From Serripes groenlandicus (taxonomy: Eukaryota; Mollusca; Bivalvia; Cardiida; Cardiidae): a DNA stretch of 64,000 nt. Made by a program: the position numbers and the translations under genes. Below, piece by piece: positions 1 through 64,000 of this stretch. The stretch is from NCBI GenBank assembly GCA_031761405.1, contig JASEVX010000003.1, positions 113,773,831 to 113,837,830 on the forward strand. The letters run 5' to 3'. Below the pieces are notes generated by a model, which was not told where the DNA came from, made no database searches, and saw only the letters and a program-made list of their open reading frames with translations. How positions within the stretch are numbered: position 1 is the stretch's first letter; each line of letters opens with the position of its first letter.

Positions 1-1163
1 ATTGGAATAGTTTGATAGGCTCTGCTTTCTAAATGAGTTTGAGACAGTTAGATTTAAAGATCTAGCAAGCGCATATTGATCACACTTTTTCTGCATTACA
101 GCCTTACTAAATCACTTTTGAAAATACTTCTTGACTTGAGTAGTTAAAGAGTTTTTTCAGTAAATTGTACAACTGGTGTCCTTCATGTTTTTCTTGTCTT
201 GTGGTTTATGTCTGACCATCTTTGTATAAAATGGGAAACTGTTACTTGAATTTTCACCATGGTTGATGCATCCTCATCCATAATAACGACATAGACATTC
301 ACATTCCTATTTTCTATCTCGAGCACAAGACAGCGTGCCACATCTGGTTCAAAAGATTTAGAACTACCATGCCAGTTTCTTCAACACTGATGGATGGGCA
401 TTATTGATTCACCTTTGCTTTCATGAAAGCTACATGGTCTACAGTCTTGAGATCTAAGTCAAAATGCAACACATTTTCCTGACTTGCTCCCCACTAGAGT
501 GGGAGCCACTCTATATAGCTCCATCCGATCCACCCTTCTGCGAACCCATGTCATATTTGAATTGAATATTATATATGGAGTCTTGTCTACAGTACTGAAA
601 AATAGAACAAAGAGGTTGATAAATACCTGGCTTTGATATAATGTTAACTAAATCATATTGCAATCTACTTAAGACATATAAACACATGTGTAATCATTTA
701 TGACTATATAGATGATAGTATGTTGTGTGTTATGTTTTATTTCATAACCCAAATTGGTGCCCCATTCACAATCAAAAGACACCTCTTTTTTTCACAAAAG
801 TAGGCCTAAATTTCATAAAAAGCTGACTTTCATCACATTTTACATGTGACTATTTTCGTAATTGAAAAGGCCCTAGTCACAAAACAGCATAAAAAACACT
901 GATTTCTACAGGCTACATTGACAATTTGTTGGCTTTGTTTTATTGGGGTATTATGCTGTTTTCAACATTATTTCAGTTATATCACAGCGAAAGTTTACTT
1001 ATTCATGAATCCTTGGTAAAATTTCTTGAAATTTAACTGAATGTGTTCAATTTGATAATTACCTAAACTAAAGTTGCCCCTTTTGCTCGGCTGGTGTCGT
1101 TAACTCGTTTGGTCGTTTCGACAGTATTCACAGTTCCACATACTAGTATAACGAGCCGTAGCC
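1..1163. other. Left flank, no gene recognised
   Basis: AT-rich host-like DNA with no open reading frame, RNA gene or repeat that I can support. It ends just before a GC-richer stretch (about 1085-1165) that could be a promoter or 5' UTR of the small reading frame at 1164. Confidence 0.4.
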
Positions 1164-1481
1164 ATGTCTGGTTTCAGGAGAAATATTACTTTAGATAGTG
1201 TTATTTCACAAAGTCTTCACAAACAGGCTGATCTTCCAAGTAAACGAGTTCTAGTCTACAATTCTCCTTCCCGGCATGTTTTCCGCTTAGTTTGCGGCGA
1301 ATCCGATACCGATTATCCAGTACCGATGCAAGTTTCCGTCAATCTTTTGAAAAGATTGCGATTGCTTTCGCTTTCTGCACGTTTAAAAGATAAAAATATG
1401 CCACTCTTTAGCCTAGCTAGCGCGGACATAATGATTTTACACCGAATTTACACCTTGTTGATATCGTGTTCCGGATATTGA
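1164..1481 (+). CDS. Hypothetical 105-aa reading frame, possible first exon
   Basis: I do not recognise this protein. It is a 105-residue frame with mixed composition and no transmembrane segment or obvious motif. The start codon follows a GC-richer stretch and has G at -3. It could be the first exon of a host gene, because composition is gene-like up to about position 1430 and the last residues look like read-through into AT-rich DNA. No neighbouring exon is visible and the Polinton begins about 0.5 kb downstream, so chance remains a real alternative. Confidence 0.25.
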   Translation: MSGFRRNITLDSVISQSLHKQADLPSKRVLVYNSPSRHVFRLVCGESDTDYPVPMQVSVNLLKRLRLLSLSARLKDKNMPLFSLASADIMILHRIYTLLISCSGY

Positions 1482-1593
1482 CAGTTTCACAATTTAATTG
1501 AGCGCAATGAGCATAATAGAGCAAAGCACTAAAATGAATCGGAATGGACATGCGCAAAAAAGATGCGCAGCAACACACCGACGATACGCCTTT

Positions 1594-1950
1594 AAACATC
1601 ATTACTTTCCCTCTGAACATTGTTGATTGTTGTATTTGTCTTTTCCCTATGAGTTCAAGACTTTAAATGACAGGGCTGATTTTGTTTTTTTCTTTGTCTA
1701 TGATGTCATCATTTTTGGATCCATGTGCAGAATTCTACGCTTTATGATTTCAAAACAAGAAATACATATATCCTCGAGAGAAAACATATAACAATATTTG
1801 ATTTTTTTACTTCTAAAACAGTTTTCTAGATAAACGGTCTTCTGTTTATAGAACATCATTACTTTTTGTCTGAACATTGTTGATTGTTGTATTAGTCTTC
1901 TTTCCCCTATGAGTTCAAGACTTTAAATGATAGGACTGATTTTGTTTTCT
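1594..1950. repeat. Imperfect direct repeat pair beside the Polinton left end
   Basis: About 100 bp at 1594-1690 recur at 1851-1950, both containing TATGAGTTCAAGACTTTAAA and the preceding ATTGTTGATTGTTGTATT. The copies are about 257 bp apart. They abut the 3' signal of the leftmost element gene, so the element boundary may lie in or next to this pair. I could not find a matching inverted copy at the right end. Confidence 0.5.
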
Positions 1951-1983
1951 GTTTATGTATACTGACAAATTGAAGGAAAGTTG

Positions 1984-2018
1984 AACTTTCTAGTTCTCTG
2001 GTTGCCCTAAAAAGGGCA
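1984..2018 (-). terminator. Histone-type 3' stem-loop and downstream element (left gene)
   Basis: On the minus strand the sequence after the 102-aa gene reads TGCCCT, loop TTTT, AGGGCA (2018 to 2003), followed directly by ACCA and, 12 nt after the stem, GAAAGTT (1990 to 1984). This is the layout of replication-dependent histone mRNA 3' ends: a 6-bp stem with a conserved second G-C and last U-A pair, a 4-nt U-rich loop, an ACCA flank and a purine-rich downstream element. The stem starts 25 nt after the stop codon. No AATAAA is seen nearby. The function is inferred from structure. Confidence 0.7.
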
Positions 2019-2043
2019 TTTTGTTTTGGGGGTTGTTGTAGAA

Positions 2044-2352
2044 CTAATGTTCACAGCCCCCAACTTTTCGACAGGCAGGACACATTGACTGTGCCCGCCT
2101 GACGATCCGCTTCACGGCCAAAGCTGAATACCCCGAAGTTGGGTTAAATGGTGGCTCATCATCATCATCCCAATTCTCTGTCTCCGGGATAGTGTGATGA
2201 ACCATCTTCGGGGAGTTGAATGGCGTATATGGTGCCTCCTCTGTCTTCTTCTCTTCCGTGTGCTTCAGTTGAATTTGAAGCAGCTCCATCTGATCGCTTA
2301 TAGCTTTCAGCTGAGCTGCCATCAAAGCTACCTGATCTCGGAATTGATCCAT
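2044..2352 (-). CDS. Small coiled-coil protein with C-terminal CX2CX5CXH motif
   Basis: A 102-residue protein read outward from the left end of the element. Residues 1-35 are heptad-like and probably form a short coiled coil. An acidic, proline-rich middle follows (WDDDDEPPF), then a basic patch and the C-terminal motif CPACRKVGGCEH, which could bind zinc. The 88-aa gene at the right end has the same plan and the same cysteine/histidine spacing, so the two look like diverged paralogues. A TATA box lies 33-39 nt upstream of the ATG, and a histone-type stem-loop follows the stop. I do not recognise a named family. Small outward-facing genes of this kind in adintoviruses are often accessory or early regulators, but that role is inference. 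Confidence 0.65.
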   Translation of the reverse strand: MDQFRDQVALMAAQLKAISDQMELLQIQLKHTEEKKTEEAPYTPFNSPKMVHHTIPETENWDDDDEPPFNPTSGYSALAVKRIVRRAQSMCPACRKVGGCEH

Positions 2353-2384
2353 GATTTAGTGAAAATGAAATAACTTTAGCGTGG

Positions 2385-2391
2385 TTTTATA
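2385..2391 (-). promoter_or_regulatory. TATA box of the left small gene, at a hAT insertion site
   Basis: The minus strand reads TATAAAA 33-39 nt before the ATG of the 102-aa gene. The hAT element inserted exactly here and its 8-bp target duplication (TTTTATAC, 2385-2392 and 3350-3357) contains the TATA sequence, so the gene keeps a TATA box but loses its native upstream DNA. Confidence 0.6.
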
Positions 2392-2392
2392 C

Positions 2393-3349
2393 TAGGGATG
2401 GCAACGGTTACCGATATTACTAACCGGTTACTCGTACAATTCTGTAACCGGTTACCCGGTTAACCGTATAGATTCATAGACAATAACTATCCCCTGTTTT
2501 AGTCGAATATGGTTGCACATGTTACTGGTTCCACCAGTCCAAGACAGTTCATTACCACACAAACTGCACTTGACTTTGTTATCATCAGCACAGCGTTTTA
2601 AATATTTCCAGACAAAGGATGTAGCAGGCGGCATTATGGCAATATATTCTGTAGATCTTTTTTAACGAAGTGACTGTTATACGATTTATGATATGTCGAA
2701 TGGTCATCATCATCATATTGGGTTTATTTACCCTCGCCTTTCGGCATAAAGCCATTTGGCGAGCTAATGTCGAATGGTAATAATAATATTTTGGTTTTAT
2801 TTACCCTCGCCATGCAGAATTAACTATTTGGCGAGCATTCGAATGGTACATAGCTGCATATCTTTAAATACCAACTCAGGGGGAAATGTGTTACAAACTT
2901 ACTCTTTAAATCTTCTAATCGTGTTGGTAAATAATAATTTACAAAAACAACAATTGAAATGTATCACACTACTCCAATTAAATGTATTATCAAAACAAAC
3001 GCCGCATTTATTTAATAAGTCATTATCTTATAATTTCTGCCTTTATTGGACATCAAACTTTTTTTTAAAAGAAACAAAGCGTCCTTTAATTGACAATTAC
3101 ACAAACAAACAAGCATCAAAACAATCGAGTGCGGCTGTTATCGTAGTAATGTAAACACTGGCCGATCGAGGTGTGAATAATTAACCTCTCATGTCAGATA
3201 CGTGTGACAAATTGAAAAGAACAAAAGGTGAAACACAACTGTGTATATATTTTATCTTTTCTTCCGAGTACTCGGTTACCGAAATTACTAACCGATTAAT
3301 CGGAAAACGTACGGTTAACCGGGTAACCGATTAATCGTTGCCATCCCTA
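2393..3349. mobile_element. Non-autonomous hAT transposon (957 bp) with 8-bp target duplication
   Basis: The ends are the inverted repeats TAGGGATGGCAACG and CGTTGCCATCCCTA, and the element is flanked on both sides by TTTTATAC. An 8-bp duplication and TAGGG...-type ends are typical of hAT elements. Subterminal DNA is rich in inverted CCGGTTA/TAACCGG motifs (2400-2465 and 3265-3335), plausible transposase binding sites. Inside are a broken BED zinc-finger fragment and a tandem pair of about 70 bp (near 2697 and 2766) containing TTTATTTACCCTCGCC. The element cannot encode a full transposase. It sits between the two divergent left genes of the Polinton, so it arrived after the Polinton integrated or was present in that lineage. 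Confidence 0.88.
2452..2634 (-). pseudogene. hAT transposase N-terminal fragment with BED zinc finger
   Basis: A 60-residue frame inside the hAT element. Residues 7-43 match the BED finger pattern of hAT transposases: VWKY at 8-11, then C23 and C26, a GTSN turn at 35-38 and H42. The second histidine expected a few residues after H42 is not seen and the frame then drifts and stops, so this is a remnant rather than a working protein. Confidence 0.7.
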
Positions 3350-3418
3350 TTTTATACTATTGAGCGCGGACGTGATCTAAACTACCTTTGTGTTAAATCT
3401 TTAAAGATTTAAAGAAAT

Positions 3419-3505
3419 AGGTCAGTGGGTCAGTAGGTCACTTTAAACATAATGTTTTTTCAACTTTGACGATTTATTAACTTAGGTCAGTAGGTTAGTA
3501 GGTCA
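3419..3505 (+). promoter_or_regulatory. Two triple arrays of AGGTCA half-sites (DR2 spacing)
   Basis: Positions 3419-3440 hold AGGTCA, GGGTCA and AGGTCA, each separated by GT. Positions 3484-3505 hold AGGTCA, AGGTTA and AGGTCA with the same GT spacers. Direct repeats of this hexamer with a 2-bp spacer are classic nuclear-receptor sites (DR2). They lie just upstream of a TATA-like TTTATATA (3516-3523) and the ATG at 3559. A plain 8-bp tandem repeat is the alternative reading. A single AGGTCA also precedes the TATA box of the right-end gene (30025-30030). Confidence 0.5.
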
Positions 3506-3558
3506 TGAAATTATCATTTATATACCACTCTTTCGATTTAAAATTCTATTCTTCAACT

Positions 3559-3831
3559 ATGAACCGATTAGTGAAATTCTTCCGTCGGCTGTTTGGCTGT
3601 GAAAAGAAATCAGATAAGAAAATGAAGGAGCTAAAGAAAGATATTGAGCAGATTATGGTTACATTCTATTTAAGACGAGGGTATGATTACCATACTAGGC
3701 AACCTGCAGTGAAGATGGGTAATCTCTACCCTGATTTGTCGGAGTTCATACCTTCAACAATGAACTGTGCTTGGCAAGGTAAACTTGTCAAGCAATATCC
3801 TTGCTTGAAGTCATCGTTTGAAAATTATTAA
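3559..3831 (+). CDS. Small basic protein of the left end (90 aa), unknown function
   Basis: The open frame begins at 3505, but I choose the ATG at 3559: a TATA-like TTTATATA lies about 40 nt before it, as for the other element genes, and the upstream ATG would fall before the transcription start. The first 30 residues are strongly basic with an amphipathic helix (RLVKFFRRLF), then a lysine-rich stretch, then an ordinary C-terminal half ending in an aromatic residue. No zinc motif is present, unlike the two terminal genes. The stop is followed after 22 nt by a histone-type stem-loop. It is divergent from the 102-aa gene. Function unknown; early accessory protein is inference. Confidence 0.6.
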   Translation: MNRLVKFFRRLFGCEKKSDKKMKELKKDIEQIMVTFYLRRGYDYHTRQPAVKMGNLYPDLSEFIPSTMNCAWQGKLVKQYPCLKSSFENY

Positions 3832-3853
3832 ACGATGACTTAAGCAGGAAAAA

Positions 3854-3889
3854 AGTCCTTTTTAGGACTACCAAATATCTCGAAAAGTT
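3854..3889 (+). terminator. Histone-type 3' stem-loop and downstream element (90-aa gene)
   Basis: AGTCCT, loop TTTT, AGGACT (3854-3869) is followed immediately by ACCA and, after 12 nt, GAAAAGTT (3882-3889). Compared with the other two copies, stem positions 1 and 3 differ but pairing is kept by changes on both sides, which supports an RNA structure. The following TTTTTCAAATTGTCA is also shared with the copies near 1960 and 30420. Confidence 0.7.
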
Positions 3890-4081
3890 TTTAACTTTTT
3901 CAAATTGTCATTTTTTTACTATTTGGATTATGAAAAAAAACATAATGTATTTTTTTGAACTTTTATTTCATCTTAAGATAAAATATACACAATGAAAGTG
4001 AATGTCTATACACAATGAGAGAAACAAAAACAGTTCAAAAAGATGTCACTTATATTTTACATTTTTGAAAAAATGAAAATG

Positions 4082-4883
4082 TCAATTTCCCTTTCTTTTC
4101 TTTGTTGGATTTTCGGTCTCTGTGGTACTTTTCCGTTTCCTGGGTTTGATTGGTTTTACCACAATATCTGGGCAGATTTTCTGTTTGTGTTTGTCTGTTT
4201 TGCAAATAAAACAGTTCTGTTTCTTCAACTTTGTTTTTTCATCGGTTTGAGCATCCATTTTTTCATTGGATTGATCTGATGGTGTTATTTGATCTAAGAC
4301 AGTTTTTTCATTGGATTGATCTGATGGTGTTATTTGATCTACGACAGTTTTTTTTATCGGGTTGATCTGTTTGCGTTACTTGATCCATGATGTCTGGTGT
4401 TTTTTTAACTGAAGTAGAGTTCCATTTTTGTTGGTAAGTTCTCAAGCAATATCGATTGTAGTCATTGCAAAAAGATGTAAAAGCTCCAACAAAAATCATG
4501 TCTTGCTTCACTATAGGTGTGCGATAAAGGGCTGACTGCATGGTGATATCATGAGTGTGTGGGTTTACATACACAAACTGATATTTTGTAATCTGATTAT
4601 CTTTCTCTGGACATTTACTGGCCCAGTGATCTTCTTTGTGACAGATAAAACAGAAATTGGGTCTTTTTCCATTTGGTCCATACATGTCGTCGATACTGAT
4701 TCTGTCAAATACTCTGTGTTTACCAATTCTGTATTCATCGTCCTCTAATGCCTGGAAAGAAGCAAAAGATCCAACATATGCCCCCACATGTCTGATCGGG
4801 TAAGTTGTTGGTATGTTAGTGATCTCATATTCATGTGTATATGCGTTTACGTACACATACATTCTTGACATATTTCTAGCCAT
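4082..4883 (-). pseudogene. Zinc-knuckle protein with duplicated modules, one frame break
   Basis: The intact frame (191 aa, 4883 to 4308) holds two similar modules, residues about 9-43 and 104-138, each with YVN..TH and ending VGA..(T/G)SF. Between them is a CCHC zinc knuckle, C78-X2-C81-X4-H86-X4-C91. The frame stops at 4308. An adjacent frame then runs on to 4082 and encodes a second CX2CX4HX4C knuckle (about 4165-4215) and a lysine-rich tail. The switch point is a run of eight T (eight A on the coding strand) near 4346-4353. A homopolymer length error, a true mutation or recoding could each explain it. CCHC knuckles suggest single-stranded nucleic-acid binding. The gene is divergent from the polymerase. 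The equivalent part of copy 2 is lost in the gap, so it cannot arbitrate. Confidence 0.65.
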
Positions 4884-4884
4884 G

Positions 4885-5026
4885 CTGAATTAATGATGTT
4901 ATCACTCTGAATAGTTCAGACTGTATGATAACCAGTACTGATAATCACCTTTCTTTTATAGGAGTATGACAGACAACTGTTATATAACTCATGGATGTCA
5001 TCCATTTACAATTAGTCTCTAACAAA
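4885..5026. promoter_or_regulatory. Divergent promoter between zinc-knuckle gene and DNA polymerase
   Basis: On the plus strand TATATAA lies at 4981-4987, about 40 nt before the polymerase ATG at 5027. On the minus strand a TATAAAA sequence (complement of 4954-4960) lies about 70 nt before the start of the zinc-knuckle gene. Confidence 0.45.
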
Positions 5027-8000
5027 ATGTCGAAGAGAATTGTACCGTATTCAGACAGTAGTGAAAGCGACGACGATGATGATGATGATGATGATGATGA
5101 TTTCCCACCAAAACGACGAAAGCATAGAAAACTTGCTATACTTGATTCAGACGATGAGGACGATGAACTTGACTTGATTAAAAAGAAACCTGTAAAAATG
5201 ATAGAAGAAAACAATGAAGAAGATACATCTGACATCAAACATTTATTTCATCTACAACATTCTTTGAATAAGAAATCTCGTAAATTCAAGACTGAATCGC
5301 ATGTAATGACTGCAACTTTCAAGAAATTTGAAGAATTACCACCACGAGAATTGATAAAACTGTTTGGCAATATTACAGAGGAAATCAAATCAACTTTGAA
5401 AACGGAACCTACCGATAAGATTAGAATTACTATTAATCATCCATCTTTAAACATGGGGATTTACATTCCATTTATGAATGCTAGTCAGCTAGAAGGTGTA
5501 ATCATGTTGAATGAAATTGAAAAAGTATTACAATCAAACACAGAGTTCAGTCTGACCGATGGACGCATGACTTTTATCATTACACACGCTCATCCTTCAT
5601 CTGGTGATGGAAAGAAAAAGAAGTTGAATTCAACAGAAATTCTGGATTCAAAAATCTTTGCTAAAAACATGCAATCCATTATACAAATCAATAATGACAA
5701 TGACAGTATGTGCTTTGCAAGAGCTTTAGCAGTTGGTATTTGTCATGTGAATCACCATGACACAGATGACTGGAGATTGAAATGGAATCAAATAAGAAGG
5801 TCCGATCGACAACTTCAAAAGAGTGACGCTGAAGACATCCTGATGAAAACAGGGATTTCACCAAATCAATCTTGTGGACTAGACGAGTATAGGATCATAC
5901 AGACATTTCTCTATGCAGAGGACTATGTTATTAAAGTACACAACCAGCATACTTCTGTAGAGTTCGTCTTTGAACACCCTGTTGTGTACAGACAAAGTAA
6001 AGTACTTCATTTGTATTATCATCAAGGTCATTACGACTACATTTCTAGTATAACTGGGTTTTTTGGTTGTAGCTACTATTGTGAGTTCTGTGATGTTGCA
6101 TATCAAAATCGTGAAAGCCATTCTTGTTTACACAATTGTAAAGCATGCTTTACCATAGGAAAGTGTATGTCATTTGAGACATCAAAACAATGTAAAGATT
6201 GTAACAGATTTTTCTATGGTTCAGAATGTTTTCACAATCATAAGATAGTAGTTGGAAAACAGAAGAAATCCATTTGTCAACTTGTGAAATCTTGTTTGAA
6301 ATGTGGAGGTCAATATAAAGTCAGAAAAGCGCTACACGTTTGTAAAGGTATGAAAAAATGCCGATACTGTCAAAAAATAACTATCTTATCTCATAGGTGT
6401 CATATTCAACCTTACAAAAGAAAGTTGAATAAGACAGACGATAAAGCCAGTACTACAGGAAAGAAAAAGCCACTGTTTATATTTTATGATTTCGAATGCA
6501 AACAAGATACAGGTGTTCATATCCCTAATTACTGTATTGCTCATTATGCATGTGATGAATGCATCAATGAATCTCTTGATTTTCATTGTTCAACTTGTAA
6601 CACATCATTTTCAAAAGAAAGAGAAGTTGTATTTCAAGGAGTAAATACATTGACTGATTTTTGCAACTGGTTGTTTTCTGATCAACATAAAGGCATCACA
6701 GCTATTGCTCACAATTTTAAAGGATATGACGGTCAATTCATTTTACATCAAGTCATTTCACTTGGAGTGAAACTCCCAAAGTTAATCATGAATGGAAACA
6801 GTATCATGAAACTGGAATTGAATGGAGTTCGTTTAATTGATTCATTTAATTTCATGAGCTGTGCATTGGCTAAGTTCCCAGATACATTTGGTCTTCATGA
6901 AATGAAAAAAGGTTACTTTCCCCATTGGGCAAATACAGATCAGTTCTGTAGTTATGTTGGACCTTATCTTGATGTCAAATATTACAAGCCTGACTCAATG
7001 TCTAAAGAAGGAAGAGAAAAATTCATGGTCTGGTATAATGAAAAAGTAGAACAGAGTGTCATTTTTGATTTTCAGAAAGAGATAGAGTCTTATTGTAGGT
7101 CTGATGTTGATATCCTTAGACGAGGATGTGGACAATTCAGAAAAGTGTTCATGAAACATGGTGGTATCGATCCGCTTTTAGAGTCAGTTACTATTGCAGA
7201 TGCTTGCAATAAGGTATGGAGACAGAATTATTTACCAAAAGGTAAAATTGCTATTATTTCAAGTAAGGATCCATCCCAACGTCGTTTTTCTATGAAAGCA
7301 ATACGGTGGATACAAAGCATAGCTAATGAAAAGAGTATTTACATTCAGCACGCTAGAAATGATGGAGAATTCAGAATTGGTAGATATAGTGTAGATGGTT
7401 ATCATGAGAAGACAAACACAGTCTATGAATTCCTTGGGGACTTGTATCATGGTTGTCCAGTTTGTTACCCAAAACGAAATCAGTTAAGTCCTATCACTGG
7501 TGAGACTATGCAACATTTATACAATAGTACAATGAATCGTCTTGAGGAAATTAAAGTTAAAGGTTTCAATGTTGAAATTATGTGGGAACATGAATTCGAT
7601 GCTAAGATTAAAAATGACAAAGTCTTCAAATCCAAAATTAACAAGTTGTTTCCCTATTGTGACCCCATTGACCCAAGAGAGGCTTTGTATGGAGGTCGAT
7701 GTAATTCAGTGAAAATTACTCATGATATTAATGAAAGTAAGGACAAAGAAATCAAGTACATTGATATTTGTTCTTTGTACCCCTTTGTTTGTAAACACAA
7801 ATCTTATCCGGTTGGACACCCAAAAGTTATAACCGCTGAGAGTATTGATATGGAAAATATTCGTCAGTATGAAGGATTGATTAAATGCAAAGTTTCACCA
7901 CCAGATGATTTATTACACCCCGTTTTACCTGTTCATTGCAATAATAAATTGATGTTTCCTCTCTGTATGAAATGTGCACAAGAAAGTTCCAATACTTGCA

Positions 8001-9034
8001 ATCATAATCAGGATGAAAGATCAATGGTTGGAACGTGGATAACATTTGAATTGTTCAAAGCTTTAGACATGGGGTATCAATTGATTCATGTGTATGAAAT
8101 TTGGCATTTTACTTCGATCTCAAATCAATTCTTTCAAGGGTATGTAGATAACTTCTTGAAAATCAAGCAGGAAGCTAGTGGTTACCCCGGTTGGTGTAAG
8201 TCTGATTCGGAAAAGCAGAAGTTCATTCATGATTATGAAAAAGCAGAAGGTGTCAAACTTGACTCATCTTCCATTCAGAAAAATCCAGGTCTTCGATCTT
8301 TTGCAAAGATCATGTTGAATTGTCTTTGGGGAAAATTGGCTCAGCGAGAAATCATGAGTCAAACTGAGTACATTAAAGATGCAACAAAGTACTTTGAAAT
8401 GATGAATAACTCAAATGTTCTTGTGAAACATGTTGAAATATTTGATAATGAGTGTGATTTCATACTGGTGAATTATGAGACCAAGTTAGATCACATTGAA
8501 ACCCATGCTACAGCCAATGTTATAGTGGGTTCCTATGTGACAGCGTATGCAAGAATGGAACTGTACAGTATCTTAGAAAAATTAAAATCAAGAGTATTGT
8601 ACTTTGACACAGACAGTTGTATGTACATTCATGATCCATGCTTATGGAATCCACCCATTATTAATAGCAGACTAGGAAAATGGACAGATGAAGAGCCAGA
8701 TTGTACAATTGTCAAATTCAGAGGACTAGGTCCAAAAAATTATGCTTATGAAATGAAAACAAAAGAAGGAAAAAGAGAAACTAAATGTAAAGTGAAAGGA
8801 ATCACATTGGATTATAATACCTGTCAATTGATCAACTTTGAAACATTTACACAATGTGCTGAAGATCGTAACACAGAAATAAAAGTGACCTATGCGTGTA
8901 GAATTAAAAGACATACCGACAGATCTGTGACAAGTGAAGCTCAAACAAAAACGTACAGATCAGTGTATACAAAAAGAGTAATTGTCAATGATACGGACAC
9001 TGTTCCATATGGGTACAAATCTCTGCGTCAATAA
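5027..9034 (+). CDS. Protein-primed family B DNA polymerase (Polinton type)
   Basis: Replicates the element's linear DNA from a protein primer. The frame opens at 4991, but I prefer the ATG at 5027: the TATA box at 4981-4987 would start transcription after the first ATG, and the second has A at -3. In the 1347-residue numbering from 4991, an acidic/basic N-terminus leads to an OTU-like patch (D238, C241 in MCFARAL, H347 in GHYDYI) and a cysteine-rich zinc region (about 355-475). The 3'-5' exonuclease motifs follow: D500-F-E502, NFKGYD 575-580, YCRSD 701-705. Polymerase motifs are DICSLYP 925-931 (A), K1106...N1110...GK1115 (B) and YFDTDS 1204-1209 (C). All metal-binding acidic residues are present, so the gene looks intact. 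Family assignment is firm; the OTU reading is inference. Confidence 0.95.
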   Translation: MSKRIVPYSDSSESDDDDDDDDDDDFPPKRRKHRKLAILDSDDEDDELDLIKKKPVKMIEENNEEDTSDIKHLFHLQHSLNKKSRKFKTESHVMTATFKKFEELPPRELIKLFGNITEEIKSTLKTEPTDKIRITINHPSLNMGIYIPFMNASQLEGVIMLNEIEKVLQSNTEFSLTDGRMTFIITHAHPSSGDGKKKKLNSTEILDSKIFAKNMQSIIQINNDNDSMCFARALAVGICHVNHHDTDDWRLKWNQIRRSDRQLQKSDAEDILMKTGISPNQSCGLDEYRIIQTFLYAEDYVIKVHNQHTSVEFVFEHPVVYRQSKVLHLYYHQGHYDYISSITGFFGCSYYCEFCDVAYQNRESHSCLHNCKACFTIGKCMSFETSKQCKDCNRFFYGSECFHNHKIVVGKQKKSICQLVKSCLKCGGQYKVRKALHVCKGMKKCRYCQKITILSHRCHIQPYKRKLNKTDDKASTTGKKKPLFIFYDFECKQDTGVHIPNYCIAHYACDECINESLDFHCSTCNTSFSKEREVVFQGVNTLTDFCNWLFSDQHKGITAIAHNFKGYDGQFILHQVISLGVKLPKLIMNGNSIMKLELNGVRLIDSFNFMSCALAKFPDTFGLHEMKKGYFPHWANTDQFCSYVGPYLDVKYYKPDSMSKEGREKFMVWYNEKVEQSVIFDFQKEIESYCRSDVDILRRGCGQFRKVFMKHGGIDPLLESVTIADACNKVWRQNYLPKGKIAIISSKDPSQRRFSMKAIRWIQSIANEKSIYIQHARNDGEFRIGRYSVDGYHEKTNTVYEFLGDLYHGCPVCYPKRNQLSPITGETMQHLYNSTMNRLEEIKVKGFNVEIMWEHEFDAKIKNDKVFKSKINKLFPYCDPIDPREALYGGRCNSVKITHDINESKDKEIKYIDICSLYPFVCKHKSYPVGHPKVITAESIDMENIRQYEGLIKCKVSPPDDLLHPVLPVHCNNKLMFPLCMKCAQESSNTCNHNQDERSMVGTWITFELFKALDMGYQLIHVYEIWHFTSISNQFFQGYVDNFLKIKQEASGYPGWCKSDSEKQKFIHDYEKAEGVKLDSSSIQKNPGLRSFAKIMLNCLWGKLAQREIMSQTEYIKDATKYFEMMNNSNVLVKHVEIFDNECDFILVNYETKLDHIETHATANVIVGSYVTAYARMELYSILEKLKSRVLYFDTDSCMYIHDPCLWNPPIINSRLGKWTDEEPDCTIVKFRGLGPKNYAYEMKTKEGKRETKCKVKGITLDYNTCQLINFETFTQCAEDRNTEIKVTYACRIKRHTDRSVTSEAQTKTYRSVYTKRVIVNDTDTVPYGYKSLRQ

Positions 9035-9043
9035 TATGAATTG

Positions 9044-9101
9044 TATAAAAGATGTGAATAAAATAAGATAACTTTATTCTTGTGTTGTTATTTCTTCTCA
9101 G
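9044..9101 (+). promoter_or_regulatory. TATA box, poly(A) signal and candidate 3' splice site before the ATPase
   Basis: TATAAAA (9044-9050) and AATAAA (9057-9062) follow closely after the polymerase stop, consistent with the end of one transcript and start of the next. A pyrimidine-rich TGTTATTTCTTCTCAG ends at 9101, 17 nt before the ATPase ATG, and would make a good 3' splice acceptor. Confidence 0.4.
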
Positions 9102-9118
9102 ACCTTTAAAGAGTTAAC

Positions 9119-9784
9119 ATGGATGCCGATATTCAGTCCATATTATTTCAGCACCCCTGTAATATGTATATCACAGGGCCTAGTGGATGTGGAAAAACAG
9201 AATTTGTTCATAAACTGATTGAATATAGAAATGATCTGTTCAACATTGTACCAGAAAAAGTGGTATGGTGTTACAAAGAATGGCAACATGCTTACAATGT
9301 TATGCAAGAGAAATTCGAAATCATAAAATTCATTGAAGGTATTCCCGACGATGAAAATGAAATTGTAAGTGATGTTGACATTCCACATTTAGTTGTCTTT
9401 GATGACATGTTAGGGGAAAAAGATGAAGATAAAATCAAGTTATGGTTTACAAGAAAAGGTCATCATAGGAATGCTAGTGTGATTTATATCACACAAAACA
9501 TGTTTCAACAGTCCAAGTCGAGCCGAACCATTAGTTTGAATTCAAAATACATGATCTTGTTTCAAAATGTACGTGATAAGAATCAAATAAAGACTTTGGC
9601 AAATCAAATGCAAGCACCTCATTTGATAATGGCCTACCAAGATGCTACATCTAAAGATCATGGGTATTTGGTGATTGATTTTCATTCTCGTACTCAAAAG
9701 GAGATGAAACTAAGAACGGATATATTTCACAGATGGTTTACACAAAATGAAGATCGTGGACCTATTGTTTATTCTCCACTATAA
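9119..9784 (+). CDS. FtsK/HerA-type genome-packaging ATPase
   Basis: A 221-residue P-loop ATPase of the A32-like branch found in Polintons and related double-jelly-roll viruses; it would drive DNA into the capsid. Walker A is GPSGCGKT at residues 20-27, Walker B is LVVFDD at 91-96, and ITQNMFQ near 128-134 fits the downstream sensor region of the family. The length is typical for Polinton ATPases. It follows the polymerase by 84 nt and precedes the structural genes. No defect is visible. The assignment is confident; copy 2 (22025-22690) encodes the same protein. Confidence 0.92.
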   Translation: MDADIQSILFQHPCNMYITGPSGCGKTEFVHKLIEYRNDLFNIVPEKVVWCYKEWQHAYNVMQEKFEIIKFIEGIPDDENEIVSDVDIPHLVVFDDMLGEKDEDKIKLWFTRKGHHRNASVIYITQNMFQQSKSSRTISLNSKYMILFQNVRDKNQIKTLANQMQAPHLIMAYQDATSKDHGYLVIDFHSRTQKEMKLRTDIFHRWFTQNEDRGPIVYSPL

Positions 9785-9841
9785 AACACTTATGATGAGA
9801 AGATCAACATTCATTTATCTTGGTCAGGTCTTTGTGTAAAC

Positions 9842-10552
9842 ATGGCTATACCACACACTTCAAAGTCAGTGATTCATGCCTTACAAAACCTAAGTCATGA
9901 AACCAACAAACATGCCAGAGAAGCTTTACTCAAAGCAGGGTTAAAAGAAATATTAAAATGGTTTACTTTGGCTGCTAAAAACATTGTTGGTCATAAAATC
10001 AAATTACCGAAACAGACGGTTACATACATGACGAAACATAAAGATGACATACATAAGTTAGCCAACCCTGAGATTGATGAAGAAGTCAAGCGAAAAATTA
10101 TTCTTAAACCTGGCGGAGGAGGGTTTCTTGGTGGTGTTATAATTAGAAGCTTGTTACGATGGAACGGAGAAAAGACAGCTCGTAAATTTGGTGTTGACAA
10201 ACAAAGGAAAAAGCCGTCCAAAAAAAGAAATGACCGATATGTCATCGATGAAAGATTTATTACAATGAGAAAAAAAACCAGAAATAAAACAAAAACAAAA
10301 ACCAAGAAAAAAGATTTGAAGAAAAAAACACCTAAAAGTCAAAAAAGACAAAAACAAGTTCGGACAATGACACCACGTAAACAAATACAGTTTCAATCTA
10401 TTCCTTCTTCAAGTGGACTTGGTACTCCTCCATACACAGCATCCCGTGCTACGGACTTGTACGATATTGCACCATTTTCGCCGCTGACAACTGTACCACT
10501 TTCATCATCAGCAAGAACAGCTTTAGGTGCTTTGTATTCACGATTTGCATAA
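9842..10552 (+). CDS. Basic virion-core candidate (236 aa)
   Basis: I do not recognise a named family. Residues 1-90 are helical and moderately basic; a glycine-rich segment, PGGGGFLGG, lies near 89-98; residues 118-170 are extremely lysine/arginine rich; the C-terminal 60 residues are Ser/Thr/Pro rich. Such composition suits a DNA-condensing core protein or a protein cleaved during maturation, but that is inference. The ATG is preceded by CAG 15 nt upstream (9825-9827), resembling the arrangement at the genes on either side. It lies between the ATPase and a second small basic gene. Confidence 0.7.
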   Translation: MAIPHTSKSVIHALQNLSHETNKHAREALLKAGLKEILKWFTLAAKNIVGHKIKLPKQTVTYMTKHKDDIHKLANPEIDEEVKRKIILKPGGGGFLGGVIIRSLLRWNGEKTARKFGVDKQRKKPSKKRNDRYVIDERFITMRKKTRNKTKTKTKKKDLKKKTPKSQKRQKQVRTMTPRKQIQFQSIPSSSGLGTPPYTASRATDLYDIAPFSPLTTVPLSSSARTALGALYSRFA

Positions 10553-10608
10553 AAGTATTGCAATGAAAAGAAATAGATCATTTTACTTCAGACAGAGATA
10601 GTGTCAAC

Positions 10609-10974
10609 ATGGGTAAACAGAAATCACCACTCATTAGAAAACATGGATCAATGGTAATGGCCATGATACAGTCACCACACAACGTGAGAAAAAAGCTAAT
10701 AAACGCAGCTAATCGTCCTGTCATTGATTGTGTTTCGGAATGTTGTCACAACGTTTTAAAAGGCAATGTTCATCTGACCAAGGCTCATAAGACTAAGTTA
10801 CATCCAATCCGTCAACAACTCAGACAAATTGCATCGAAATCGGTTTCCATTAAGAAAAAGAAACGAATTCTTAACCAGAAAGGAGGATTCCTACCGTTGC
10901 TTGCAGGAGCCTTATTACCATTGTTAGGAAAAGCTGTTATCGGGGGACTTGGTGGTGTGCTGAAATCACTGTAA
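10609..10974 (+). CDS. Small basic protein with glycine-rich hydrophobic tail (121 aa)
   Basis: The protein has a basic, cysteine-containing body (SECCHNVLKGNV near residues 43-54), a lysine cluster at about 82-86, then QKGG and a hydrophobic, glycine-rich tail from about 92 to the end (LPLLAGALLPLLGKAV and a GG repeat). The pattern recurs in Polinton-type elements of invertebrates. The tail resembles membrane-active peptides such as those released from adenovirus internal proteins, which would suit escape from the endosome, but this is inference. A strong candidate splice acceptor (TTTTACTTCAG, ending 10591) precedes the ATG by 17 nt. The next gene starts 5 nt after its stop. Confidence 0.7.
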   Translation: MGKQKSPLIRKHGSMVMAMIQSPHNVRKKLINAANRPVIDCVSECCHNVLKGNVHLTKAHKTKLHPIRQQLRQIASKSVSIKKKKRILNQKGGFLPLLAGALLPLLGKAVIGGLGGVLKSL

Positions 10975-10979
10975 GAACA

Positions 10980-11846
10980 ATGTCAGTCAGAAAAATGGTT
11001 ATTGTACCTTATCAAATCTTAGAGGATATGAAACGTCAAAAACAAAGACCTCGATTACCACCAAATCCACAAGTAGCAGATGTAGTACATCTACAAAATA
11101 AGATGTCGGGTATATTGGAAACGTCAGATATGTCAGAAACAGAAAAGGTGCAAAAGTACGGTGAAACTTTATTCAAGTTACAGAACTCATTGAAAAAGGC
11201 TCAATCATGGTCACAACCATCACAACAACATACAACTACCCCATCAAATTCTGAACCTAATTCAATGCATGACCGAATATTACAAAGCGTTCCTAAAACC
11301 ATGCAAAGGAAAGCTGAATTACTTTTAAACATGGTCAAAGAAAATGAAAATCTTGTTTGGGATAATCACGGTGTTGTTTCATACAAAGGTAAACGACTTC
11401 CTGGCTCAAATATCATTGATTTAATCAATGATTCATTAAGACTTAGAAAAGGTATTGAACCAAGAGGCTGGGAAACTTTTTCAAAGGCTTTACATGAAAG
11501 CAACGTACCACAAGAAGTTATTGGTAATCAAGCAAGATGGAAATGGATGCATAAACGAAACATACATGATGATAAAGCCGACGAAAGTGAATCTGATGAT
11601 TACAGTACTCCTACGAAATCACCACCATCTGCAAAAATGAAAAAACAAGTTCATTTTGATAATGATTACAGTACCCCAAAAAAATCACCATCTTCTGCAA
11701 AAATGAAAAAACAAGTTCGAGCAATGACACCCTACACGCAACCTGGTGAAAGAGATCGTCTTAGGGAATTTTACAGAAAAGAATTAACTACCCCTATAAA
11801 GCAAGAAGCAAGTACTTCAAAACGTCAGACATGGGAATCATACTAA
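10980..11846 (+). CDS. Conserved Polinton structural-region protein (288 aa), unknown function
   Basis: The N-terminus (MVIVPYQILEDM) and a central segment at about 97-160 (ILQSVPKTMQRKAELLLNM, then VWDNHGVVSYKGKRLPGSNI) match a layout I associate with a conserved but uncharacterised Polinton/adintovirus protein. Residues about 200-260 hold two near-identical Ser/Thr-Pro and lysine-rich repeats (DYSTPTKSPPSAKMKKQV and DYSTPKKSPSSAKMKKQV). The C-terminal tail is charged. The gene overlaps the integrase gene by 16 nt. Role unknown; virion component is inferred from position. Confidence 0.7.
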   Translation: MSVRKMVIVPYQILEDMKRQKQRPRLPPNPQVADVVHLQNKMSGILETSDMSETEKVQKYGETLFKLQNSLKKAQSWSQPSQQHTTTPSNSEPNSMHDRILQSVPKTMQRKAELLLNMVKENENLVWDNHGVVSYKGKRLPGSNIIDLINDSLRLRKGIEPRGWETFSKALHESNVPQEVIGNQARWKWMHKRNIHDDKADESESDDYSTPTKSPPSAKMKKQVHFDNDYSTPKKSPSSAKMKKQVRAMTPYTQPGERDRLREFYRKELTTPIKQEASTSKRQTWESY

Positions 11847-12955
11847 AGAAGAAGCATCAGAAACTTGATTTCGTTTTAAGAAAATTGTATTACAACATAA
11901 ATAGTTCTGTAGCCTATTCTAGTATTAAGCAGCTGTATCATGCTGCAAAGTACGTTTTGAAGGGTGTGAAATATCAGGATGTAAGGGAATGGTTACAAGG
12001 AGAAACAACATTTACTTTACATAAACCTATACGTAGACGTTTCAAAAGACGTAGAACTATTGTGGCTGGTATTGATCAACAATGGCAAGCTGATTTAGCA
12101 GACATGCAACATTTAGCTAAACAAAATGACAACAAAAAGTATTTACTTTGTGTTATTGATGTATTTTCTAAGTTTTCCTGGGTTGTTCCTATTCCAAATA
12201 AAACTGGTAAAACGTTAATTGTTGCATTTCAATCCATACTTCAGAAATCAAAAAGAACCCCGATTTCTTTGCAAACGGATAAAGGTACGGAATTCAAAAA
12301 CAAAGAATTTCAACAATGGTTAAAACGAAATCGAATTCATTTTTTTACTACTGAAAACCCTGAAACAAAAGCAAGTATTGTTGAAAGATTTCAAAGAACT
12401 TTGAAAACACGTATGTGGAAATATTTCACTCACATGAAAACAAAGCGTTACATTGATATTCTGGAAAAATTAGTAAAGAATTACAATAATACTTATCACA
12501 GAAGTATCAAATCAAATCCTGCATCTGTTAATCAAACTAATGAAGCTGAAATTTCAGAGAATCTATACCCTCAGAATCCCGTTTCAAATAAAAAAGCAAA
12601 ATTCAAAATAGGAAACCGTGTACGAATTAACAAAACAAAACGAACATTTGAAAAAGGTTATCTTCCTAACTGGACACTGGAATTATTTGAAATTGTACAT
12701 GTAAATAAATCAACTTCTCCAGTAACATATGTCGTTAAAGATTTAGACGGTGAGCAAATCTTGGGCACGTTTTATGAACCTGAATTACAATTCATAAAAG
12801 ATGATGAAATCTATGACATTGATTCAGTTCTTGCAAAGCGAACAAGACGTAAAGGTAACAAAATAGTCAGAGAAATAAAGGTTAATTGGAAAGGATATCC
12901 TACCAAATTTCAAAGTTGGATTCCAGAATCATATCTTGTTAATAAAAAGTCATGA
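11831..12955 (+). CDS. Retroviral-type integrase with C-terminal chromodomain
   Basis: A 374-residue DDE integrase that would insert the element into host DNA. The rve core has catalytic D88 (WQADLADM), D150 (TDKGTEF) and E185 (SIVERFQRTLK), with 34 residues between the last two. An SH3-like region with KFKIGNRVRI follows at about 258-267, then a chromodomain at about 320-370 (YDIDSVL, VNWKGYP, SWIPESYL), which could direct integration to particular chromatin. Chromodomain integrases are characteristic of Polintons. The start overlaps the preceding gene by 16 nt and the stop overlaps the next start by 4 nt (ATGA). Catalytic residues are intact. Confidence 0.94.
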   Translation: MGIILKKKHQKLDFVLRKLYYNINSSVAYSSIKQLYHAAKYVLKGVKYQDVREWLQGETTFTLHKPIRRRFKRRRTIVAGIDQQWQADLADMQHLAKQNDNKKYLLCVIDVFSKFSWVVPIPNKTGKTLIVAFQSILQKSKRTPISLQTDKGTEFKNKEFQQWLKRNRIHFFTTENPETKASIVERFQRTLKTRMWKYFTHMKTKRYIDILEKLVKNYNNTYHRSIKSNPASVNQTNEAEISENLYPQNPVSNKKAKFKIGNRVRINKTKRTFEKGYLPNWTLELFEIVHVNKSTSPVTYVVKDLDGEQILGTFYEPELQFIKDDEIYDIDSVLAKRTRRKGNKIVREIKVNWKGYPTKFQSWIPESYLVNKKS

Positions 12956-13260
12956 CGCTAGACAAGCGTTCACAGTCTAACATTGAAGTTGGAACAGAAA
13001 GTATCGACGATAGTCGATCAACACCGTATAATTGCTGCGGAAATCGTGTTCCTAAAAATCAGTTCACGTACATTTCACAAATCATTGTTATTTATACAAT
13101 CATTGTAACGTCCATAATACATCTCAGTCTTAGAACAGAAAATCACGAATTGTGGTTAATTCTTTTAAGTAGTTCATTAGGTTATATTCTACCATCACCA
13201 GGTTTGAAATATACAAAACAGGGTAAACAAACGTTTGATCTTATTGATGGTAAAAGATGA
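12952..13260 (+). CDS. Small two-span membrane protein (102 aa)
   Basis: After a polar N-terminus with an adjacent cysteine pair (NCCGN near 27-31), two hydrophobic segments follow: about 40-62 (a 20-residue isoleucine-rich helix) and about 69-88 (LWLILLSSSLGYILPSPG). The tail is polar. I associate this two-helix protein with Polinton integrase-to-penton regions but know no function for it; a virion membrane or entry role is conjecture. Both ends overlap the neighbouring genes by ATGA, so it is sandwiched between integrase and the penton candidate without any spacer. Confidence 0.75.
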   Translation: MTLDKRSQSNIEVGTESIDDSRSTPYNCCGNRVPKNQFTYISQIIVIYTIIVTSIIHLSLRTENHELWLILLSSSLGYILPSPGLKYTKQGKQTFDLIDGKR

Positions 13261-14144
13261 ATTCATTTTATCTTACATTACCGAGTGACAGTTCTATGGA
13301 TTACTTTCCAAGTAATACACAATGTTGTTTTAAAGTCAAGTTACCGAAAACAATTCATATTGGAAAAGAACAATGGGAAGTTGCAATAGCTCAACTAATT
13401 ACACCGTCACAATTTTTAAACATATCTGAGAAAGAAGCAGAATTTGAAATAATCACACGTGATGTAGAGCTTCAAAAACTACTTGTTAAATATACTAAGA
13501 AATTGCCACCAGTATTACCAATAGACCATGATGTATCTAATACACCAAACAAGTGGTCAATGAAATTCACTTTGGCTGCGGGGTCCTATTCATCACCATC
13601 ACATGTGCTGAATGTTGTAAATGAAATAATACAAAATATGATAGGTGACATACTATCAAAAAATCAATCTGCTTTGATTATCGAATATTCAAAAAAAACA
13701 AAACGTCCAAAACTTGGATTTACTAAAATTATTAAAACAGGGATAAAACTTCATCCATCATTGTTTTTGAAATTCGGTGGATCACCAGAATTCAAAGGTA
13801 ATACAATTTATCCGGGGAAAAATAGTTTACAAATGTTTAAGTACAATGCAAATATTGATGCAGGATATAATCATTTGTTTATCTATTCAGATATTGTTGA
13901 ATACTCTATCGTTGGTGATACATTAGCCCCTATACTTCGTGTCGTTCCATTCAAATCATCCAATTCTGATGAAAATAATGATAGTCAACATATCAATCAT
14001 GAAATAATGAATTTACATTATGTCCCTGTCTCAAAATCGGAATTCGATACAATTCATATCAATATAACTGGTGATTCTGGTTATCCTGTTCATTTTGTTA
14101 TTGGCAAGACAATCGCAAAGTTACATTTCAGACAGGTTCACTAA
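13257..14144 (+). CDS. Penton-like minor capsid protein candidate (295 aa)
   Basis: The N-terminus SFYLTLPSDSSMDYFPSNT and the following segment (FKVKLP, then EQWEVAIAQL) match a protein I associate with Polinton and adintovirus capsid modules, taken to be the single-jelly-roll penton homologue that fills the vertices. The rest is beta-rich with few charged clusters, as expected for a jelly roll. The start overlaps the membrane-protein gene by ATGA. The family match is from memory of the pattern and the penton function is inferred from context. Confidence 0.7.
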   Translation: MNSFYLTLPSDSSMDYFPSNTQCCFKVKLPKTIHIGKEQWEVAIAQLITPSQFLNISEKEAEFEIITRDVELQKLLVKYTKKLPPVLPIDHDVSNTPNKWSMKFTLAAGSYSSPSHVLNVVNEIIQNMIGDILSKNQSALIIEYSKKTKRPKLGFTKIIKTGIKLHPSLFLKFGGSPEFKGNTIYPGKNSLQMFKYNANIDAGYNHLFIYSDIVEYSIVGDTLAPILRVVPFKSSNSDENNDSQHINHEIMNLHYVPVSKSEFDTIHINITGDSGYPVHFVIGKTIAKLHFRQVH

Positions 14145-14168
14145 AGTGTGGGTTAACCAATACCAAAA

Positions 14169-14549
14169 ATGATGCCTGTATATAGAGGTGTAAAACACCA
14201 GTATGGGTATGGACTAGGTTCATTATTTAAATCAGCACTCAGAACCGTTACACCACTACTAAAACCTTTAGTCAAATCTGGATTGAATGCTTTAAAGAAG
14301 GAGGGTATTAAACAAGGAATAGGTGCAGCTCAAGATATTTTCTTACATGGAAAAAATCCAAAAGCTGTATTGATATCGCGTGGAAAAGAATCAGTAAAAG
14401 ATCTGGCACAGAATCTTATAGGTGGAATAAATAAGCCTAAAACGAGACAGTCTCGTCATTTAAAGTCTCGAACTCCTAGGGGTAAGATCGTTTCAAAGAG
14501 ACATAAGAAACATTACAGTAAACCTAGAACTTTAGACGTGTTTGATTAA
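14169..14549 (+). CDS. Small basic amphipathic virion protein candidate (126 aa)
   Basis: The N-terminus has a GYGLGSLFKSALR glycine/aromatic motif leading into an amphipathic helix (about 15-45), and the C-terminal third is very basic (KTRQSRHLKSRTPRGK, residues about 91-106). The plan recalls adenovirus pVI and pX (internal, protease-processed, DNA- or membrane-binding), but no specific match can be claimed. Two in-frame ATGs begin the gene; both follow AAAA, so either could serve. It lies directly before the major capsid gene. Confidence 0.65.
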   Translation: MMPVYRGVKHQYGYGLGSLFKSALRTVTPLLKPLVKSGLNALKKEGIKQGIGAAQDIFLHGKNPKAVLISRGKESVKDLAQNLIGGINKPKTRQSRHLKSRTPRGKIVSKRHKKHYSKPRTLDVFD

Positions 14550-14566
14550 AGAAACCAGTATTAAAA

Positions 14567-15882
14567 ATGATGCAAAGTGGGTCTTGTGAGTGTAGTAAAT
14601 CAGAACTTGATGTTCTGTCTGTGCCACCAACGATGACAACAATGCAAGAAAGTCAATGGGTTGAGCATTTTCCTGTAGCATCTTTAGGAAACAATTCACC
14701 GATAGAATTCATCATTCCATCTCAGACAGAGTGTTGGACAGATTTGTCACAGTCTTATTTGTATGTTAAATTCAAAATTACAAAAGCAGATGGTACTGAC
14801 TTAGATGCAGATTCTAGTGTTGCCCCAACAAACAATTTTCTTCACAGTATGTTTAGCAGTGTTGATCTGTATTTAAACAATAAATTGGTCAGCTGTAATT
14901 TGGACACATACCCGTACAGAGCATATATTGAAAATCTTCTGTCATACAATACTGATAGTAAAGTCACTCATCTAGAGGCTAGAGAGCTTTGGATTAAAGA
15001 CACTGCTGGAGCATTCGATGCATTAGCTCATGATGGTGCCAACGATGGATAAAAAAAAGATTGCTGTAATAACAGAAAGCAGAACCACAGAGTTGTGTGG
15101 ACGAAATTCATCTTGATATGTTTCATCAAGAGAGAATATTTACCAAATGGTATTGAAATGCGATTAAAGCTCATAGATCTTCTTCAACCTTCTGTCTTAC
15201 AGGTGAAGCCGGGTCACCACAATCAAAAGTTGTGTTTGAATCAGTTAGTTTCAATGTAAGAAATGTTGAAATACTACCAGTCATTGCAAAATGATCTAAA
15301 TCAAGTCATTGCACAGCAAAACATGAAAATACCAATTCGTAGAGTTGAAGTTAAAACGTTTACAGTCGGAACTGGTCTTCAGTCTAAAGTTGAAGATCAT
15401 TGTGTTCCAAGGACAATTACCAAAACGTATTTTCATTGGTATGGTACGAAATGATGCTTTAAATGGGGTTTTTACACGAAATCCATTCCCATTTTCAACA
15501 CTTTAATCTGTGTAAACTAAATGTTTCATGTAACGGTCATAGTATTCATAACAGACCATTTGAACCTGATTTCGAACATGGCCTTTTTCTTAAGTCATAC
15601 CTGTCGCTACACAGCGCAGGCTGCCTCGGCTATTGGCGCTAATAAATCATTTGACATAACTAAAGCTGAGTTCGCGAAGCTGGCTATGCATTGTGGGGGT
15701 ATGATCTGACAGCAGATCAAGGCAGTGAAGAAGGACAGCTACATCCTATAAAAACAGGGAGCCTCAGAATTGAACTTCAGTTTGGTACGGCACTTCCAAG
15801 AGTCATCAACGTTATTGTCTTTGCTGAATTCGATAATCAGATAGAAATCAACGGCTTAAGAGAAATCATCACAGATTACTGA
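14567..15882 (+). pseudogene. Major capsid protein gene, copy 1, broken by indels
   Basis: The first 140 codons match the intact copy at 27473, then the two sequences diverge by scattered single-base insertions, deletions and substitutions between about 14975 and 15700, and match again to the stop at 15880-15882. The first break drops a T before the A-run near 15050 and gives a premature stop at 15052. The copy is 8 bp longer than its partner overall. Errors are spread without codon periodicity, which looks like uncorrected sequencing noise rather than decay of an old gene. Treat the copy at 27473 as the real gene. Confidence 0.8.
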
Positions 15883-15914
15883 AAAAAGAAATCATCACAG
15901 ATTACTGGAAAAAA
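15862..15914. repeat. Tandem duplication of about 26 bp at the capsid gene end
   Basis: GAAATCATCACAGATTACTG plus an A-run occurs twice in a row, covering the last codons and stop of the capsid gene, and a third partial GAAATC leads into the ATG of the next gene. It is present in both copies (28760-28812), so it is a property of the element. Confidence 0.8.
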
Positions 15915-15920
15915 GAAATC

Positions 15921-16376
15921 ATGGCCGGTCATGAATTGGCGATTCTACTTAGAGATGAAGCTTTCAAAGTGAAATATTCTTCAGCCGCTGTCAGTGAAAA
16001 AAGGAGAAAGGACATTTACAATTCTCTTGAAAAAATCATAATAGATGAATTACAGACACTTATCGCTGAAGAAGTACATAACAATTGTCATGGGTGTCTC
16101 ATAGATCATCCAAGTCAAATGCAACATCAACTTTGCCTCTTCATGGACAGACATGATCATACAGATATGTTCGTTGCCACAGCAATGCATAGGATTAATC
16201 CAAACAAGATCATGGAGAAATGGTATCCTGTAATAGAAGAAATGGCACTGAAAGACTCAGAAATTGTAGTAGCCTACAAAATGTGGTTGAATATTAAACA
16301 GAATGTTATCAATGGGTTTCCTGATTTATGGATTGAACAGTGGGGTGAGAAAGTCAAACAGGCCTGGGGAAAGTAA
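15921..16376 (+). CDS. Conserved 151-aa protein with Cys/His cluster, unknown function
   Basis: Residues about 53-75 hold a compact cluster of potential metal ligands (HNNCHGCLIDHPSQMQHQLC), followed by DRHDHTD. The rest is helical. The arrangement would suit a small zinc-binding fold, but I cannot name the family. The gene sits between capsid and protease; its TAA stop overlaps the protease start (TAATG). Copy 2 is at 28819-29274 with one silent C/T difference seen. Confidence 0.7.
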   Translation: MAGHELAILLRDEAFKVKYSSAAVSEKRRKDIYNSLEKIIIDELQTLIAEEVHNNCHGCLIDHPSQMQHQLCLFMDRHDHTDMFVATAMHRINPNKIMEKWYPVIEEMALKDSEIVVAYKMWLNIKQNVINGFPDLWIEQWGEKVKQAWGK

Positions 16377-16870
16377 TGCATACTCATGAAATACAATACA
16401 TACTGGATCATGGAACTTGGATAAAAAACCTTCATGCACAAGTTTGTGCTAAAGATCAATTACCAAAACAAAAACCAGACAGTGTACAAGCTTACATTGT
16501 CAATACAGACTCATCTGACAGATCTGGTGAACATTGGATAGCAGTGATCTTTAACAGAAATGGAGAATCAACATACTTCGATTCATATGGTTTACCACCA
16601 CTCGACACAGAAATTATGAGCTTTATCCACAATAACTCATCATCATGGACATACAACAAACAAGTTATTCAAAGTTTGTTGGGTGTAGTGTGTGGATATT
16701 ACTGTATATTTGTACTGAATGCAGTAGCGAGAGGAAACAATCTACAGAAATGTCTACAACAAACATTTAGGACAACCGAACATCACAGAAACGATCGAAA
16801 TGTAACCATTTGGTTCAAACAGATTTATGGAAAAACAATACATGAAAAGACTTTAAAAACTTTATTGTAA
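16376..16870 (+). CDS. Adenain-like cysteine protease
   Basis: A 164-residue maturation protease of the adenovirus/Ulp1-like fold. The catalytic histidine is H53 in GEHWIAV, the acidic partner D69 in YFDSYG, the oxyanion glutamine probably Q99, and the nucleophile C110 in CGYYCIFVL. The order His-Asp-Gln-Cys and the CG.YC motif match the family, and the length is typical. It would cleave capsid and core precursors during assembly. It is the last gene of the rightward block and starts within the stop codon of the gene before it. Confidence 0.9.
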   Translation: MHTHEIQYILDHGTWIKNLHAQVCAKDQLPKQKPDSVQAYIVNTDSSDRSGEHWIAVIFNRNGESTYFDSYGLPPLDTEIMSFIHNNSSSWTYNKQVIQSLLGVVCGYYCIFVLNAVARGNNLQKCLQQTFRTTEHHRNDRNVTIWFKQIYGKTIHEKTLKTLL

Positions 16871-17141
16871 AAATTTATTGTAAAAACTGTATTGTAAATA
16901 TGTTGTTCACTGTTCATAGTTCATAGTTCATAGTTCAATAAAAAGTTCATTTAATCATAAATCTTTGTGTTTGTTTTTTTTTGATATTCCTAAAAACAAT
17001 CCATAATATGACATAGCTTACCAGAAAAAACATTTGAAAACATGTATTTACACTAGGTTGTCCCCAAACTTTTCATTGGATGACGTTCGATGCATTTCAT
17101 TGGTCAAGCTTAATTCTGAGTCAAAAGTAGGTCAATCCGAC
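16871..17141. promoter_or_regulatory. 3' end of the rightward gene block and promoter of the right-end gene, cut by gap
   Basis: A TTCATAG repeat (about 16911-16930) runs into AATAAA (16930-16935), the probable poly(A) signal of the block. Further on come two ATTGG (inverted CCAAT) boxes and a TGACGT motif. The sequence breaks at the gap before the TATA box; the complete version is at 29971-30052. Confidence 0.6.
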
Positions 17142-17341
17142 NNNNNNNNNNNNNNNNNNNNNNNNNNNNNNNNNNNNNNNNNNNNNNNNNNNNNNNNNNN
17201 NNNNNNNNNNNNNNNNNNNNNNNNNNNNNNNNNNNNNNNNNNNNNNNNNNNNNNNNNNNNNNNNNNNNNNNNNNNNNNNNNNNNNNNNNNNNNNNNNNNN
17301 NNNNNNNNNNNNNNNNNNNNNNNNNNNNNNNNNNNNNNNNN
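17142..17341. other. Assembly gap (200 N)
   Basis: Exactly 200 N. A round number is usually a placeholder, so its true size may be anything, including negative (overlap). Confidence 0.99.
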
Positions 17342-17727
17342 TTGCCTTCACTATAGGTGTGGCGATAAAGGGCTGACTGCATGGTGATATCATGAGTGTG
17401 TGGGTTTACATACACAAACTGATATTTGTAATCTGATTATCTTTCTCTGGACATTTACTGGCCCAGTGATCTTCTTTGTGACAGATAAAACAGAAAATTG
17501 GGTCTTTTTCCATCTTGGTCCATACATGTCGTCGATACTGATCTGTCAAATACTCTGTGTTTACCAATTCTGTATTCATCGTTCCTCTAATGCCCCCTGG
17601 AAAGAAGCAAAAGATCCAACATATGCCACCACATGTCTGATCGGGTAAGTTGTTGGTATTTAAGTGATCTCATATTCAATGTGTATATGCGTTTACGATA
17701 CACATACATTCTTGACATATTTCTAGC
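17342..17727 (-). pseudogene. Partial, indel-broken copy of the zinc-knuckle gene
   Basis: Corresponds to about 4502-4883. The reading frame is interrupted by several one-base indels and the gene is cut by the gap, so it covers only the part before the second module's end. No independent biological meaning should be drawn from the breaks. Confidence 0.75.
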
Positions 17728-17871
17728 CATGCTGAATTAATGATGTTATCACTCTGAATAGTTCAGACTGTATGATAACCAGTACTGATAATCACCTTTC
17801 TTTTTATAGGAGTATGACAGACAACTGTTATATACTCATGGAGTCATCCATTTACAATTAGTCTCTAACAA

Positions 17872-20800
17872 ATGTCGAAGAGAATTGTCCGGTATTCAGA
17901 CAGTAGTGAAAGCGACGACGATGATGATGATGATGATGATGATGATTTCCACGACAAAACGACGAAAAGCATAGAAAACTTGCTATACCTTGTCGATCAG
18001 ACGATGAGGACGATGAACTTGACTTGATTAAAAAGAAAACCTTGTAAAAATGATAGAGAAAACAATGAAGAAGATACATCTGACATCAAACATTTATTTC
18101 ATCTACAACATTCTTTGAATAAGAAATCTCGTAAATTCAGACTGAATCGCATGTAATGACTGCAACTTTCAAGAAATCTTGAAGAAATTTCCACCACGAG
18201 GACTTGATAAACTGTCTTGGTCAAATTACCAGAAGGAAATCAAATCAACTTGAACGGAACCCTACCGAATAAGATCTAGAATTACTATTAATCATCCATC
18301 TTTAAACATGGGGATTTACATTCGCCATTCTCTGAATGCTAGTCCAGTCTAGACAGGTGTAATCATGTTGAATGAAATTGAAAAGTATTACAATCAACAC
18401 CAGAGTTCAGTCTGACCGATGACACGCATGCCGCGCGCTATCATTACACACGCTCATCCTTCATCTGGTGATGGAACGAAAAGCAAGATTGAATTCACAC
18501 AGAAATTCACTGGATTCAAAAATCTTTGCTAAAACAATGCACCTCCCAAATCTCTACAAAATCACACCCATCCCGACTCACAAGAACCACCACCGTATGT
18601 GCTTTGCAAGAGACTTAGCAGTGGTAATCTGAATGTGAATCACCATGACACAGCATGACTGGACAGATGAAATTGAATCAAATAGAAGGTCCGATCCGAC
18701 AACTTCCAAAAGAGTGACGCTGAAGAATCCTCCTATGAAAACAGGGAATTTCACCAAATCAATCTTGGTGGACTAGACGAGTATAGGATCATACAGACAT
18801 TTCTCTATGCAGAGGACTATCGTTATTAAGTACACAACCAGCCTACTCTAGGTATAGTTCGTAACTTGAACACCTGTTGGTGTACAGACAAAGTAAAGTA
18901 CTCAATTTGTATTATCATCAAGGTCATTACGACTACATTTCTAGTATAACTGGGTTTTTTGGTTGTAGCTACTCTTGTGGAGTTCTGTGATGTTGCATGA
19001 TCAAAATCGTGAAAGCCATTCTTGTTTACACAATTGTAAAAGCATGCTTTACCATAGGAAAGTGTATGTCATTTGAGGACATCAACAAACATGTAAAGAT
19101 TTGTAACAGATTTTTCTATGGTTCAGAATGTTTTCACCAATCATAAGATAGTAGTTGGAAAACAGAAGCAATCCATTTGTCAACTTGTGAAATCTTGTTT
19201 GAAATCGTGAGAGGTCAATATAAAGTCAGAAAAGCGCTACACGTTTGTAAAGGTAATGAAAAATGCGATACTGTCAAAAAATAACTATCTTATCTCATAG
19301 GTGTCATAATTCAACCTTAACAAAAGAAAGTTGAATAAGACAGACGATAAAGCCAGTACTACAGGAAAGAAAAGCCACTGTTTATATTTTATGATTTCGA
19401 ATGCAAACAAGATACAGGTGTTCATATCCCTAATTAACTGTATTGCTCATTATGCATGTGATGAATGCATCTCAATGAATCTCTTGATTTTCATTGTTCA
19501 ACTTGTCACACATCATTTTCAAAAGAAAGAGAAGTTGTATTTCAAGGAGTAAATACATTGACTGATTTTTGCAACTGGGTGTTTCTGATCAACATAAAGG
19601 CATCACAGCTATTGCTCACAATTTTAAAGGATATGACGGTCAATTCATTTACATCAAGTCATTTCACATGGAGTGAAACTCCCAAAGTTAATCATGAATG
19701 GAAACAGTATCATGAAACTGGAATTGAATGGAGTTCGTTTAATTGATTCATTTAATTTCATGAGCTGTGCATTGGCTAAGTTCCCAGATACATTTGGTCT
19801 TCATGAAATGAAAAAAGGTTACTTTCCCCATTGGGCAAATACAGATCAGTTCTGTAGTTATGTTGGACCTTATCTTGATGTCAAATATTACAAGCCTGAC
19901 TCAATGTCTAAAGAAGGAAGAGAAAAATTCATGGTCTGGTATAATGAAAAAGTAGAACAGAGTGTCATTTTTGATTTTCAGAAAGAGATAGAGTCTTATT
20001 GTAGGTCTGATGTTGATATCCTTAGACGAGGATGTGGACAATTCAGAAAAGTGTTCATGAAACATGGTGGTATCGATCCGCTTTTAGAGTCAGTTACTAT
20101 TGCAGATGCTTGCAATAAGGTATGGAGACAGAATTATTTACCAAAAGGTAAAATTGCTATTATTTCAAGTAAGGATCCATCCCAACGTCGTTTTTCTATG
20201 AAAGCAATACGGTGGATACAAAGCATAGCTAATGAAAAGAGTATTTACATTCAGCACGCTAGAAATGATGGAGAATTCAGAATTGGTAGATATAGTGTAG
20301 ATGGTTATCATGAGAAGACAAACACAGTCTATGAATTCCTTGGGGACTTGTATCATGGTTGTCCAGTTTGTTACCCAAAACGAAATCAGTTAAGTCCTAT
20401 CACTGGTGAGACTATGCAACATTTATACAATAGTACAATGAATCGTCTTGAGGAAATTAAAGTTAAAGGTTTCAATGTTGAAATTATGTGGGAACATGAA
20501 TTCGATGCTAAGATTAAAAATGACAAAGTCTTCAAATCCAAAATTAACAAGTTGTTTCCCTATTGTGACCCCATTGACCCAAGAGAGGCTTTGTATGGAG
20601 GTCGATGTAATTCAGTGAAAATTACTCATGATATTAATGAAAGTAAGGACAAAGAAATCAAGTACATTGATATTTGTTCTTTGTACCCCTTTGTTTGTAA
20701 ACACAAATCTTATCCGGTTGGACACCCAAAAGTTATAACCGCTGAGAGTATTGATATGGAAAATATTCGTCAGTATGAAGGATTGATTAAATGCAAAGTT

Positions 20801-21940
20801 TCACCACCAGATGATTTATTACACCCCGTTTTACCTGTTCATTGCAATAATAAATTGATGTTTCCTCTCTGTATGAAATGTGCACAAGAAAGTTCCAATA
20901 CTTGCAATCATAATCAGGATGAAAGATCAATGGTTGGAACGTGGATAACATTTGAATTGTTCAAAGCTTTAGACATGGGGTATCAATTGATTCATGTGTA
21001 TGAAATTTGGCATTTTACTTCGATCTCAAATCAATTCTTTCAAGGGTATGTAGATAACTTCTTGAAAATCAAGCAGGAAGCTAGTGGTTACCCCGGTTGG
21101 TGTAAGTCTGATTCGGAAAAGCAGAAGTTCATTCATGATTATGAAAAAGCAGAAGGTGTCAAACTTGACTCATCTTCCATTCAGAAAAATCCAGGTCTTC
21201 GATCTTTTGCAAAGATCATGTTGAATTGTCTTTGGGGAAAATTGGCTCAGCGAGAAATCATGAGTCAAACTGAGTACATTAAAGATGCAACAAAGTACTT
21301 TGAAATGATGAATAACTCAAATGTTCTTGTGAAACATGTTGAAATATTTGATAATGAGTGTGATTTCATACTGGTGAATTATGAGACCAAGTTAGATCAC
21401 ATTGAAACCCATGCTACAGCCAATGTTATAGTGGGTTCCTATGTGACAGCGTATGCAAGAATGGAACTGTACAGTATCTTAGAAAAATTAAAATCAAGAG
21501 TATTGTACTTTGACACAGACAGTTGTATGTACATTCATGATCCATGCTTATGGAATCCACCCATTATTAATAGCAGACTAGGAAAATGGACAGATGAAGA
21601 GCCAGATTGTACAATTGTCAAATTCAGAGGACTAGGTCCAAAAAATTATGCTTATGAAATGAAAACAAAAGAAGGAAAAAGAGAAACTAAATGTAAAGTG
21701 AAAGGAATCACATTGGATTATAATACCTGTCAATTGATCAACTTTGAAACATTTACACAATGTGCTGAAGATCGTAACACAGAAATAAAAGTGACCTATG
21801 CGTGTAGAATTAAAAGACATACCGACAGATCTGTGACAAGTGAAGCTCAAACAAAAACGTACAGATCAGTGTATACAAAAAGAGTAATTGTCAATGATAC
21901 GGACACTGTTCCATATGGGTACAAATCTCTGCGTCAATAA
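17872..21940 (+). pseudogene. DNA polymerase B, copy 2, N-terminal third broken
   Basis: Corresponds to 5027-9034. From 17872 to about 19670 many one-base indels destroy the frame across the N-terminal domain, zinc region and the first two exonuclease motifs. From 19673 a clean frame of 755 codons matches copy 1 exactly, carrying the third exonuclease motif and polymerase motifs A, B and C. The ATG at 19673 is only the first methionine of the clean stretch and not a natural start. The clustering of errors next to the gap points to poor consensus quality. Confidence 0.85.
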
Positions 21941-22024
21941 TATGAATTGTATAAAAGATGTGAATAAAATAAGATAACTTTATTCTTGTGTTGTTATTTC
22001 TTCTCAGACCTTTAAAGAGTTAAC

Positions 22025-22690
22025 ATGGATGCCGATATTCAGTCCATATTATTTCAGCACCCCTGTAATATGTATATCACAGGGCCTAGTGGATGTGGAA
22101 AAACAGAATTTGTTCATAAACTGATTGAATATAGAAATGATCTGTTCAACATTGTACCAGAAAAAGTGGTATGGTGTTACAAAGAATGGCAACATGCTTA
22201 CAATGTTATGCAAGAGAAATTCGAAATCATAAAATTCATTGAAGGTATTCCCGACGATGAAAATGAAATTGTAAGTGATGTTGACATTCCACATTTAGTT
22301 GTCTTTGATGACATGTTAGGGGAAAAAGATGAAGATAAAATCAAGTTATGGTTTACAAGAAAAGGTCATCATAGGAATGCTAGTGTGATTTATATCACAC
22401 AAAACATGTTTCAACAGTCCAAGTCGAGCCGAACCATTAGTTTGAATTCAAAATACATGATCTTGTTTCAAAATGTACGTGATAAGAATCAAATAAAGAC
22501 TTTGGCAAATCAAATGCAAGCACCTCATTTGATAATGGCCTACCAAGATGCTACATCTAAAGATCATGGGTATTTGGTGATTGATTTTCATTCTCGTACT
22601 CAAAAGGAGATGAAACTAAGAACGGATATATTTCACAGATGGTTTACACAAAATGAAGATCGTGGACCTATTGTTTATTCTCCACTATAA
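22025..22690 (+). CDS. Packaging ATPase, copy 2
   Basis: Encodes the same 221-residue protein as 9119-9784, with Walker A and B intact. The upstream TATA, AATAAA and candidate splice acceptor are also conserved at the 12906-bp offset. Probably the same locus assembled twice. Confidence 0.9.
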   Translation: MDADIQSILFQHPCNMYITGPSGCGKTEFVHKLIEYRNDLFNIVPEKVVWCYKEWQHAYNVMQEKFEIIKFIEGIPDDENEIVSDVDIPHLVVFDDMLGEKDEDKIKLWFTRKGHHRNASVIYITQNMFQQSKSSRTISLNSKYMILFQNVRDKNQIKTLANQMQAPHLIMAYQDATSKDHGYLVIDFHSRTQKEMKLRTDIFHRWFTQNEDRGPIVYSPL

Positions 22691-22747
22691 AACACTTATG
22701 ATGAGAAGATCAACATTCATTTATCTTGGTCAGGTCTTTGTGTAAAC

Positions 22748-23458
22748 ATGGCTATACCACACACTTCAAAGTCAGTGATTCATGCCTTACAAAACCTAAG
22801 TCATGAAACCAACAAACATGCCAGAGAAGCTTTACTCAAAGCAGGGTTAAAAGAAATATTAAAATGGTTTACTTTGGCTGCTAAAAACATTGTTGGTCAT
22901 AAAATCAAATTACCGAAACAGACGGTTACATACATGACGAAACATAAAGATGACATACATAAGTTAGCCAACCCTGAGATTGATGAAGAAGTCAAGCGAA
23001 AAATTATTCTTAAACCTGGCGGAGGAGGGTTTCTTGGTGGTGTTATAATTAGAAGCTTGTTACGATGGAACGGAGAAAAGACAGCTCGTAAATTTGGTGT
23101 TGACAAACAAAGGAAAAAGCCGTCCAAAAAAAGAAATGACCGATATGTCATCGATGAAAGATTTATTACAATGAGAAAAAAAACCAGAAATAAAACAAAA
23201 ACAAAAACCAAGAAAAAAGATTTGAAGAAAAAAACACCTAAAAGTCAAAAAAGACAAAAACAAGTTCGGACAATGACACCACGTAAACAAATACAGTTTC
23301 AATCTATTCCTTCTTCAAGTGGACTTGGTACTCCTCCATACACAGCATCCCGTGCTACGGACTTGTACGATATTGCACCATTTTCGCCGCTGACAACTGT
23401 ACCACTTTCATCATCAGCAAGAACAGCTTTAGGTGCTTTGTATTCACGATTTGCATAA
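22748..23458 (+). CDS. Basic virion-core candidate, copy 2
   Basis: Same 236-residue protein as at 9842-10552, including the PGGGG segment and lysine-rich block. No difference was noticed. Confidence 0.68.
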   Translation: MAIPHTSKSVIHALQNLSHETNKHAREALLKAGLKEILKWFTLAAKNIVGHKIKLPKQTVTYMTKHKDDIHKLANPEIDEEVKRKIILKPGGGGFLGGVIIRSLLRWNGEKTARKFGVDKQRKKPSKKRNDRYVIDERFITMRKKTRNKTKTKTKKKDLKKKTPKSQKRQKQVRTMTPRKQIQFQSIPSSSGLGTPPYTASRATDLYDIAPFSPLTTVPLSSSARTALGALYSRFA

Positions 23459-23514
23459 AAGTATTGCAATGAAAAGAAATAGATCATTTTACTTCAGACA
23501 GAGATAGTGTCAAC

Positions 23515-23880
23515 ATGGGTAAACAGAAATCACCACTCATTAGAAAACATGGATCAATGGTAATGGCCATGATACAGTCACCACACAACGTGAGAAAAAA
23601 GCTAATAAACGCAGCTAATCGTCCTGTCATTGATTGTGTTTCGGAATGTTGTCACAACGTTTTAAAAGGCAATGTTCATCTGACCAAGGCTCATAAGACT
23701 AAGTTACATCCAATCCGTCAACAACTCAGACAAATTGCATCGAAATCGGTTTCCATTAAGAAAAAGAAACGAATTCTTAACCAGAAAGGAGGATTCCTAC
23801 CGTTGCTTGCAGGAGCCTTATTACCATTGTTAGGAAAAGCTGTTATCGGGGGACTTGGTGGTGTGCTGAAATCACTGTAA
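23515..23880 (+). CDS. Small basic protein with hydrophobic tail, copy 2
   Basis: Same 121-residue protein as at 10609-10974. Confidence 0.68.
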   Translation: MGKQKSPLIRKHGSMVMAMIQSPHNVRKKLINAANRPVIDCVSECCHNVLKGNVHLTKAHKTKLHPIRQQLRQIASKSVSIKKKKRILNQKGGFLPLLAGALLPLLGKAVIGGLGGVLKSL

Positions 23881-23885
23881 GAACA

Positions 23886-24752
23886 ATGTCAGTCAGAAAA
23901 ATGGTTATTGTACCTTATCAAATCTTAGAGGATATGAAACGTCAAAAACAAAGACCTCGATTACCACCAAATCCACAAGTAGCAGATGTAGTACATCTAC
24001 AAAATAAGATGTCGGGTATATTGGAAACGTCAGATATGTCAGAAACAGAAAAGGTGCAAAAGTACGGTGAAACTTTATTCAAGTTACAGAACTCATTGAA
24101 AAAGGCTCAATCATGGTCACAACCATCACAACAACATACAACTACCCCATCAAATTCTGAACCTAATTCAATGCATGACCGAATATTACAAAGCGTTCCT
24201 AAAACCATGCAAAGGAAAGCTGAATTACTTTTAAACATGGTCAAAGAAAATGAAAATCTTGTTTGGGATAATCACGGTGTTGTTTCATACAAAGGTAAAC
24301 GACTTCCTGGCTCAAATATCATTGATTTAATCAATGATTCATTAAGACTTAGAAAAGGTATTGAACCAAGAGGCTGGGAAACTTTTTCAAAGGCTTTACA
24401 TGAAAGCAACGTACCACAAGAAGTTATTGGTAATCAAGCAAGATGGAAATGGATGCATAAACGAAACATACATGATGATAAAGCCGACGAAAGTGAATCT
24501 GATGATTACAGTACTCCTACGAAATCACCACCATCTGCAAAAATGAAAAAACAAGTTCATTTTGATAATGATTACAGTACCCCAAAAAAATCACCATCTT
24601 CTGCAAAAATGAAAAAACAAGTTCGAGCAATGACACCCTACACGCAACCTGGTGAAAGAGATCGTCTTAGGGAATTTTACAGAAAAGAATTAACTACCCC
24701 TATAAAGCAAGAAGCAAGTACTTCAAAACGTCAGACATGGGAATCATACTAA
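23886..24752 (+). CDS. Conserved 288-aa Polinton protein, copy 2
   Basis: Same protein as at 10980-11846; the two Ser/Thr-Pro/Lys repeats and the 16-nt overlap with the integrase gene are kept. Confidence 0.68.
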   Translation: MSVRKMVIVPYQILEDMKRQKQRPRLPPNPQVADVVHLQNKMSGILETSDMSETEKVQKYGETLFKLQNSLKKAQSWSQPSQQHTTTPSNSEPNSMHDRILQSVPKTMQRKAELLLNMVKENENLVWDNHGVVSYKGKRLPGSNIIDLINDSLRLRKGIEPRGWETFSKALHESNVPQEVIGNQARWKWMHKRNIHDDKADESESDDYSTPTKSPPSAKMKKQVHFDNDYSTPKKSPSSAKMKKQVRAMTPYTQPGERDRLREFYRKELTTPIKQEASTSKRQTWESY

Positions 24753-25861
24753 AGAAGAAGCATCAGAAACTTGATTTCGTTTTAAGAAAATTGTATTACA
24801 ACATAAATAGTTCTGTAGCCTATTCTAGTATTAAGCAGCTGTATCATGCTGCAAAGTACGTTTTGAAGGGTGTGAAATATCAGGATGTAAGGGAATGGTT
24901 ACAAGGAGAAACAACATTTACTTTACATAAACCTATACGTAGACGTTTCAAAAGACGTAGAACTATTGTGGCTGGTATTGATCAACAATGGCAAGCTGAT
25001 TTAGCAGACATGCAACATTTAGCTAAACAAAATGACAACAAAAAGTATTTACTTTGTGTTATTGATGTATTTTCTAAGTTTTCCTGGGTTGTTCCTATTC
25101 CAAATAAAACTGGTAAAACGTTAATTGTTGCATTTCAATCCATACTTCAGAAATCAAAAAGAACCCCGATTTCTTTGCAAACGGATAAAGGTACGGAATT
25201 CAAAAACAAAGAATTTCAACAATGGTTAAAACGAAATCGAATTCATTTTTTTACTACTGAAAACCCTGAAACAAAAGCAAGTATTGTTGAAAGATTTCAA
25301 AGAACTTTGAAAACACGTATGTGGAAATATTTCACTCACATGAAAACAAAGCGTTACATTGATATTCTGGAAAAATTAGTAAAGAATTACAATAATACTT
25401 ATCACAGAAGTATCAAATCAAATCCTGCATCTGTTAATCAAACTAATGAAGCTGAAATTTCAGAGAATCTATACCCTCAGAATCCCGTTTCAAATAAAAA
25501 AGCAAAATTCAAAATAGGAAACCGTGTACGAATTAACAAAACAAAACGAACATTTGAAAAAGGTTATCTTCCTAACTGGACACTGGAATTATTTGAAATT
25601 GTACATGTAAATAAATCAACTTCTCCAGTAACATATGTCGTTAAAGATTTAGACGGTGAGCAAATCTTGGGCACGTTTTATGAACCTGAATTACAATTCA
25701 TAAAAGATGATGAAATCTATGACATTGATTCAGTTCTTGCAAAGCGAACAAGACGTAAAGGTAACAAAATAGTCAGAGAAATAAAGGTTAATTGGAAAGG
25801 ATATCCTACCAAATTTCAAAGTTGGATTCCAGAATCATATCTTGTTAATAAAAAGTCATGA
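24737..25861 (+). CDS. Integrase with chromodomain, copy 2
   Basis: Same 374-residue protein as at 11831-12955, with the D88, D150, E185 triad and chromodomain intact. Confidence 0.92.
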   Translation: MGIILKKKHQKLDFVLRKLYYNINSSVAYSSIKQLYHAAKYVLKGVKYQDVREWLQGETTFTLHKPIRRRFKRRRTIVAGIDQQWQADLADMQHLAKQNDNKKYLLCVIDVFSKFSWVVPIPNKTGKTLIVAFQSILQKSKRTPISLQTDKGTEFKNKEFQQWLKRNRIHFFTTENPETKASIVERFQRTLKTRMWKYFTHMKTKRYIDILEKLVKNYNNTYHRSIKSNPASVNQTNEAEISENLYPQNPVSNKKAKFKIGNRVRINKTKRTFEKGYLPNWTLELFEIVHVNKSTSPVTYVVKDLDGEQILGTFYEPELQFIKDDEIYDIDSVLAKRTRRKGNKIVREIKVNWKGYPTKFQSWIPESYLVNKKS

Positions 25862-26166
25862 CGCTAGACAAGCGTTCACAGTCTAACATTGAAGTTGGAA
25901 CAGAAAGTATCGACGATAGTCGATCAACACCGTATAATTGCTGCGGAAATCGTGTTCCTAAAAATCAGTTCACGTACATTTCACAAATCATTGTTATTTA
26001 TACAATCATTGTAACGTCCATAATACATCTCAGTCTTAGAACAGAAAATCACGAATTGTGGTTAATTCTTTTAAGTAGTTCATTAGGTTATATTCTACCA
26101 TCACCAGGTTTGAAATATACAAAACAGGGTAAACAAACGTTTGATCTTATTGATGGTAAAAGATGA
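25858..26166 (+). CDS. Two-span membrane protein, copy 2
   Basis: Same 102-residue protein as at 12952-13260, with ATGA overlaps at both ends. Confidence 0.72.
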   Translation: MTLDKRSQSNIEVGTESIDDSRSTPYNCCGNRVPKNQFTYISQIIVIYTIIVTSIIHLSLRTENHELWLILLSSSLGYILPSPGLKYTKQGKQTFDLIDGKR

Positions 26167-27050
26167 ATTCATTTTATCTTACATTACCGAGTGACAGTTC
26201 TATGGATTACTTTCCAAGTAATACACAATGTTGTTTTAAAGTCAAGTTACCGAAAACAATTCATATTGGAAAAGAACAATGGGAAGTTGCAATAGCTCAA
26301 CTAATTACACCGTCACAATTTTTAAACATATCTGAGAAAGAAGCAGAATTTGAAATAATCACACGTGATGTAGAGCTTCAAAAACTACTTGTTAAATATA
26401 CTAAGAAATTGCCACCAGTATTACCAATAGACCATGATGTATCTAATACACCAAACAAGTGGTCAATGAAATTCACTTTGGCTGCGGGGTCCTATTCATC
26501 ACCATCACATGTGCTGAATGTTGTAAATGAAATAATACAAAATATGATAGGTGACATACTATCAAAAAATCAATCTGCTTTGATTATCGAATATTCAAAA
26601 AAAACAAAACGTCCAAAACTTGGATTTACTAAAATTATTAAAACAGGGATAAAACTTCATCCATCATTGTTTTTGAAATTCGGTGGATCACCAGAATTCA
26701 AAGGTAATACAATTTATCCGGGGAAAAATAGTTTACAAATGTTTAAGTACAATGCAAATATTGATGCAGGATATAATCATTTGTTTATCTATTCAGATAT
26801 TGTTGAATACTCTATCGTTGGTGATACATTAGCCCCTATACTTCGTGTCGTTCCATTCAAATCATCCAATTCTGATGAAAATAATGATAGTCAACATATC
26901 AATCATGAAATAATGAATTTACATTATGTCCCTGTCTCAAAATCGGAATTCGATACAATTCATATCAATATAACTGGTGATTCTGGTTATCCTGTTCATT
27001 TTGTTATTGGCAAGACAATCGCAAAGTTACATTTCAGACAGGTTCACTAA
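26163..27050 (+). CDS. Penton-like protein candidate, copy 2
   Basis: Same 295-residue protein as at 13257-14144. Confidence 0.68.
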   Translation: MNSFYLTLPSDSSMDYFPSNTQCCFKVKLPKTIHIGKEQWEVAIAQLITPSQFLNISEKEAEFEIITRDVELQKLLVKYTKKLPPVLPIDHDVSNTPNKWSMKFTLAAGSYSSPSHVLNVVNEIIQNMIGDILSKNQSALIIEYSKKTKRPKLGFTKIIKTGIKLHPSLFLKFGGSPEFKGNTIYPGKNSLQMFKYNANIDAGYNHLFIYSDIVEYSIVGDTLAPILRVVPFKSSNSDENNDSQHINHEIMNLHYVPVSKSEFDTIHINITGDSGYPVHFVIGKTIAKLHFRQVH

Positions 27051-27074
27051 AGTGTGGGTTAACCAATACCAAAA

Positions 27075-27455
27075 ATGATGCCTGTATATAGAGGTGTAAA
27101 ACACCAGTATGGGTATGGACTAGGTTCATTATTTAAATCAGCACTCAGAACCGTTACACCACTACTAAAACCTTTAGTCAAATCTGGATTGAATGCTTTA
27201 AAGAAGGAGGGTATTAAACAAGGAATAGGTGCAGCTCAAGATATTTTCTTACATGGAAAAAATCCAAAAGCTGTATTGATATCGCGTGGAAAAGAATCAG
27301 TAAAAGATCTGGCACAGAATCTTATAGGTGGAATAAATAAGCCTAAAACGAGACAGTCTCGTCATTTAAAGTCTCGAACTCCTAGGGGTAAGATCGTTTC
27401 AAAGAGACATAAGAAACATTACAGTAAACCTAGAACTTTAGACGTGTTTGATTAA
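27075..27455 (+). CDS. Small basic amphipathic protein, copy 2
   Basis: Same 126-residue protein as at 14169-14549. Confidence 0.63.
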   Translation: MMPVYRGVKHQYGYGLGSLFKSALRTVTPLLKPLVKSGLNALKKEGIKQGIGAAQDIFLHGKNPKAVLISRGKESVKDLAQNLIGGINKPKTRQSRHLKSRTPRGKIVSKRHKKHYSKPRTLDVFD

Positions 27456-27472
27456 AGAAACCAGTATTAAAA

Positions 27473-28780
27473 ATGATGCAAAGTGGGTCTTGTGAGTGTA
27501 GTAAATCAGAACTTGATGTTCTGTCTGTGCCACCAACGATGACAACAATGCAAGAAAGTCAATGGGTTGAGCATTTTCCTGTAGCATCTTTAGGAAACAA
27601 TTCACCGATAGAATTCATCATTCCATCTCAGACAGAGTGTTGGACAGATTTGTCACAGTCTTATTTGTATGTTAAATTCAAAATTACAAAAGCAGATGGT
27701 ACTGACTTAGATGCAGATTCTAGTGTTGCCCCAACAAACAATTTTCTTCACAGTATGTTTAGCAGTGTTGATCTGTATTTAAACAATAAATTGGTCAGCT
27801 GTAATTTGGACACATACCCGTACAGAGCATATATTGAAAATCTTCTGTCATACAATACTGATAGTAAAGTCACTCATCTAAGGGCTAGTGAGCTTTGGAT
27901 TAAAGACACTGCTGGAGCATTCGATGCATTAGCTCATGATGGTGCCAACGATGGATTAAAAAAAAGATTGGCTGTAATAACAGAAAGCAGAACCACAGAG
28001 TTGTGTGGACGAATTCATCTTGATATGTTTCATCAAGAGAAATATTTACCAAATGGTATTGAAATGCGATTAAAGCTCAATAGATCTTCTTCAACCTTCT
28101 GTCTTACAGGTGAAGCCGGGTCACCACAATCAAAAGTTGTGTTTGAATCAGTTAGTTTCAATGTAAGAAATGTTGAAATACTACCAGTCATTGCAAATGA
28201 TCTAAATCAAGTCATTGCACAGCAAAACATGAAAATACCAATTCGTAGAGTTGAAGTTAAAACGTTTACAGTCGGAACTGGTCTTCAGTCTAAAGTTGAA
28301 GATCATTTGTTCCAAGGACAATTACCAAAACGTATTTTCATTGGTATGGTACGAAATGATGCTTTAAATGGGGTTTTTACACGAAATCCATTCCATTTTC
28401 AACACTTTAATCTGTGTAAACTAAATGTTTCATGTAACGGTCATAGTATTCATAACAGACCATTTGAACCTGATTTCGAACATGGCCTTTTTCTTAAGTC
28501 ATACCTGTCGCTACACCAGGCTGCCTCGGCTATTGGCGCTAATAAATCATTTGACATAACTAAAGCTGAGTTCGAAGCTGGCTATGCATTGTGGGGGTAT
28601 GATCTGACAGCAGATCAAGGCAGTGAAGAAGGACAGCTACATCCTATAAAAACAGGGAGCCTCAGAATTGAACTTCAGTTTGGTACGGCACTTCCAAGAG
28701 TCATCAACGTTATTGTCTTTGCTGAATTCGATAATCAGATAGAAATCAACGGCTTAAGAGAAATCATCACAGATTACTGA
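27473..28780 (+). CDS. Major capsid protein, double jelly-roll (F54H12.2-like), intact
   Basis: A 435-residue protein and the best version of the capsid gene in the window. The N-terminus (SGSCECSKSELDVLSVPPT) and the conserved run of SPIEFII, YLYVKFKIT and NTYPYRAYIENLLSY-type segments (the last here as DTYPYRAYIENLLSY, about 111-125) match the family often labelled uncharacterized protein F54H12.2-like in invertebrate genomes, which is the hexon-like major capsid protein of Polintons. Further conserved-looking segments are ELWIKDTAG (about 142-150) and the C-terminal RVINVIVFAEFDNQIEI. The jelly-roll fold is inferred from family. It lies between the small basic protein and the 151-aa gene. 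Confidence 0.88.
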   Translation: MMQSGSCECSKSELDVLSVPPTMTTMQESQWVEHFPVASLGNNSPIEFIIPSQTECWTDLSQSYLYVKFKITKADGTDLDADSSVAPTNNFLHSMFSSVDLYLNNKLVSCNLDTYPYRAYIENLLSYNTDSKVTHLRASELWIKDTAGAFDALAHDGANDGLKKRLAVITESRTTELCGRIHLDMFHQEKYLPNGIEMRLKLNRSSSTFCLTGEAGSPQSKVVFESVSFNVRNVEILPVIANDLNQVIAQQNMKIPIRRVEVKTFTVGTGLQSKVEDHLFQGQLPKRIFIGMVRNDALNGVFTRNPFHFQHFNLCKLNVSCNGHSIHNRPFEPDFEHGLFLKSYLSLHQAASAIGANKSFDITKAEFEAGYALWGYDLTADQGSEEGQLHPIKTGSLRIELQFGTALPRVINVIVFAEFDNQIEINGLREIITDY

Positions 28781-28818
28781 AAAAAGAAATCATCACAGAT
28801 TACTGGAAAAAAGAAATC

Positions 28819-29274
28819 ATGGCCGGTCATGAATTGGCGATTCTACTTAGAGATGAAGCTTTCAAAGTGAAATATTCTTCAGCCGCTGTCAGTGAAAAAA
28901 GGAGAAAGGACATTTACAATTCTCTTGAAAAAATCATAATAGATGAATTACAGACACTTATCGCTGAAGAAGTACATAACAATTGTCATGGGTGTCTCAT
29001 AGATCATCCAAGTCAAATGCAACATCAACTTTGCCTCTTCATGGACAGACATGATCATACAGATATGTTCGTTGCCACAGCAATGCATAGGATTAATCCA
29101 AACAAGATCATGGAGAAATGGTATCCTGTAATAGAAGAAATGGCATTGAAAGACTCAGAAATTGTAGTAGCCTACAAAATGTGGTTGAATATTAAACAGA
29201 ATGTTATCAATGGGTTTCCTGATTTATGGATTGAACAGTGGGGTGAGAAAGTCAAACAGGCCTGGGGAAAGTAA
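28819..29274 (+). CDS. Conserved 151-aa Cys/His protein, copy 2
   Basis: Same protein as at 15921-16376; the C/T change at 29139 is silent. Confidence 0.68.
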   Translation: MAGHELAILLRDEAFKVKYSSAAVSEKRRKDIYNSLEKIIIDELQTLIAEEVHNNCHGCLIDHPSQMQHQLCLFMDRHDHTDMFVATAMHRINPNKIMEKWYPVIEEMALKDSEIVVAYKMWLNIKQNVINGFPDLWIEQWGEKVKQAWGK

Positions 29275-29768
29275 TGCATACTCATGAAATACAATACATA
29301 CTGGATCATGGAACTTGGATAAAAAACCTTCATGCACAAGTTTGTGCTAAAGATCAATTACCAAAACAAAAACCAGACAGTGTACAAGCTTACATTGTCA
29401 ATACAGACTCATCTGACAGATCTGGTGAACATTGGATAGCAGTGATCTTTAACAGAAATGGAGAATCAACATACTTCGATTCATATGGATTACCACCACT
29501 CGACACAGAAATTATGAGCTTTATCCACAATAACTCATCATCATGGACATACAACAAACAAGTTATTCAAAGTTTGTTGGGTGTAGTGTGTGGATATTAC
29601 TGTATATTTGTACTGAATGCAGTAGCGAGAGGAAACAATCTACAGAAATGTCTACAACAAACATTTAGGACAACCGAACATCACAGAAACGATCGAAATG
29701 TAACCATTTGGTTCAAACAGATTTATGGAAAAACAATACATGAAAAGACTTTAAAAACTTTATTGTAA
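29274..29768 (+). CDS. Adenain-like protease, copy 2
   Basis: Same 164-residue protein as at 16376-16870, with H53, D69 and C110 intact. One silent T/A change lies within the YG-L codons after the acidic motif. AATAAA at 29834-29839 would end the transcript. Confidence 0.88.
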   Translation: MHTHEIQYILDHGTWIKNLHAQVCAKDQLPKQKPDSVQAYIVNTDSSDRSGEHWIAVIFNRNGESTYFDSYGLPPLDTEIMSFIHNNSSSWTYNKQVIQSLLGVVCGYYCIFVLNAVARGNNLQKCLQQTFRTTEHHRNDRNVTIWFKQIYGKTIHEKTLKTLL

Positions 29769-29970
29769 AATTTATTGTAAAAACTGTATTGTAAATATGT
29801 TGTTCACTGTTCATAGTTCATAGTTCATAGTTCAATAAAAAGTTCATTTAATCATAAATCTTTGTGTTTGTTTTTTTTTATATTCCTAAAAACAATCCAT
29901 AATATGACATAGCTTACCAGAAAAAAATTGAAAACATGTATTTACACTAGGTTGTACCCCCAAACTTTTC

Positions 29971-30052
29971 ATTGGATGACGTTCGATGCATTTCATTGGT
30001 CAAGCTTAATTCTGAGTCAAAAGTAGGTCAATCCGACCTATCGGTATAAATA
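29971..30052 (+). promoter_or_regulatory. Promoter of the right-end gene: CCAAT boxes, CRE-like site, AGGTCA and TATA
   Basis: Inverted CCAAT boxes (ATTGG) lie at 29971-29975 and 29995-29999, with TGACGT at 29977-29982 between them. AGGTCA follows at 30025-30030 and TATAAATA at 30045-30052, 41 nt before the ATG at 30093. Paired CCAAT plus TATA is also common in replication-dependent histone promoters, which fits the stem-loop at the 3' end of the same gene. Confidence 0.6.
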
Positions 30053-30092
30053 GCAGAACGTCATTTCATTCCATACACTCCTCGATATCAGC

Positions 30093-30359
30093 ATGGAATT
30101 ACACAAAGAACTCAGGAATGTTGCAGATGATCTCAGAAATATTCTTCAACGACTCATCAATATTTATCGTCAACTCATAGAAGGACAACCCAGAGAGAAT
30201 GTTACGCTTCAACACCAACAACCAGATGTGGTGTATTTAGGCATTGAAATGAAAAGAAGAGTTCATTGGGATGGAGAGGGAAAATTGACAGTAACTAAAA
30301 GAAGGAGAAACAAGTTCTGTCCAATTTGCAGAGCAAACTTTGGCTGTTGTCATCTGTGA
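30093..30359 (+). CDS. Small coiled-coil protein with C-terminal CX2CX5CXH motif (right end)
   Basis: An 88-residue protein read outward from the right end of the element. Residues 1-33 are heptad-like and probably coiled coil. A basic segment follows (KRRVHWDGEGKL, then VTKRRRNK), ending in CPICRANFGCCH plus one residue. Cysteine and histidine spacing is the same as in the 102-aa gene at the left end, and both share an N-terminal coil and a basic patch before the motif, so they are probably paralogues. It is preceded by a full TATA/CCAAT promoter and followed 9 nt after the stop by a histone-type stem-loop. Function unknown; an accessory regulator is inference. Confidence 0.7.
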   Translation: MELHKELRNVADDLRNILQRLINIYRQLIEGQPRENVTLQHQQPDVVYLGIEMKRRVHWDGEGKLTVTKRRRNKFCPICRANFGCCHL

Positions 30360-30368
30360 AAACAAAAC

Positions 30369-30405
30369 GGCCCTTTTTAGGGCCACACCACATACTTAGA
30401 AAGTT
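30369..30405 (+). terminator. Histone-type 3' stem-loop and downstream element (right gene)
   Basis: GGCCCT, loop TTTT, AGGGCC (30369-30384), then ACACCA and, 14 nt after the stem, GAAAGTT (30399-30405). This copy is closest to the metazoan histone consensus, including the GG...CC closing pairs and the preceding CAAAAC. The block after it (TTTTTCAAATTTGTCA) is shared with the other two copies. Confidence 0.75.
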
Positions 30406-30427
30406 CAACTTTTTCAAATTTGTCATT

Positions 30428-31000
30428 GAAAAACGACTAAGTCCGACATCAGAAAAGACCTAAAAACGACTAAGTCCACGGTCTATCCTATCAAGGAGGG
30501 TAGACCGCCCCGGTCTACCCTCCTTCGGAAGGTAAATCATCTCCTAAGGAGGGGTAGACTGGGGAATGCACTGGTCAGCTAGACCGACCTGTCGGTCTAC
30601 CCTCCTTGGACATCCCCCAGTCTACCCCTCCTTAGGAGATTATTTACCTTCCGAAGGAGGGTAGACCGGGCCGGTCTACCGTCCAGATTGAAAAAACGAC
30701 TAAGTCCAACTTTTGCGGCTGACCCGGTCTACCCTCCCTTACCTTTTTCCCCGCTGACCCGGTCTACCCTCCTTTGGAGACGAATTTCCTTCCAAAGGAG
30801 GGTAGACCGGGTCAGCCGCAAAATAACAGAGTTATTTAAATGACCCAGTTCCCCTTCATACCTTTACTCTTTAAATCCCTTTTAAAAGGAGGGTAGACCG
30901 GGTCATGACCCGGTCTACCCTCCTTTGGAGACGAAATACCCTCCAAAGGAGGGTAGACCTGGTCATTTGCAAAATGACCCGGTCTACCCTCCCTTACTAC
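30428..31000. repeat. Palindrome cluster built from GGTCTACCCTCC
   Basis: About 14 copies of GGTCTACCCTCC or its complement occur in 520 bp and form nested hairpins. 30493-30506 pairs with 30512-30525 (14 bp, 5-nt loop). A larger imperfect pair joins about 30516-30564 with 30613-30664 around a further hairpin (TAGACCGAC, two bases, GTCGGTCTA). 30753-30816 has 26-bp arms. 30885-30926 is a perfect 42-bp palindrome without a loop. AAAAACGACTAAGTCC also occurs three times (near 30428, 30464 and 30691). It lies just outside the right-end gene; whether it belongs to the Polinton or to the host is unclear, as nothing like it is seen at the left end. Confidence 0.85.
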
Positions 31001-31009
31001 TTATGACTT

Positions 31010-31345
31010 TTTCTGAGAATAATTGTGTCAGTATGGCTTTTTTCTGAGTATAATTGTGTCAGTATTACTTTATCTGGGAATAATTGTGTCAGTATGACTT
31101 AATCTGAGTATAATTGTGTCAGTATGACTTTATCTGAGAATAATTGTTATACACGCCATTTTTAAGAGTCATCTGCTTGGATTATATCTAAAATTTAGAA
31201 ATAAAAATAAAACATTGCTGCTTCAGCAGAAAAGTTTATCTGAGAATAATTGTTATACATGCCATTTTTAAAAGTCATCTTTTTGGATTATATCTAAAAT
31301 TTAGAAATAAAAATAAAAAATTGCTGCTTCAGCAGAAAAAGTACA
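31010..31345. repeat. Short tandem repeats of about 31 bp and a 105-bp pair
   Basis: TATAATTGTGTCAGTATGAC and its variants repeat about five times to 31150 with a period near 31 bp. A unit of about 105 bp containing GAGAATAATTGTTATACA and TTGCTGCTTCAGCAGAAAA then occurs twice (about 31132-31240 and 31240-31345). Confidence 0.7.
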
Positions 31346-31639
31346 CGGCATATAACATCTTATTTAGACCTGCAAGGTCAAAATATATAACGCACTCTCT
31401 GTCAAATGGAGAGATCACAATAAACACTGTTTTCTATTTCATCTCAAAACTTCTAGCATCATAGATTCAGTTCATATAAATCATAATAATCATAGTAGTT
31501 ATTCTTTATCATTAAAACCATGCGTGTGTTTTGGTATTGTCACATGTTTGTTGTCGCCCGGGGTGTAATACTGTGTGTCCATTTCATTATAAGTTTTGTA
31601 ATCTTATGTTATTATAGAGACCAATTGTTCTGGTTAAGC

Positions 31640-31916
31640 ATACGCGTTTTTAGCTTATAAAGCTGACTGGTACACTATACCATGTACACGCATCGGACAG
31701 GTGCAGATAAGTTCCAGAGTCAAGACTTAGATACCAGGGAGTCCGGGTGCGATACCCTAGATATTGCCGTGGCACTTTTTTCCTGGAAATGACCAGTACT
31801 TTACCTCTAGTGGGAGACATTTAAAGCACCTCATAACAAACCAGAACCCGGGAAGGGATTTGAACCCCAGACCTCTGGTTTGAAAGTCCAGCGTGTTAAC
31901 TACTACACCACCTCAG
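31640..31916 (-). mobile_element. tRNA-derived SINE
   Basis: On the minus strand the head reads GGTGGTGTAGTAGTTAACAC (A-box type, complement of 31894-31913) with GGTTCAAATCC, a perfect B box (complement of 31856-31866), in a tRNA-like layout with an anticodon-arm-like CTGG...CCAG. The tail to about 31640 has no tRNA character. No clear target duplication was identified. It could alternatively be a tRNA pseudogene, but the non-tRNA body argues for a SINE. Confidence 0.65.
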
Positions 31917-33206
31917 TCGTTGGAAGTTCAAATAGCATTGTATAATGATACCTATTTGATATTTTTTTAATGTTATTAACCAAACAATTGTAAAACACTT
32001 TCGTGGAAACAATGGTAGAAAACTGCGGAAACAATGGGTCACGTGCTCCTCCGTGGTAAAGATTGTAAGCCATCTTTAAATGCACGAATCCGATTCGCCA
32101 TGCAATAAATGTTTCGCCAGAAACAGTATGCTGCCCAATCTGTACCATCATACATATAGACATAGCGTAGACTTTTGCAAATATGAGATAAAGAGCTTTA
32201 TCTCATTTATCTCATTTAAAATAAAGCAATTTTCCTTTTCTCGTTTTATGTAGTACATGTTTATTGAAAGACTCGTCCGATTTTCCATTCATTTCTCCAT
32301 AAACGTTGAACGTTGAAGTCTCTTGGAGTTCTCACATGTTTTATTTTTGTTCTCTTTAAATTAATTCTCTCATTTCTTTCAAGTTTCCTATTTTCGTCAT
32401 AGTTGATTGTCACAAAACTAGATCAGGTAAAGGGATATCCTACGTTCAGCAAAGTCTGCATATGAAATGATAACAATCTACATTTTAGAGTGTTCTTAAT
32501 TAATTGTCACAGATGCGAGTTAAGGGGTATTTTGTTTACAAGTTTCCTTTATACAATTCATGTTCAAATATGTGGTTCATTTTTATTGGCGCTATTTTAA
32601 TATCTGCTTTTATACTGAATTGAACGTTTAGAAAAAGGGAGAATAAATGAAAACGACATTGACATTTATTCAAATATAACGAACTAACGATATCAGTGCT
32701 GTGAGGACTATTTTTGGTTGAAACTTTGTCACAGAAAAATGAGAACTAATATGAAAAGGGTTAAAACGTCACCAAAATGTATTAAAATAAAATAAAATAA
32801 CACTTTCGAATGCGTTCGTCTGTGATGAGATGTTATCTTTCTAAGGTGTTCATCTACTCCAAGTTTTAATGTAAAAACTAGAATTTAATTAACCTACTTC
32901 ATAATGTATCATTTAAATCTTCTTCAAAACAGTACAAACAAAGTAAGGAAAGGGAAACCTGTCATGTCTTAATGAATGATGTAGGTAACATAACATTTTC
33001 CCACAAACAGACGCTTTCTCACGCTTCTGGAGAAGACGATTTTTGCAAACATTTTGTTAAAAGTAGAAAATGCTCATAATAAGCAACTTCTCTTTTTGCC
33101 ACAATGTCTTCAACTATCCTTAATGATTAAACTATAATTTAGTATCTGGAAAACAGAATTGGACGTCAGCGTTGATGCACTATTGAAACCGTTGTTGGAT
33201 GAGGTC
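31917..33206. other. Intergenic, no gene recognised
   Basis: AT-rich sequence with short open frames only. Near 32990-33110 a degenerate relative of the palindromic MITE family appears (CAGACGCTTTCTCACGCTTC and, later, CTCTTTTTGCCACAATGT). Confidence 0.4.
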
Positions 33207-33878
33207 ACAATATACTCGAAAGTCGTCCGCAGCCGTCATCAGATATCTTTTGTCACAATATACCCAAAAGTCGTCCGCAGCCGTCACCAGATATCTTTTG
33301 TAACTATATACTCGAAAGTCGTCCGCAGTCGTTATCAGATATCTTTTGTCACAATAGACTCGAAAGTCGTCCGCAGCCGTCATCAGATACCTTTTGTCAC
33401 AATATACTCGAAAGTCGTCCGCAGCCGTCATCAGATATCTTTTGTCACAATATACTCGAAAGTCGTCCGCAGCCGTCATCAGATATATTTTGTCACAATA
33501 TACTCGAAAGTCGTCCGCAGCCGTCATCAGATATCTTTTGTCACAATATACATACTCGAAAGTCGTCCGAAGCCGTCATCAGATATCTTTTGTCACAATA
33601 TACTCAAAAGTCGTCCGCAGCCGTCATCAGATGTCTTTTGTCACAATATACTCAAAAGTCGTCCGCAGCCGTCATAAATATCTTTTGTCACAATATACTC
33701 AAAAGTCGCCCGAAGCCGTCATCAGATATATTTTGTCACAATATACTCAAAAGTCGTCCGGAGCCGTCATCAGATATTTTTTGTTACAATATACTCAAAA
33801 GTTGTCCGGAGCCGTCATCAGATATCTTTTGTTACAATATACTCAAAAGTCGTCCGGAGCCGTCATCAGATGTCGTTC
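33207..33878. repeat. 48-bp minisatellite, about 14 copies
   Basis: The unit begins GTCACAATATACTCGAAAGT and ends CATCAGATATCTTTT. Because 48 is a multiple of three, long open frames appear on both strands; they are consequences of the repeat. Part of the unit (AGTCGTCCGCAGC) resembles the end of the palindromic MITE family (AAGTCGTCTGCTGCAG), so it may have expanded from a MITE fragment. Confidence 0.9.
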
Positions 33879-34046
33879 GCTTTGAAAATGTATAAGCGTA
33901 AAGATATAAGATTTATGAAAATGGAAATATGCTTCCGGAGGCAAAGTAGGAAACATTGTGGGGTTTTTTCAATATTATTTTCAAAAGTCAACTGCCTCAA
34001 GGAAATGACTATGCCTTGTTGTTTAATTAATATTGTATATCTTATA

Positions 34047-34184
34047 ATGAAGGGCATTAAGCTCGAGGGCTTGTACTTGGGACCGAACTATGTTACTGAA
34101 GCGCTTGCATCTATATACAGAGGAAAAACAGCAACTGTTCGAGTGTTAGATGTTGCTGCTGGAACCGGAATACTTGGGGAAAAG
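34047..34184 (+). CDS. METTL27: METTL27-like, first visible exon
   Basis: 46 codons ending LGEK in phase 0, donor GTAGGT at 34185. Contains YLGPNY and the glycine-rich SAM-binding motif. Confidence 0.75.
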
Positions 34185-37100
34185 GTAGGTTGATTTCTAG
34201 CTGTTACCCAATAGAAAATGAATCCAACTCGGGACCTCACGTCCTGTAGGCAATATACGTATTCAATCATACAAAAACCTAGCTATCAATATGTCTATTT
34301 ATGTTAATGACCGCATCACTGCAAACAGAAATAAAACAGAATGAATTTAAAAAATATAAGTAGGATAAGTGCATGTTAAGCCTGAAAATATCGGAGATAT
34401 ATATAAAAGGAATAGTTTTTAATTTGATTCGATGAGGAACTGAAGTATGGGTTTTACTCCGTGTTTGATGTAGCATTTCCGTTATATCACGGCGGCAGTA
34501 CACGAATCTACTAGTGTTGAGTGATTAACCTTTTCCCTCATACGACAATTCTGCAGCAGACGACTTTGAACATATTTTGTCAAAAAATAGAAAATCTCTA
34601 TAATTGAATGGATAACCTATGACTAAAAGCGGAAAACATTGTGACAAAAGGAGAAATTGCTCGTTTTGAGCAATTTCTTTTTTTGTCACTATGTTTTCAA
34701 AAAGCCGTCTGCTGCAGAAGCGTCAGAAAGCGTATATATGAGGGAAAGGGCTCGAATGACAGATTAGAGACATATTAACATAACCGTCAAGATAAAGCTC
34801 GACAAACCTCGATGGAATTTTAAGTGTTCAAATATCTAATCTTTTTCAGTTACATGAACTTGGATTTAGAAATATCGATGGTTTAGACCCGTCTACGGGA
34901 ATGCTGGATATTTGTAGATCTAAAAATATCTATTCCAACTTTATCTGCGACTTCATGACGGAAAAACCATTAGATATACAGAATGGTATAGTATATAACT
35001 AAATTAATTCTGTATAAGAAACGACACATGGCAGGCGTCAAATGTCGTGTTATTCGGAAGAAAAATGTTGATCATATTGCAGAGATTTTAGATCTGTATC
35101 AGGATGAAAAACATATTGGTATGTGTGAAAATGTAGATAATAATATTCTGTAAAATTATTCTGATGTTTATATACATACAATTTTATCCATATGTACACT
35201 AATGATGAAACATCTCAGATGCTTCTGTGACGAATTAGCGAAACCGTGTATAAAATGCAGTTTTCTGAATTACGGTGAATTAAATATAGTATTTGAAGTA
35301 ATTCGAGACGGCTTATCACTAAATTAATGGCCCAAAGCTGACTTCCACTACTGCGTCAGAAGGTGTCCCTTGCTAACGGGAACTCCACCACTGCCGCTGC
35401 GAGCAGGATCGTAACCAATTCAATTCAATTCTTTTATTTGTAGATAAAGGCCACTGGCCCAAAATACATCATATACATTTATACATACATATAGAAAAAC
35501 TATTTTCATGTGTGTCCCTTTATATTTAAATCAATCCATCGAATCTCTTACTTTTAATATGGTACATACATACACTGCAATGTTTTTTATGATTTGTGGG
35601 TTTTCAATTTTTAATAATCTATAAAAATCTGCTAAATTTGTTCTCCCAGAATACCATGTATATAAAAGAGCATCCCGTTCAGCTGAATATCTTAAACAAT
35701 GAAAGAAAGCATGGAATTCATCTTCAATGGATATAATGTCGACAGTCCCCAGACAAAAATGGCATATTCTGTTTTGTCTGTCTATATTTTGATGTCGTCC
35801 TATTTCAATACTTAATTTGTGGTTCGAACACCGAAAACGTGCTAAAGATTTTCTTAAGGTAAATGACATTTCTATATTCAAATATCTTTCAGGATTTAAC
35901 AATGTCTTTATATTTTTATAAGTATCACATCGTGATGAAGAGTCAATATTTTCTCTCCAGTTTTGTTTTAAGCAGTCCGACAATCTAGTTTTAAAACATT
36001 TGATAAAGGAGTTTATATCTCCAACTTCTTGTGAGATCCATACAAATCCAAAACCGTATCGAAACAATAAATTCTTTACATGTGTAGCCCAATTGATGCG
36101 TTTAATTTCATCCTGACACTTTAACATCTTATAACAGCTTTTAGGGTATCTATTATCAGGCATATGTATTACTTTACACCAGTATTTTATACACTCGCTA
36201 TAATAAGTAAAACATAACGGTAAGCGTCCACATTCCCCAAGAACAACATCATTATTAACAGATTGAGAAACTCCTAAAAAATATTTACAAAACTGTATTT
36301 GTACTCGTTCTATCACTTCGCTGTACTCATAGCCCCATATCTCTGCTGAGAAAGTAAGTATCGGTAGTATCATAGCATCAAATATTTTAACATTTTCTTT
36401 AACATTTAATCTTCCAAATGTACGTTGGCTTGACTTGATTGAGAACATTGCTTTTTTTGCTTGTGCTGCAAGCTTTATTTTGGCTTTCGTCCAAGATAAT
36501 TTCGGTGTGAACAGTAATCCCCAAAATGTGTACATTGATGTGGTTTTTAAAGGCGTATCGTTAAACTTCCATTTTTCATACTTCCGTAGTGGTCCTCCAT
36601 TTCTAAACACAATTATTTCAGTTTTGTTTAAGTTAATAGTCATACCTGAGAGATTGCAGTACTCTGAGATAGTGTTCAATTGTCTTTGTAAGTTAACAAC
36701 AGTTTCTGCACAATTTGCTACATCATCCGCATATAAAAGACATAAAATATCAGGTATGTCTGGACTCATAGATATTCCAGAGATTCCTTTATTTCTAAGA
36801 AATGATACTAAATCATTTATGAATAAACTAAACAGTATTGGACTACACTGATCGCCTTGCTTTGTACCCACGTTACTTATTACAGGTTGTGTGTTCTTAT
36901 TCCCAATACGTATAAAAGATTTAAGATCGGAGTACATAGCTATAAGAGTACTTAGCATGTTGCCGTTAATTCCATTTTTTGAGAGACATGTAAACAGTTT
37001 ATCGTGTAAAATAGAATCAAATGCCTTTTGAAAATCTATATAAAGAACATAACATCTACCACCCGGTTTAGAAATATACTTTTGTACAATACCCATAAGG

Positions 37101-40100
37101 GTAAAAACATTGTCGACTGAAGAGTATCCCGCCCTAAAACCTGCCTGTGACTCGTCTATTTTGTTAAAAGTTTCAGCCCATTTGTACAATCTTTTATTAA
37201 TAATACTAGAATATATCTTGTACATTACGTTTACAAGTGATATACCTCTGTAGTTAGAGGGATTTTCTGTGGGACCGGATTTATGAATAGGAACCACTAT
37301 GCTTTCTCCCCATGCTCTAGGAAAATGTCCTGTTTGAAAAATTTCATTAAATACTAAATGTAAGACTGGGCATATCATTTCACATGTATTTTTATAAAAT
37401 TCAGCCCCAATTCCATCTGTACCTTCCGCCTTACCAGACTTTAGACTGCGTATACATTGTTCAATTTCATTCGCATCTATAGGTGAATTCAATATAAATT
37501 CATACTCATCGTTTATGTATGTACCATCATAATCACTATGTACTATAATAGGCTGGTCATTTTTGTACAACAGCTCACCGAAATAATCATACCACATTTG
37601 TAAATCTGCATTTGTTATATCAATGTTAGACTTTTTAAAACTTTTATCTGACTTAAGTAATTTCCAGAATGACTTCGAGTCATTAATACAACTACAGAGC
37701 TTTAGTCTCATAAACTGTTGATACTTGTACTTTTTAATTTCACAGATTCTTTTAAATAACCTTTTTTTCGATATATAATTATCAAAATCACAGTCTCTGT
37801 TTGTTTTGCGGAAACGTCTCAACATGAAGTATTTTTCACGTTTTGCTTCTATATATTGTGTGTCCCACCACGGTTCATTATGAGAGCGTTGATAATTACG
37901 TTCGCTAACTAGCATCATTTTTGCTGATGATTTATATAAATGAATGATAGATTTAATGGAAGTGTCTATATCGGATGTAACACTCTGAGACACCGCTGCA
38001 TGCATGTCTCTAAATGATTTATGAAACTCTGCGAAAAATATTTCTTTGTGGTTTACATTCCATTTATATTTATCAAACTTGATAAAATTATAACTATTCC
38101 GCATATTTTCCTCATTTGAATCTATCGCCATCATTCTAAATTTTAAAACAGAGTTTACTGGGAAATGATCCGACTCGTCTCGATCGACTACGCTAAAGTA
38201 CTTTATAAAGGGGAATAACTGTGAAGATGCTATGTGGTAATCCACCACGCTTTTACCTCGATTAGCAACGCATGTGTAGTTACCCTCCGTGTCATCAAAT
38301 AAACGACCATTTAAAATGTGTACATCATGTAAACAGCAAAGATCTACTAGGGATCTACCGAATTTATTAGTCGCCGGGCAGAAGCCCGCGACTTCTATTT
38401 TTAATAGGTTTTCGGAAATCACATGGGAGGGGGGATTATTATTAGAAAGAAACACATTTAGATGTCTTGTACATATTACAATTGTGTTTATTTAAAAACA
38501 CTAAGTAATGACACATCTAAAATGAAATAAATATTCCGATGTTTTAGGTATTTTCATTTTCTTTATTTTGACTCGCATTTATGTTTTGTTGTTTTATTTA
38601 CGAAGACAAAACAGTCCCTATTAGCTAGACTGAAATACTTTATTTTACACTATATACTACATGTAATCAAAAGTCGATAACTACAAACCTTTACGTCGCA
38701 CAGTCTAATTATTTGTTTACATACCAACTGCGTAGATCAATCTCCTTTGCAGAGAGCCGCTCTTTACACTCGCTTACAAATAGTAAATCATAGGTGATTT
38801 AAAATGTTTATATTTGGTTCGAAACAAATGAAGAAAAGAACAAACCGCGATAAAACTGGTTTTAATAGAAAAATTACTTTGAACGAACACTCTCTGCCTA
38901 TAAAGAGAGTTTCAAGAACGACATCTCTGCGAATAAGAAAGAATCGGGTCTTTCGTACACAATTATTTCGTCCTTGACAATTTTAAATGTGTCATTTAAT
39001 TCCCTAAAGGCATATTGTTATGCATCATTGACACAAGGGCGCTCATCATAATATAATTTTAAAACATGAGTAGTTTGTTATTTTCATTATGAAAAAGGAA
39101 GGAAAGAATTAAAATAAATTAACATGTTGTAGGGCTCAGTTTATGTTCGAAATTAAGTTTAAATTATACAACAATTTCAATGAGATTTAATTGTTTAGTT
39201 GATATTATATTTCGAAGGTGATCTAATTTATAAATATTGGACTACATTTCAACATTTGTTAAAGTATGATATAATTAGGATGCCAGGCTAATATCATTTT
39301 GAGAAAAAGAGAAAACTCATGTCTTCAGCGATTTAACCCTTATCTCATTGTTTTAAAAGTAGATTGCTGCAAAGGTGTCACCACTGTTGACTTTAATAGA
39401 GGAAAGGTAAAATGACGTGCTATTGCATGCAAATCCTAAATTGTCTGTTTTGTGGTTTTATTGAAAAATAATAAAATTCAAATATTCTGACAAACATCTT
39501 GAAAAGTGTATGTGTAATTCACAAATCTTATAATTATTCCTTAATGAAAGCACTGTATACATACTAAGACTAATGATTGGCAAGATTACTCATTTCTATT
39601 ACTGTTTATGATCAATAATTAGTTGGTTGTGTGTATGGTCAACCTACTTTGGAATGGAGATTGGTCATAAACAATGAAAGGCTTCAATTATCATTACACT
39701 TCGTTGACAAAACAATGCAAGTTATGAAACATTTTCACTTGACCCCACCCCTGATGTTCCAATATGCCCCTCAGTTGATAACTGTTTATTCAACTACTAT
39801 AATGTTAGTGTTATGCATAACTGCAGTATGGATTTCCGGCGACATTGATGCGTTGCATCAACTTTCTCTTGTTGTATACAAGAGAATCTTTATTACACCG
39901 AGGCATCTCGAAGGAGTCGGAGATGTAATCTACTTCAGTATTGTATATGTAGTTTAATGAGTCCTGGGGTATATAGTCCATGAAATCTTTCGTGCGTGCA
40001 TTTAGATCCCCCGCTAGATAAATATAACAATCAGGATATTGCATTTTAATAACTGACAAATTTTCTTCTAATATTGATATGCCATTAATATTCAGTAAAT

Positions 40101-43045
40101 TGTTGTACAAAGATGACCCTTCAGGTGAAACATAAGTTACATACAATATAATATCATTTACATTTTCAAATATGCTACTTTTCCAATACAAAACTACACT
40201 GTCATTCAAATCACTACATATACGTGTGATAGAGCCCGCTTCGATCAAGTCATTACGTATATAAACTGAAACTCCACCGCTGTTACGGATTGAGTAAGGT
40301 TTTTTAGTTCTAACAGCATCAAAACACTTGTGAGATTCAAAAAGTAAGTCAAAATCGCCCTTAGAATCATTCCACGTTTCTACCAAACCAATTATATCGA
40401 ATGTTTTTAGATAATTGAGTAAGGAATAATTATATTTATGTTTTTTTAACCCACATATATTCCAGGTCAAAATGTTATATTCAAGTGTATATTTCACAGA
40501 TGGGCGTCGGCCTAAGTCCTATGTATCATGAAGTTCATTTCCCTCGTTAGATGCCCCACTCCTCGGCGACTCAACGTGTTTATCTTGCGTTGATTGGGCT
40601 CTGTCCCCATTCTGAATGCCGCGCATCGTCTCCGTCTGTAAGTGTCCTTTTGCACGTGAATGACCTCGCACTGCTCCAACGCGTACAATACCCTTTGTTC
40701 CCTCGTTGTATCTGTAAACACTATTCTCAATAATGAGTTTATCGAAATTCATGACTGCAAATTGGTCGTTTTCACGAGCTTCTATTAATTTTTTACCTAA
40801 TTCACGTCTATGTAATCTAACACGCTCTGTATAGTCCTCTTGTACAAAATAACCATCCTCTTTCCTGAGTGTTTGTTTGGCCTTTTTCAAAAGTGCTTCT
40901 TTATCTTTGAATTTAGTAAATTTCACTATAATTGGACACTTGCCTCTGGTTCGATCCCCAACTCTATGAGCTCTCTCAATTTCAACATCTGTGTGGCTGG
41001 GCATAGACATTTCATTGCATATAAAAGTTCTCACTTTACTTTCTGTCACTTCCCAATCTTCATTCCTCTCTCCGTCTATGCCATTGAAACGTAAATTATT
41101 TCTCCTTGAGAAACCTTCAACTCTATCGATTTGGTCTTTTAACGAACATATCTCAGTTCTCATTTCTGTATTCTCTATCTTCAATTGTTCATTTTGCCTT
41201 GTCAAATTTTCAACTGCTTTATTAATGTCATCAATTTTCGTGTCTATAGAGGACAAGTCCATTCTTACCTCCGATTTCATTCCACGTAGAAAGTCCATTA
41301 TATCACTATCTCTATCACCCTTCCCCTTTCTCTCCTGTATCGGTGTGGTTCGTGTGGTTCGTGTGGGGTCTGGTGAGGCTGTTGGAGCCACTGAAGCGGT
41401 TGCCTCACTAAAAGGTAGCGTGCTCTGTCTAGCCTTTCGCGGCGGTCCTGGGTTAGGTTCTACACCCCCACCCATCGTCAATAACACGACCAGCAGTACA
41501 AGCAATCTCAAAGTCAAACTTACAGAATCTTTGCGACATACAAGTCCATTAACACTTCTTCCGTACTTTACCGGCATCATAAAACTCCCAATTCTGCATC
41601 TGTATGACGATAATTCGTCGCCCATGACTTAAATTATCAAAATAACCCGGACGTTCAGTTTCAAGTCCAACGCGCTAACCACACGGCAACGCTGGATTTC
41701 CGTGCAGAGCTAGACCAAAATGCGCAGATTGAGGGCTTGGCGTGAAACGGTTGTAACTAAAAACCTATTTTGAAAACCCTGGTTTAGGGGCAATTTTGAC
41801 CCCTTTGTAAACAATGCAAATTTAGGTGCCATTGCTCAGAACGAGCATTGGCACCTAAATTTCCATTGTTTACCAAGAAAAATGATTTAACGATTATAAA
41901 AACTTTATGGCGAGGTGATTAACCTTGGTAAAAAAAATACTAATTTTAGTTACAACCGTTTCACGCCAAGCCCTCGAGATGCATACAGTGATCTGACTCT
42001 ACCAACACTGATCACACGTGTACTTCGATTGGTGTTCCTGGAGTCAGACTATATATTACAGATACATATGACTGTTTGGTCATCTGCGGAGGAATGGGTT
42101 GTGGCCATATACCGAGAGGAGCCTTACGTGAAATGATTCGTATTACTAAGCCAGGTAAATATTTATACACGGGTAGAGAGGTCGGAATGAAGTTCAAACT
42201 TAATCAGCCAAACAATATTAATTATATGTTTACTATGTAAATGACCAGTACCTAGGGAACGATGTTCTTGATAACGCCACTTCAGTCAGTTATAATACTG
42301 TGACACGTTTCCTTGGTAAATTACCAGTACCTAGGGAACGATGTTCTTGATAACGCCACTTCAGTTAGGAGTAATACTATCTCTACAATCTAGAGGCAAG
42401 AAGGGAAGTAGTCATAACTACCACCAGTAATGCCTTTGTAATGACTGGGACGAGGATCTTACCCAATTCACCCGCTAGACGTTCTAACAATTTCTCAACG
42501 AAGTTTGTACCTCTGATAGAGCTGCTTGCTGAATAAAGTATACACAATTTCTGGTTAAATAAGGGACCAGTTTCAGTAACACGTCGGAACGTGTATACAC
42601 TATTTGAAAAATAATAAAATGTAACCTTTTCCATGTTGAAGTACTTTTAAAGACGTCTGCTTTGATAATATTCCAGGATAAAAAAGACACATCTAAAAAG
42701 TTGAAAATATACTACTGACAGAGAGTTGACAATGTCTCCTTTATTAAAGTGGTTTCAAAAGTAAACAAGAGTGCCACAATGGCAATAAATCGCTCACCCT
42801 TCATTTTGTTCGAGAATGAATAAGGTGGGCTTGGCATGACTTTAATTATATTTTCAGGCGGGTATATCTGTAATGCGATGAGACAGGACTATTTGGATAT
42901 CTCGGAGGAATACAATAACAACAAACTAAACGACACCGTGCATGATCTGGAAAAAAGGAATCTGTGGAAGCAAATAGAACGACGAGTCCTTCCAAACTAT
43001 TTTGACAGAAAACCTGGCATTCTTTTTATACACCAGGTTCTGTGA
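34047..43045 (+). CDS. METTL27: METTL27-like methyltransferase gene, exons 34047-34184, 34850-34985, 42062-42154, 42858-43045
   Basis: Four exons join in frame with GT-AG junctions and give a SAM-dependent methyltransferase of the METTL27 (WBSCR27) type. Motif I is VLDVAAGTGILGE in the first visible exon. FRNIDGLDPSTGML in the second supplies the acidic residue that contacts SAM in this fold. YDCLVICGGMGCGHIP and IRITKPG lie in the third, and the last begins GGYICNAMR and runs to the stop at 43043-43045. N-terminal exons are missing from view: the family usually has some 25-40 residues before the first visible part, and the first exon boundary here is uncertain (ATG 34047 or a splice site near 34052). 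The 7-kb second intron holds the LINE. Substrate unknown. Confidence 0.8.
34525..34750 (-). mobile_element. piggyBac-like MITE, copy 1 (intron)
   Basis: Begins TTAACCTTTTCCCTCATA and ends in AGGGAAAGGG, with a central hairpin (AAATTGCTCG...GAGCAATTT). The right TTAA is mutated. See the copy at 44842 for the best-preserved ends. Confidence 0.75.
34850..34985 (+). CDS. METTL27: METTL27-like, second visible exon
   Basis: Acceptor CTTTTTCAG ends at 34849 and donor GTATAG starts at 34986. It starts in phase 0 with LHELGF and ends after the first base of a codon that the next exon completes as aspartate. Confidence 0.78.
34986..35415. other. METTL27-like intron, no further feature
   Basis: Intron sequence between the second visible exon and the LINE tail. 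Nothing recognised. Confidence 0.5.
35531..38455 (-). pseudogene. LINE ORF2, endonuclease C-terminus and reverse transcriptase
   Basis: A 974-residue open frame. The first 28 or so residues are translated from the inserted DNA and are not native. The endonuclease C-terminus follows (VVDYHIAS near 70-77, ESDHFPV 94-100). The reverse transcriptase has VVPIHKSG (387-394), QAGFRAGYSS (437-446), YIDFQKAFDS (472-481), GTKQGDQCSP (530-539) and the catalytic YADD (575-578). A CCHC-like cluster near the C-terminus ends it. The RT part is intact, but the protein lacks the endonuclease N-terminus because of the insertion, so the element is probably inactive. Confidence 0.88.
38370..39843. mobile_element. 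1.47-kb insertion within the LINE endonuclease
   Basis: Its ends are the inverted repeats GTCGCCGG (38370) and CCGGCGAC (39843), and it separates the two halves of the endonuclease frame. There is a hairpin (CGGGCAGAAGCCCG) just inside the left end. A 3-bp ATT may be duplicated at the flanks but one base is out of register, so I do not claim it. No transposase frame is present. The family is unknown to me; a non-autonomous DNA transposon is most likely. Confidence 0.6.
39811..40497 (-). pseudogene. LINE ORF2, endonuclease N-terminal part
   Basis: AP-type endonuclease N-terminus: ILTWNICGL (about 9-17), the metal-binding glutamate in GLVETWN and YLAGDLNAR. The frame runs into the inserted DNA and stops at 39811, so it is truncated. 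It begins 21 nt after the ORF1 stop. Confidence 0.82.
40519..41625 (-). CDS. LINE ORF1 protein with 2A-like motif, coiled coil and RNA-binding core
   Basis: A 368-residue nucleic-acid chaperone candidate. Residues 39-50 are a hydrophobic stretch leading into GGGVEPNPGP (52-61), a 2A-like sequence in which the usual D before V-E is glycine. A Ser/Thr/Pro linker and a coiled coil (about 108-168) follow. An L1-ORF1-like RRM region starts at SRRNNLRFNGI (173-183) and includes ERAHRVG (214-220). 2A-like sequences at the start of LINE proteins are known in several invertebrates, where they either separate the chain or act as secretion-type signals. The frame is open and complete. Confidence 0.82.
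   Translation of the reverse strand: MGDELSSYRCRIGSFMMPVKYGRSVNGLVCRKDSVSLTLRLLVLLVVLLTMGGGVEPNPGPPRKARQSTLPFSEATASVAPTASPDPTRTTRTTPIQERKGKGDRDSDIMDFLRGMKSEVRMDLSSIDTKIDDINKAVENLTRQNEQLKIENTEMRTEICSLKDQIDRVEGFSRRNNLRFNGIDGERNEDWEVTESKVRTFICNEMSMPSHTDVEIERAHRVGDRTRGKCPIIVKFTKFKDKEALLKKAKQTLRKEDGYFVQEDYTERVRLHRRELGKKLIEARENDQFAVMNFDKLIIENSVYRYNEGTKGIVRVGAVRGHSRAKGHLQTETMRGIQNGDRAQSTQDKHVESPRSGASNEGNELHDT
41641..41731 (-). other. tRNA-like fragment upstream of LINE ORF1
   Basis: The minus strand contains GTGTGGTTAGCGCGTTGGAC, close to a tRNA A box and D arm, but no B box follows. It could be a SINE remnant at the LINE 5' end. Confidence 0.35.
41732..41974. mobile_element. Palindromic MITE, second family, copy 1
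   Basis: Inverted ends AGGGCTTGGCGTGAAACG and its complement enclose about 243 bp that are almost self-complementary, centred on TGCTCAGAACGAGCA. A near-identical copy lies at 63031-63273. No convincing target duplication was found. Confidence 0.85.
42062..42154 (+). CDS. METTL27: METTL27-like, third visible exon
   Basis: Acceptor TATTACAG ends at 42061 and donor GTAAAT starts at 42155. The exon keeps the frame and ends within a glycine codon of KPGG, which is split across the intron. Confidence 0.78.
42237..42380. repeat. 79-bp direct repeat, about 1.8 copies
   Basis: ACCAGTACCTAGGGAACGAT and the following CTTCAGT segment occur twice at a 79-bp spacing within the last METTL27-like intron. 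Confidence 0.8.
42858..43045 (+). CDS. METTL27: METTL27-like, terminal exon
   Basis: Acceptor ATTTTCAG ends at 42857. The exon completes KPGGYI and ends with a TGA at 43043-43045. CAATAAAA at about 43058 could be its poly(A) signal. The last codons are duplicated downstream (43005-43235). Confidence 0.78.
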
Positions 43046-43235
43046 CATTTAAACCGTCAATAAAATACACTACTATATTATAACAGAAAACCTGGTATTC
43101 TTTATATACACCAGGTTCTGTGCCATTTAACCGTCAACAAAATACACTACTATATTATAACAGAAAACCTGGTATTCTTTATATACACCAGGTTCTGTGC
43201 CATTTAACCGTCAACAAAATACACTACTATATGTA
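43005..43235. repeat. Terminal-exon end triplicated (77-78 bp units)
   Basis: The unit starts ACAGAAAACCTGG at 43005, 43083 and 43160. The first copy is the end of the METTL27-like coding sequence with its stop; the next two repeat it in the 3' untranslated region. Each unit contains the inverted pair AACCTGG and CCAGGTT. Confidence 0.85.
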
Positions 43236-43254
43236 CCTTTACCCTTTCCTTCAC

Positions 43255-43390
43255 ACAGAAGCTTTCTGACTCCTGTGCAGCAGACAACTTCCGAAAACAT
43301 TGTCACACAACATTGTTAAACAATCATTAACAGAGTTTCATATTTTTGCAAACTTGTTTTCAAAGTCGTCCGCTGCAAATGTATTCTATG
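43255..43390. mobile_element. Degenerate piggyBac-like MITE fragment
   Basis: Retains AAGCTTTCTGACTCCTGTGC and AAGTCGTCCGCTGCA from the family at 44842, but the central hairpin and the ends are eroded. Confidence 0.5.
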
Positions 43391-44841
43391 TTGGAAAAGA
43401 TTAATCAAATTAAGTTTAAAATATGTGTTTAATTGGACTAGAGCGTATTTAACATACTGGTAGATAATAAAATAAGAGTTGTCCTTAAGACAGTGTTAGT
43501 GCTCGACTGTTTTAGTGCTCGACAATAAAACAAAACTTAACAAAATTCCCTGTCGGAGTTGCCTTCTCTTATCTACATATGAGGGTCATGATGTGTAACA
43601 AGTATTCCAAGTTTCGCAGCAATATCCTTAAGGGATAAGTCAATAATTGGAATTTATCCGGATTCAATGTATTTTCTAAGTCTAAAAAGGGCCATAGTTC
43701 TGAGCAAAACCTTCACAGATTTATTTTCTCTTGTCTGTTGATGGAGGTAATGATTGTTAATACATATTGTTGGTGTATAAGCTATATCTCTCTAATGGTT
43801 TTAAAACTTAACCAAAATTCTAAGTCTAAAAGGGGCCATAAATCTTACAAAAACATTGACAGAGTTATGGACCCTTGTCTGTTGATGAAGGTGATGATGG
43901 TGAACAAGTATAGTAAGTTTCAAAGCAATATCTGTAATGGTTTTGAAAAAAAAGGTGGGGTGGTACAAAAAACTTGACCAATGTGTGACGCCGAAGCCAA
44001 CGCCGAGGCATGTGAGATAGCTTGCCCTTTCTTCGAAAAATCGAGCTTATGAACGGAGGAAATACAATAAAACAGCCATATAAACACATTAGCGTCACAA
44101 CATGCGAAAACGACAGCCATACCAGTGTAACTTCAGATCAGCTTGATTTATTGCTCAGCTTTAACGGATTCTTTCTCATTTACATTATAGTAATACAATC
44201 ATTCTCTGCAGGTTTATGTTACTTGATTGTATTTGTGAGGAATGTAGAAAGGGGTTTGTGTTTGTGTTACGTGGTTTTATCTTAGTAATTTAAGCGACGC
44301 CATTGAAATAAACAACTACACGGGGGGCTTTGTTCCAAGAATGCAGCAGGTTAGTCTGCGACTTCCTGCCCTCTGATGAACATTATATCCTAGAAGAACG
44401 TGGAAAACGGTCATAAAGGATACTACTGCAACAGTACAAAACGTGTTCAGCTATGTTCAATAAGTATAACAGTATACCCACAACTCTAAAGGAAAAGCCA
44501 TGAATGTGAATATTGATTATGTTTAATATTTACATTTCTGAAATGGTTATTACAAATAGTTGTTGAATTGTTTGTCTTTGTCTATAGTGTATTCACGATT
44601 TTGCGAACAGTTCTTTGTTAAATTCGGTTTATATATGTATGTCTGTCTATATCATTTGGTAATTAACACAAATAAGTGTTTAAAGCGTTTTGGGAATAAA
44701 GTAAAGTATAGTAAAGGATACAACATACTTTACATCAACATGACTTATAATAGGGCAAGCAACACACAAACCGACCATAGGAGGGTATGCGAATTGCATT
44801 CTGATAATGTGATGTTGATACCATAACTTTTTCCAAAGGCT
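43391..44841. other. Intergenic with degenerate dispersed repeats
   Basis: Contains two eroded copies of a dispersed repeat with TCTAAGTCTAAAA(A)GGGCCATA (near 43675 and 43820), a type I associate with bivalve DNA. No gene is supported. Confidence 0.4.
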
Positions 44842-45071
44842 TTAACCCTTTCCCTCATATAGACGCTTTCTGACGCCTTTGCAGCAGACGGCTTTTTGAA
44901 AACATAGTGACAAAAGAAGAAATTGCACAAAACGTGCAATTTCTTCTTTTGACACAATGTTTTCCACTTTTAGTCATAGGTTATCCATTGAATTATAGAG
45001 ATTTTTTATGTTTTAACAAAATATGTTCAAAGTCGTCTGCTGCAGAATTGTCGGATGAGGGAAAGGGTTAA
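44842..45071 (+). mobile_element. piggyBac-like MITE, well-preserved copy
   Basis: TTAACCCTTTCCCTCATA at the left and TATGAGGG-type AGGGAAAGGGTTAA at the right form about 14-18 bp inverted ends starting CCC and flanked by TTAA, the piggyBac target. The centre is a long hairpin with AGAAATTGCAC...GTGCAATTTCT arms, and CTGCAGCAGAC near the ends recurs inverted. Confidence 0.85.
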
Positions 45072-45175
45072 GACAGTTTCAATGACTTGTTTAGGAACAG
45101 AAAAGGCTCTGACAAGTCTTCAGGACGGCGCAAAATGATCTGTGTTGTGTTCCCTGATGGTCGATTCCCCTGTGA

Positions 45176-45612
45176 CCTCCCCATATCCGAGTTCCAGAGC
45201 CTTGCGTTCAGTGAAACGGTTTCCAGGTGTCTCAAATGATTCTTCCAATTAAGGTGTAATCATACCTTTGAAATAACGTCGTATTTTACGTCAAAACTCT
45301 TCTTTTTTTGTGTAACAATGACCTCACCATATCCGAGTTCCAGAGCCTTGCGTTCAGTGAAACAGTTTCCAGGCGTCTCAAATGATTCTTCCAATTAAGG
45401 TGTAATCATACCTTTGAAATAACGTCGTTTTTTACGTCAAAACTCTTCTTTTTTTGTGTAACAATGACCTCACCATATCCGAGTTCCAGAGCCTTGCGTT
45501 CAGTGAAACAGTTTCCAGGTGTCTCAAATGATTCTTCCAATTAAGGTGTAATCATACCTTTGAAATAACGTCGTTTTTTACGTCAAAACTCTTCTTTTTT
45601 TGTGTAACAATA
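45176..45612. repeat. 146-bp tandem repeat, three copies
   Basis: CATATCCGAGTTCCAGAGCC marks units starting near 45176, 45322 and 45468. The copies differ by only a few bases. Confidence 0.9.
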
Positions 45613-48179
45613 ACAGTGTGGTTAAAGAAAACGCTACTACTGTCTTGTTTGTATTAGTATTCATACACCAATAACACCGAATTATAGAGAATGAAGTTTC
45701 CTATGTCATGATTTAAATTACAAATATCTGCCATTACGATTCAGATAACAATACTCGATATTTTCAAAGTTATTACATCATTTCTAATTTACTAAACATT
45801 TACCGAGATATTTGTTTAAGAAGTACATATCATTACGATCACCCTTTCTACTACAAGTGGTCAGAATTTCAAGAAAATCTGTTGAGCTGATGTTTTAGTA
45901 AATCAGAATGCAGTTTTACCGATAGCAGAAATGTTATATGTCAAACGGTTTATTCAAATATTTGTCTTGTACGAGAAATTTTGGCTTTTGAAAGAAAAAA
46001 AAAAGGGATTATTTTCTACAAGTTTGATTTGTGTCGAAATTATAACAAAATCCCTATTACTTCTGCATCTACCTGTGTTACTACCTGCATAGTACTTGTC
46101 TATGCATGAATAAGTATCAACCCGTCACTACCCATTAATTAACGAAAGTTTGATATGGTTGGGTTACGTATGCACACTTCTCACGATAGGACATAATCTT
46201 TGATATCAAATTGTTGAAAATATAATTCTCATATCTCGTAAAATGCAACCTTCGGCGTTATATTGTTTATTTGTCTGATGCAAAGTTTTCTGACAATTTA
46301 TCCGATATAATATTTTAGTTTATTTGCGAGGGGTATTTACCTCATTATTGTCATGCGGTTTCCCTATCCAATATATTGTAAAACGTTTCAAATGAAGATG
46401 TTTATAAGCACGGTCTACCTGCATAGTTTGGTAACAACTCGATATGTCCACTGTGGTGCTATTACATCGTTGCATGCATTGTGAATTTGCAAATTTGATC
46501 AATTTACGAGAATCAAAATACCAATCAATTAATATGAAACAAAGTATCAATCAATTACTATGAACCAAAATATTATTCAATTATTATGAACCAAAATATC
46601 AATCAAACTGGCATTTCGTCGAGATTGGGAGAATGGTATTTTTTAAACAGTTATCTGAAAGCCGTGACAAAACAAAGTAAACAAATCAGTCAATATATAT
46701 AAAAACCCAAGTATTCTTATTTTTAATGTATTTATTATATAAATTGCAATAACTTAGCTACTTTGAATCTTTAAAGAAAATCAAATAAATACAACCTACC
46801 ATTATTTATTAGTAAGGGGGTAGCTTACTTGAAAGATTGAAAAGATGATTATAATGAAAACATGTGTATTCATTTTATTACCCTAGATGCGTATCTAGCT
46901 ATACTTCTGAAGTTAACGTTCCGAAGCGTGACAGACTTGTGATCGGTTGAGAAGAGGAGATGCCGAAGTGCAAATTACCATGACAGACAAGGAATGATGC
47001 ATCAGGCCAGAATTAAATATTTCCAAGATAATAAATTCTTGTTGGTCTTGTGAAAATTAATTGACCCCAACACCAGTATATTATTCGGTCCACTAAGTAC
47101 TTTTTTAAAGGGACTGAATCCATATGAGAAAAAAGCGGGGAAAAAAAGAAAATTGTTAAAAAAAAGGCATTGAGATTTGCTGACTGATGTACTACAATAT
47201 ATGCACACTATTAATATTGCGGAGATTTTTCGTTATTTTGCATTGTAAAATCTACTGGGTTAGTAACCCAGTAAATCTAAAAATATCGCTGTATATTTAT
47301 CACGTGATCAATAAAACCGAATTGACAATCTCCTTCGCAGAGTTGTCGTTCCTTACACTCACGCATACTTGAATGTAATGAGTCGATAGTGTTAGAGAAT
47401 GCCGAATTGAATCCACAAATTCAAATAAGCAAGAGGAAATTCCATGGTATTTTTAAACGGGAAAACACGGAGCGGACGTTTTTTTTTAACAGCTTATTTC
47501 CTATGAAATAATGAAAAACAAGACTTGTACGACCTTCTACAACATTCCGTTACATATATATCGACGTATTGTGGATTAATTAGAATAAGTATAAAATATA
47601 ACGATTTTGGACCATTATGGTGTTCAGTCCCTTTAATAATCATATTACCCAATAGATCTACGGAAATTCACCAGGAACATTCTTGACAGTACAGTGTCTT
47701 CCTATTTATTGACTGTACTGATCCAACTGATGCATTTAGAGTATGCAATTTATTAATACAATCTATTAATGCGTTCAATGATAACAGAAAGCGTAGGAGT
47801 GTAATTTACTAAAACTGTTGTGTTGTGAATGATTTTCTGGTTGTTCATCTCCAGCATTATACTTTACTTTAAGTGTCTGTTAAACGAAATTGATTGAAAG
47901 CTTCTATTTTGACAGAAAATTAGTAAACAAAATCAACAGATTAATATCAAAAGGCGTAACCCAATATAACGTAATAATAATAAAGCATAAAAGAGTTTTG
48001 CATCTTCTAAAGCGTTGCCCTGAATCGATCACATGAGTGATAGCTATTTGGCATATGTGTAACTGATAATATAGGAGAAAATGTAATCAAGAGCGTGAAT
48101 GAAACTGCTAGGAGTGGACACTGTAAATAAAACTTATACATAAAGGATATTTGTTATGAAATTAAATCTTTGAACAGTT
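45613..48179. other. Intergenic, nothing recognised
   Basis: AT-rich, short frames only. A small direct repeat (TCAATTACTATGAACCAAAATAT-like, near 46500-46600) is the only pattern seen. Confidence 0.4.
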
Positions 48180-49380
48180 TGTAAGAGGACCACCAAAGTA
48201 ACATTCCCGTGAAGTTTGTTTGGTCCAATGGTTTGGGAGGAGATTTTATTTAAAGCTAATAGTTATTATTATCCCTATTCTGATGCAGCATGGCGGCTAT
48301 CATGACAAACCAATCAATATGGCTTGAACAAATTACAAACATATCCTGAAATCAGACAAAAACTTAAATAGAAAAGGAAATATTAAGTTTTATCATTTTG
48401 CCCCTTTTCTGATGCTGTCTGGCTGTCATGTTTTTCAACCAATCAATACGGTTTAAGAAAATCTTGTAGAGGGTCAATCAAAAAACAGTTGCTATGAATT
48501 ATTTAACTCCCTTCCTGCTGCAGCAGCAACACAAGTTGTGTTTATAATTTATATCTTTCGACACATTTGAAAGAGGACCACTCAAGGAACATTCCTTTGA
48601 AGTTTTGTTGAATTTACCCAGTGGATTAGGATGAGATGTCATTTGAAGCTAAAAGTTAAATTTACCCCTTTTCTGATTCCGCCTGGTAATTGTGTCTTTC
48701 AACAAATCAATATGGCAGGCTTAAATAATTATGAAGAGGGTCACTGAGGGAATAAATAAGACAAGCACTTTCATAAGAATAGAGTTTTAAAATGTTGTCA
48801 TTTTGCCCTTTTATAATGCCGTCTCGCTCCTCTTTTTTCAACCAATTACTAGTAATATGACTTGAACAATTTTCGTAGAGATTATATGATGGAACATTTC
48901 TACTAAATAACCTTGGAATCGGAACAATAATTCTAAATATTGGGCATTTTACTCCCTTTCTCATATACTGCAAACAAAAAAGTGCTACACATATATCTTA
49001 ACACAATTTAGAAAAGGACTGCCAAAAGAACATTCCATGTTTTGTTTGTCCAGTTGATAAAGAGCAGATGTTATTTGAAGCTAAACTTTCAATTTTCCCT
49101 TTTTTAGATGCCACCTGGTTACTACGTCTTTCAACCAATCTATAAAACTTAAAACGTGTAGAGGGTCACTGAATGAACAGTTCTGCTAAATGATCTTAAA
49201 ATCCGATAAGTACTTTCATAAGAATGTAGTTTTAAAATGTTGTCATTTTTCCCCTTTTCTTATGCTGCCTGATTGCCGTGTTTAACAACCAATCAGTATG
49301 CTTATATTTGTAGAGAGTTATCCAATGATAACATTATACCACATTATATTGGTATCAGACAAGCACATTCAGAGGAGAAT
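48180..49380. repeat. Degenerate dispersed repeat, several units
   Basis: Units of roughly 200 bp recur with TTTTCTGATGC, GTCATGTTTTTCAACCAATC and GAGGACCAC...GAACATTCC landmarks (near 48180, 48370, 48570, 48660, 48780, 49020, 49220). Related units reappear near 51470-51980. High divergence indicates an old family. Confidence 0.6.
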
Positions 49381-49394
49381 ATTTTAAAAAAATT

Positions 49395-49700
49395 GCCAAA
49401 TTTCACCCTTTCTGAAGCCGAAGCAAGTACTCCGTAGAAAATAAATATACTGCGCATTTTCTTCATTTGCCACAATATTTCCTAAAGTCGTTTGCTGCAG
49501 AGGTGTCACAAAGGGTCTGTATGTGGGTAAGGCCTGAAATCTCAGGTTTATTTTACTGAATATTTCAGAATAGCACAGAAAACATTGTGGCAAAAGGAGA
49601 TACATGTATTACTCTTTATGACCAATGTTTCCTTTTGCCACAATGTTTTCAAAAGTCGTCTGCTGCGAATGCATCTTCAAGTGGAAACAATGCTATTCAA
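49395..49700. mobile_element. Degenerate piggyBac-like MITE relatives
   Basis: AAAACATTGTGGCAAAAGGA (49578) and GCCACAATGTTTTCAAAAGT (49636) are the inverted halves of the family's hairpin; the ends are lost. Confidence 0.5.
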
Positions 49701-49759
49701 ATATCACAAACAAATCTACAAGGTTTCAACATGCTCAAATTAATGGTGCAGCATTCAGT

Positions 49760-51000
49760 GTTCACAAACATTTTCTTCAATTTGGTCTAGTGACCTAGTT
49801 TTTGACCCGGCATTAAACATATTCGAACTTGGCGTATATATCTTCAAGCATAACATTGTGACAAAGTGTTAAGCTGCTGAAGAGAACAATGCAGTCTCTA
49901 GAATGTAAACAAGATGTCTCTTCAATTTTGCGTAGTAACCTAGATTATTTCCGGACATGACCTATATCATCATGACAAACATTAACAAAGTTTCAAGCTG
50001 CTAAAGCAAAATATATGGTCACAAGAGTGTTAACAAGATATTTCTCAAATTTTGCCTACTGACCTATATTTGAACATCGCCTAGATATCATGACTTTTAT
50101 TCTGACAAAATTACAACATGCTCAAGTTGAAAATGCAGCTTCCAGAGTGTTAACAAGATTTTCCTTCGATTTGGCCTAGTGACCTAGTTTTAGACCCAAC
50201 CTGACCCATAAACAAACTTGGCCAAAATATCAGTAAGACAAACATTTTTAACAACCTGCTTAAGTTAAAAAATAAGGCTTCCAGAATTCCGTCATTTTGG
50301 CCTTGTGACCTAGTTTTTCACTAAACATGACCCATATTTGAAATTGGCATATATATCAAGACAAACATTCTGCTGAAGAAAAATATGCAGTCTCTACAGT
50401 GTTAACAAGATATTTCTCAAATTTGGCCTAGTGACCTAGTTTTTCACCTGACATGACCTATATTCGAACTAGAATCAGCAAGATCAACAGACTGAATCAG
50501 AGTTCTGCATGGAATTAATTTCTCTGAACAATTTTGGTAGGGCACCACCCAAAGATCATCACTGTGAAAATTGGCCAAGCGGTTTAGCAGATGTCGTTTG
50601 AAGGAATTGTTTACGAACGGTTGACGACAGACGACGGATGGAGAGTAATCACAATAGATCAGGTTCAGGTAACCTGAAAATCCTTTCGGTTGCCATGGCA
50701 ACAAGAGTTCTGAATGGAATTAATTTCTTTGAACAATTTTGAAAGGGCACCTACAAAGGAACATCCATGTGAAAATTGGCCAAGCAGTTTAGGAGATGTC
50801 GTTTAGGAATTGTTAACGGACGATGAACGACAGTGATCAGAATAGGACACTTCTTTGTGCTCATGTGACCTAAATAGTTAAGGCATTGAGAGGATGCTTT
50901 CTGTGAAGTTTCATCCCAATTGACAAGCTGGTTACAGAGGATATATAATGACAGACGACTGAAGACAAACGGTTAACCACAATAACGCACATTGTGCTAA
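49760..51000. repeat. Degenerate repeat with GTGACCTAGTTTTTGACC
   Basis: GTGACCTAGTTTT(T) recurs near 49790, 50170, 50300 and 50430 and CTGCTGAAGA/TTTCAAGCTGCTAAAG segments between them, at about 130-150 bp spacing. Further on, AAATTGGCCAAGC(G/A)GTTTAG occurs near 50570 and 50775. Old, diverged interspersed repeats; no gene. Confidence 0.6.
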
Positions 51001-52043
51001 TAAAAATAACTATGCATTAAGTAATAGAATGTCGAAATTTGTGTTCATATAAGCAATGTGGAATTTCATTGAAACACATTCTAATTAACATGCCACAGCT
51101 GCATTGCGTTGATTTGACGTTACAAACGTAAAGAGCAACGCTGTGCAACCTCATACATTGGGAGCTTAGAGTCAACAACTTAATGAGTTTAAAAGACCGG
51201 ACATAAACATATATAATTAACAAACATCATTCAACAAAATGAACAAGAGGACTAAGATGACCCCGAATCACTGAAAAGTAGCACATGTGTAAGGGCCAGG
51301 CCTCATGACTGGACATATTTGATCAAAAGTGGTGAATAAACAGCAAGGAGTAGACAATGTAAGCAAGGTTGTAAACCCAAGCCCCCTAACTGCCATATGT
51401 TTCAAACAATGGATTTATAGAGGGTCACCTATGGACCATTTCTTTCAAATTATCTAAAATTCAGACAAGCAGATTCAGAGAAATGTTGTCATGTAACCCT
51501 TATTCTCCTTCTGATACCATGTGTTGGTCCAGATTTAAATCCAATATAGCTTGAACAGTTTCTGTAGAGTGTCACAAAATAAATATTATTTGGACACAAG
51601 ACACCCACTTTCAGAAAGGACATTTTTCTGATGCTGCCTGAAAACCATGTTTTTCAACAAATCGATAATGATAAATATTTGTTGTACAGTAACATTTCTT
51701 GTCAAATTATTTAGAAATCAGACAAGTACTTTAAGTGGAGAAGAATATTAAAGTTTTGTATTTTTACCGGTTTTCTAATGCAACCTGCTAGTCGTGTTTT
51801 TCAACCAATAAATATGGCTTGAAATTTCAGTCACAATATCTTGCAATGAGACAAGTCGACTCAGAGCAGAAGATTTTTAAAGAATTTCCATTTCCCCAAT
51901 TCTGTTAAAGTTAAAATTGTTGAAAAAATTAGAAGAGGACCACCAATAGAAAATTCCTGTGATGCTTGGTTGCAATTGGCCAAGTGGTTAAGGAGATGTT
52001 GTTAAAAGCTGCAATATCCAATGATGGAGGGATCATAATAGCC
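51001..52043. other. Intergenic with old repeat fragments
   Basis: Fragments of the 48-49 kb dispersed repeat are visible from about 51300. No gene recognised. Confidence 0.4.
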
Positions 52044-52256
52044 TAACCCTTTCCCTCACGCAACAATTATGCAGCAGACGACTTTGACCATATTTTGTAG
52101 ACGTCTCTATAATTGAACCAATGTCTAAAAATGGAAAACAGTGTGGCAAAAGGAGAAATAGCTCGTTTTGAGAAATTTCGTCTTTTGTCACTATGTTTTT
52201 AAAAAGCCGTCTGCTGCAGTGGCGTCAGAAAGCGTCTATATGAGGGAAAGGGTTAA
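52044..52256 (-). mobile_element. piggyBac-like MITE copy
   Basis: TAACCCTTTCCCTCACG at the left and TATGAGGGAAAGGGTTAA at the right; CTGCTGCAG and the central GAAATAGCTCG...GAGAAATTTC hairpin are present. Confidence 0.8.
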
Positions 52257-52492
52257 CCGTTTCACACATGCAGCAGATGACTAATACAGGCAAAATTAGA
52301 ATAGTTCTCTAAAAGTGTGCGAGTTACATAAGAGATCTGGTTTGTCAGAACATCAATATCTGATTACAATTAATCTAGCCTTAGCCCATATTCAACAAAT
52401 CTGCAGCAGACGACCTTGAAATCATCTGGGGAATAATATGGAATATCATCATAAATGAAAATTTGAATATTGAATAGAATTGAAAATATTGT

Positions 52493-55400
52493 GGCAGTGA
52501 ACCATGAGTGCAGTTCCATCATGGTGAACTGTCTAACAACTGGTGCAGTGAACCATGTGTGCAGTTCCATCATGGTGAAGTGTCTAACAACTGGTGCAGT
52601 GAACCATGAGTGCAGTTCCATCATGGTGAACTGTCTAACAACTGGTGCAGTGAACCATGTGTGCAGTTCCATCATGGTGAACTGTCTAACAAATGATGCA
52701 GTGAACCATGAGTGCAGTTCCATCATGGTGAAGTGTCTAACAACTGTTGCAGTGAACCATGAGTGCAGTTCCATCATGGTGAAGTGTCTAACAACTGTTG
52801 CAGTGAACCATGAGTGCAGTTCCATCATGGTGAAGTGTCTAACAACTGTTGCAGTGAACCATGAGTGCAGTTCCATCATGGTGAAGTGTCTAACAACTGG
52901 TGCAATGAACCATGAGTGCAGTTCCATCATGGTGAAGTGTCTAACAACTGGTGCAGTGAACCATGAGTGCAGTTCCATCATGGTGAAGTGTCTAACAACT
53001 GGTGCAATGAACCATGAGTGCAGTTCCATCATGGTGAAGTGTCTAACAACTGGTGCAGTGAACCATGAGTGCAGTTCCATCATGGTGAAGTGTCTAACAA
53101 CTGGTGCAATGAACCATGAGTGCAGTTCCATCATGGTGAAGTGTCTAACAACTGGTGCAGTGAACCATGAGTGCAGTTCCATCATGGTGAAGTGTCTAAC
53201 AACTGGTGCAATGAACCATGAGTGCAGTTCCATCATGGTGAAGTGTCTAACAACTGGTGCAGTGAACCATGAGTGCAGTTCCATCATGGTGAAGTGTCTA
53301 ACAACTGGTGCAGTTCCATCATGGTGAACTGTCTAACAACTGGTGCAGTGAACCATGAGTGCAGTTCCATCATGGTGAAGTGTCTAACAACTGGTGCAGT
53401 GAACCATGAGTGCAGTTCCATCATGGTGAAGTGTCTAACAACTGATGCAGTGAACCATGAGTGCAGTTCCATCATGGTGAAGTGTCTAACAACTGTTGCA
53501 GTGAACCATGAGTGCAGTTCCATCATGGTGAAGTGTCTAACAACTGTTGCAGTGAACCATGAGTGCAGTTCCATCATGGTGAAGTGTCTAACAACTGTTG
53601 CAGTGAACCATGAGTGCAGTTCCATCATGGTGAAGTGTCTAACAACTGGTGCAATGAACCATGAGTGCAGTTCCATCATGGTGAAGTGTCTAACAACTGG
53701 TGCAGTGAACCATGAGTGCAGTTCCATCATGGTGAAGTGTCTAACAACTGGTGCAATGAACCATGAGTGCAGTTCCATCATGGTGAAGTGTCTAACAACT
53801 GTTGCAGTGAACCATGAGTGCAGTTCCATCATGGTGAAGTGTCTAACAACTGGTGCAATGAACCATGAGTGCAGTTCCATCATGGTGAAGTGTCTAACAA
53901 CTGGTGCAGTGAACCATGAGTGCAGTTCCATCATGGTGAAGTGTCTAACAACTGGTGCAATGAACCATGAGTGCAGTTCCATCATGGTGAAGTGTCTAAC
54001 AACTGGTGCAGTGAACCATGAGTGCAGTTCCATCATGGTGAAGTGTCTAACAACTGGTGCAGTTCCATCATGGTGAAGTGTCTAACAACTGGTGCAGTGA
54101 ACCATGAGTGCAGTTCCATCATGGTGAAGTGTCTAACAACTGATGCAGTGAACCATGAGTGCAGTTCCATCATGGTGAAGTGTCTAACAACTGGTGCAGT
54201 GAACCATGAGTGCAGTTCCATCATGGTGAAGTGTCTAACAACTGGTGCAGTGAACCATGAGTGCAGTTCCATCATGGTGAAGTGTCTAACAACTGATGCA
54301 GTGAACCATGAGTGCAGTTACATCATGGTGAAGTGTCTAACAACTGGTGCAGTGAACCATGAGTGCAGTTCCATCATGGTGAAGTGTCTAACAACTGGTG
54401 CAGTGAACCATGAGTGCAGTTCCATCATGATGAAGTGTCTAACAACTGGTGCAGTGAACCATGTGTTCAGTTCCATCATGGTAATGTGTCTTACAACTGG
54501 TGCAGTGAACCATGAGTGCAGTAACATCATGGTGAACTGTCTAACAACTGGTGCAGTGAAACATGAGTGCAGTTACATCATGGTGAACTGTCTAACAACT
54601 GATGCAGTGAACCATGAGTGCAGTTCCATCATGGTGAAGTGTCCAACAACTGGTGCAGTGAACCATGAGTGCAGTGTCATCATGGTTACCTGTCTAACAA
54701 CTGGTGCAGTGAACCATGAGTGCAGTTCCATCATGGTTACCTGTCTAACAACTGGTGCAGTGAACCATGAGTGCAGTTCCATCATGGTGAACTGTCTAAC
54801 AACTGATGCAGTGAACCATGAGTGCAGTTCCATCATGGTGAAGTGTGTAACAACTGGTGCAGTGAACCATGAGTGCAGTTCCATCATGGTGAAGTGTCTA
54901 ACAACTGGTGCAATGAACCATGAGTGCAGTTCCATCATGGTGAAGTGTCTAACAACTGGTGCAGTGAACCATGAGTGCAGTTCCATCATGGTGAAGTGCC
55001 TAACAACTGGTGCAGTGAACCATGGGTGCAGTTCCATCATGGTGAACTGTCTAACAACTGGTGCAGTGAACCATGAGTGCAGTTCCATCATGGTGAACTG
55101 TCTAACAACTGGTGCAGTGAACCATGAGTGCAGTTCCATCATGGTGAAGTGTCTAACAACTGGTGCAGTGAACCATGAGTGCAGTTCCATCATGGTGAAG
55201 TGTCTAACAACTGATGCAGTGAACCATGAGTGCAGTTCCATCATGGTGAAGTGTCTAACAACTGATGCAGTGAACCATGAGTGCAGTTCCATCATGGTGA
55301 AGTGTCTAACAACTGGTGCAGTGAACCATGAGTGCAGTTCCATCATGGTGAAGTGTCTAACAACTGGTGCAGTGAACCATGAGTGCAGTTCCATCATGGT

Positions 55401-56937
55401 GAAGTGTCTAACAACTGATGCAGTGAACCATGAGTGCAGTTCCATCATGGTGAAGTGTCTAACAACTGATGCAGTGAACCATGAGTGCAGTTCCATCATG
55501 GTGAAGTGTCTAACAACTGGTGCAGTGAACCATGAGTGCAGTTCCATCATGGTGAAGTGTCTAACAACTGGTGCAGTGAACCATGAGTGCAGTTCCATCA
55601 TGGTGAAGTGTCTAACAACTGGTGCAGTGAACCATGAGTGCAGTTCCATCATGGTGAAGTGTCTAACAACTGGTGCAGTGAACCATGAGTGCAGTTCCAT
55701 CATGGTGAAGTGTCTAACAACTGATGCAGTGAACCATGAGTGCAGTTCCATCATGGTGAAGTGTCTAACAACTGATGCAGTGAACCATGAGTGCAGTTCC
55801 ATCATGGTGAAGTGTCTAACAACTGGTGCAGTGAACCATGAGTGCAGTTCCATTATGGTGAACTGTCTAACAACTGGTGCAGTGAACCATGAGTGCAGTT
55901 CCATCATGGTGAAGTGTCTAACTGATGCAGTGAACCATGAGTGCAGTTACATCATGGTGAAGTGTCTAACAACTGGTGCAGTGAACCATGAGTGCAGTTC
56001 CATCATGGTGAAGTGTCTAACAACTGGTGCAGTGAACCATGAGTGCAGTTCCATCATGATGAAGTGTCTAACAACTGGTGCAGTCAACCATGTGTTCAGT
56101 TCCATCATGATGAAGTGTCTTACAACTGGTGCAGTGAACCATGAGTGCAGTTACATCATGGTGAACTGTCTAACAACTGGTGCAGTGAAACATGAGTGCA
56201 GTTACATCATGGTGAACTGTCTAACAACTGGTGCAGTGAACCATGAGTGTAGTTCCATCATGGTGAAGTGTCCAACAACTGGTGCAGTGAACCATGAGTG
56301 CAGTGCCATCATGGTTACCTGTCTAACAACTGGTGCAGTGAACCATGAGTGCAGTTCCATCATGGTTACCTGTCTAACAACTGGTGCAGTGAACCATGAG
56401 TGCAGTTCCATCATGGTGAACTGTCTAACAACTGATGCAGTGAACCATGAGTGCAGTTCCATCATGGTGAACTGTCTAACAACTGATGCAGTGAACCATG
56501 AGTGCAGTTCCATCATGGTGAACTGTCTAACAACTGATGCAGTGAACCATGAGAGCAGTTCCATCATGGTGACCTGTCTAACAACTGGTGCAGTGAACCA
56601 TGTGTGCAGTTCCATCATGGTGAACTGTCTAACAACTGATGCAGTGAAATATGAGAGCAGTTCCATCATGGTGACCTGTCTAACAACTGGTGCAGTGAAC
56701 CATGTGTGCAGTTCCATCATGGTGAACTGTCCAACAACTGGTGCAGTGAACCATGAGTGCAATCCCATCAAGGTGAACGGTCTAACAACTGGTGCAGTGA
56801 TCCATGAGTGAAGTTACATCCTCGTGATTTGTCTAACAACTGGTGCAGTGAACCATAAGTGCAGTTCCATCATGGTGAACTGTCTAACAAATGATGCAGT
56901 AAACCATGAGTGAAGTTAAATCATGGTGAACTGTCTA
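52493..56937. repeat. 51-bp minisatellite, about 87 units, with higher-order repeats
   Basis: The unit contains GCAGTGAACCATGAGTGCAG followed by TTCCATCATGGTGAAGTGTC and TAACAACTGGT. Two truncated 35-bp units (near 53309 and 54058) lack 16 bp between the internal TGCAGT repeats. They mark a 749-bp block (14 full units plus one short) present twice. A block near 54290-54830 recurs at 55920-56450, offset 1629 bp, that is 32 units minus 3 bp. Around 55200-55800 a two-by-two alternation of unit types gives a 204-bp periodicity. The last units (56800-56937) are diverged. Confidence 0.95.
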
Positions 56938-56984
56938 TTTCTTGGATGTTCATTTTGAAAATATTAAATATCTTGATAATAAGT

Positions 56985-57170
56985 CTGATGTCTCTGCAGC
57001 AGACAGCGCTTTTTAAAAACATGGCGACAAAAGAAGAAAAAATTGCTCAAAACAAGCAATCTCCCTTTTGTCACCATGTTTTCAACTCTATTCAATTAAG
57101 TTACTCATTTTTATCGGGTATGTTTTCGTAGTCTCTGCTACAGAGTTGTTGTATGTGGGAAAGGATAAAA
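56985..57170. mobile_element. Degenerate piggyBac-like MITE
   Basis: CTCTGCAGCAGACAGC, a CAAAAGAAGAAAAAATTGCT half-hairpin and GGGAAAGGAT end are recognisable. Confidence 0.6.
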
Positions 57171-57792
57171 GTGTTATCAGAAAAGACATCATCTGATATC
57201 CACCAAATTATGTGATGTATTGTGAGAGTAGCCCAATCAACAACTGGGGGAAGTCTGGATTACCTGCCCCTATCACTATGTTACTGTAATATTTGTAATA
57301 TAGTACGCAGGGAATCAAACTACAACTGGGGGTATCAAGGAGGCAATCAAGTTTTCTCCTTTTCTCACAATATTTTCAAAAGCCTTCCATTGTAAATGTA
57401 TCAATCATTTGTCACAGGGAATAGGTTAATGACAATTGGTCACTTGAACCAATTCAATCAAGAAGACGCATTTTGACAGTATTTCGAAGCTAATGAAATG
57501 TTTCAACTCAATTCAATAATTATACTCTCTTGACATGTTTCGTATCGTTTTAAAAGCTGTCTGCTGCAGATTTAAAATCTGGTACAAAATATAGTAGGAA
57601 AAGAAAACGATAACTTTATTATGATGAGTTTATACATTTCCAGTCAAGTGTATCACACACAGCTTTAGTTGTCTAAAGCAAACAGTGGAAGATAATATTA
57701 CTTACATCAAACATACAACCAAAATGACCAAACATTATTAACTCTTTCCCACATACAACAAATCTGCAGCAGACGACTTTAAAAACAGTTAG

Positions 57793-58022
57793 TTAACCCT
57801 TTCCCTCATATAGGCGCTTTCTGACGCCTCTGCAGCAGACAGCTTTTTGAAAACATAGTGACAAAAGAAGAAATTGCTCAAAACGAGCAATTTCTCCTTT
57901 TGACACAATGTTTTCCACTTTAAGTCATAGGTTATCCATTCAATTAGAGAGATTTTCTATTTGTTGACAAAATATGTTTAAAGTCGTCTGCTGCAGAATT
58001 GTCTTATGAGGGAAAGGGTTAA
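57793..58022 (+). mobile_element. piggyBac-like MITE, well-preserved copy
   Basis: TTAACCCTTTCCCTCATA at the left and ATGAGGGAAAGGGTTAA at the right with TTAA at both edges; the core is AAATTGCTCAAAACGAGCAA with a long stem. Confidence 0.85.
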
Positions 58023-58049
58023 CCATATGAAAACTCTAAAAATGAAAGG

Positions 58050-61000
58050 ACAATTATTGAAAAAAAAAAGTTGAAAACATTGTGGTAAATGGAGAAATTG
58101 CTCGTTTTGAGCAATATCTCCTTCTACCAAAATGTTTTCAATAGTCGTCTGCTGTAGAGGCGTCAGAAAGCGTCTATATGTGGGAAAGTCTTAATACTTT
58201 CCAACATAAGGAAACAATTTGACAAATCTTCAACAGATGACTTTTGAAAACATTGTAGCAAAAAGAGAAATTGATCAATTAATACATTGAAGTCAATTAT
58301 CTTACCTTCATTTATTGAAATATTGCATGATATGCACAGATGTCTTCAAACTCCTCTGTATTCTATGTACATATGTGGGATAGATAAAATATAAGGAGTC
58401 CTCTAGCTCTAGTTTTCATTCCGCGCAGAAATGTTAATACAAAGCTCAACTACTTTACTGCTTTTGCCATCCATTTACTCCGTGAGGAGAACATCTCGAA
58501 ATTATATGTATGTAATACAACCCTTTCACACATGCAACAATTTGCAGCATACGACTTTGAAAACAAAAATGCAATATTGTGAAAAATGGAAAGTAAAATA
58601 ATTGAAGAGTTGAAAACATTGTGGCAAACCGAGATATTGTTCATAATGAGCAATTTCTCCTTTACCACAATGGTTTGATTGTCGCTTGCTGTTTGCGTGA
58701 AAAACACTTGTTAACTATTTTCCTGATATGGATTACATTTGGTGCCTTAAATAGCAGACCACTTTCAAAAAGCATTGCTGTACCAGGAAAAAATTGCTTA
58801 AAAGTAATTTCTCCTTTTCCAACAATATTTGTTAACTTTTTTTAAATATAAACACTTTCCCCACAGATTGGTTTCCAATCAGAAAGCTTTGACAAAATCA
58901 TAGCTGGTTAATGATAAAAAATGCTTAGAATGGACTATAAGGAATTCAAAGCATCAGATAAAAAAACAAGACGTTTTTGTTAACTGACAGTATAATGATG
59001 ACATTTTATAGTATAAATTGTTGGAAAGAAAGGGGGGAGAGGGGGGTGGGGGGTGATATGCCTCCTTTCACTAGAAAGTCCTTCTCTCACAATGTGTTAA
59101 AATATTGTCTGCAGTAAATTCATTAATGGTTTACTAAATAGGCAAGGAGGTGGGTACACACCATAACCCTTTCCCATATGCACATGCATTGTGGTGCAGT
59201 AATCTAACTCTATTCAATGATCATAATTTCATATATAGAGATTATCCATATTTTTGTCAAGATGTTTTCAAAGTCGTCCGCAGTATATTGGTCTTATAAG
59301 TGAAAAAGTTCAAGAAGAAGTCTCGCAGTGGACATATACACAACACAACTCATTTATGCAGCTAATGTCTATTATTCTGTACAAATGGTATTAAAACGCC
59401 TTTAAAATATGTAAAAATTGCGTTGACTAGGATGAATGTCTTCTTATGTATGTTGTTTCATATATATTTACATCAATACCTGGTGCATAAGGTTGAGGAA
59501 AATATCTGACATTGTCCCATCAACTCAGATTATGTCCTACAGTTCAATGACTTGTGACTTATGCCAGAATTAAGCAAGAGGGCAGTGATAACCCTGTTAC
59601 GCTCACCTGAGTACAATGCCTCTATATAAGGTGTTCATAAGCAATACTTAACTCTTTCCCACATACAACAAGTCAACAAGAGACGACTTTGGAAATATCT
59701 TAGCTAAATTATGGTAAATATCTATAAGTTAAATTTGAATCATTGAATCAAATTGAAAACATGGTGACAAGAGGAGAAATTGCTCATAACGAGTAGTTTC
59801 TCATTTTGCTACAATGTCTTCAAAAGTCATCTGCAACAGATGCATCATAATAGGTTAAACGTGACATGTAGATGGTCCACAATTTTATGATCTTAAATTT
59901 GACCTGACTTTATACATATTTATACTTTCCCTAGATATCATCAATATTCATTGATGTCACCTCTGGATATCACCATGACAATCATTCTGAACAAGTTTCA
60001 TGAAGATCAGATGAAAACTGTGACCTCTAGAAAGTGAAAACATTGCTAGGCAACAATGAGAAACTTATCATAACAAACAAATTCTTAAACCTGTTTCTAC
60101 TCCAGCCTTTTCTCTTGTAGACATTTTATGAGGCATCTGCAGCAGAAAACATTAGGACACAATTTCTGTAACTATATTCAAGTATTATCCTTTCATTAAC
60201 AGAGACATTTCATATTTATTCCTAGATGTGTTCAAAATCATCTGCTGCAGATTTGATGTATGTGGGAAAGGGTTAAGCCCTATAACCTTTTTAAATTGTA
60301 TAACATTTCTTCAGATGTTTTTTTTATTTTGCAACAAGTCCTAAATTGCCAAACGATATTCCTTTTTAATAAATCATTCTAACATCAAATTGAGGCTTCT
60401 CAAAACAAGAGCACCGCGTACGGCACAGACGCTCGACTGATAGAAAACAGAAGAAAAAAAAGCTGAGCTAAACAAAAAACCTTAACCGGACGACCACGCC
60501 AGGGTCATGACAATAGCTCTCGTTTTTTTCAAAAGTCGAGCTAATAATTGTCTTAGTGCTATGCTTCTTTCAAGTAAAGACAATATCATATATGGGTTTG
60601 GCTGCCACATTGGGAATTTCAGAAAACGAAAAAATACTTATCTAGAGCTCTTTTGAAGTCTAAAAAGAGCATAATAAGTTTGGCTGAAAAATATTTGGAC
60701 CCCTCAATTTATTGTTTGAATGATTTATTAAATTAAAAACTTTAAAGGAATAAAGTTTGCCAATCTAGAGCTTGTTTCAAAGTAAATTACATATGAAGAA
60801 ATATTACACAATGAAAAAGCTAAAAAGCAGGTGAAATAAAACAAAATTGATCAAATTATTAACTGCAGTGTAACCTATTCAATGACACCTCTGTAGGGTG
60901 AAGACCTCTTTAGAACAACCATTCAATATTCGTACTATTCCAACAAAGAGCAAATGGAAAATAAAGACAAAACACCGAATGGTTTAAGGAGGGAGTGGAA

Positions 61001-62306
61001 AACGTTGACATTTCCCCCAATGTTTTCCAACAAATGGAAAACGAGCCTTCCCCATTTATGACTTTCAAAGTCGCCTGTTTTAAGATGCATAAAAATGGGT
61101 TTATATTATGAGAATTTTGTTTCAACACTTTCCCAAATATAGACGCAATTTCACACCTCTTCAACGGGCAACTTTTCAACTTTATTCAATAATCATACTT
61201 TCACAAACAGAGTTTTTCACAGTTTTTATTTAATTAGTCTGTAATATATTTGATGTAAGTGGGAAAGTTTAAACCTCTTAACACTTCCCCTCATATAAAA
61301 ACTTTCTGACACCTCTTCAGTCGACAGCTTTTTGAAAACATGTCAACAAAAATAAAAATTGCTCAAAACAAGCAAATTTCTCCTTTTGTCACCATGGTTT
61401 GTACTTTCATTTAAAGGGAGTTTCAATTTTTGTTCGTGCTTGTTTTCAAAGTCTTCTGCTGCAGATTTGCTGCATGTGGGAAAAGGTTAAGAGCAACATG
61501 GCTATGGAACAGCCGAGTTTCTTTGCCTGTGTGAGATGTTGCTCTGGAGAGGTTGAAAGAATGCTAAGGAACATTTTAGCAAAGCAGTATGAAAGATACT
61601 TGCTAGCACAAATTGTTTAATTTGAGTAATTTCTCCATAGCTTTCATATTCTCAATTTTGCAGCTAGAAGCTGCAGAAACATAAAAAATCTGTTTTCAGG
61701 AAATGGGATAAACAGATGTAGGTATGAACAAGTCTAAAATGTACATACAACAGGAACTTACAATATGAATCTTTAGTTAAGATTAATTTCATTTACACAG
61801 TAACACCATCACTTATTACTCATCATGAGCTCGAGAAATCTTGTAAATAAGAGATGTGCTTTATGTCCCTTTACCACATATGAAATATCTGCAGCAGACG
61901 ACTTTGAAAATATCTAGACAAAACATTTCACAAGTTGCAGTGACGTTAAAATGCGTCTAGATTAGGGAAAGGAATAATCCTTCCCACCTGCAGAAACATT
62001 TTGAGGCATTTGCATCAGACATCATACTTTCAAATATAGACATCATCTTATGTTTGCCTAGTTTCGAAGTCGCTAACAGCAGATGTGTTGTGTATGTGAA
62101 ATTGTCATCGCCTTTTCAATAAGACAATTCTTTTGAGTACCAATCACATAGTTTTTAGTTGAGTAATAAAAGAGATATTATATAGTGTGAAAAGAGAAGC
62201 TTACTCCTTCCACATCTATGTTTACATGTAATACCACATTTCATACCATCTTTTAAAAAATACTTATATAAATTAACATATTTATTAGGAAGTGGACTTG
62301 ATAGTA
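58050..62306. repeat. Region dense in degenerate MITE relatives
   Basis: Recognisable pieces of the same hairpin family occur near 58065-58190, 58230-58270, 58520-58700, 59660-59860, 60105-60275, 61130-61260, 61280-61490, 61865-61970 and 61980-62100. All keep parts of TCTGCAGCAGACGACTTT or GAGAAATTGCTC. A G-rich stretch (59030-59055) is also present. No gene is supported. Confidence 0.6.
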
Positions 62307-62525
62307 TTAACCCTTTCCCTCATAAAGACGCTTTCTGACGCCTCTGCAGCAGACGGCTTTTTGAAAAAGATAAGTGTCGAAAGAAGAAATTGCTCAAAAC
62401 GAGCAATTTCTCTTTTTGCCACAATGTCAAAGGTTATCAATTCAATTACAAAGATTTTCAATGTTTTTGACAAAATATGTTCAAAGTCGTCTGCTGCAGA
62501 ATTGTCGTATGAGGGAAAGGGTTAA
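62307..62525 (+). mobile_element. piggyBac-like MITE, well-preserved copy
   Basis: TTAACCCTTTCCCTCATA and TATGAGGGAAAGGGTTAA ends with TTAA at both edges and a GAAATTGCTC...GAGCAATTTC core. Confidence 0.85.
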
Positions 62526-62569
62526 TAACCCCTTATCCCATTGAATTCCTGTTGCTGTTGTCTGTCTTG

Positions 62570-62775
62570 ATCACCCGTTTCTCACATACAATAAAAATGA
62601 AGCAGACGACTTTAAATAACTATAGGCAAAAAACTATTTAAATGAAATAATTATCGAAGAGTTGAAAACATCGTTGAAAAAAGAGAAATTGCTCATCGTG
62701 AGCAATTTCTCCTTTTCCCACAATGTTTTTTAAAACAGTAGTCTGCCGCAGGTGTCTGTATGTGGGAAAGGATTG
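62570..62775. mobile_element. Degenerate MITE of the same family
   Basis: GAAGCAGACGACTTT, a GAGAAATTGCTCATCGTGAG hairpin half and GGGAAAGGAT end are visible. Confidence 0.55.
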
Positions 62776-63030
62776 ATAAATAAATAGGGAACAGTATAGA
62801 TTTAGACTGCACCATCATGCATGCTGGTCTTAGCCTACATTATTCACAAATGATGTTTTAACTAAGTTAGAAGGATAGGTAAATGCTGTTCAAAGTTATG
62901 TATAGCAGGATAAGGGTTAACAAGATATGAACAGCACTCTGTACAGCATTAGCATCCAATGTATATCCAGATCAGCAATCATATCCACAGTGATCTGGCT
63001 GTGAACTATTCGTCAATAAGTAATACATCT

Positions 63031-63273
63031 AGGGCTTGGCGTGAAACGGTTGCAACTTAAAACCTATTTTGAAAACCCCGGTTTAGGGGCAATTTTGACC
63101 CCTTTGTAAACAATGCAAATTTAGGTGCCATTGCTCAGAACGAGCAATGGCACCTAAATTTACATTGTTTACCAAGAAAAATGATTTAACGCTTATAAAA
63201 GACTTTATGGCAAGGTGAATAACCTTGGTAAAAAAATACCAATTTTAGTTACAACCGTTTCACGCCAAGCCCT
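63031..63273. mobile_element. Palindromic MITE, second family, copy 2
   Basis: Ends AGGGCTTGGCGTGAAACG and its complement; over 95 percent similar by eye to 41732-41974. The core reads TGCTCAGAACGAGCA. Confidence 0.85.
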
Positions 63274-63378
63274 TGACATGATGTATAAGATTTCCGGAAG
63301 ATTCTGTAAAGCAGTATTAATTTGGATCCTTAGCATGAATGCTCAGGCAGGATTTATTCAAAATGTGTAATAATTATG

Positions 63379-63776
63379 TTAACCCTTTTCCTCATACGGC
63401 ATTTCTGCAGCAGACGACTTTGAACATATTTTGTCACAAAATAGAAAATCTCAATAATTGAATGGATAACCTATGACAAAAACTGGAAAACATTGTGGCA
63501 AAAGGAGAAATTGCACGTTTTGTGCAATTTCTTCTTTTGTCACTATGTTTTCAAAAAGCCGTCTGCTGCAGAGGCGTCAGAAAGCGTCTTTGGAAACATC
63601 GGCACAAAAATATGGAAAATTGATATAAATGAGGGTATATTTGCTGAAAAAAGTTGAAAACATTGTGGCAAAAGGAGAAAGTGCTCGCTTTGAGTAATTT
63701 ATTTTTTTGTCACAATGTTTTCAAATGTCATCTGCTGCAGAGGCGTCAGAAAGCGTCTATAGGTAGGGAAGAGTTA
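63379..63776 (-). mobile_element. Two overlapping piggyBac-like MITE copies
   Basis: The first begins TTAACCCTTTTCCTCATA and keeps the hairpin and AGGCGTCAGAAAGCGTCT segment to 63590 but has no terminal AGGGAAAGGG. A second half-element follows (63650-63776) and ends GGGAAGAGTTAA. Confidence 0.7.
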
Positions 63777-64000
63777 ATTAAAGGGCTAATTTCATAGAGC
63801 GCTGCCTATATTTGCTATATGTCATAAAGGTTTCATGCATTTCAATTATAGGACTACTAAGTTAATACAATCTTAACCCTTCTCCACACACAGAAGATTT
63901 CTGATACCTCTGCAGCATATGACATTTGAAAGCATTGTAGAAAAAAGAGAAAATGTTTTCTACTCTTTTCAATAATTAAACTTTACATTGAAGAGATAAT

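What the first reader, a model, noticed from the sequence alone, without database searches (positions are those of the whole stretch)
1984..30405. Histone-mRNA-type 3' ends on three small genes of a Polinton
Three separate small genes at the element's ends (stops at 2044 minus, 3831 plus, 30359 plus) are each followed within 9-25 nt by a 6-bp stem with a UUUU loop, an ACCA or ACACCA flank, and GAAA(A)GTT 12-14 nt after the stem. The stems are GGCCCT/AGGGCC, TGCCCT/AGGGCA and AGTCCT/AGGACT, so pairs 1 and 3 covary while the second G-C and the last U-A pair stay fixed; those fixed pairs are the ones known to matter for stem-loop binding protein. No AATAAA lies nearby, while the core genes do use AATAAA. 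This suggests the element borrows replication-dependent histone 3' processing for one class of genes, tying their expression to S phase. I know of no description of this for Polintons.
Basis: partly seen in the sequence, partly recalled or inferred. Interest (0 to 1): 0.88.

Follow-up and report, generated by a model that had tools for sequence, protein, structure and literature searches.

The report
Polinton genes dressed as histone genes
A virus-like mobile element in an animal genome gives its small accessory genes, but not its core genes, end signals (and mostly start signals too) of the kind the animal uses for its histone genes, which suggests that it times them to the phase when the cell copies its DNA.

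Summary
The 64-kb window holds exactly three strict histone-type stem-loops, one after each named gene; 200 shuffles average 0.09. Rfam Histone3 scores them 38.0, 27.7 and 22.4 bits; only the first passes the 34-bit cut-off.

Tools took it further. In an intact copy of this Polinton, 5 of 5 accessory genes and 0 of 12 core genes have the signal. The host's histone genes share the layout: stem-loop, purine element 12-16 nt on, ATTGTC box 29-35 nt on. Accessory genes also carry histone-type promoters: A and B align with the host H2B promoter over about 80 bp (62, 61; shuffle maxima 28, 29), D and E share H4-promoter repeats, C does not match, nor do 11 core genes. One of seven stray contigs with distant capsid relatives also has a Histone3 match after a small zinc-finger gene.

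Best reading: histone-type, S-phase-linked expression of accessory genes. RNA ends, SLBP and U7 use are untested. A 2025 survey counted six such stem-loops in Polinton-like virus/virophage genomes without comment.

The parts
2044..2352 (-). Accessory gene E, 102 aa, tail CPACRKVGGCEH
   Evidence: paralogue of A (27-29% identity)
2003..2018 (-). Histone-type stem-loop of gene E, TGCCCT TTTT AGGGCA
   Evidence: RF00032 22.4 bits when searched alone
1986..1993 (-). CTAGAAAG, downstream purine element of gene E
   Evidence: sequence
1964..1971 (-). AATTTGTC, distal box of gene E, shared with host histone genes
3559..3831 (+). Accessory gene D, about 90 aa from the inner ATG
3854..3869 (+). Histone-type stem-loop of gene D, AGTCCT TTTT AGGACT
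   Evidence: RF00032 27.7 bits
3879..3887 (+). CTCGAAAAG, downstream purine element of gene D
3902..3909 (+). AAATTGTC, distal box of gene D
3483..3513 (+). AGGTCA repeats like the host H4 promoter, upstream of gene D
   Evidence: score 32 in the window copy, 37 in the intact copy against a shuffle maximum of 32
29987..30060 (+). Promoter region of gene A that aligns with the host H2B promoter
   Evidence: score 67; in the intact copy 62 against a shuffle maximum of 28
30093..30359 (+). Accessory gene A, 88 aa, tail CPICRANFGCCHL
   Evidence: two homologues in the protein database
30369..30384 (+). Histone-type stem-loop of gene A, GGCCCT TTTT AGGGCC
   Evidence: RF00032 38.0 bits, above cut-off
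30395..30403 (+). CTTAGAAAG, downstream purine element of gene A
30416..30424 (+). AAATTTGTC, distal box of gene A
4991..9034 (+). Core gene: DNA polymerase B; AATAAA/ATTAAA 22 nt after its stop
   Evidence: Pfam PF03175
11831..12955 (+). Core gene: integrase with chromodomain (second copy 24737-25861)
   Evidence: Pfam rve and Chromo
27473..28780 (+). Core gene: capsid-type protein used to find relatives
   Evidence: 649 homologues; no Pfam match; 'capsid' by recall
29274..29768 (+). Core gene: adenovirus-type protease; polyA signal 65 nt after its stop
   Evidence: Pfam Peptidase_C5
30991..31001 (+). Right terminus CCCTTACTACT of the element
   Evidence: same terminus as in the intact copy

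Best explanation
The accessory genes of this Polinton are expressed like replication-dependent histone genes. All five end in a stem-loop, a downstream purine element and (with few exceptions among copies) a distal ATTGTC box laid out as in the host's own histone genes; four of the five also have promoters like those of host H2B/H2A (A, B) or H4 (D, E). Likely working: host histone transcription factors switch them on in S phase; SLBP binds the stem-loop and the U7 machinery cuts the RNA instead of polyadenylation; the mRNAs make small regulatory proteins just when replication enzymes and nucleotides are plentiful. Core replication and capsid genes are not so marked. Shown: presence, layout, gene class, likeness to host histone genes. 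Inferred: SLBP/U7 use, S-phase timing, purpose.
For: Only three strict stem-loops in 64 kb, all after these genes. Intact copy: RF00032 after 5 of 5 accessory genes at 39.0, 39.0, 33.5, 27.9 and 27.7 bits, 0 of 12 core genes; a second copy has five hits with the same scores. Host histone units: 10 of 10 genes in two units have the stem-loop. Purine element plus box: 11 of 12 host, 3 of 3 window, 21 of 23 other Polinton sites, 1 of 40 control hairpins. 3' regions align with host H4 for 5 of 5 accessory genes (0 of 200 shuffles), not for 12 core genes. Promoters: A 62, B 61 with H2B; D 37, E 42 with H4; 11 core genes at background; 15 of 17 further A/B upstreams score 52 or more with H2B. Covariation in 10 distinct stems. 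Distant element L154, 35.8 bits.
Against: No RNA evidence of any kind. D, C and E stem-loops fall below the Rfam cut-off, and D folds no better than shuffles. Gene C has no histone-like promoter and a polyA signal at +114. D and E share one intergenic region, so their promoter matches are not independent. In the window copy gene E's upstream does not match (17) because of an insertion, and D scores only 32. Two of 17 A/B upstreams do not match H2B. U7 was not found (inconclusive, 65 of 447,508 candidates scored); the SLBP search did not complete. Six of seven stray contigs have no hit.
Confidence: 0.8

Rival explanations
1. Capture relic: the element once picked up histone gene flanks, which were then duplicated with the terminal repeats and persist without being used.
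For: A and B lie in the terminal repeats; the E gene 3' region aligns with H4 over about 85 positions; A, B and E look like paralogues.
Against: Genes C and D have other bodies and lie outside the repeats; pairs 1 and 3 of the stem change together; the same spacing recurs across copies; polyA signals are missing after A, B, D, E.
Confidence: 0.12
2. Dual ends: the genes can be processed both ways, histone-type in dividing cells and by polyadenylation otherwise.
For: Gene C has a polyA signal 114 nt after its stop; a bivalve paper notes polyadenylation signals in mussel H1 orphon genes (passage).
Against: No AATAAA/ATTAAA within 300 nt for A, B, D, E in the intact copy or A, D, E in the window.
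Confidence: 0.1
3. Plain DNA hairpins or transcription terminators of the terminal repeats, unrelated to histone processing.
For: A and B hairpins lie in the terminal repeats; hairpins of this core sequence are common in viral contigs (at least 120 matches).
Against: C, D and E hairpins lie inside; each follows a stop codon on the coding strand; control hairpins carry the flanking elements in 1 of 40.
Confidence: 0.03
4. The small genes are diverged histone genes that kept their own flanks.
For: Histone-like flanks on both sides.
Against: No histone family match for A, D, E or C, B, E; the model of A (pLDDT 55) shows one N-terminal helix and no fold.
Confidence: 0.02

Closest known systems
Replication-dependent histone genes (stem-loop, SLBP, U7 snRNP)
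   Same: Stem-loop, purine element and distal box at host spacing; promoter likeness to H2B/H2A and H4; no polyA signal near A, B, D, E
   Different: The proteins are not histones; the genes belong to a mobile element
Polinton/Maverick elements
   Same: PolB, integrase, A32-type ATPase, adenain-type protease; terminal repeats, AG..CT ends and 6-bp TTCGTA duplication in the intact copy
   Different: A class of accessory genes with histone-type control signals at both ends
Polinton-like viruses and virophages, ncRNA survey (PMC12220804)
   Same: Six histone 3'UTR stem-loop matches were listed in a PLV/virophage collection (section 16 read)
   Different: Given only as a count, none in cryptophyte PLVs; no link to genes, promoters or function
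Adintoviruses (animal viruses related to Polintons)
   Same: Some are reported to carry zinc-finger regulator genes (passage of PMC11071296), as in L154
   Different: The term stem-loop does not occur in that paper's main text; no adintovirus record could be scanned here

Membership tests
Polinton/Maverick element | PolB, retroviral-type integrase, A32-type ATPase and adenovirus-type protease | tested here: met
   Pfam PF03175 4.7e-48, rve 9.6e-16, Pox_A32 9.1e-8, Peptidase_C5 2.4e-5
Polinton/Maverick element | Capsid genes | tested here: inconclusive
   435-aa protein has 649 homologues but no informative name and no Pfam match; capsid identity is recalled
Polinton/Maverick element | Long terminal inverted repeats, AG..CT ends, 6-bp target duplication | tested here: met
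   Intact copy L158/L159: 912-nt alignment at 82%, ends and TTCGTA read from the output. In the window only the right end was found
Replication-dependent histone 3' end | Conserved stem-loop soon after the stop codon | tested here: met
   only genes A and B pass the Rfam cut-off, E, C and D are below it
Replication-dependent histone 3' end | Purine-rich downstream element at host spacing | tested here: met
   12-14 nt after the stem in 26 of 26 window and Polinton sites, 12-16 nt in 12 of 12 host sites, with a permissive pattern
Replication-dependent histone 3' end | Pairing of the downstream element with the host U7 snRNA | tested here: inconclusive
   No U7 match; 65 of 447,508 candidates scored and no control genome rang
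Replication-dependent histone 3' end | Absence of a polyA signal | tested here: met
   None within 300 nt for A, B, D, E; gene C has one at +114
Replication-dependent histone 3' end | Non-polyadenylated RNA ending after the stem; SLBP binding | not testable with these tools
   No RNA data; SLBP genome search not answered
Replication-dependent histone 3' end | S-phase expression | not testable with these tools
   Only indirect: promoter likeness
Histone gene | Encodes a histone protein | tested here: not met
   No histone family match; poor model with one helix for A

The most novel reading that the evidence does not exclude
A whole class of animal Polinton genes runs on the host histone-gene programme from promoter to 3' end, perhaps at the histone locus body. 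The element thereby reads S phase directly, and its regulators are made as non-polyadenylated mRNAs that poly(A)-based transcriptomes miss. The match in a distant element (L154) would make this a recurrent strategy of Polintons and possibly of their viral relatives.
Probability: 0.45. Interest if true: 0.92.

Novelty: new variant of a known kind. Interest (0 to 1): 0.87.

Why it matters
Histone-type promoters and 3' ends are textbook marks of histone genes. Finding both on a mobile element's non-histone genes would show that a selfish element can plug into the S-phase programme, would offer an answer to how Polintons time their replication, and would point to a class of transcripts that poly(A) sequencing overlooks. 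It is directly testable by 3'-end mapping. Comparing unrelated genes that share these signals also exposes two candidate host histone control boxes: the AGGTCA repeats and the distal ATTGTC box.

Tried and rejected
A U7-like segment in cis was tested and dropped. The distal box resembles the U7 Sm site AAUUUGUCU (given in PMC7026596, passages seen), and the stretch before it looks complementary to the purine element. The longest complementary run averages 4.3 against 4.25 for shuffles in 10 host sites, and 5.6 against 4.2 in 19 Polinton sites, of which 3 are individually below 0.05. With nothing in host genes, the idea is not supported; the box stays unexplained.

Relatives in viral contigs: four scans by protein gave none. 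A degenerate stem-loop pattern gave 3 contigs; none has a Histone3 match at the gathering score, and from the sequence around them I judge them chance matches. The homologue search for gene A gave 2 proteins on short contigs. The structure of A is too poor for a fold search. PHROGs and solved structures gave nothing informative for the small genes. Of ten further RF00032 places fetched, 7 show the stem by my rule, 3 do not.

Limits of the controls: the 29 Polinton loci L001-L030 (without L003) came from a stem-loop search, so having a stem-loop is by construction there; A test anchored on copies of protein A did not complete. In the covariation count two of five measures do not exceed shuffles (pairs changed on both sides 123/500, further pair types 402/500).

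Papers: listings; passages of PMC11071296, PMC6210712, PMC7026596 and PMC12220804; section 16 of PMC12220804. No whole paper was read.
Full report
Check of the observation. The three stops, distances, stems, loops and downstream GAAA are as described. A strict scan (6 Watson-Crick pairs, G second, T last, TTTN loop) finds three sites in the 64-kb window on both strands, the three named; 200 dinucleotide shuffles average 0.09 and none has the GAAA. RF00032 gives 38.0, 27.7 and 22.4 bits; only the first exceeds the 34-bit cut-off, and the last appears only when its surroundings are searched alone.

The setting. Of 120 listed relatives of the capsid-type protein few are named: five Mercenaria entries (60-64% identity), Crassostrea (42%), a sea cucumber and a periwinkle (43%). 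The host is therefore probably a bivalve; this is inference. The window holds PolB, ATPase, integrase and protease genes. Its core is present twice, 12.9 kb apart, with N between the copies (seen), so this copy is rearranged, in the genome or in the assembly. A 957-bp insertion with hAT-like ends and an 8-bp TTTTATAC duplication lies at 2393-3349 between genes E and D.

The intact copy. RF00032 over the genome scored 75 of 259,916 candidates; 74 matched, at least seven of them as outward-facing pairs 11-23 kb apart. Of the best 30 loci one is a host H2A gene (L003); of the other 29, 19 have a gene A- or B-type frame ending within 120 nt before the stem-loop (one of them truncated) and 10 have none. 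One pair was fetched as L158 and L159. It has an inverted terminal repeat aligned over 912 nt at 82%, AG..CT ends and a TTCGTA duplication. RF00032 hits follow five small genes: A 88 aa (39.0 bits), B 82 aa (39.0), E 109 aa (33.5), C 244 aa (27.9), D 91 aa (27.7). None of 12 core genes has the stem-loop. A polyA-type signal lies within 300 nt of 6 of the 12 core genes and of gene C (+114), and of none of A, B, D, E. A second copy (L161, L162) has five hits with the same scores; its frames were not listed. A and B, promoters included, lie in the terminal repeats; B and E are 27-36% identical to A. Genes B and C were not found in the window copy.

Host histone genes. PF00125 finds 71 matches, with repeated units; two units were read, each H3-H4-H2B-H2A-H1, and all ten genes end in the stem-loop. 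A CTAGA-type purine element follows 12-16 nt after the stem (CTAGAAAG in H2A and H1, CTAGAGAG in H2B, CTAGAATC in H4) and an ATTGTC box 29-35 nt after it. Both features occur in 11 of 12 unique host sites, 3 of 3 window sites, 21 of 23 other Polinton sites (box at 19-36) and 1 of 40 viral-contig hairpins of the same stem rule. The 3' regions of 5 of 5 accessory genes align best with host H4 (scores 38-73, no shuffle of 200 as high). With the stem-loop left out A, B and E exceed 500 of 500 shuffles; C is reached by 2 and D by 3. None of 12 core genes stands out (13 to 194 of 200 shuffles as high).

Promoters. Upstream of A and B about 80 bp align with host H2B (62 and 61; shuffle maxima 28 and 29) and less with H2A (47). 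ATTGG, AGCTTAATTCTGA, TAGGTCAATCC and ATAAATAGCA come in the same order. D and E, which share one intergenic region, have AGGTCA repeats like H4 (37 and 42; maxima 32 and 34). C (20) does not match, nor do 11 core-gene upstreams (18-28; the 295-aa gene is reached by 5 of 200); the upstream of the 102-aa gene was not tested. In other copies 15 of 17 unique A/B upstreams score 52 or more with H2B, two do not (36, 29; no shuffles run). In the window A scores 67, D 32, and E, cut off by the insertion, 17.

Covariation. In ten distinct stems (Polinton, host, distant, L201) pair 1 is G-C, A-U or U-A and pair 3 C-G or U-A; four pairs never change. No shuffle of 500 reaches the covariation score, though two cruder measures are not exceptional. 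Rows were chosen by stem-loop searches, so 100% pairing is partly by construction.

Beyond this genome. Capsid relatives among bacterial genome bins gave 7 loci, most likely stray animal DNA. L154 (8.9 kb, 30% identity, PolB on the other strand) has an RF00032 hit of 35.8 bits, 28 nt after an 89-aa C2H2 gene near the contig's edge and on its strand. An AAAAAAGAGA stretch follows 12 nt after the stem; there is no ATTGTC box. The other six have no hit at E<=1; L152 is decayed, and most contigs are short.

Reading. Parts, order, spacing and gene class match the host's histone genes at the 3' end for five genes and at the promoter for four, so histone-type expression is the simplest account. What the proteins do is unknown: A and E end in a C-x2-C-x5-C-x-H motif and match no known family. 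That they steer the cell or the element in S phase is a guess. Capture of host histone flanks, perhaps from an H4 gene for E, is a likely origin.

Novelty. Searches for Polinton with histone stem-loop (0 papers), Polinton with histone gene (6) and Maverick with histone, stem-loop and transposon (2) led to one relevant passage: PMC12220804, section 16, lists six histone 3'UTR stem-loops among ncRNA matches in PLV/virophage genomes, without comment. The motif has thus been counted before in the wider group; the gene class, the likeness to host histone genes and the promoters were not found described in these searches.

Noticed in passing
window 2393-3349: A 957-bp insertion with hAT-like ends (TAGGGATGGCAAC..GTTGCCATCCCTA) and an 8-bp TTTTATAC duplication separates genes E and D and cuts gene E off from the AGGTCA repeats.
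   Followed up: partly
window about 4700-30010: The Polinton core is present twice in direct orientation 12.9 kb apart, nearly identical, with a run of N near 17.1-17.4 kb: a tandem copy or an assembly artefact.
   Followed up: no
L193, L194 (host histone units): Host histone genes carry a conserved ATTGTC box about 30 nt after the stem and AGGTCA repeats in the H4 promoter; neither function is known to me.
   Followed up: partly
L201 507-522 (G000:C1:24659100-24659800): Another non-histone small gene with stem-loop, CTAGAAAG and ATTGTC box; no core Polinton gene in the few kb fetched around it and no histone-like promoter.
   Followed up: partly
L152 11734-11798: A sub-threshold type-P1 twister ribozyme match (28.9 bits, cut-off 67.2) just after the capsid-type gene on a contig filed with a Bathymodiolus symbiont.
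   Followed up: no
window 30495-31000: The terminal repeat region is made of nested inverted repeats of a GGTCTACCCTCCTT-type unit, 60-97% alike.
   Followed up: no
L151-L157: Animal-type Polinton contigs are filed within bacterial genome bins in a public species collection.
   Followed up: partly
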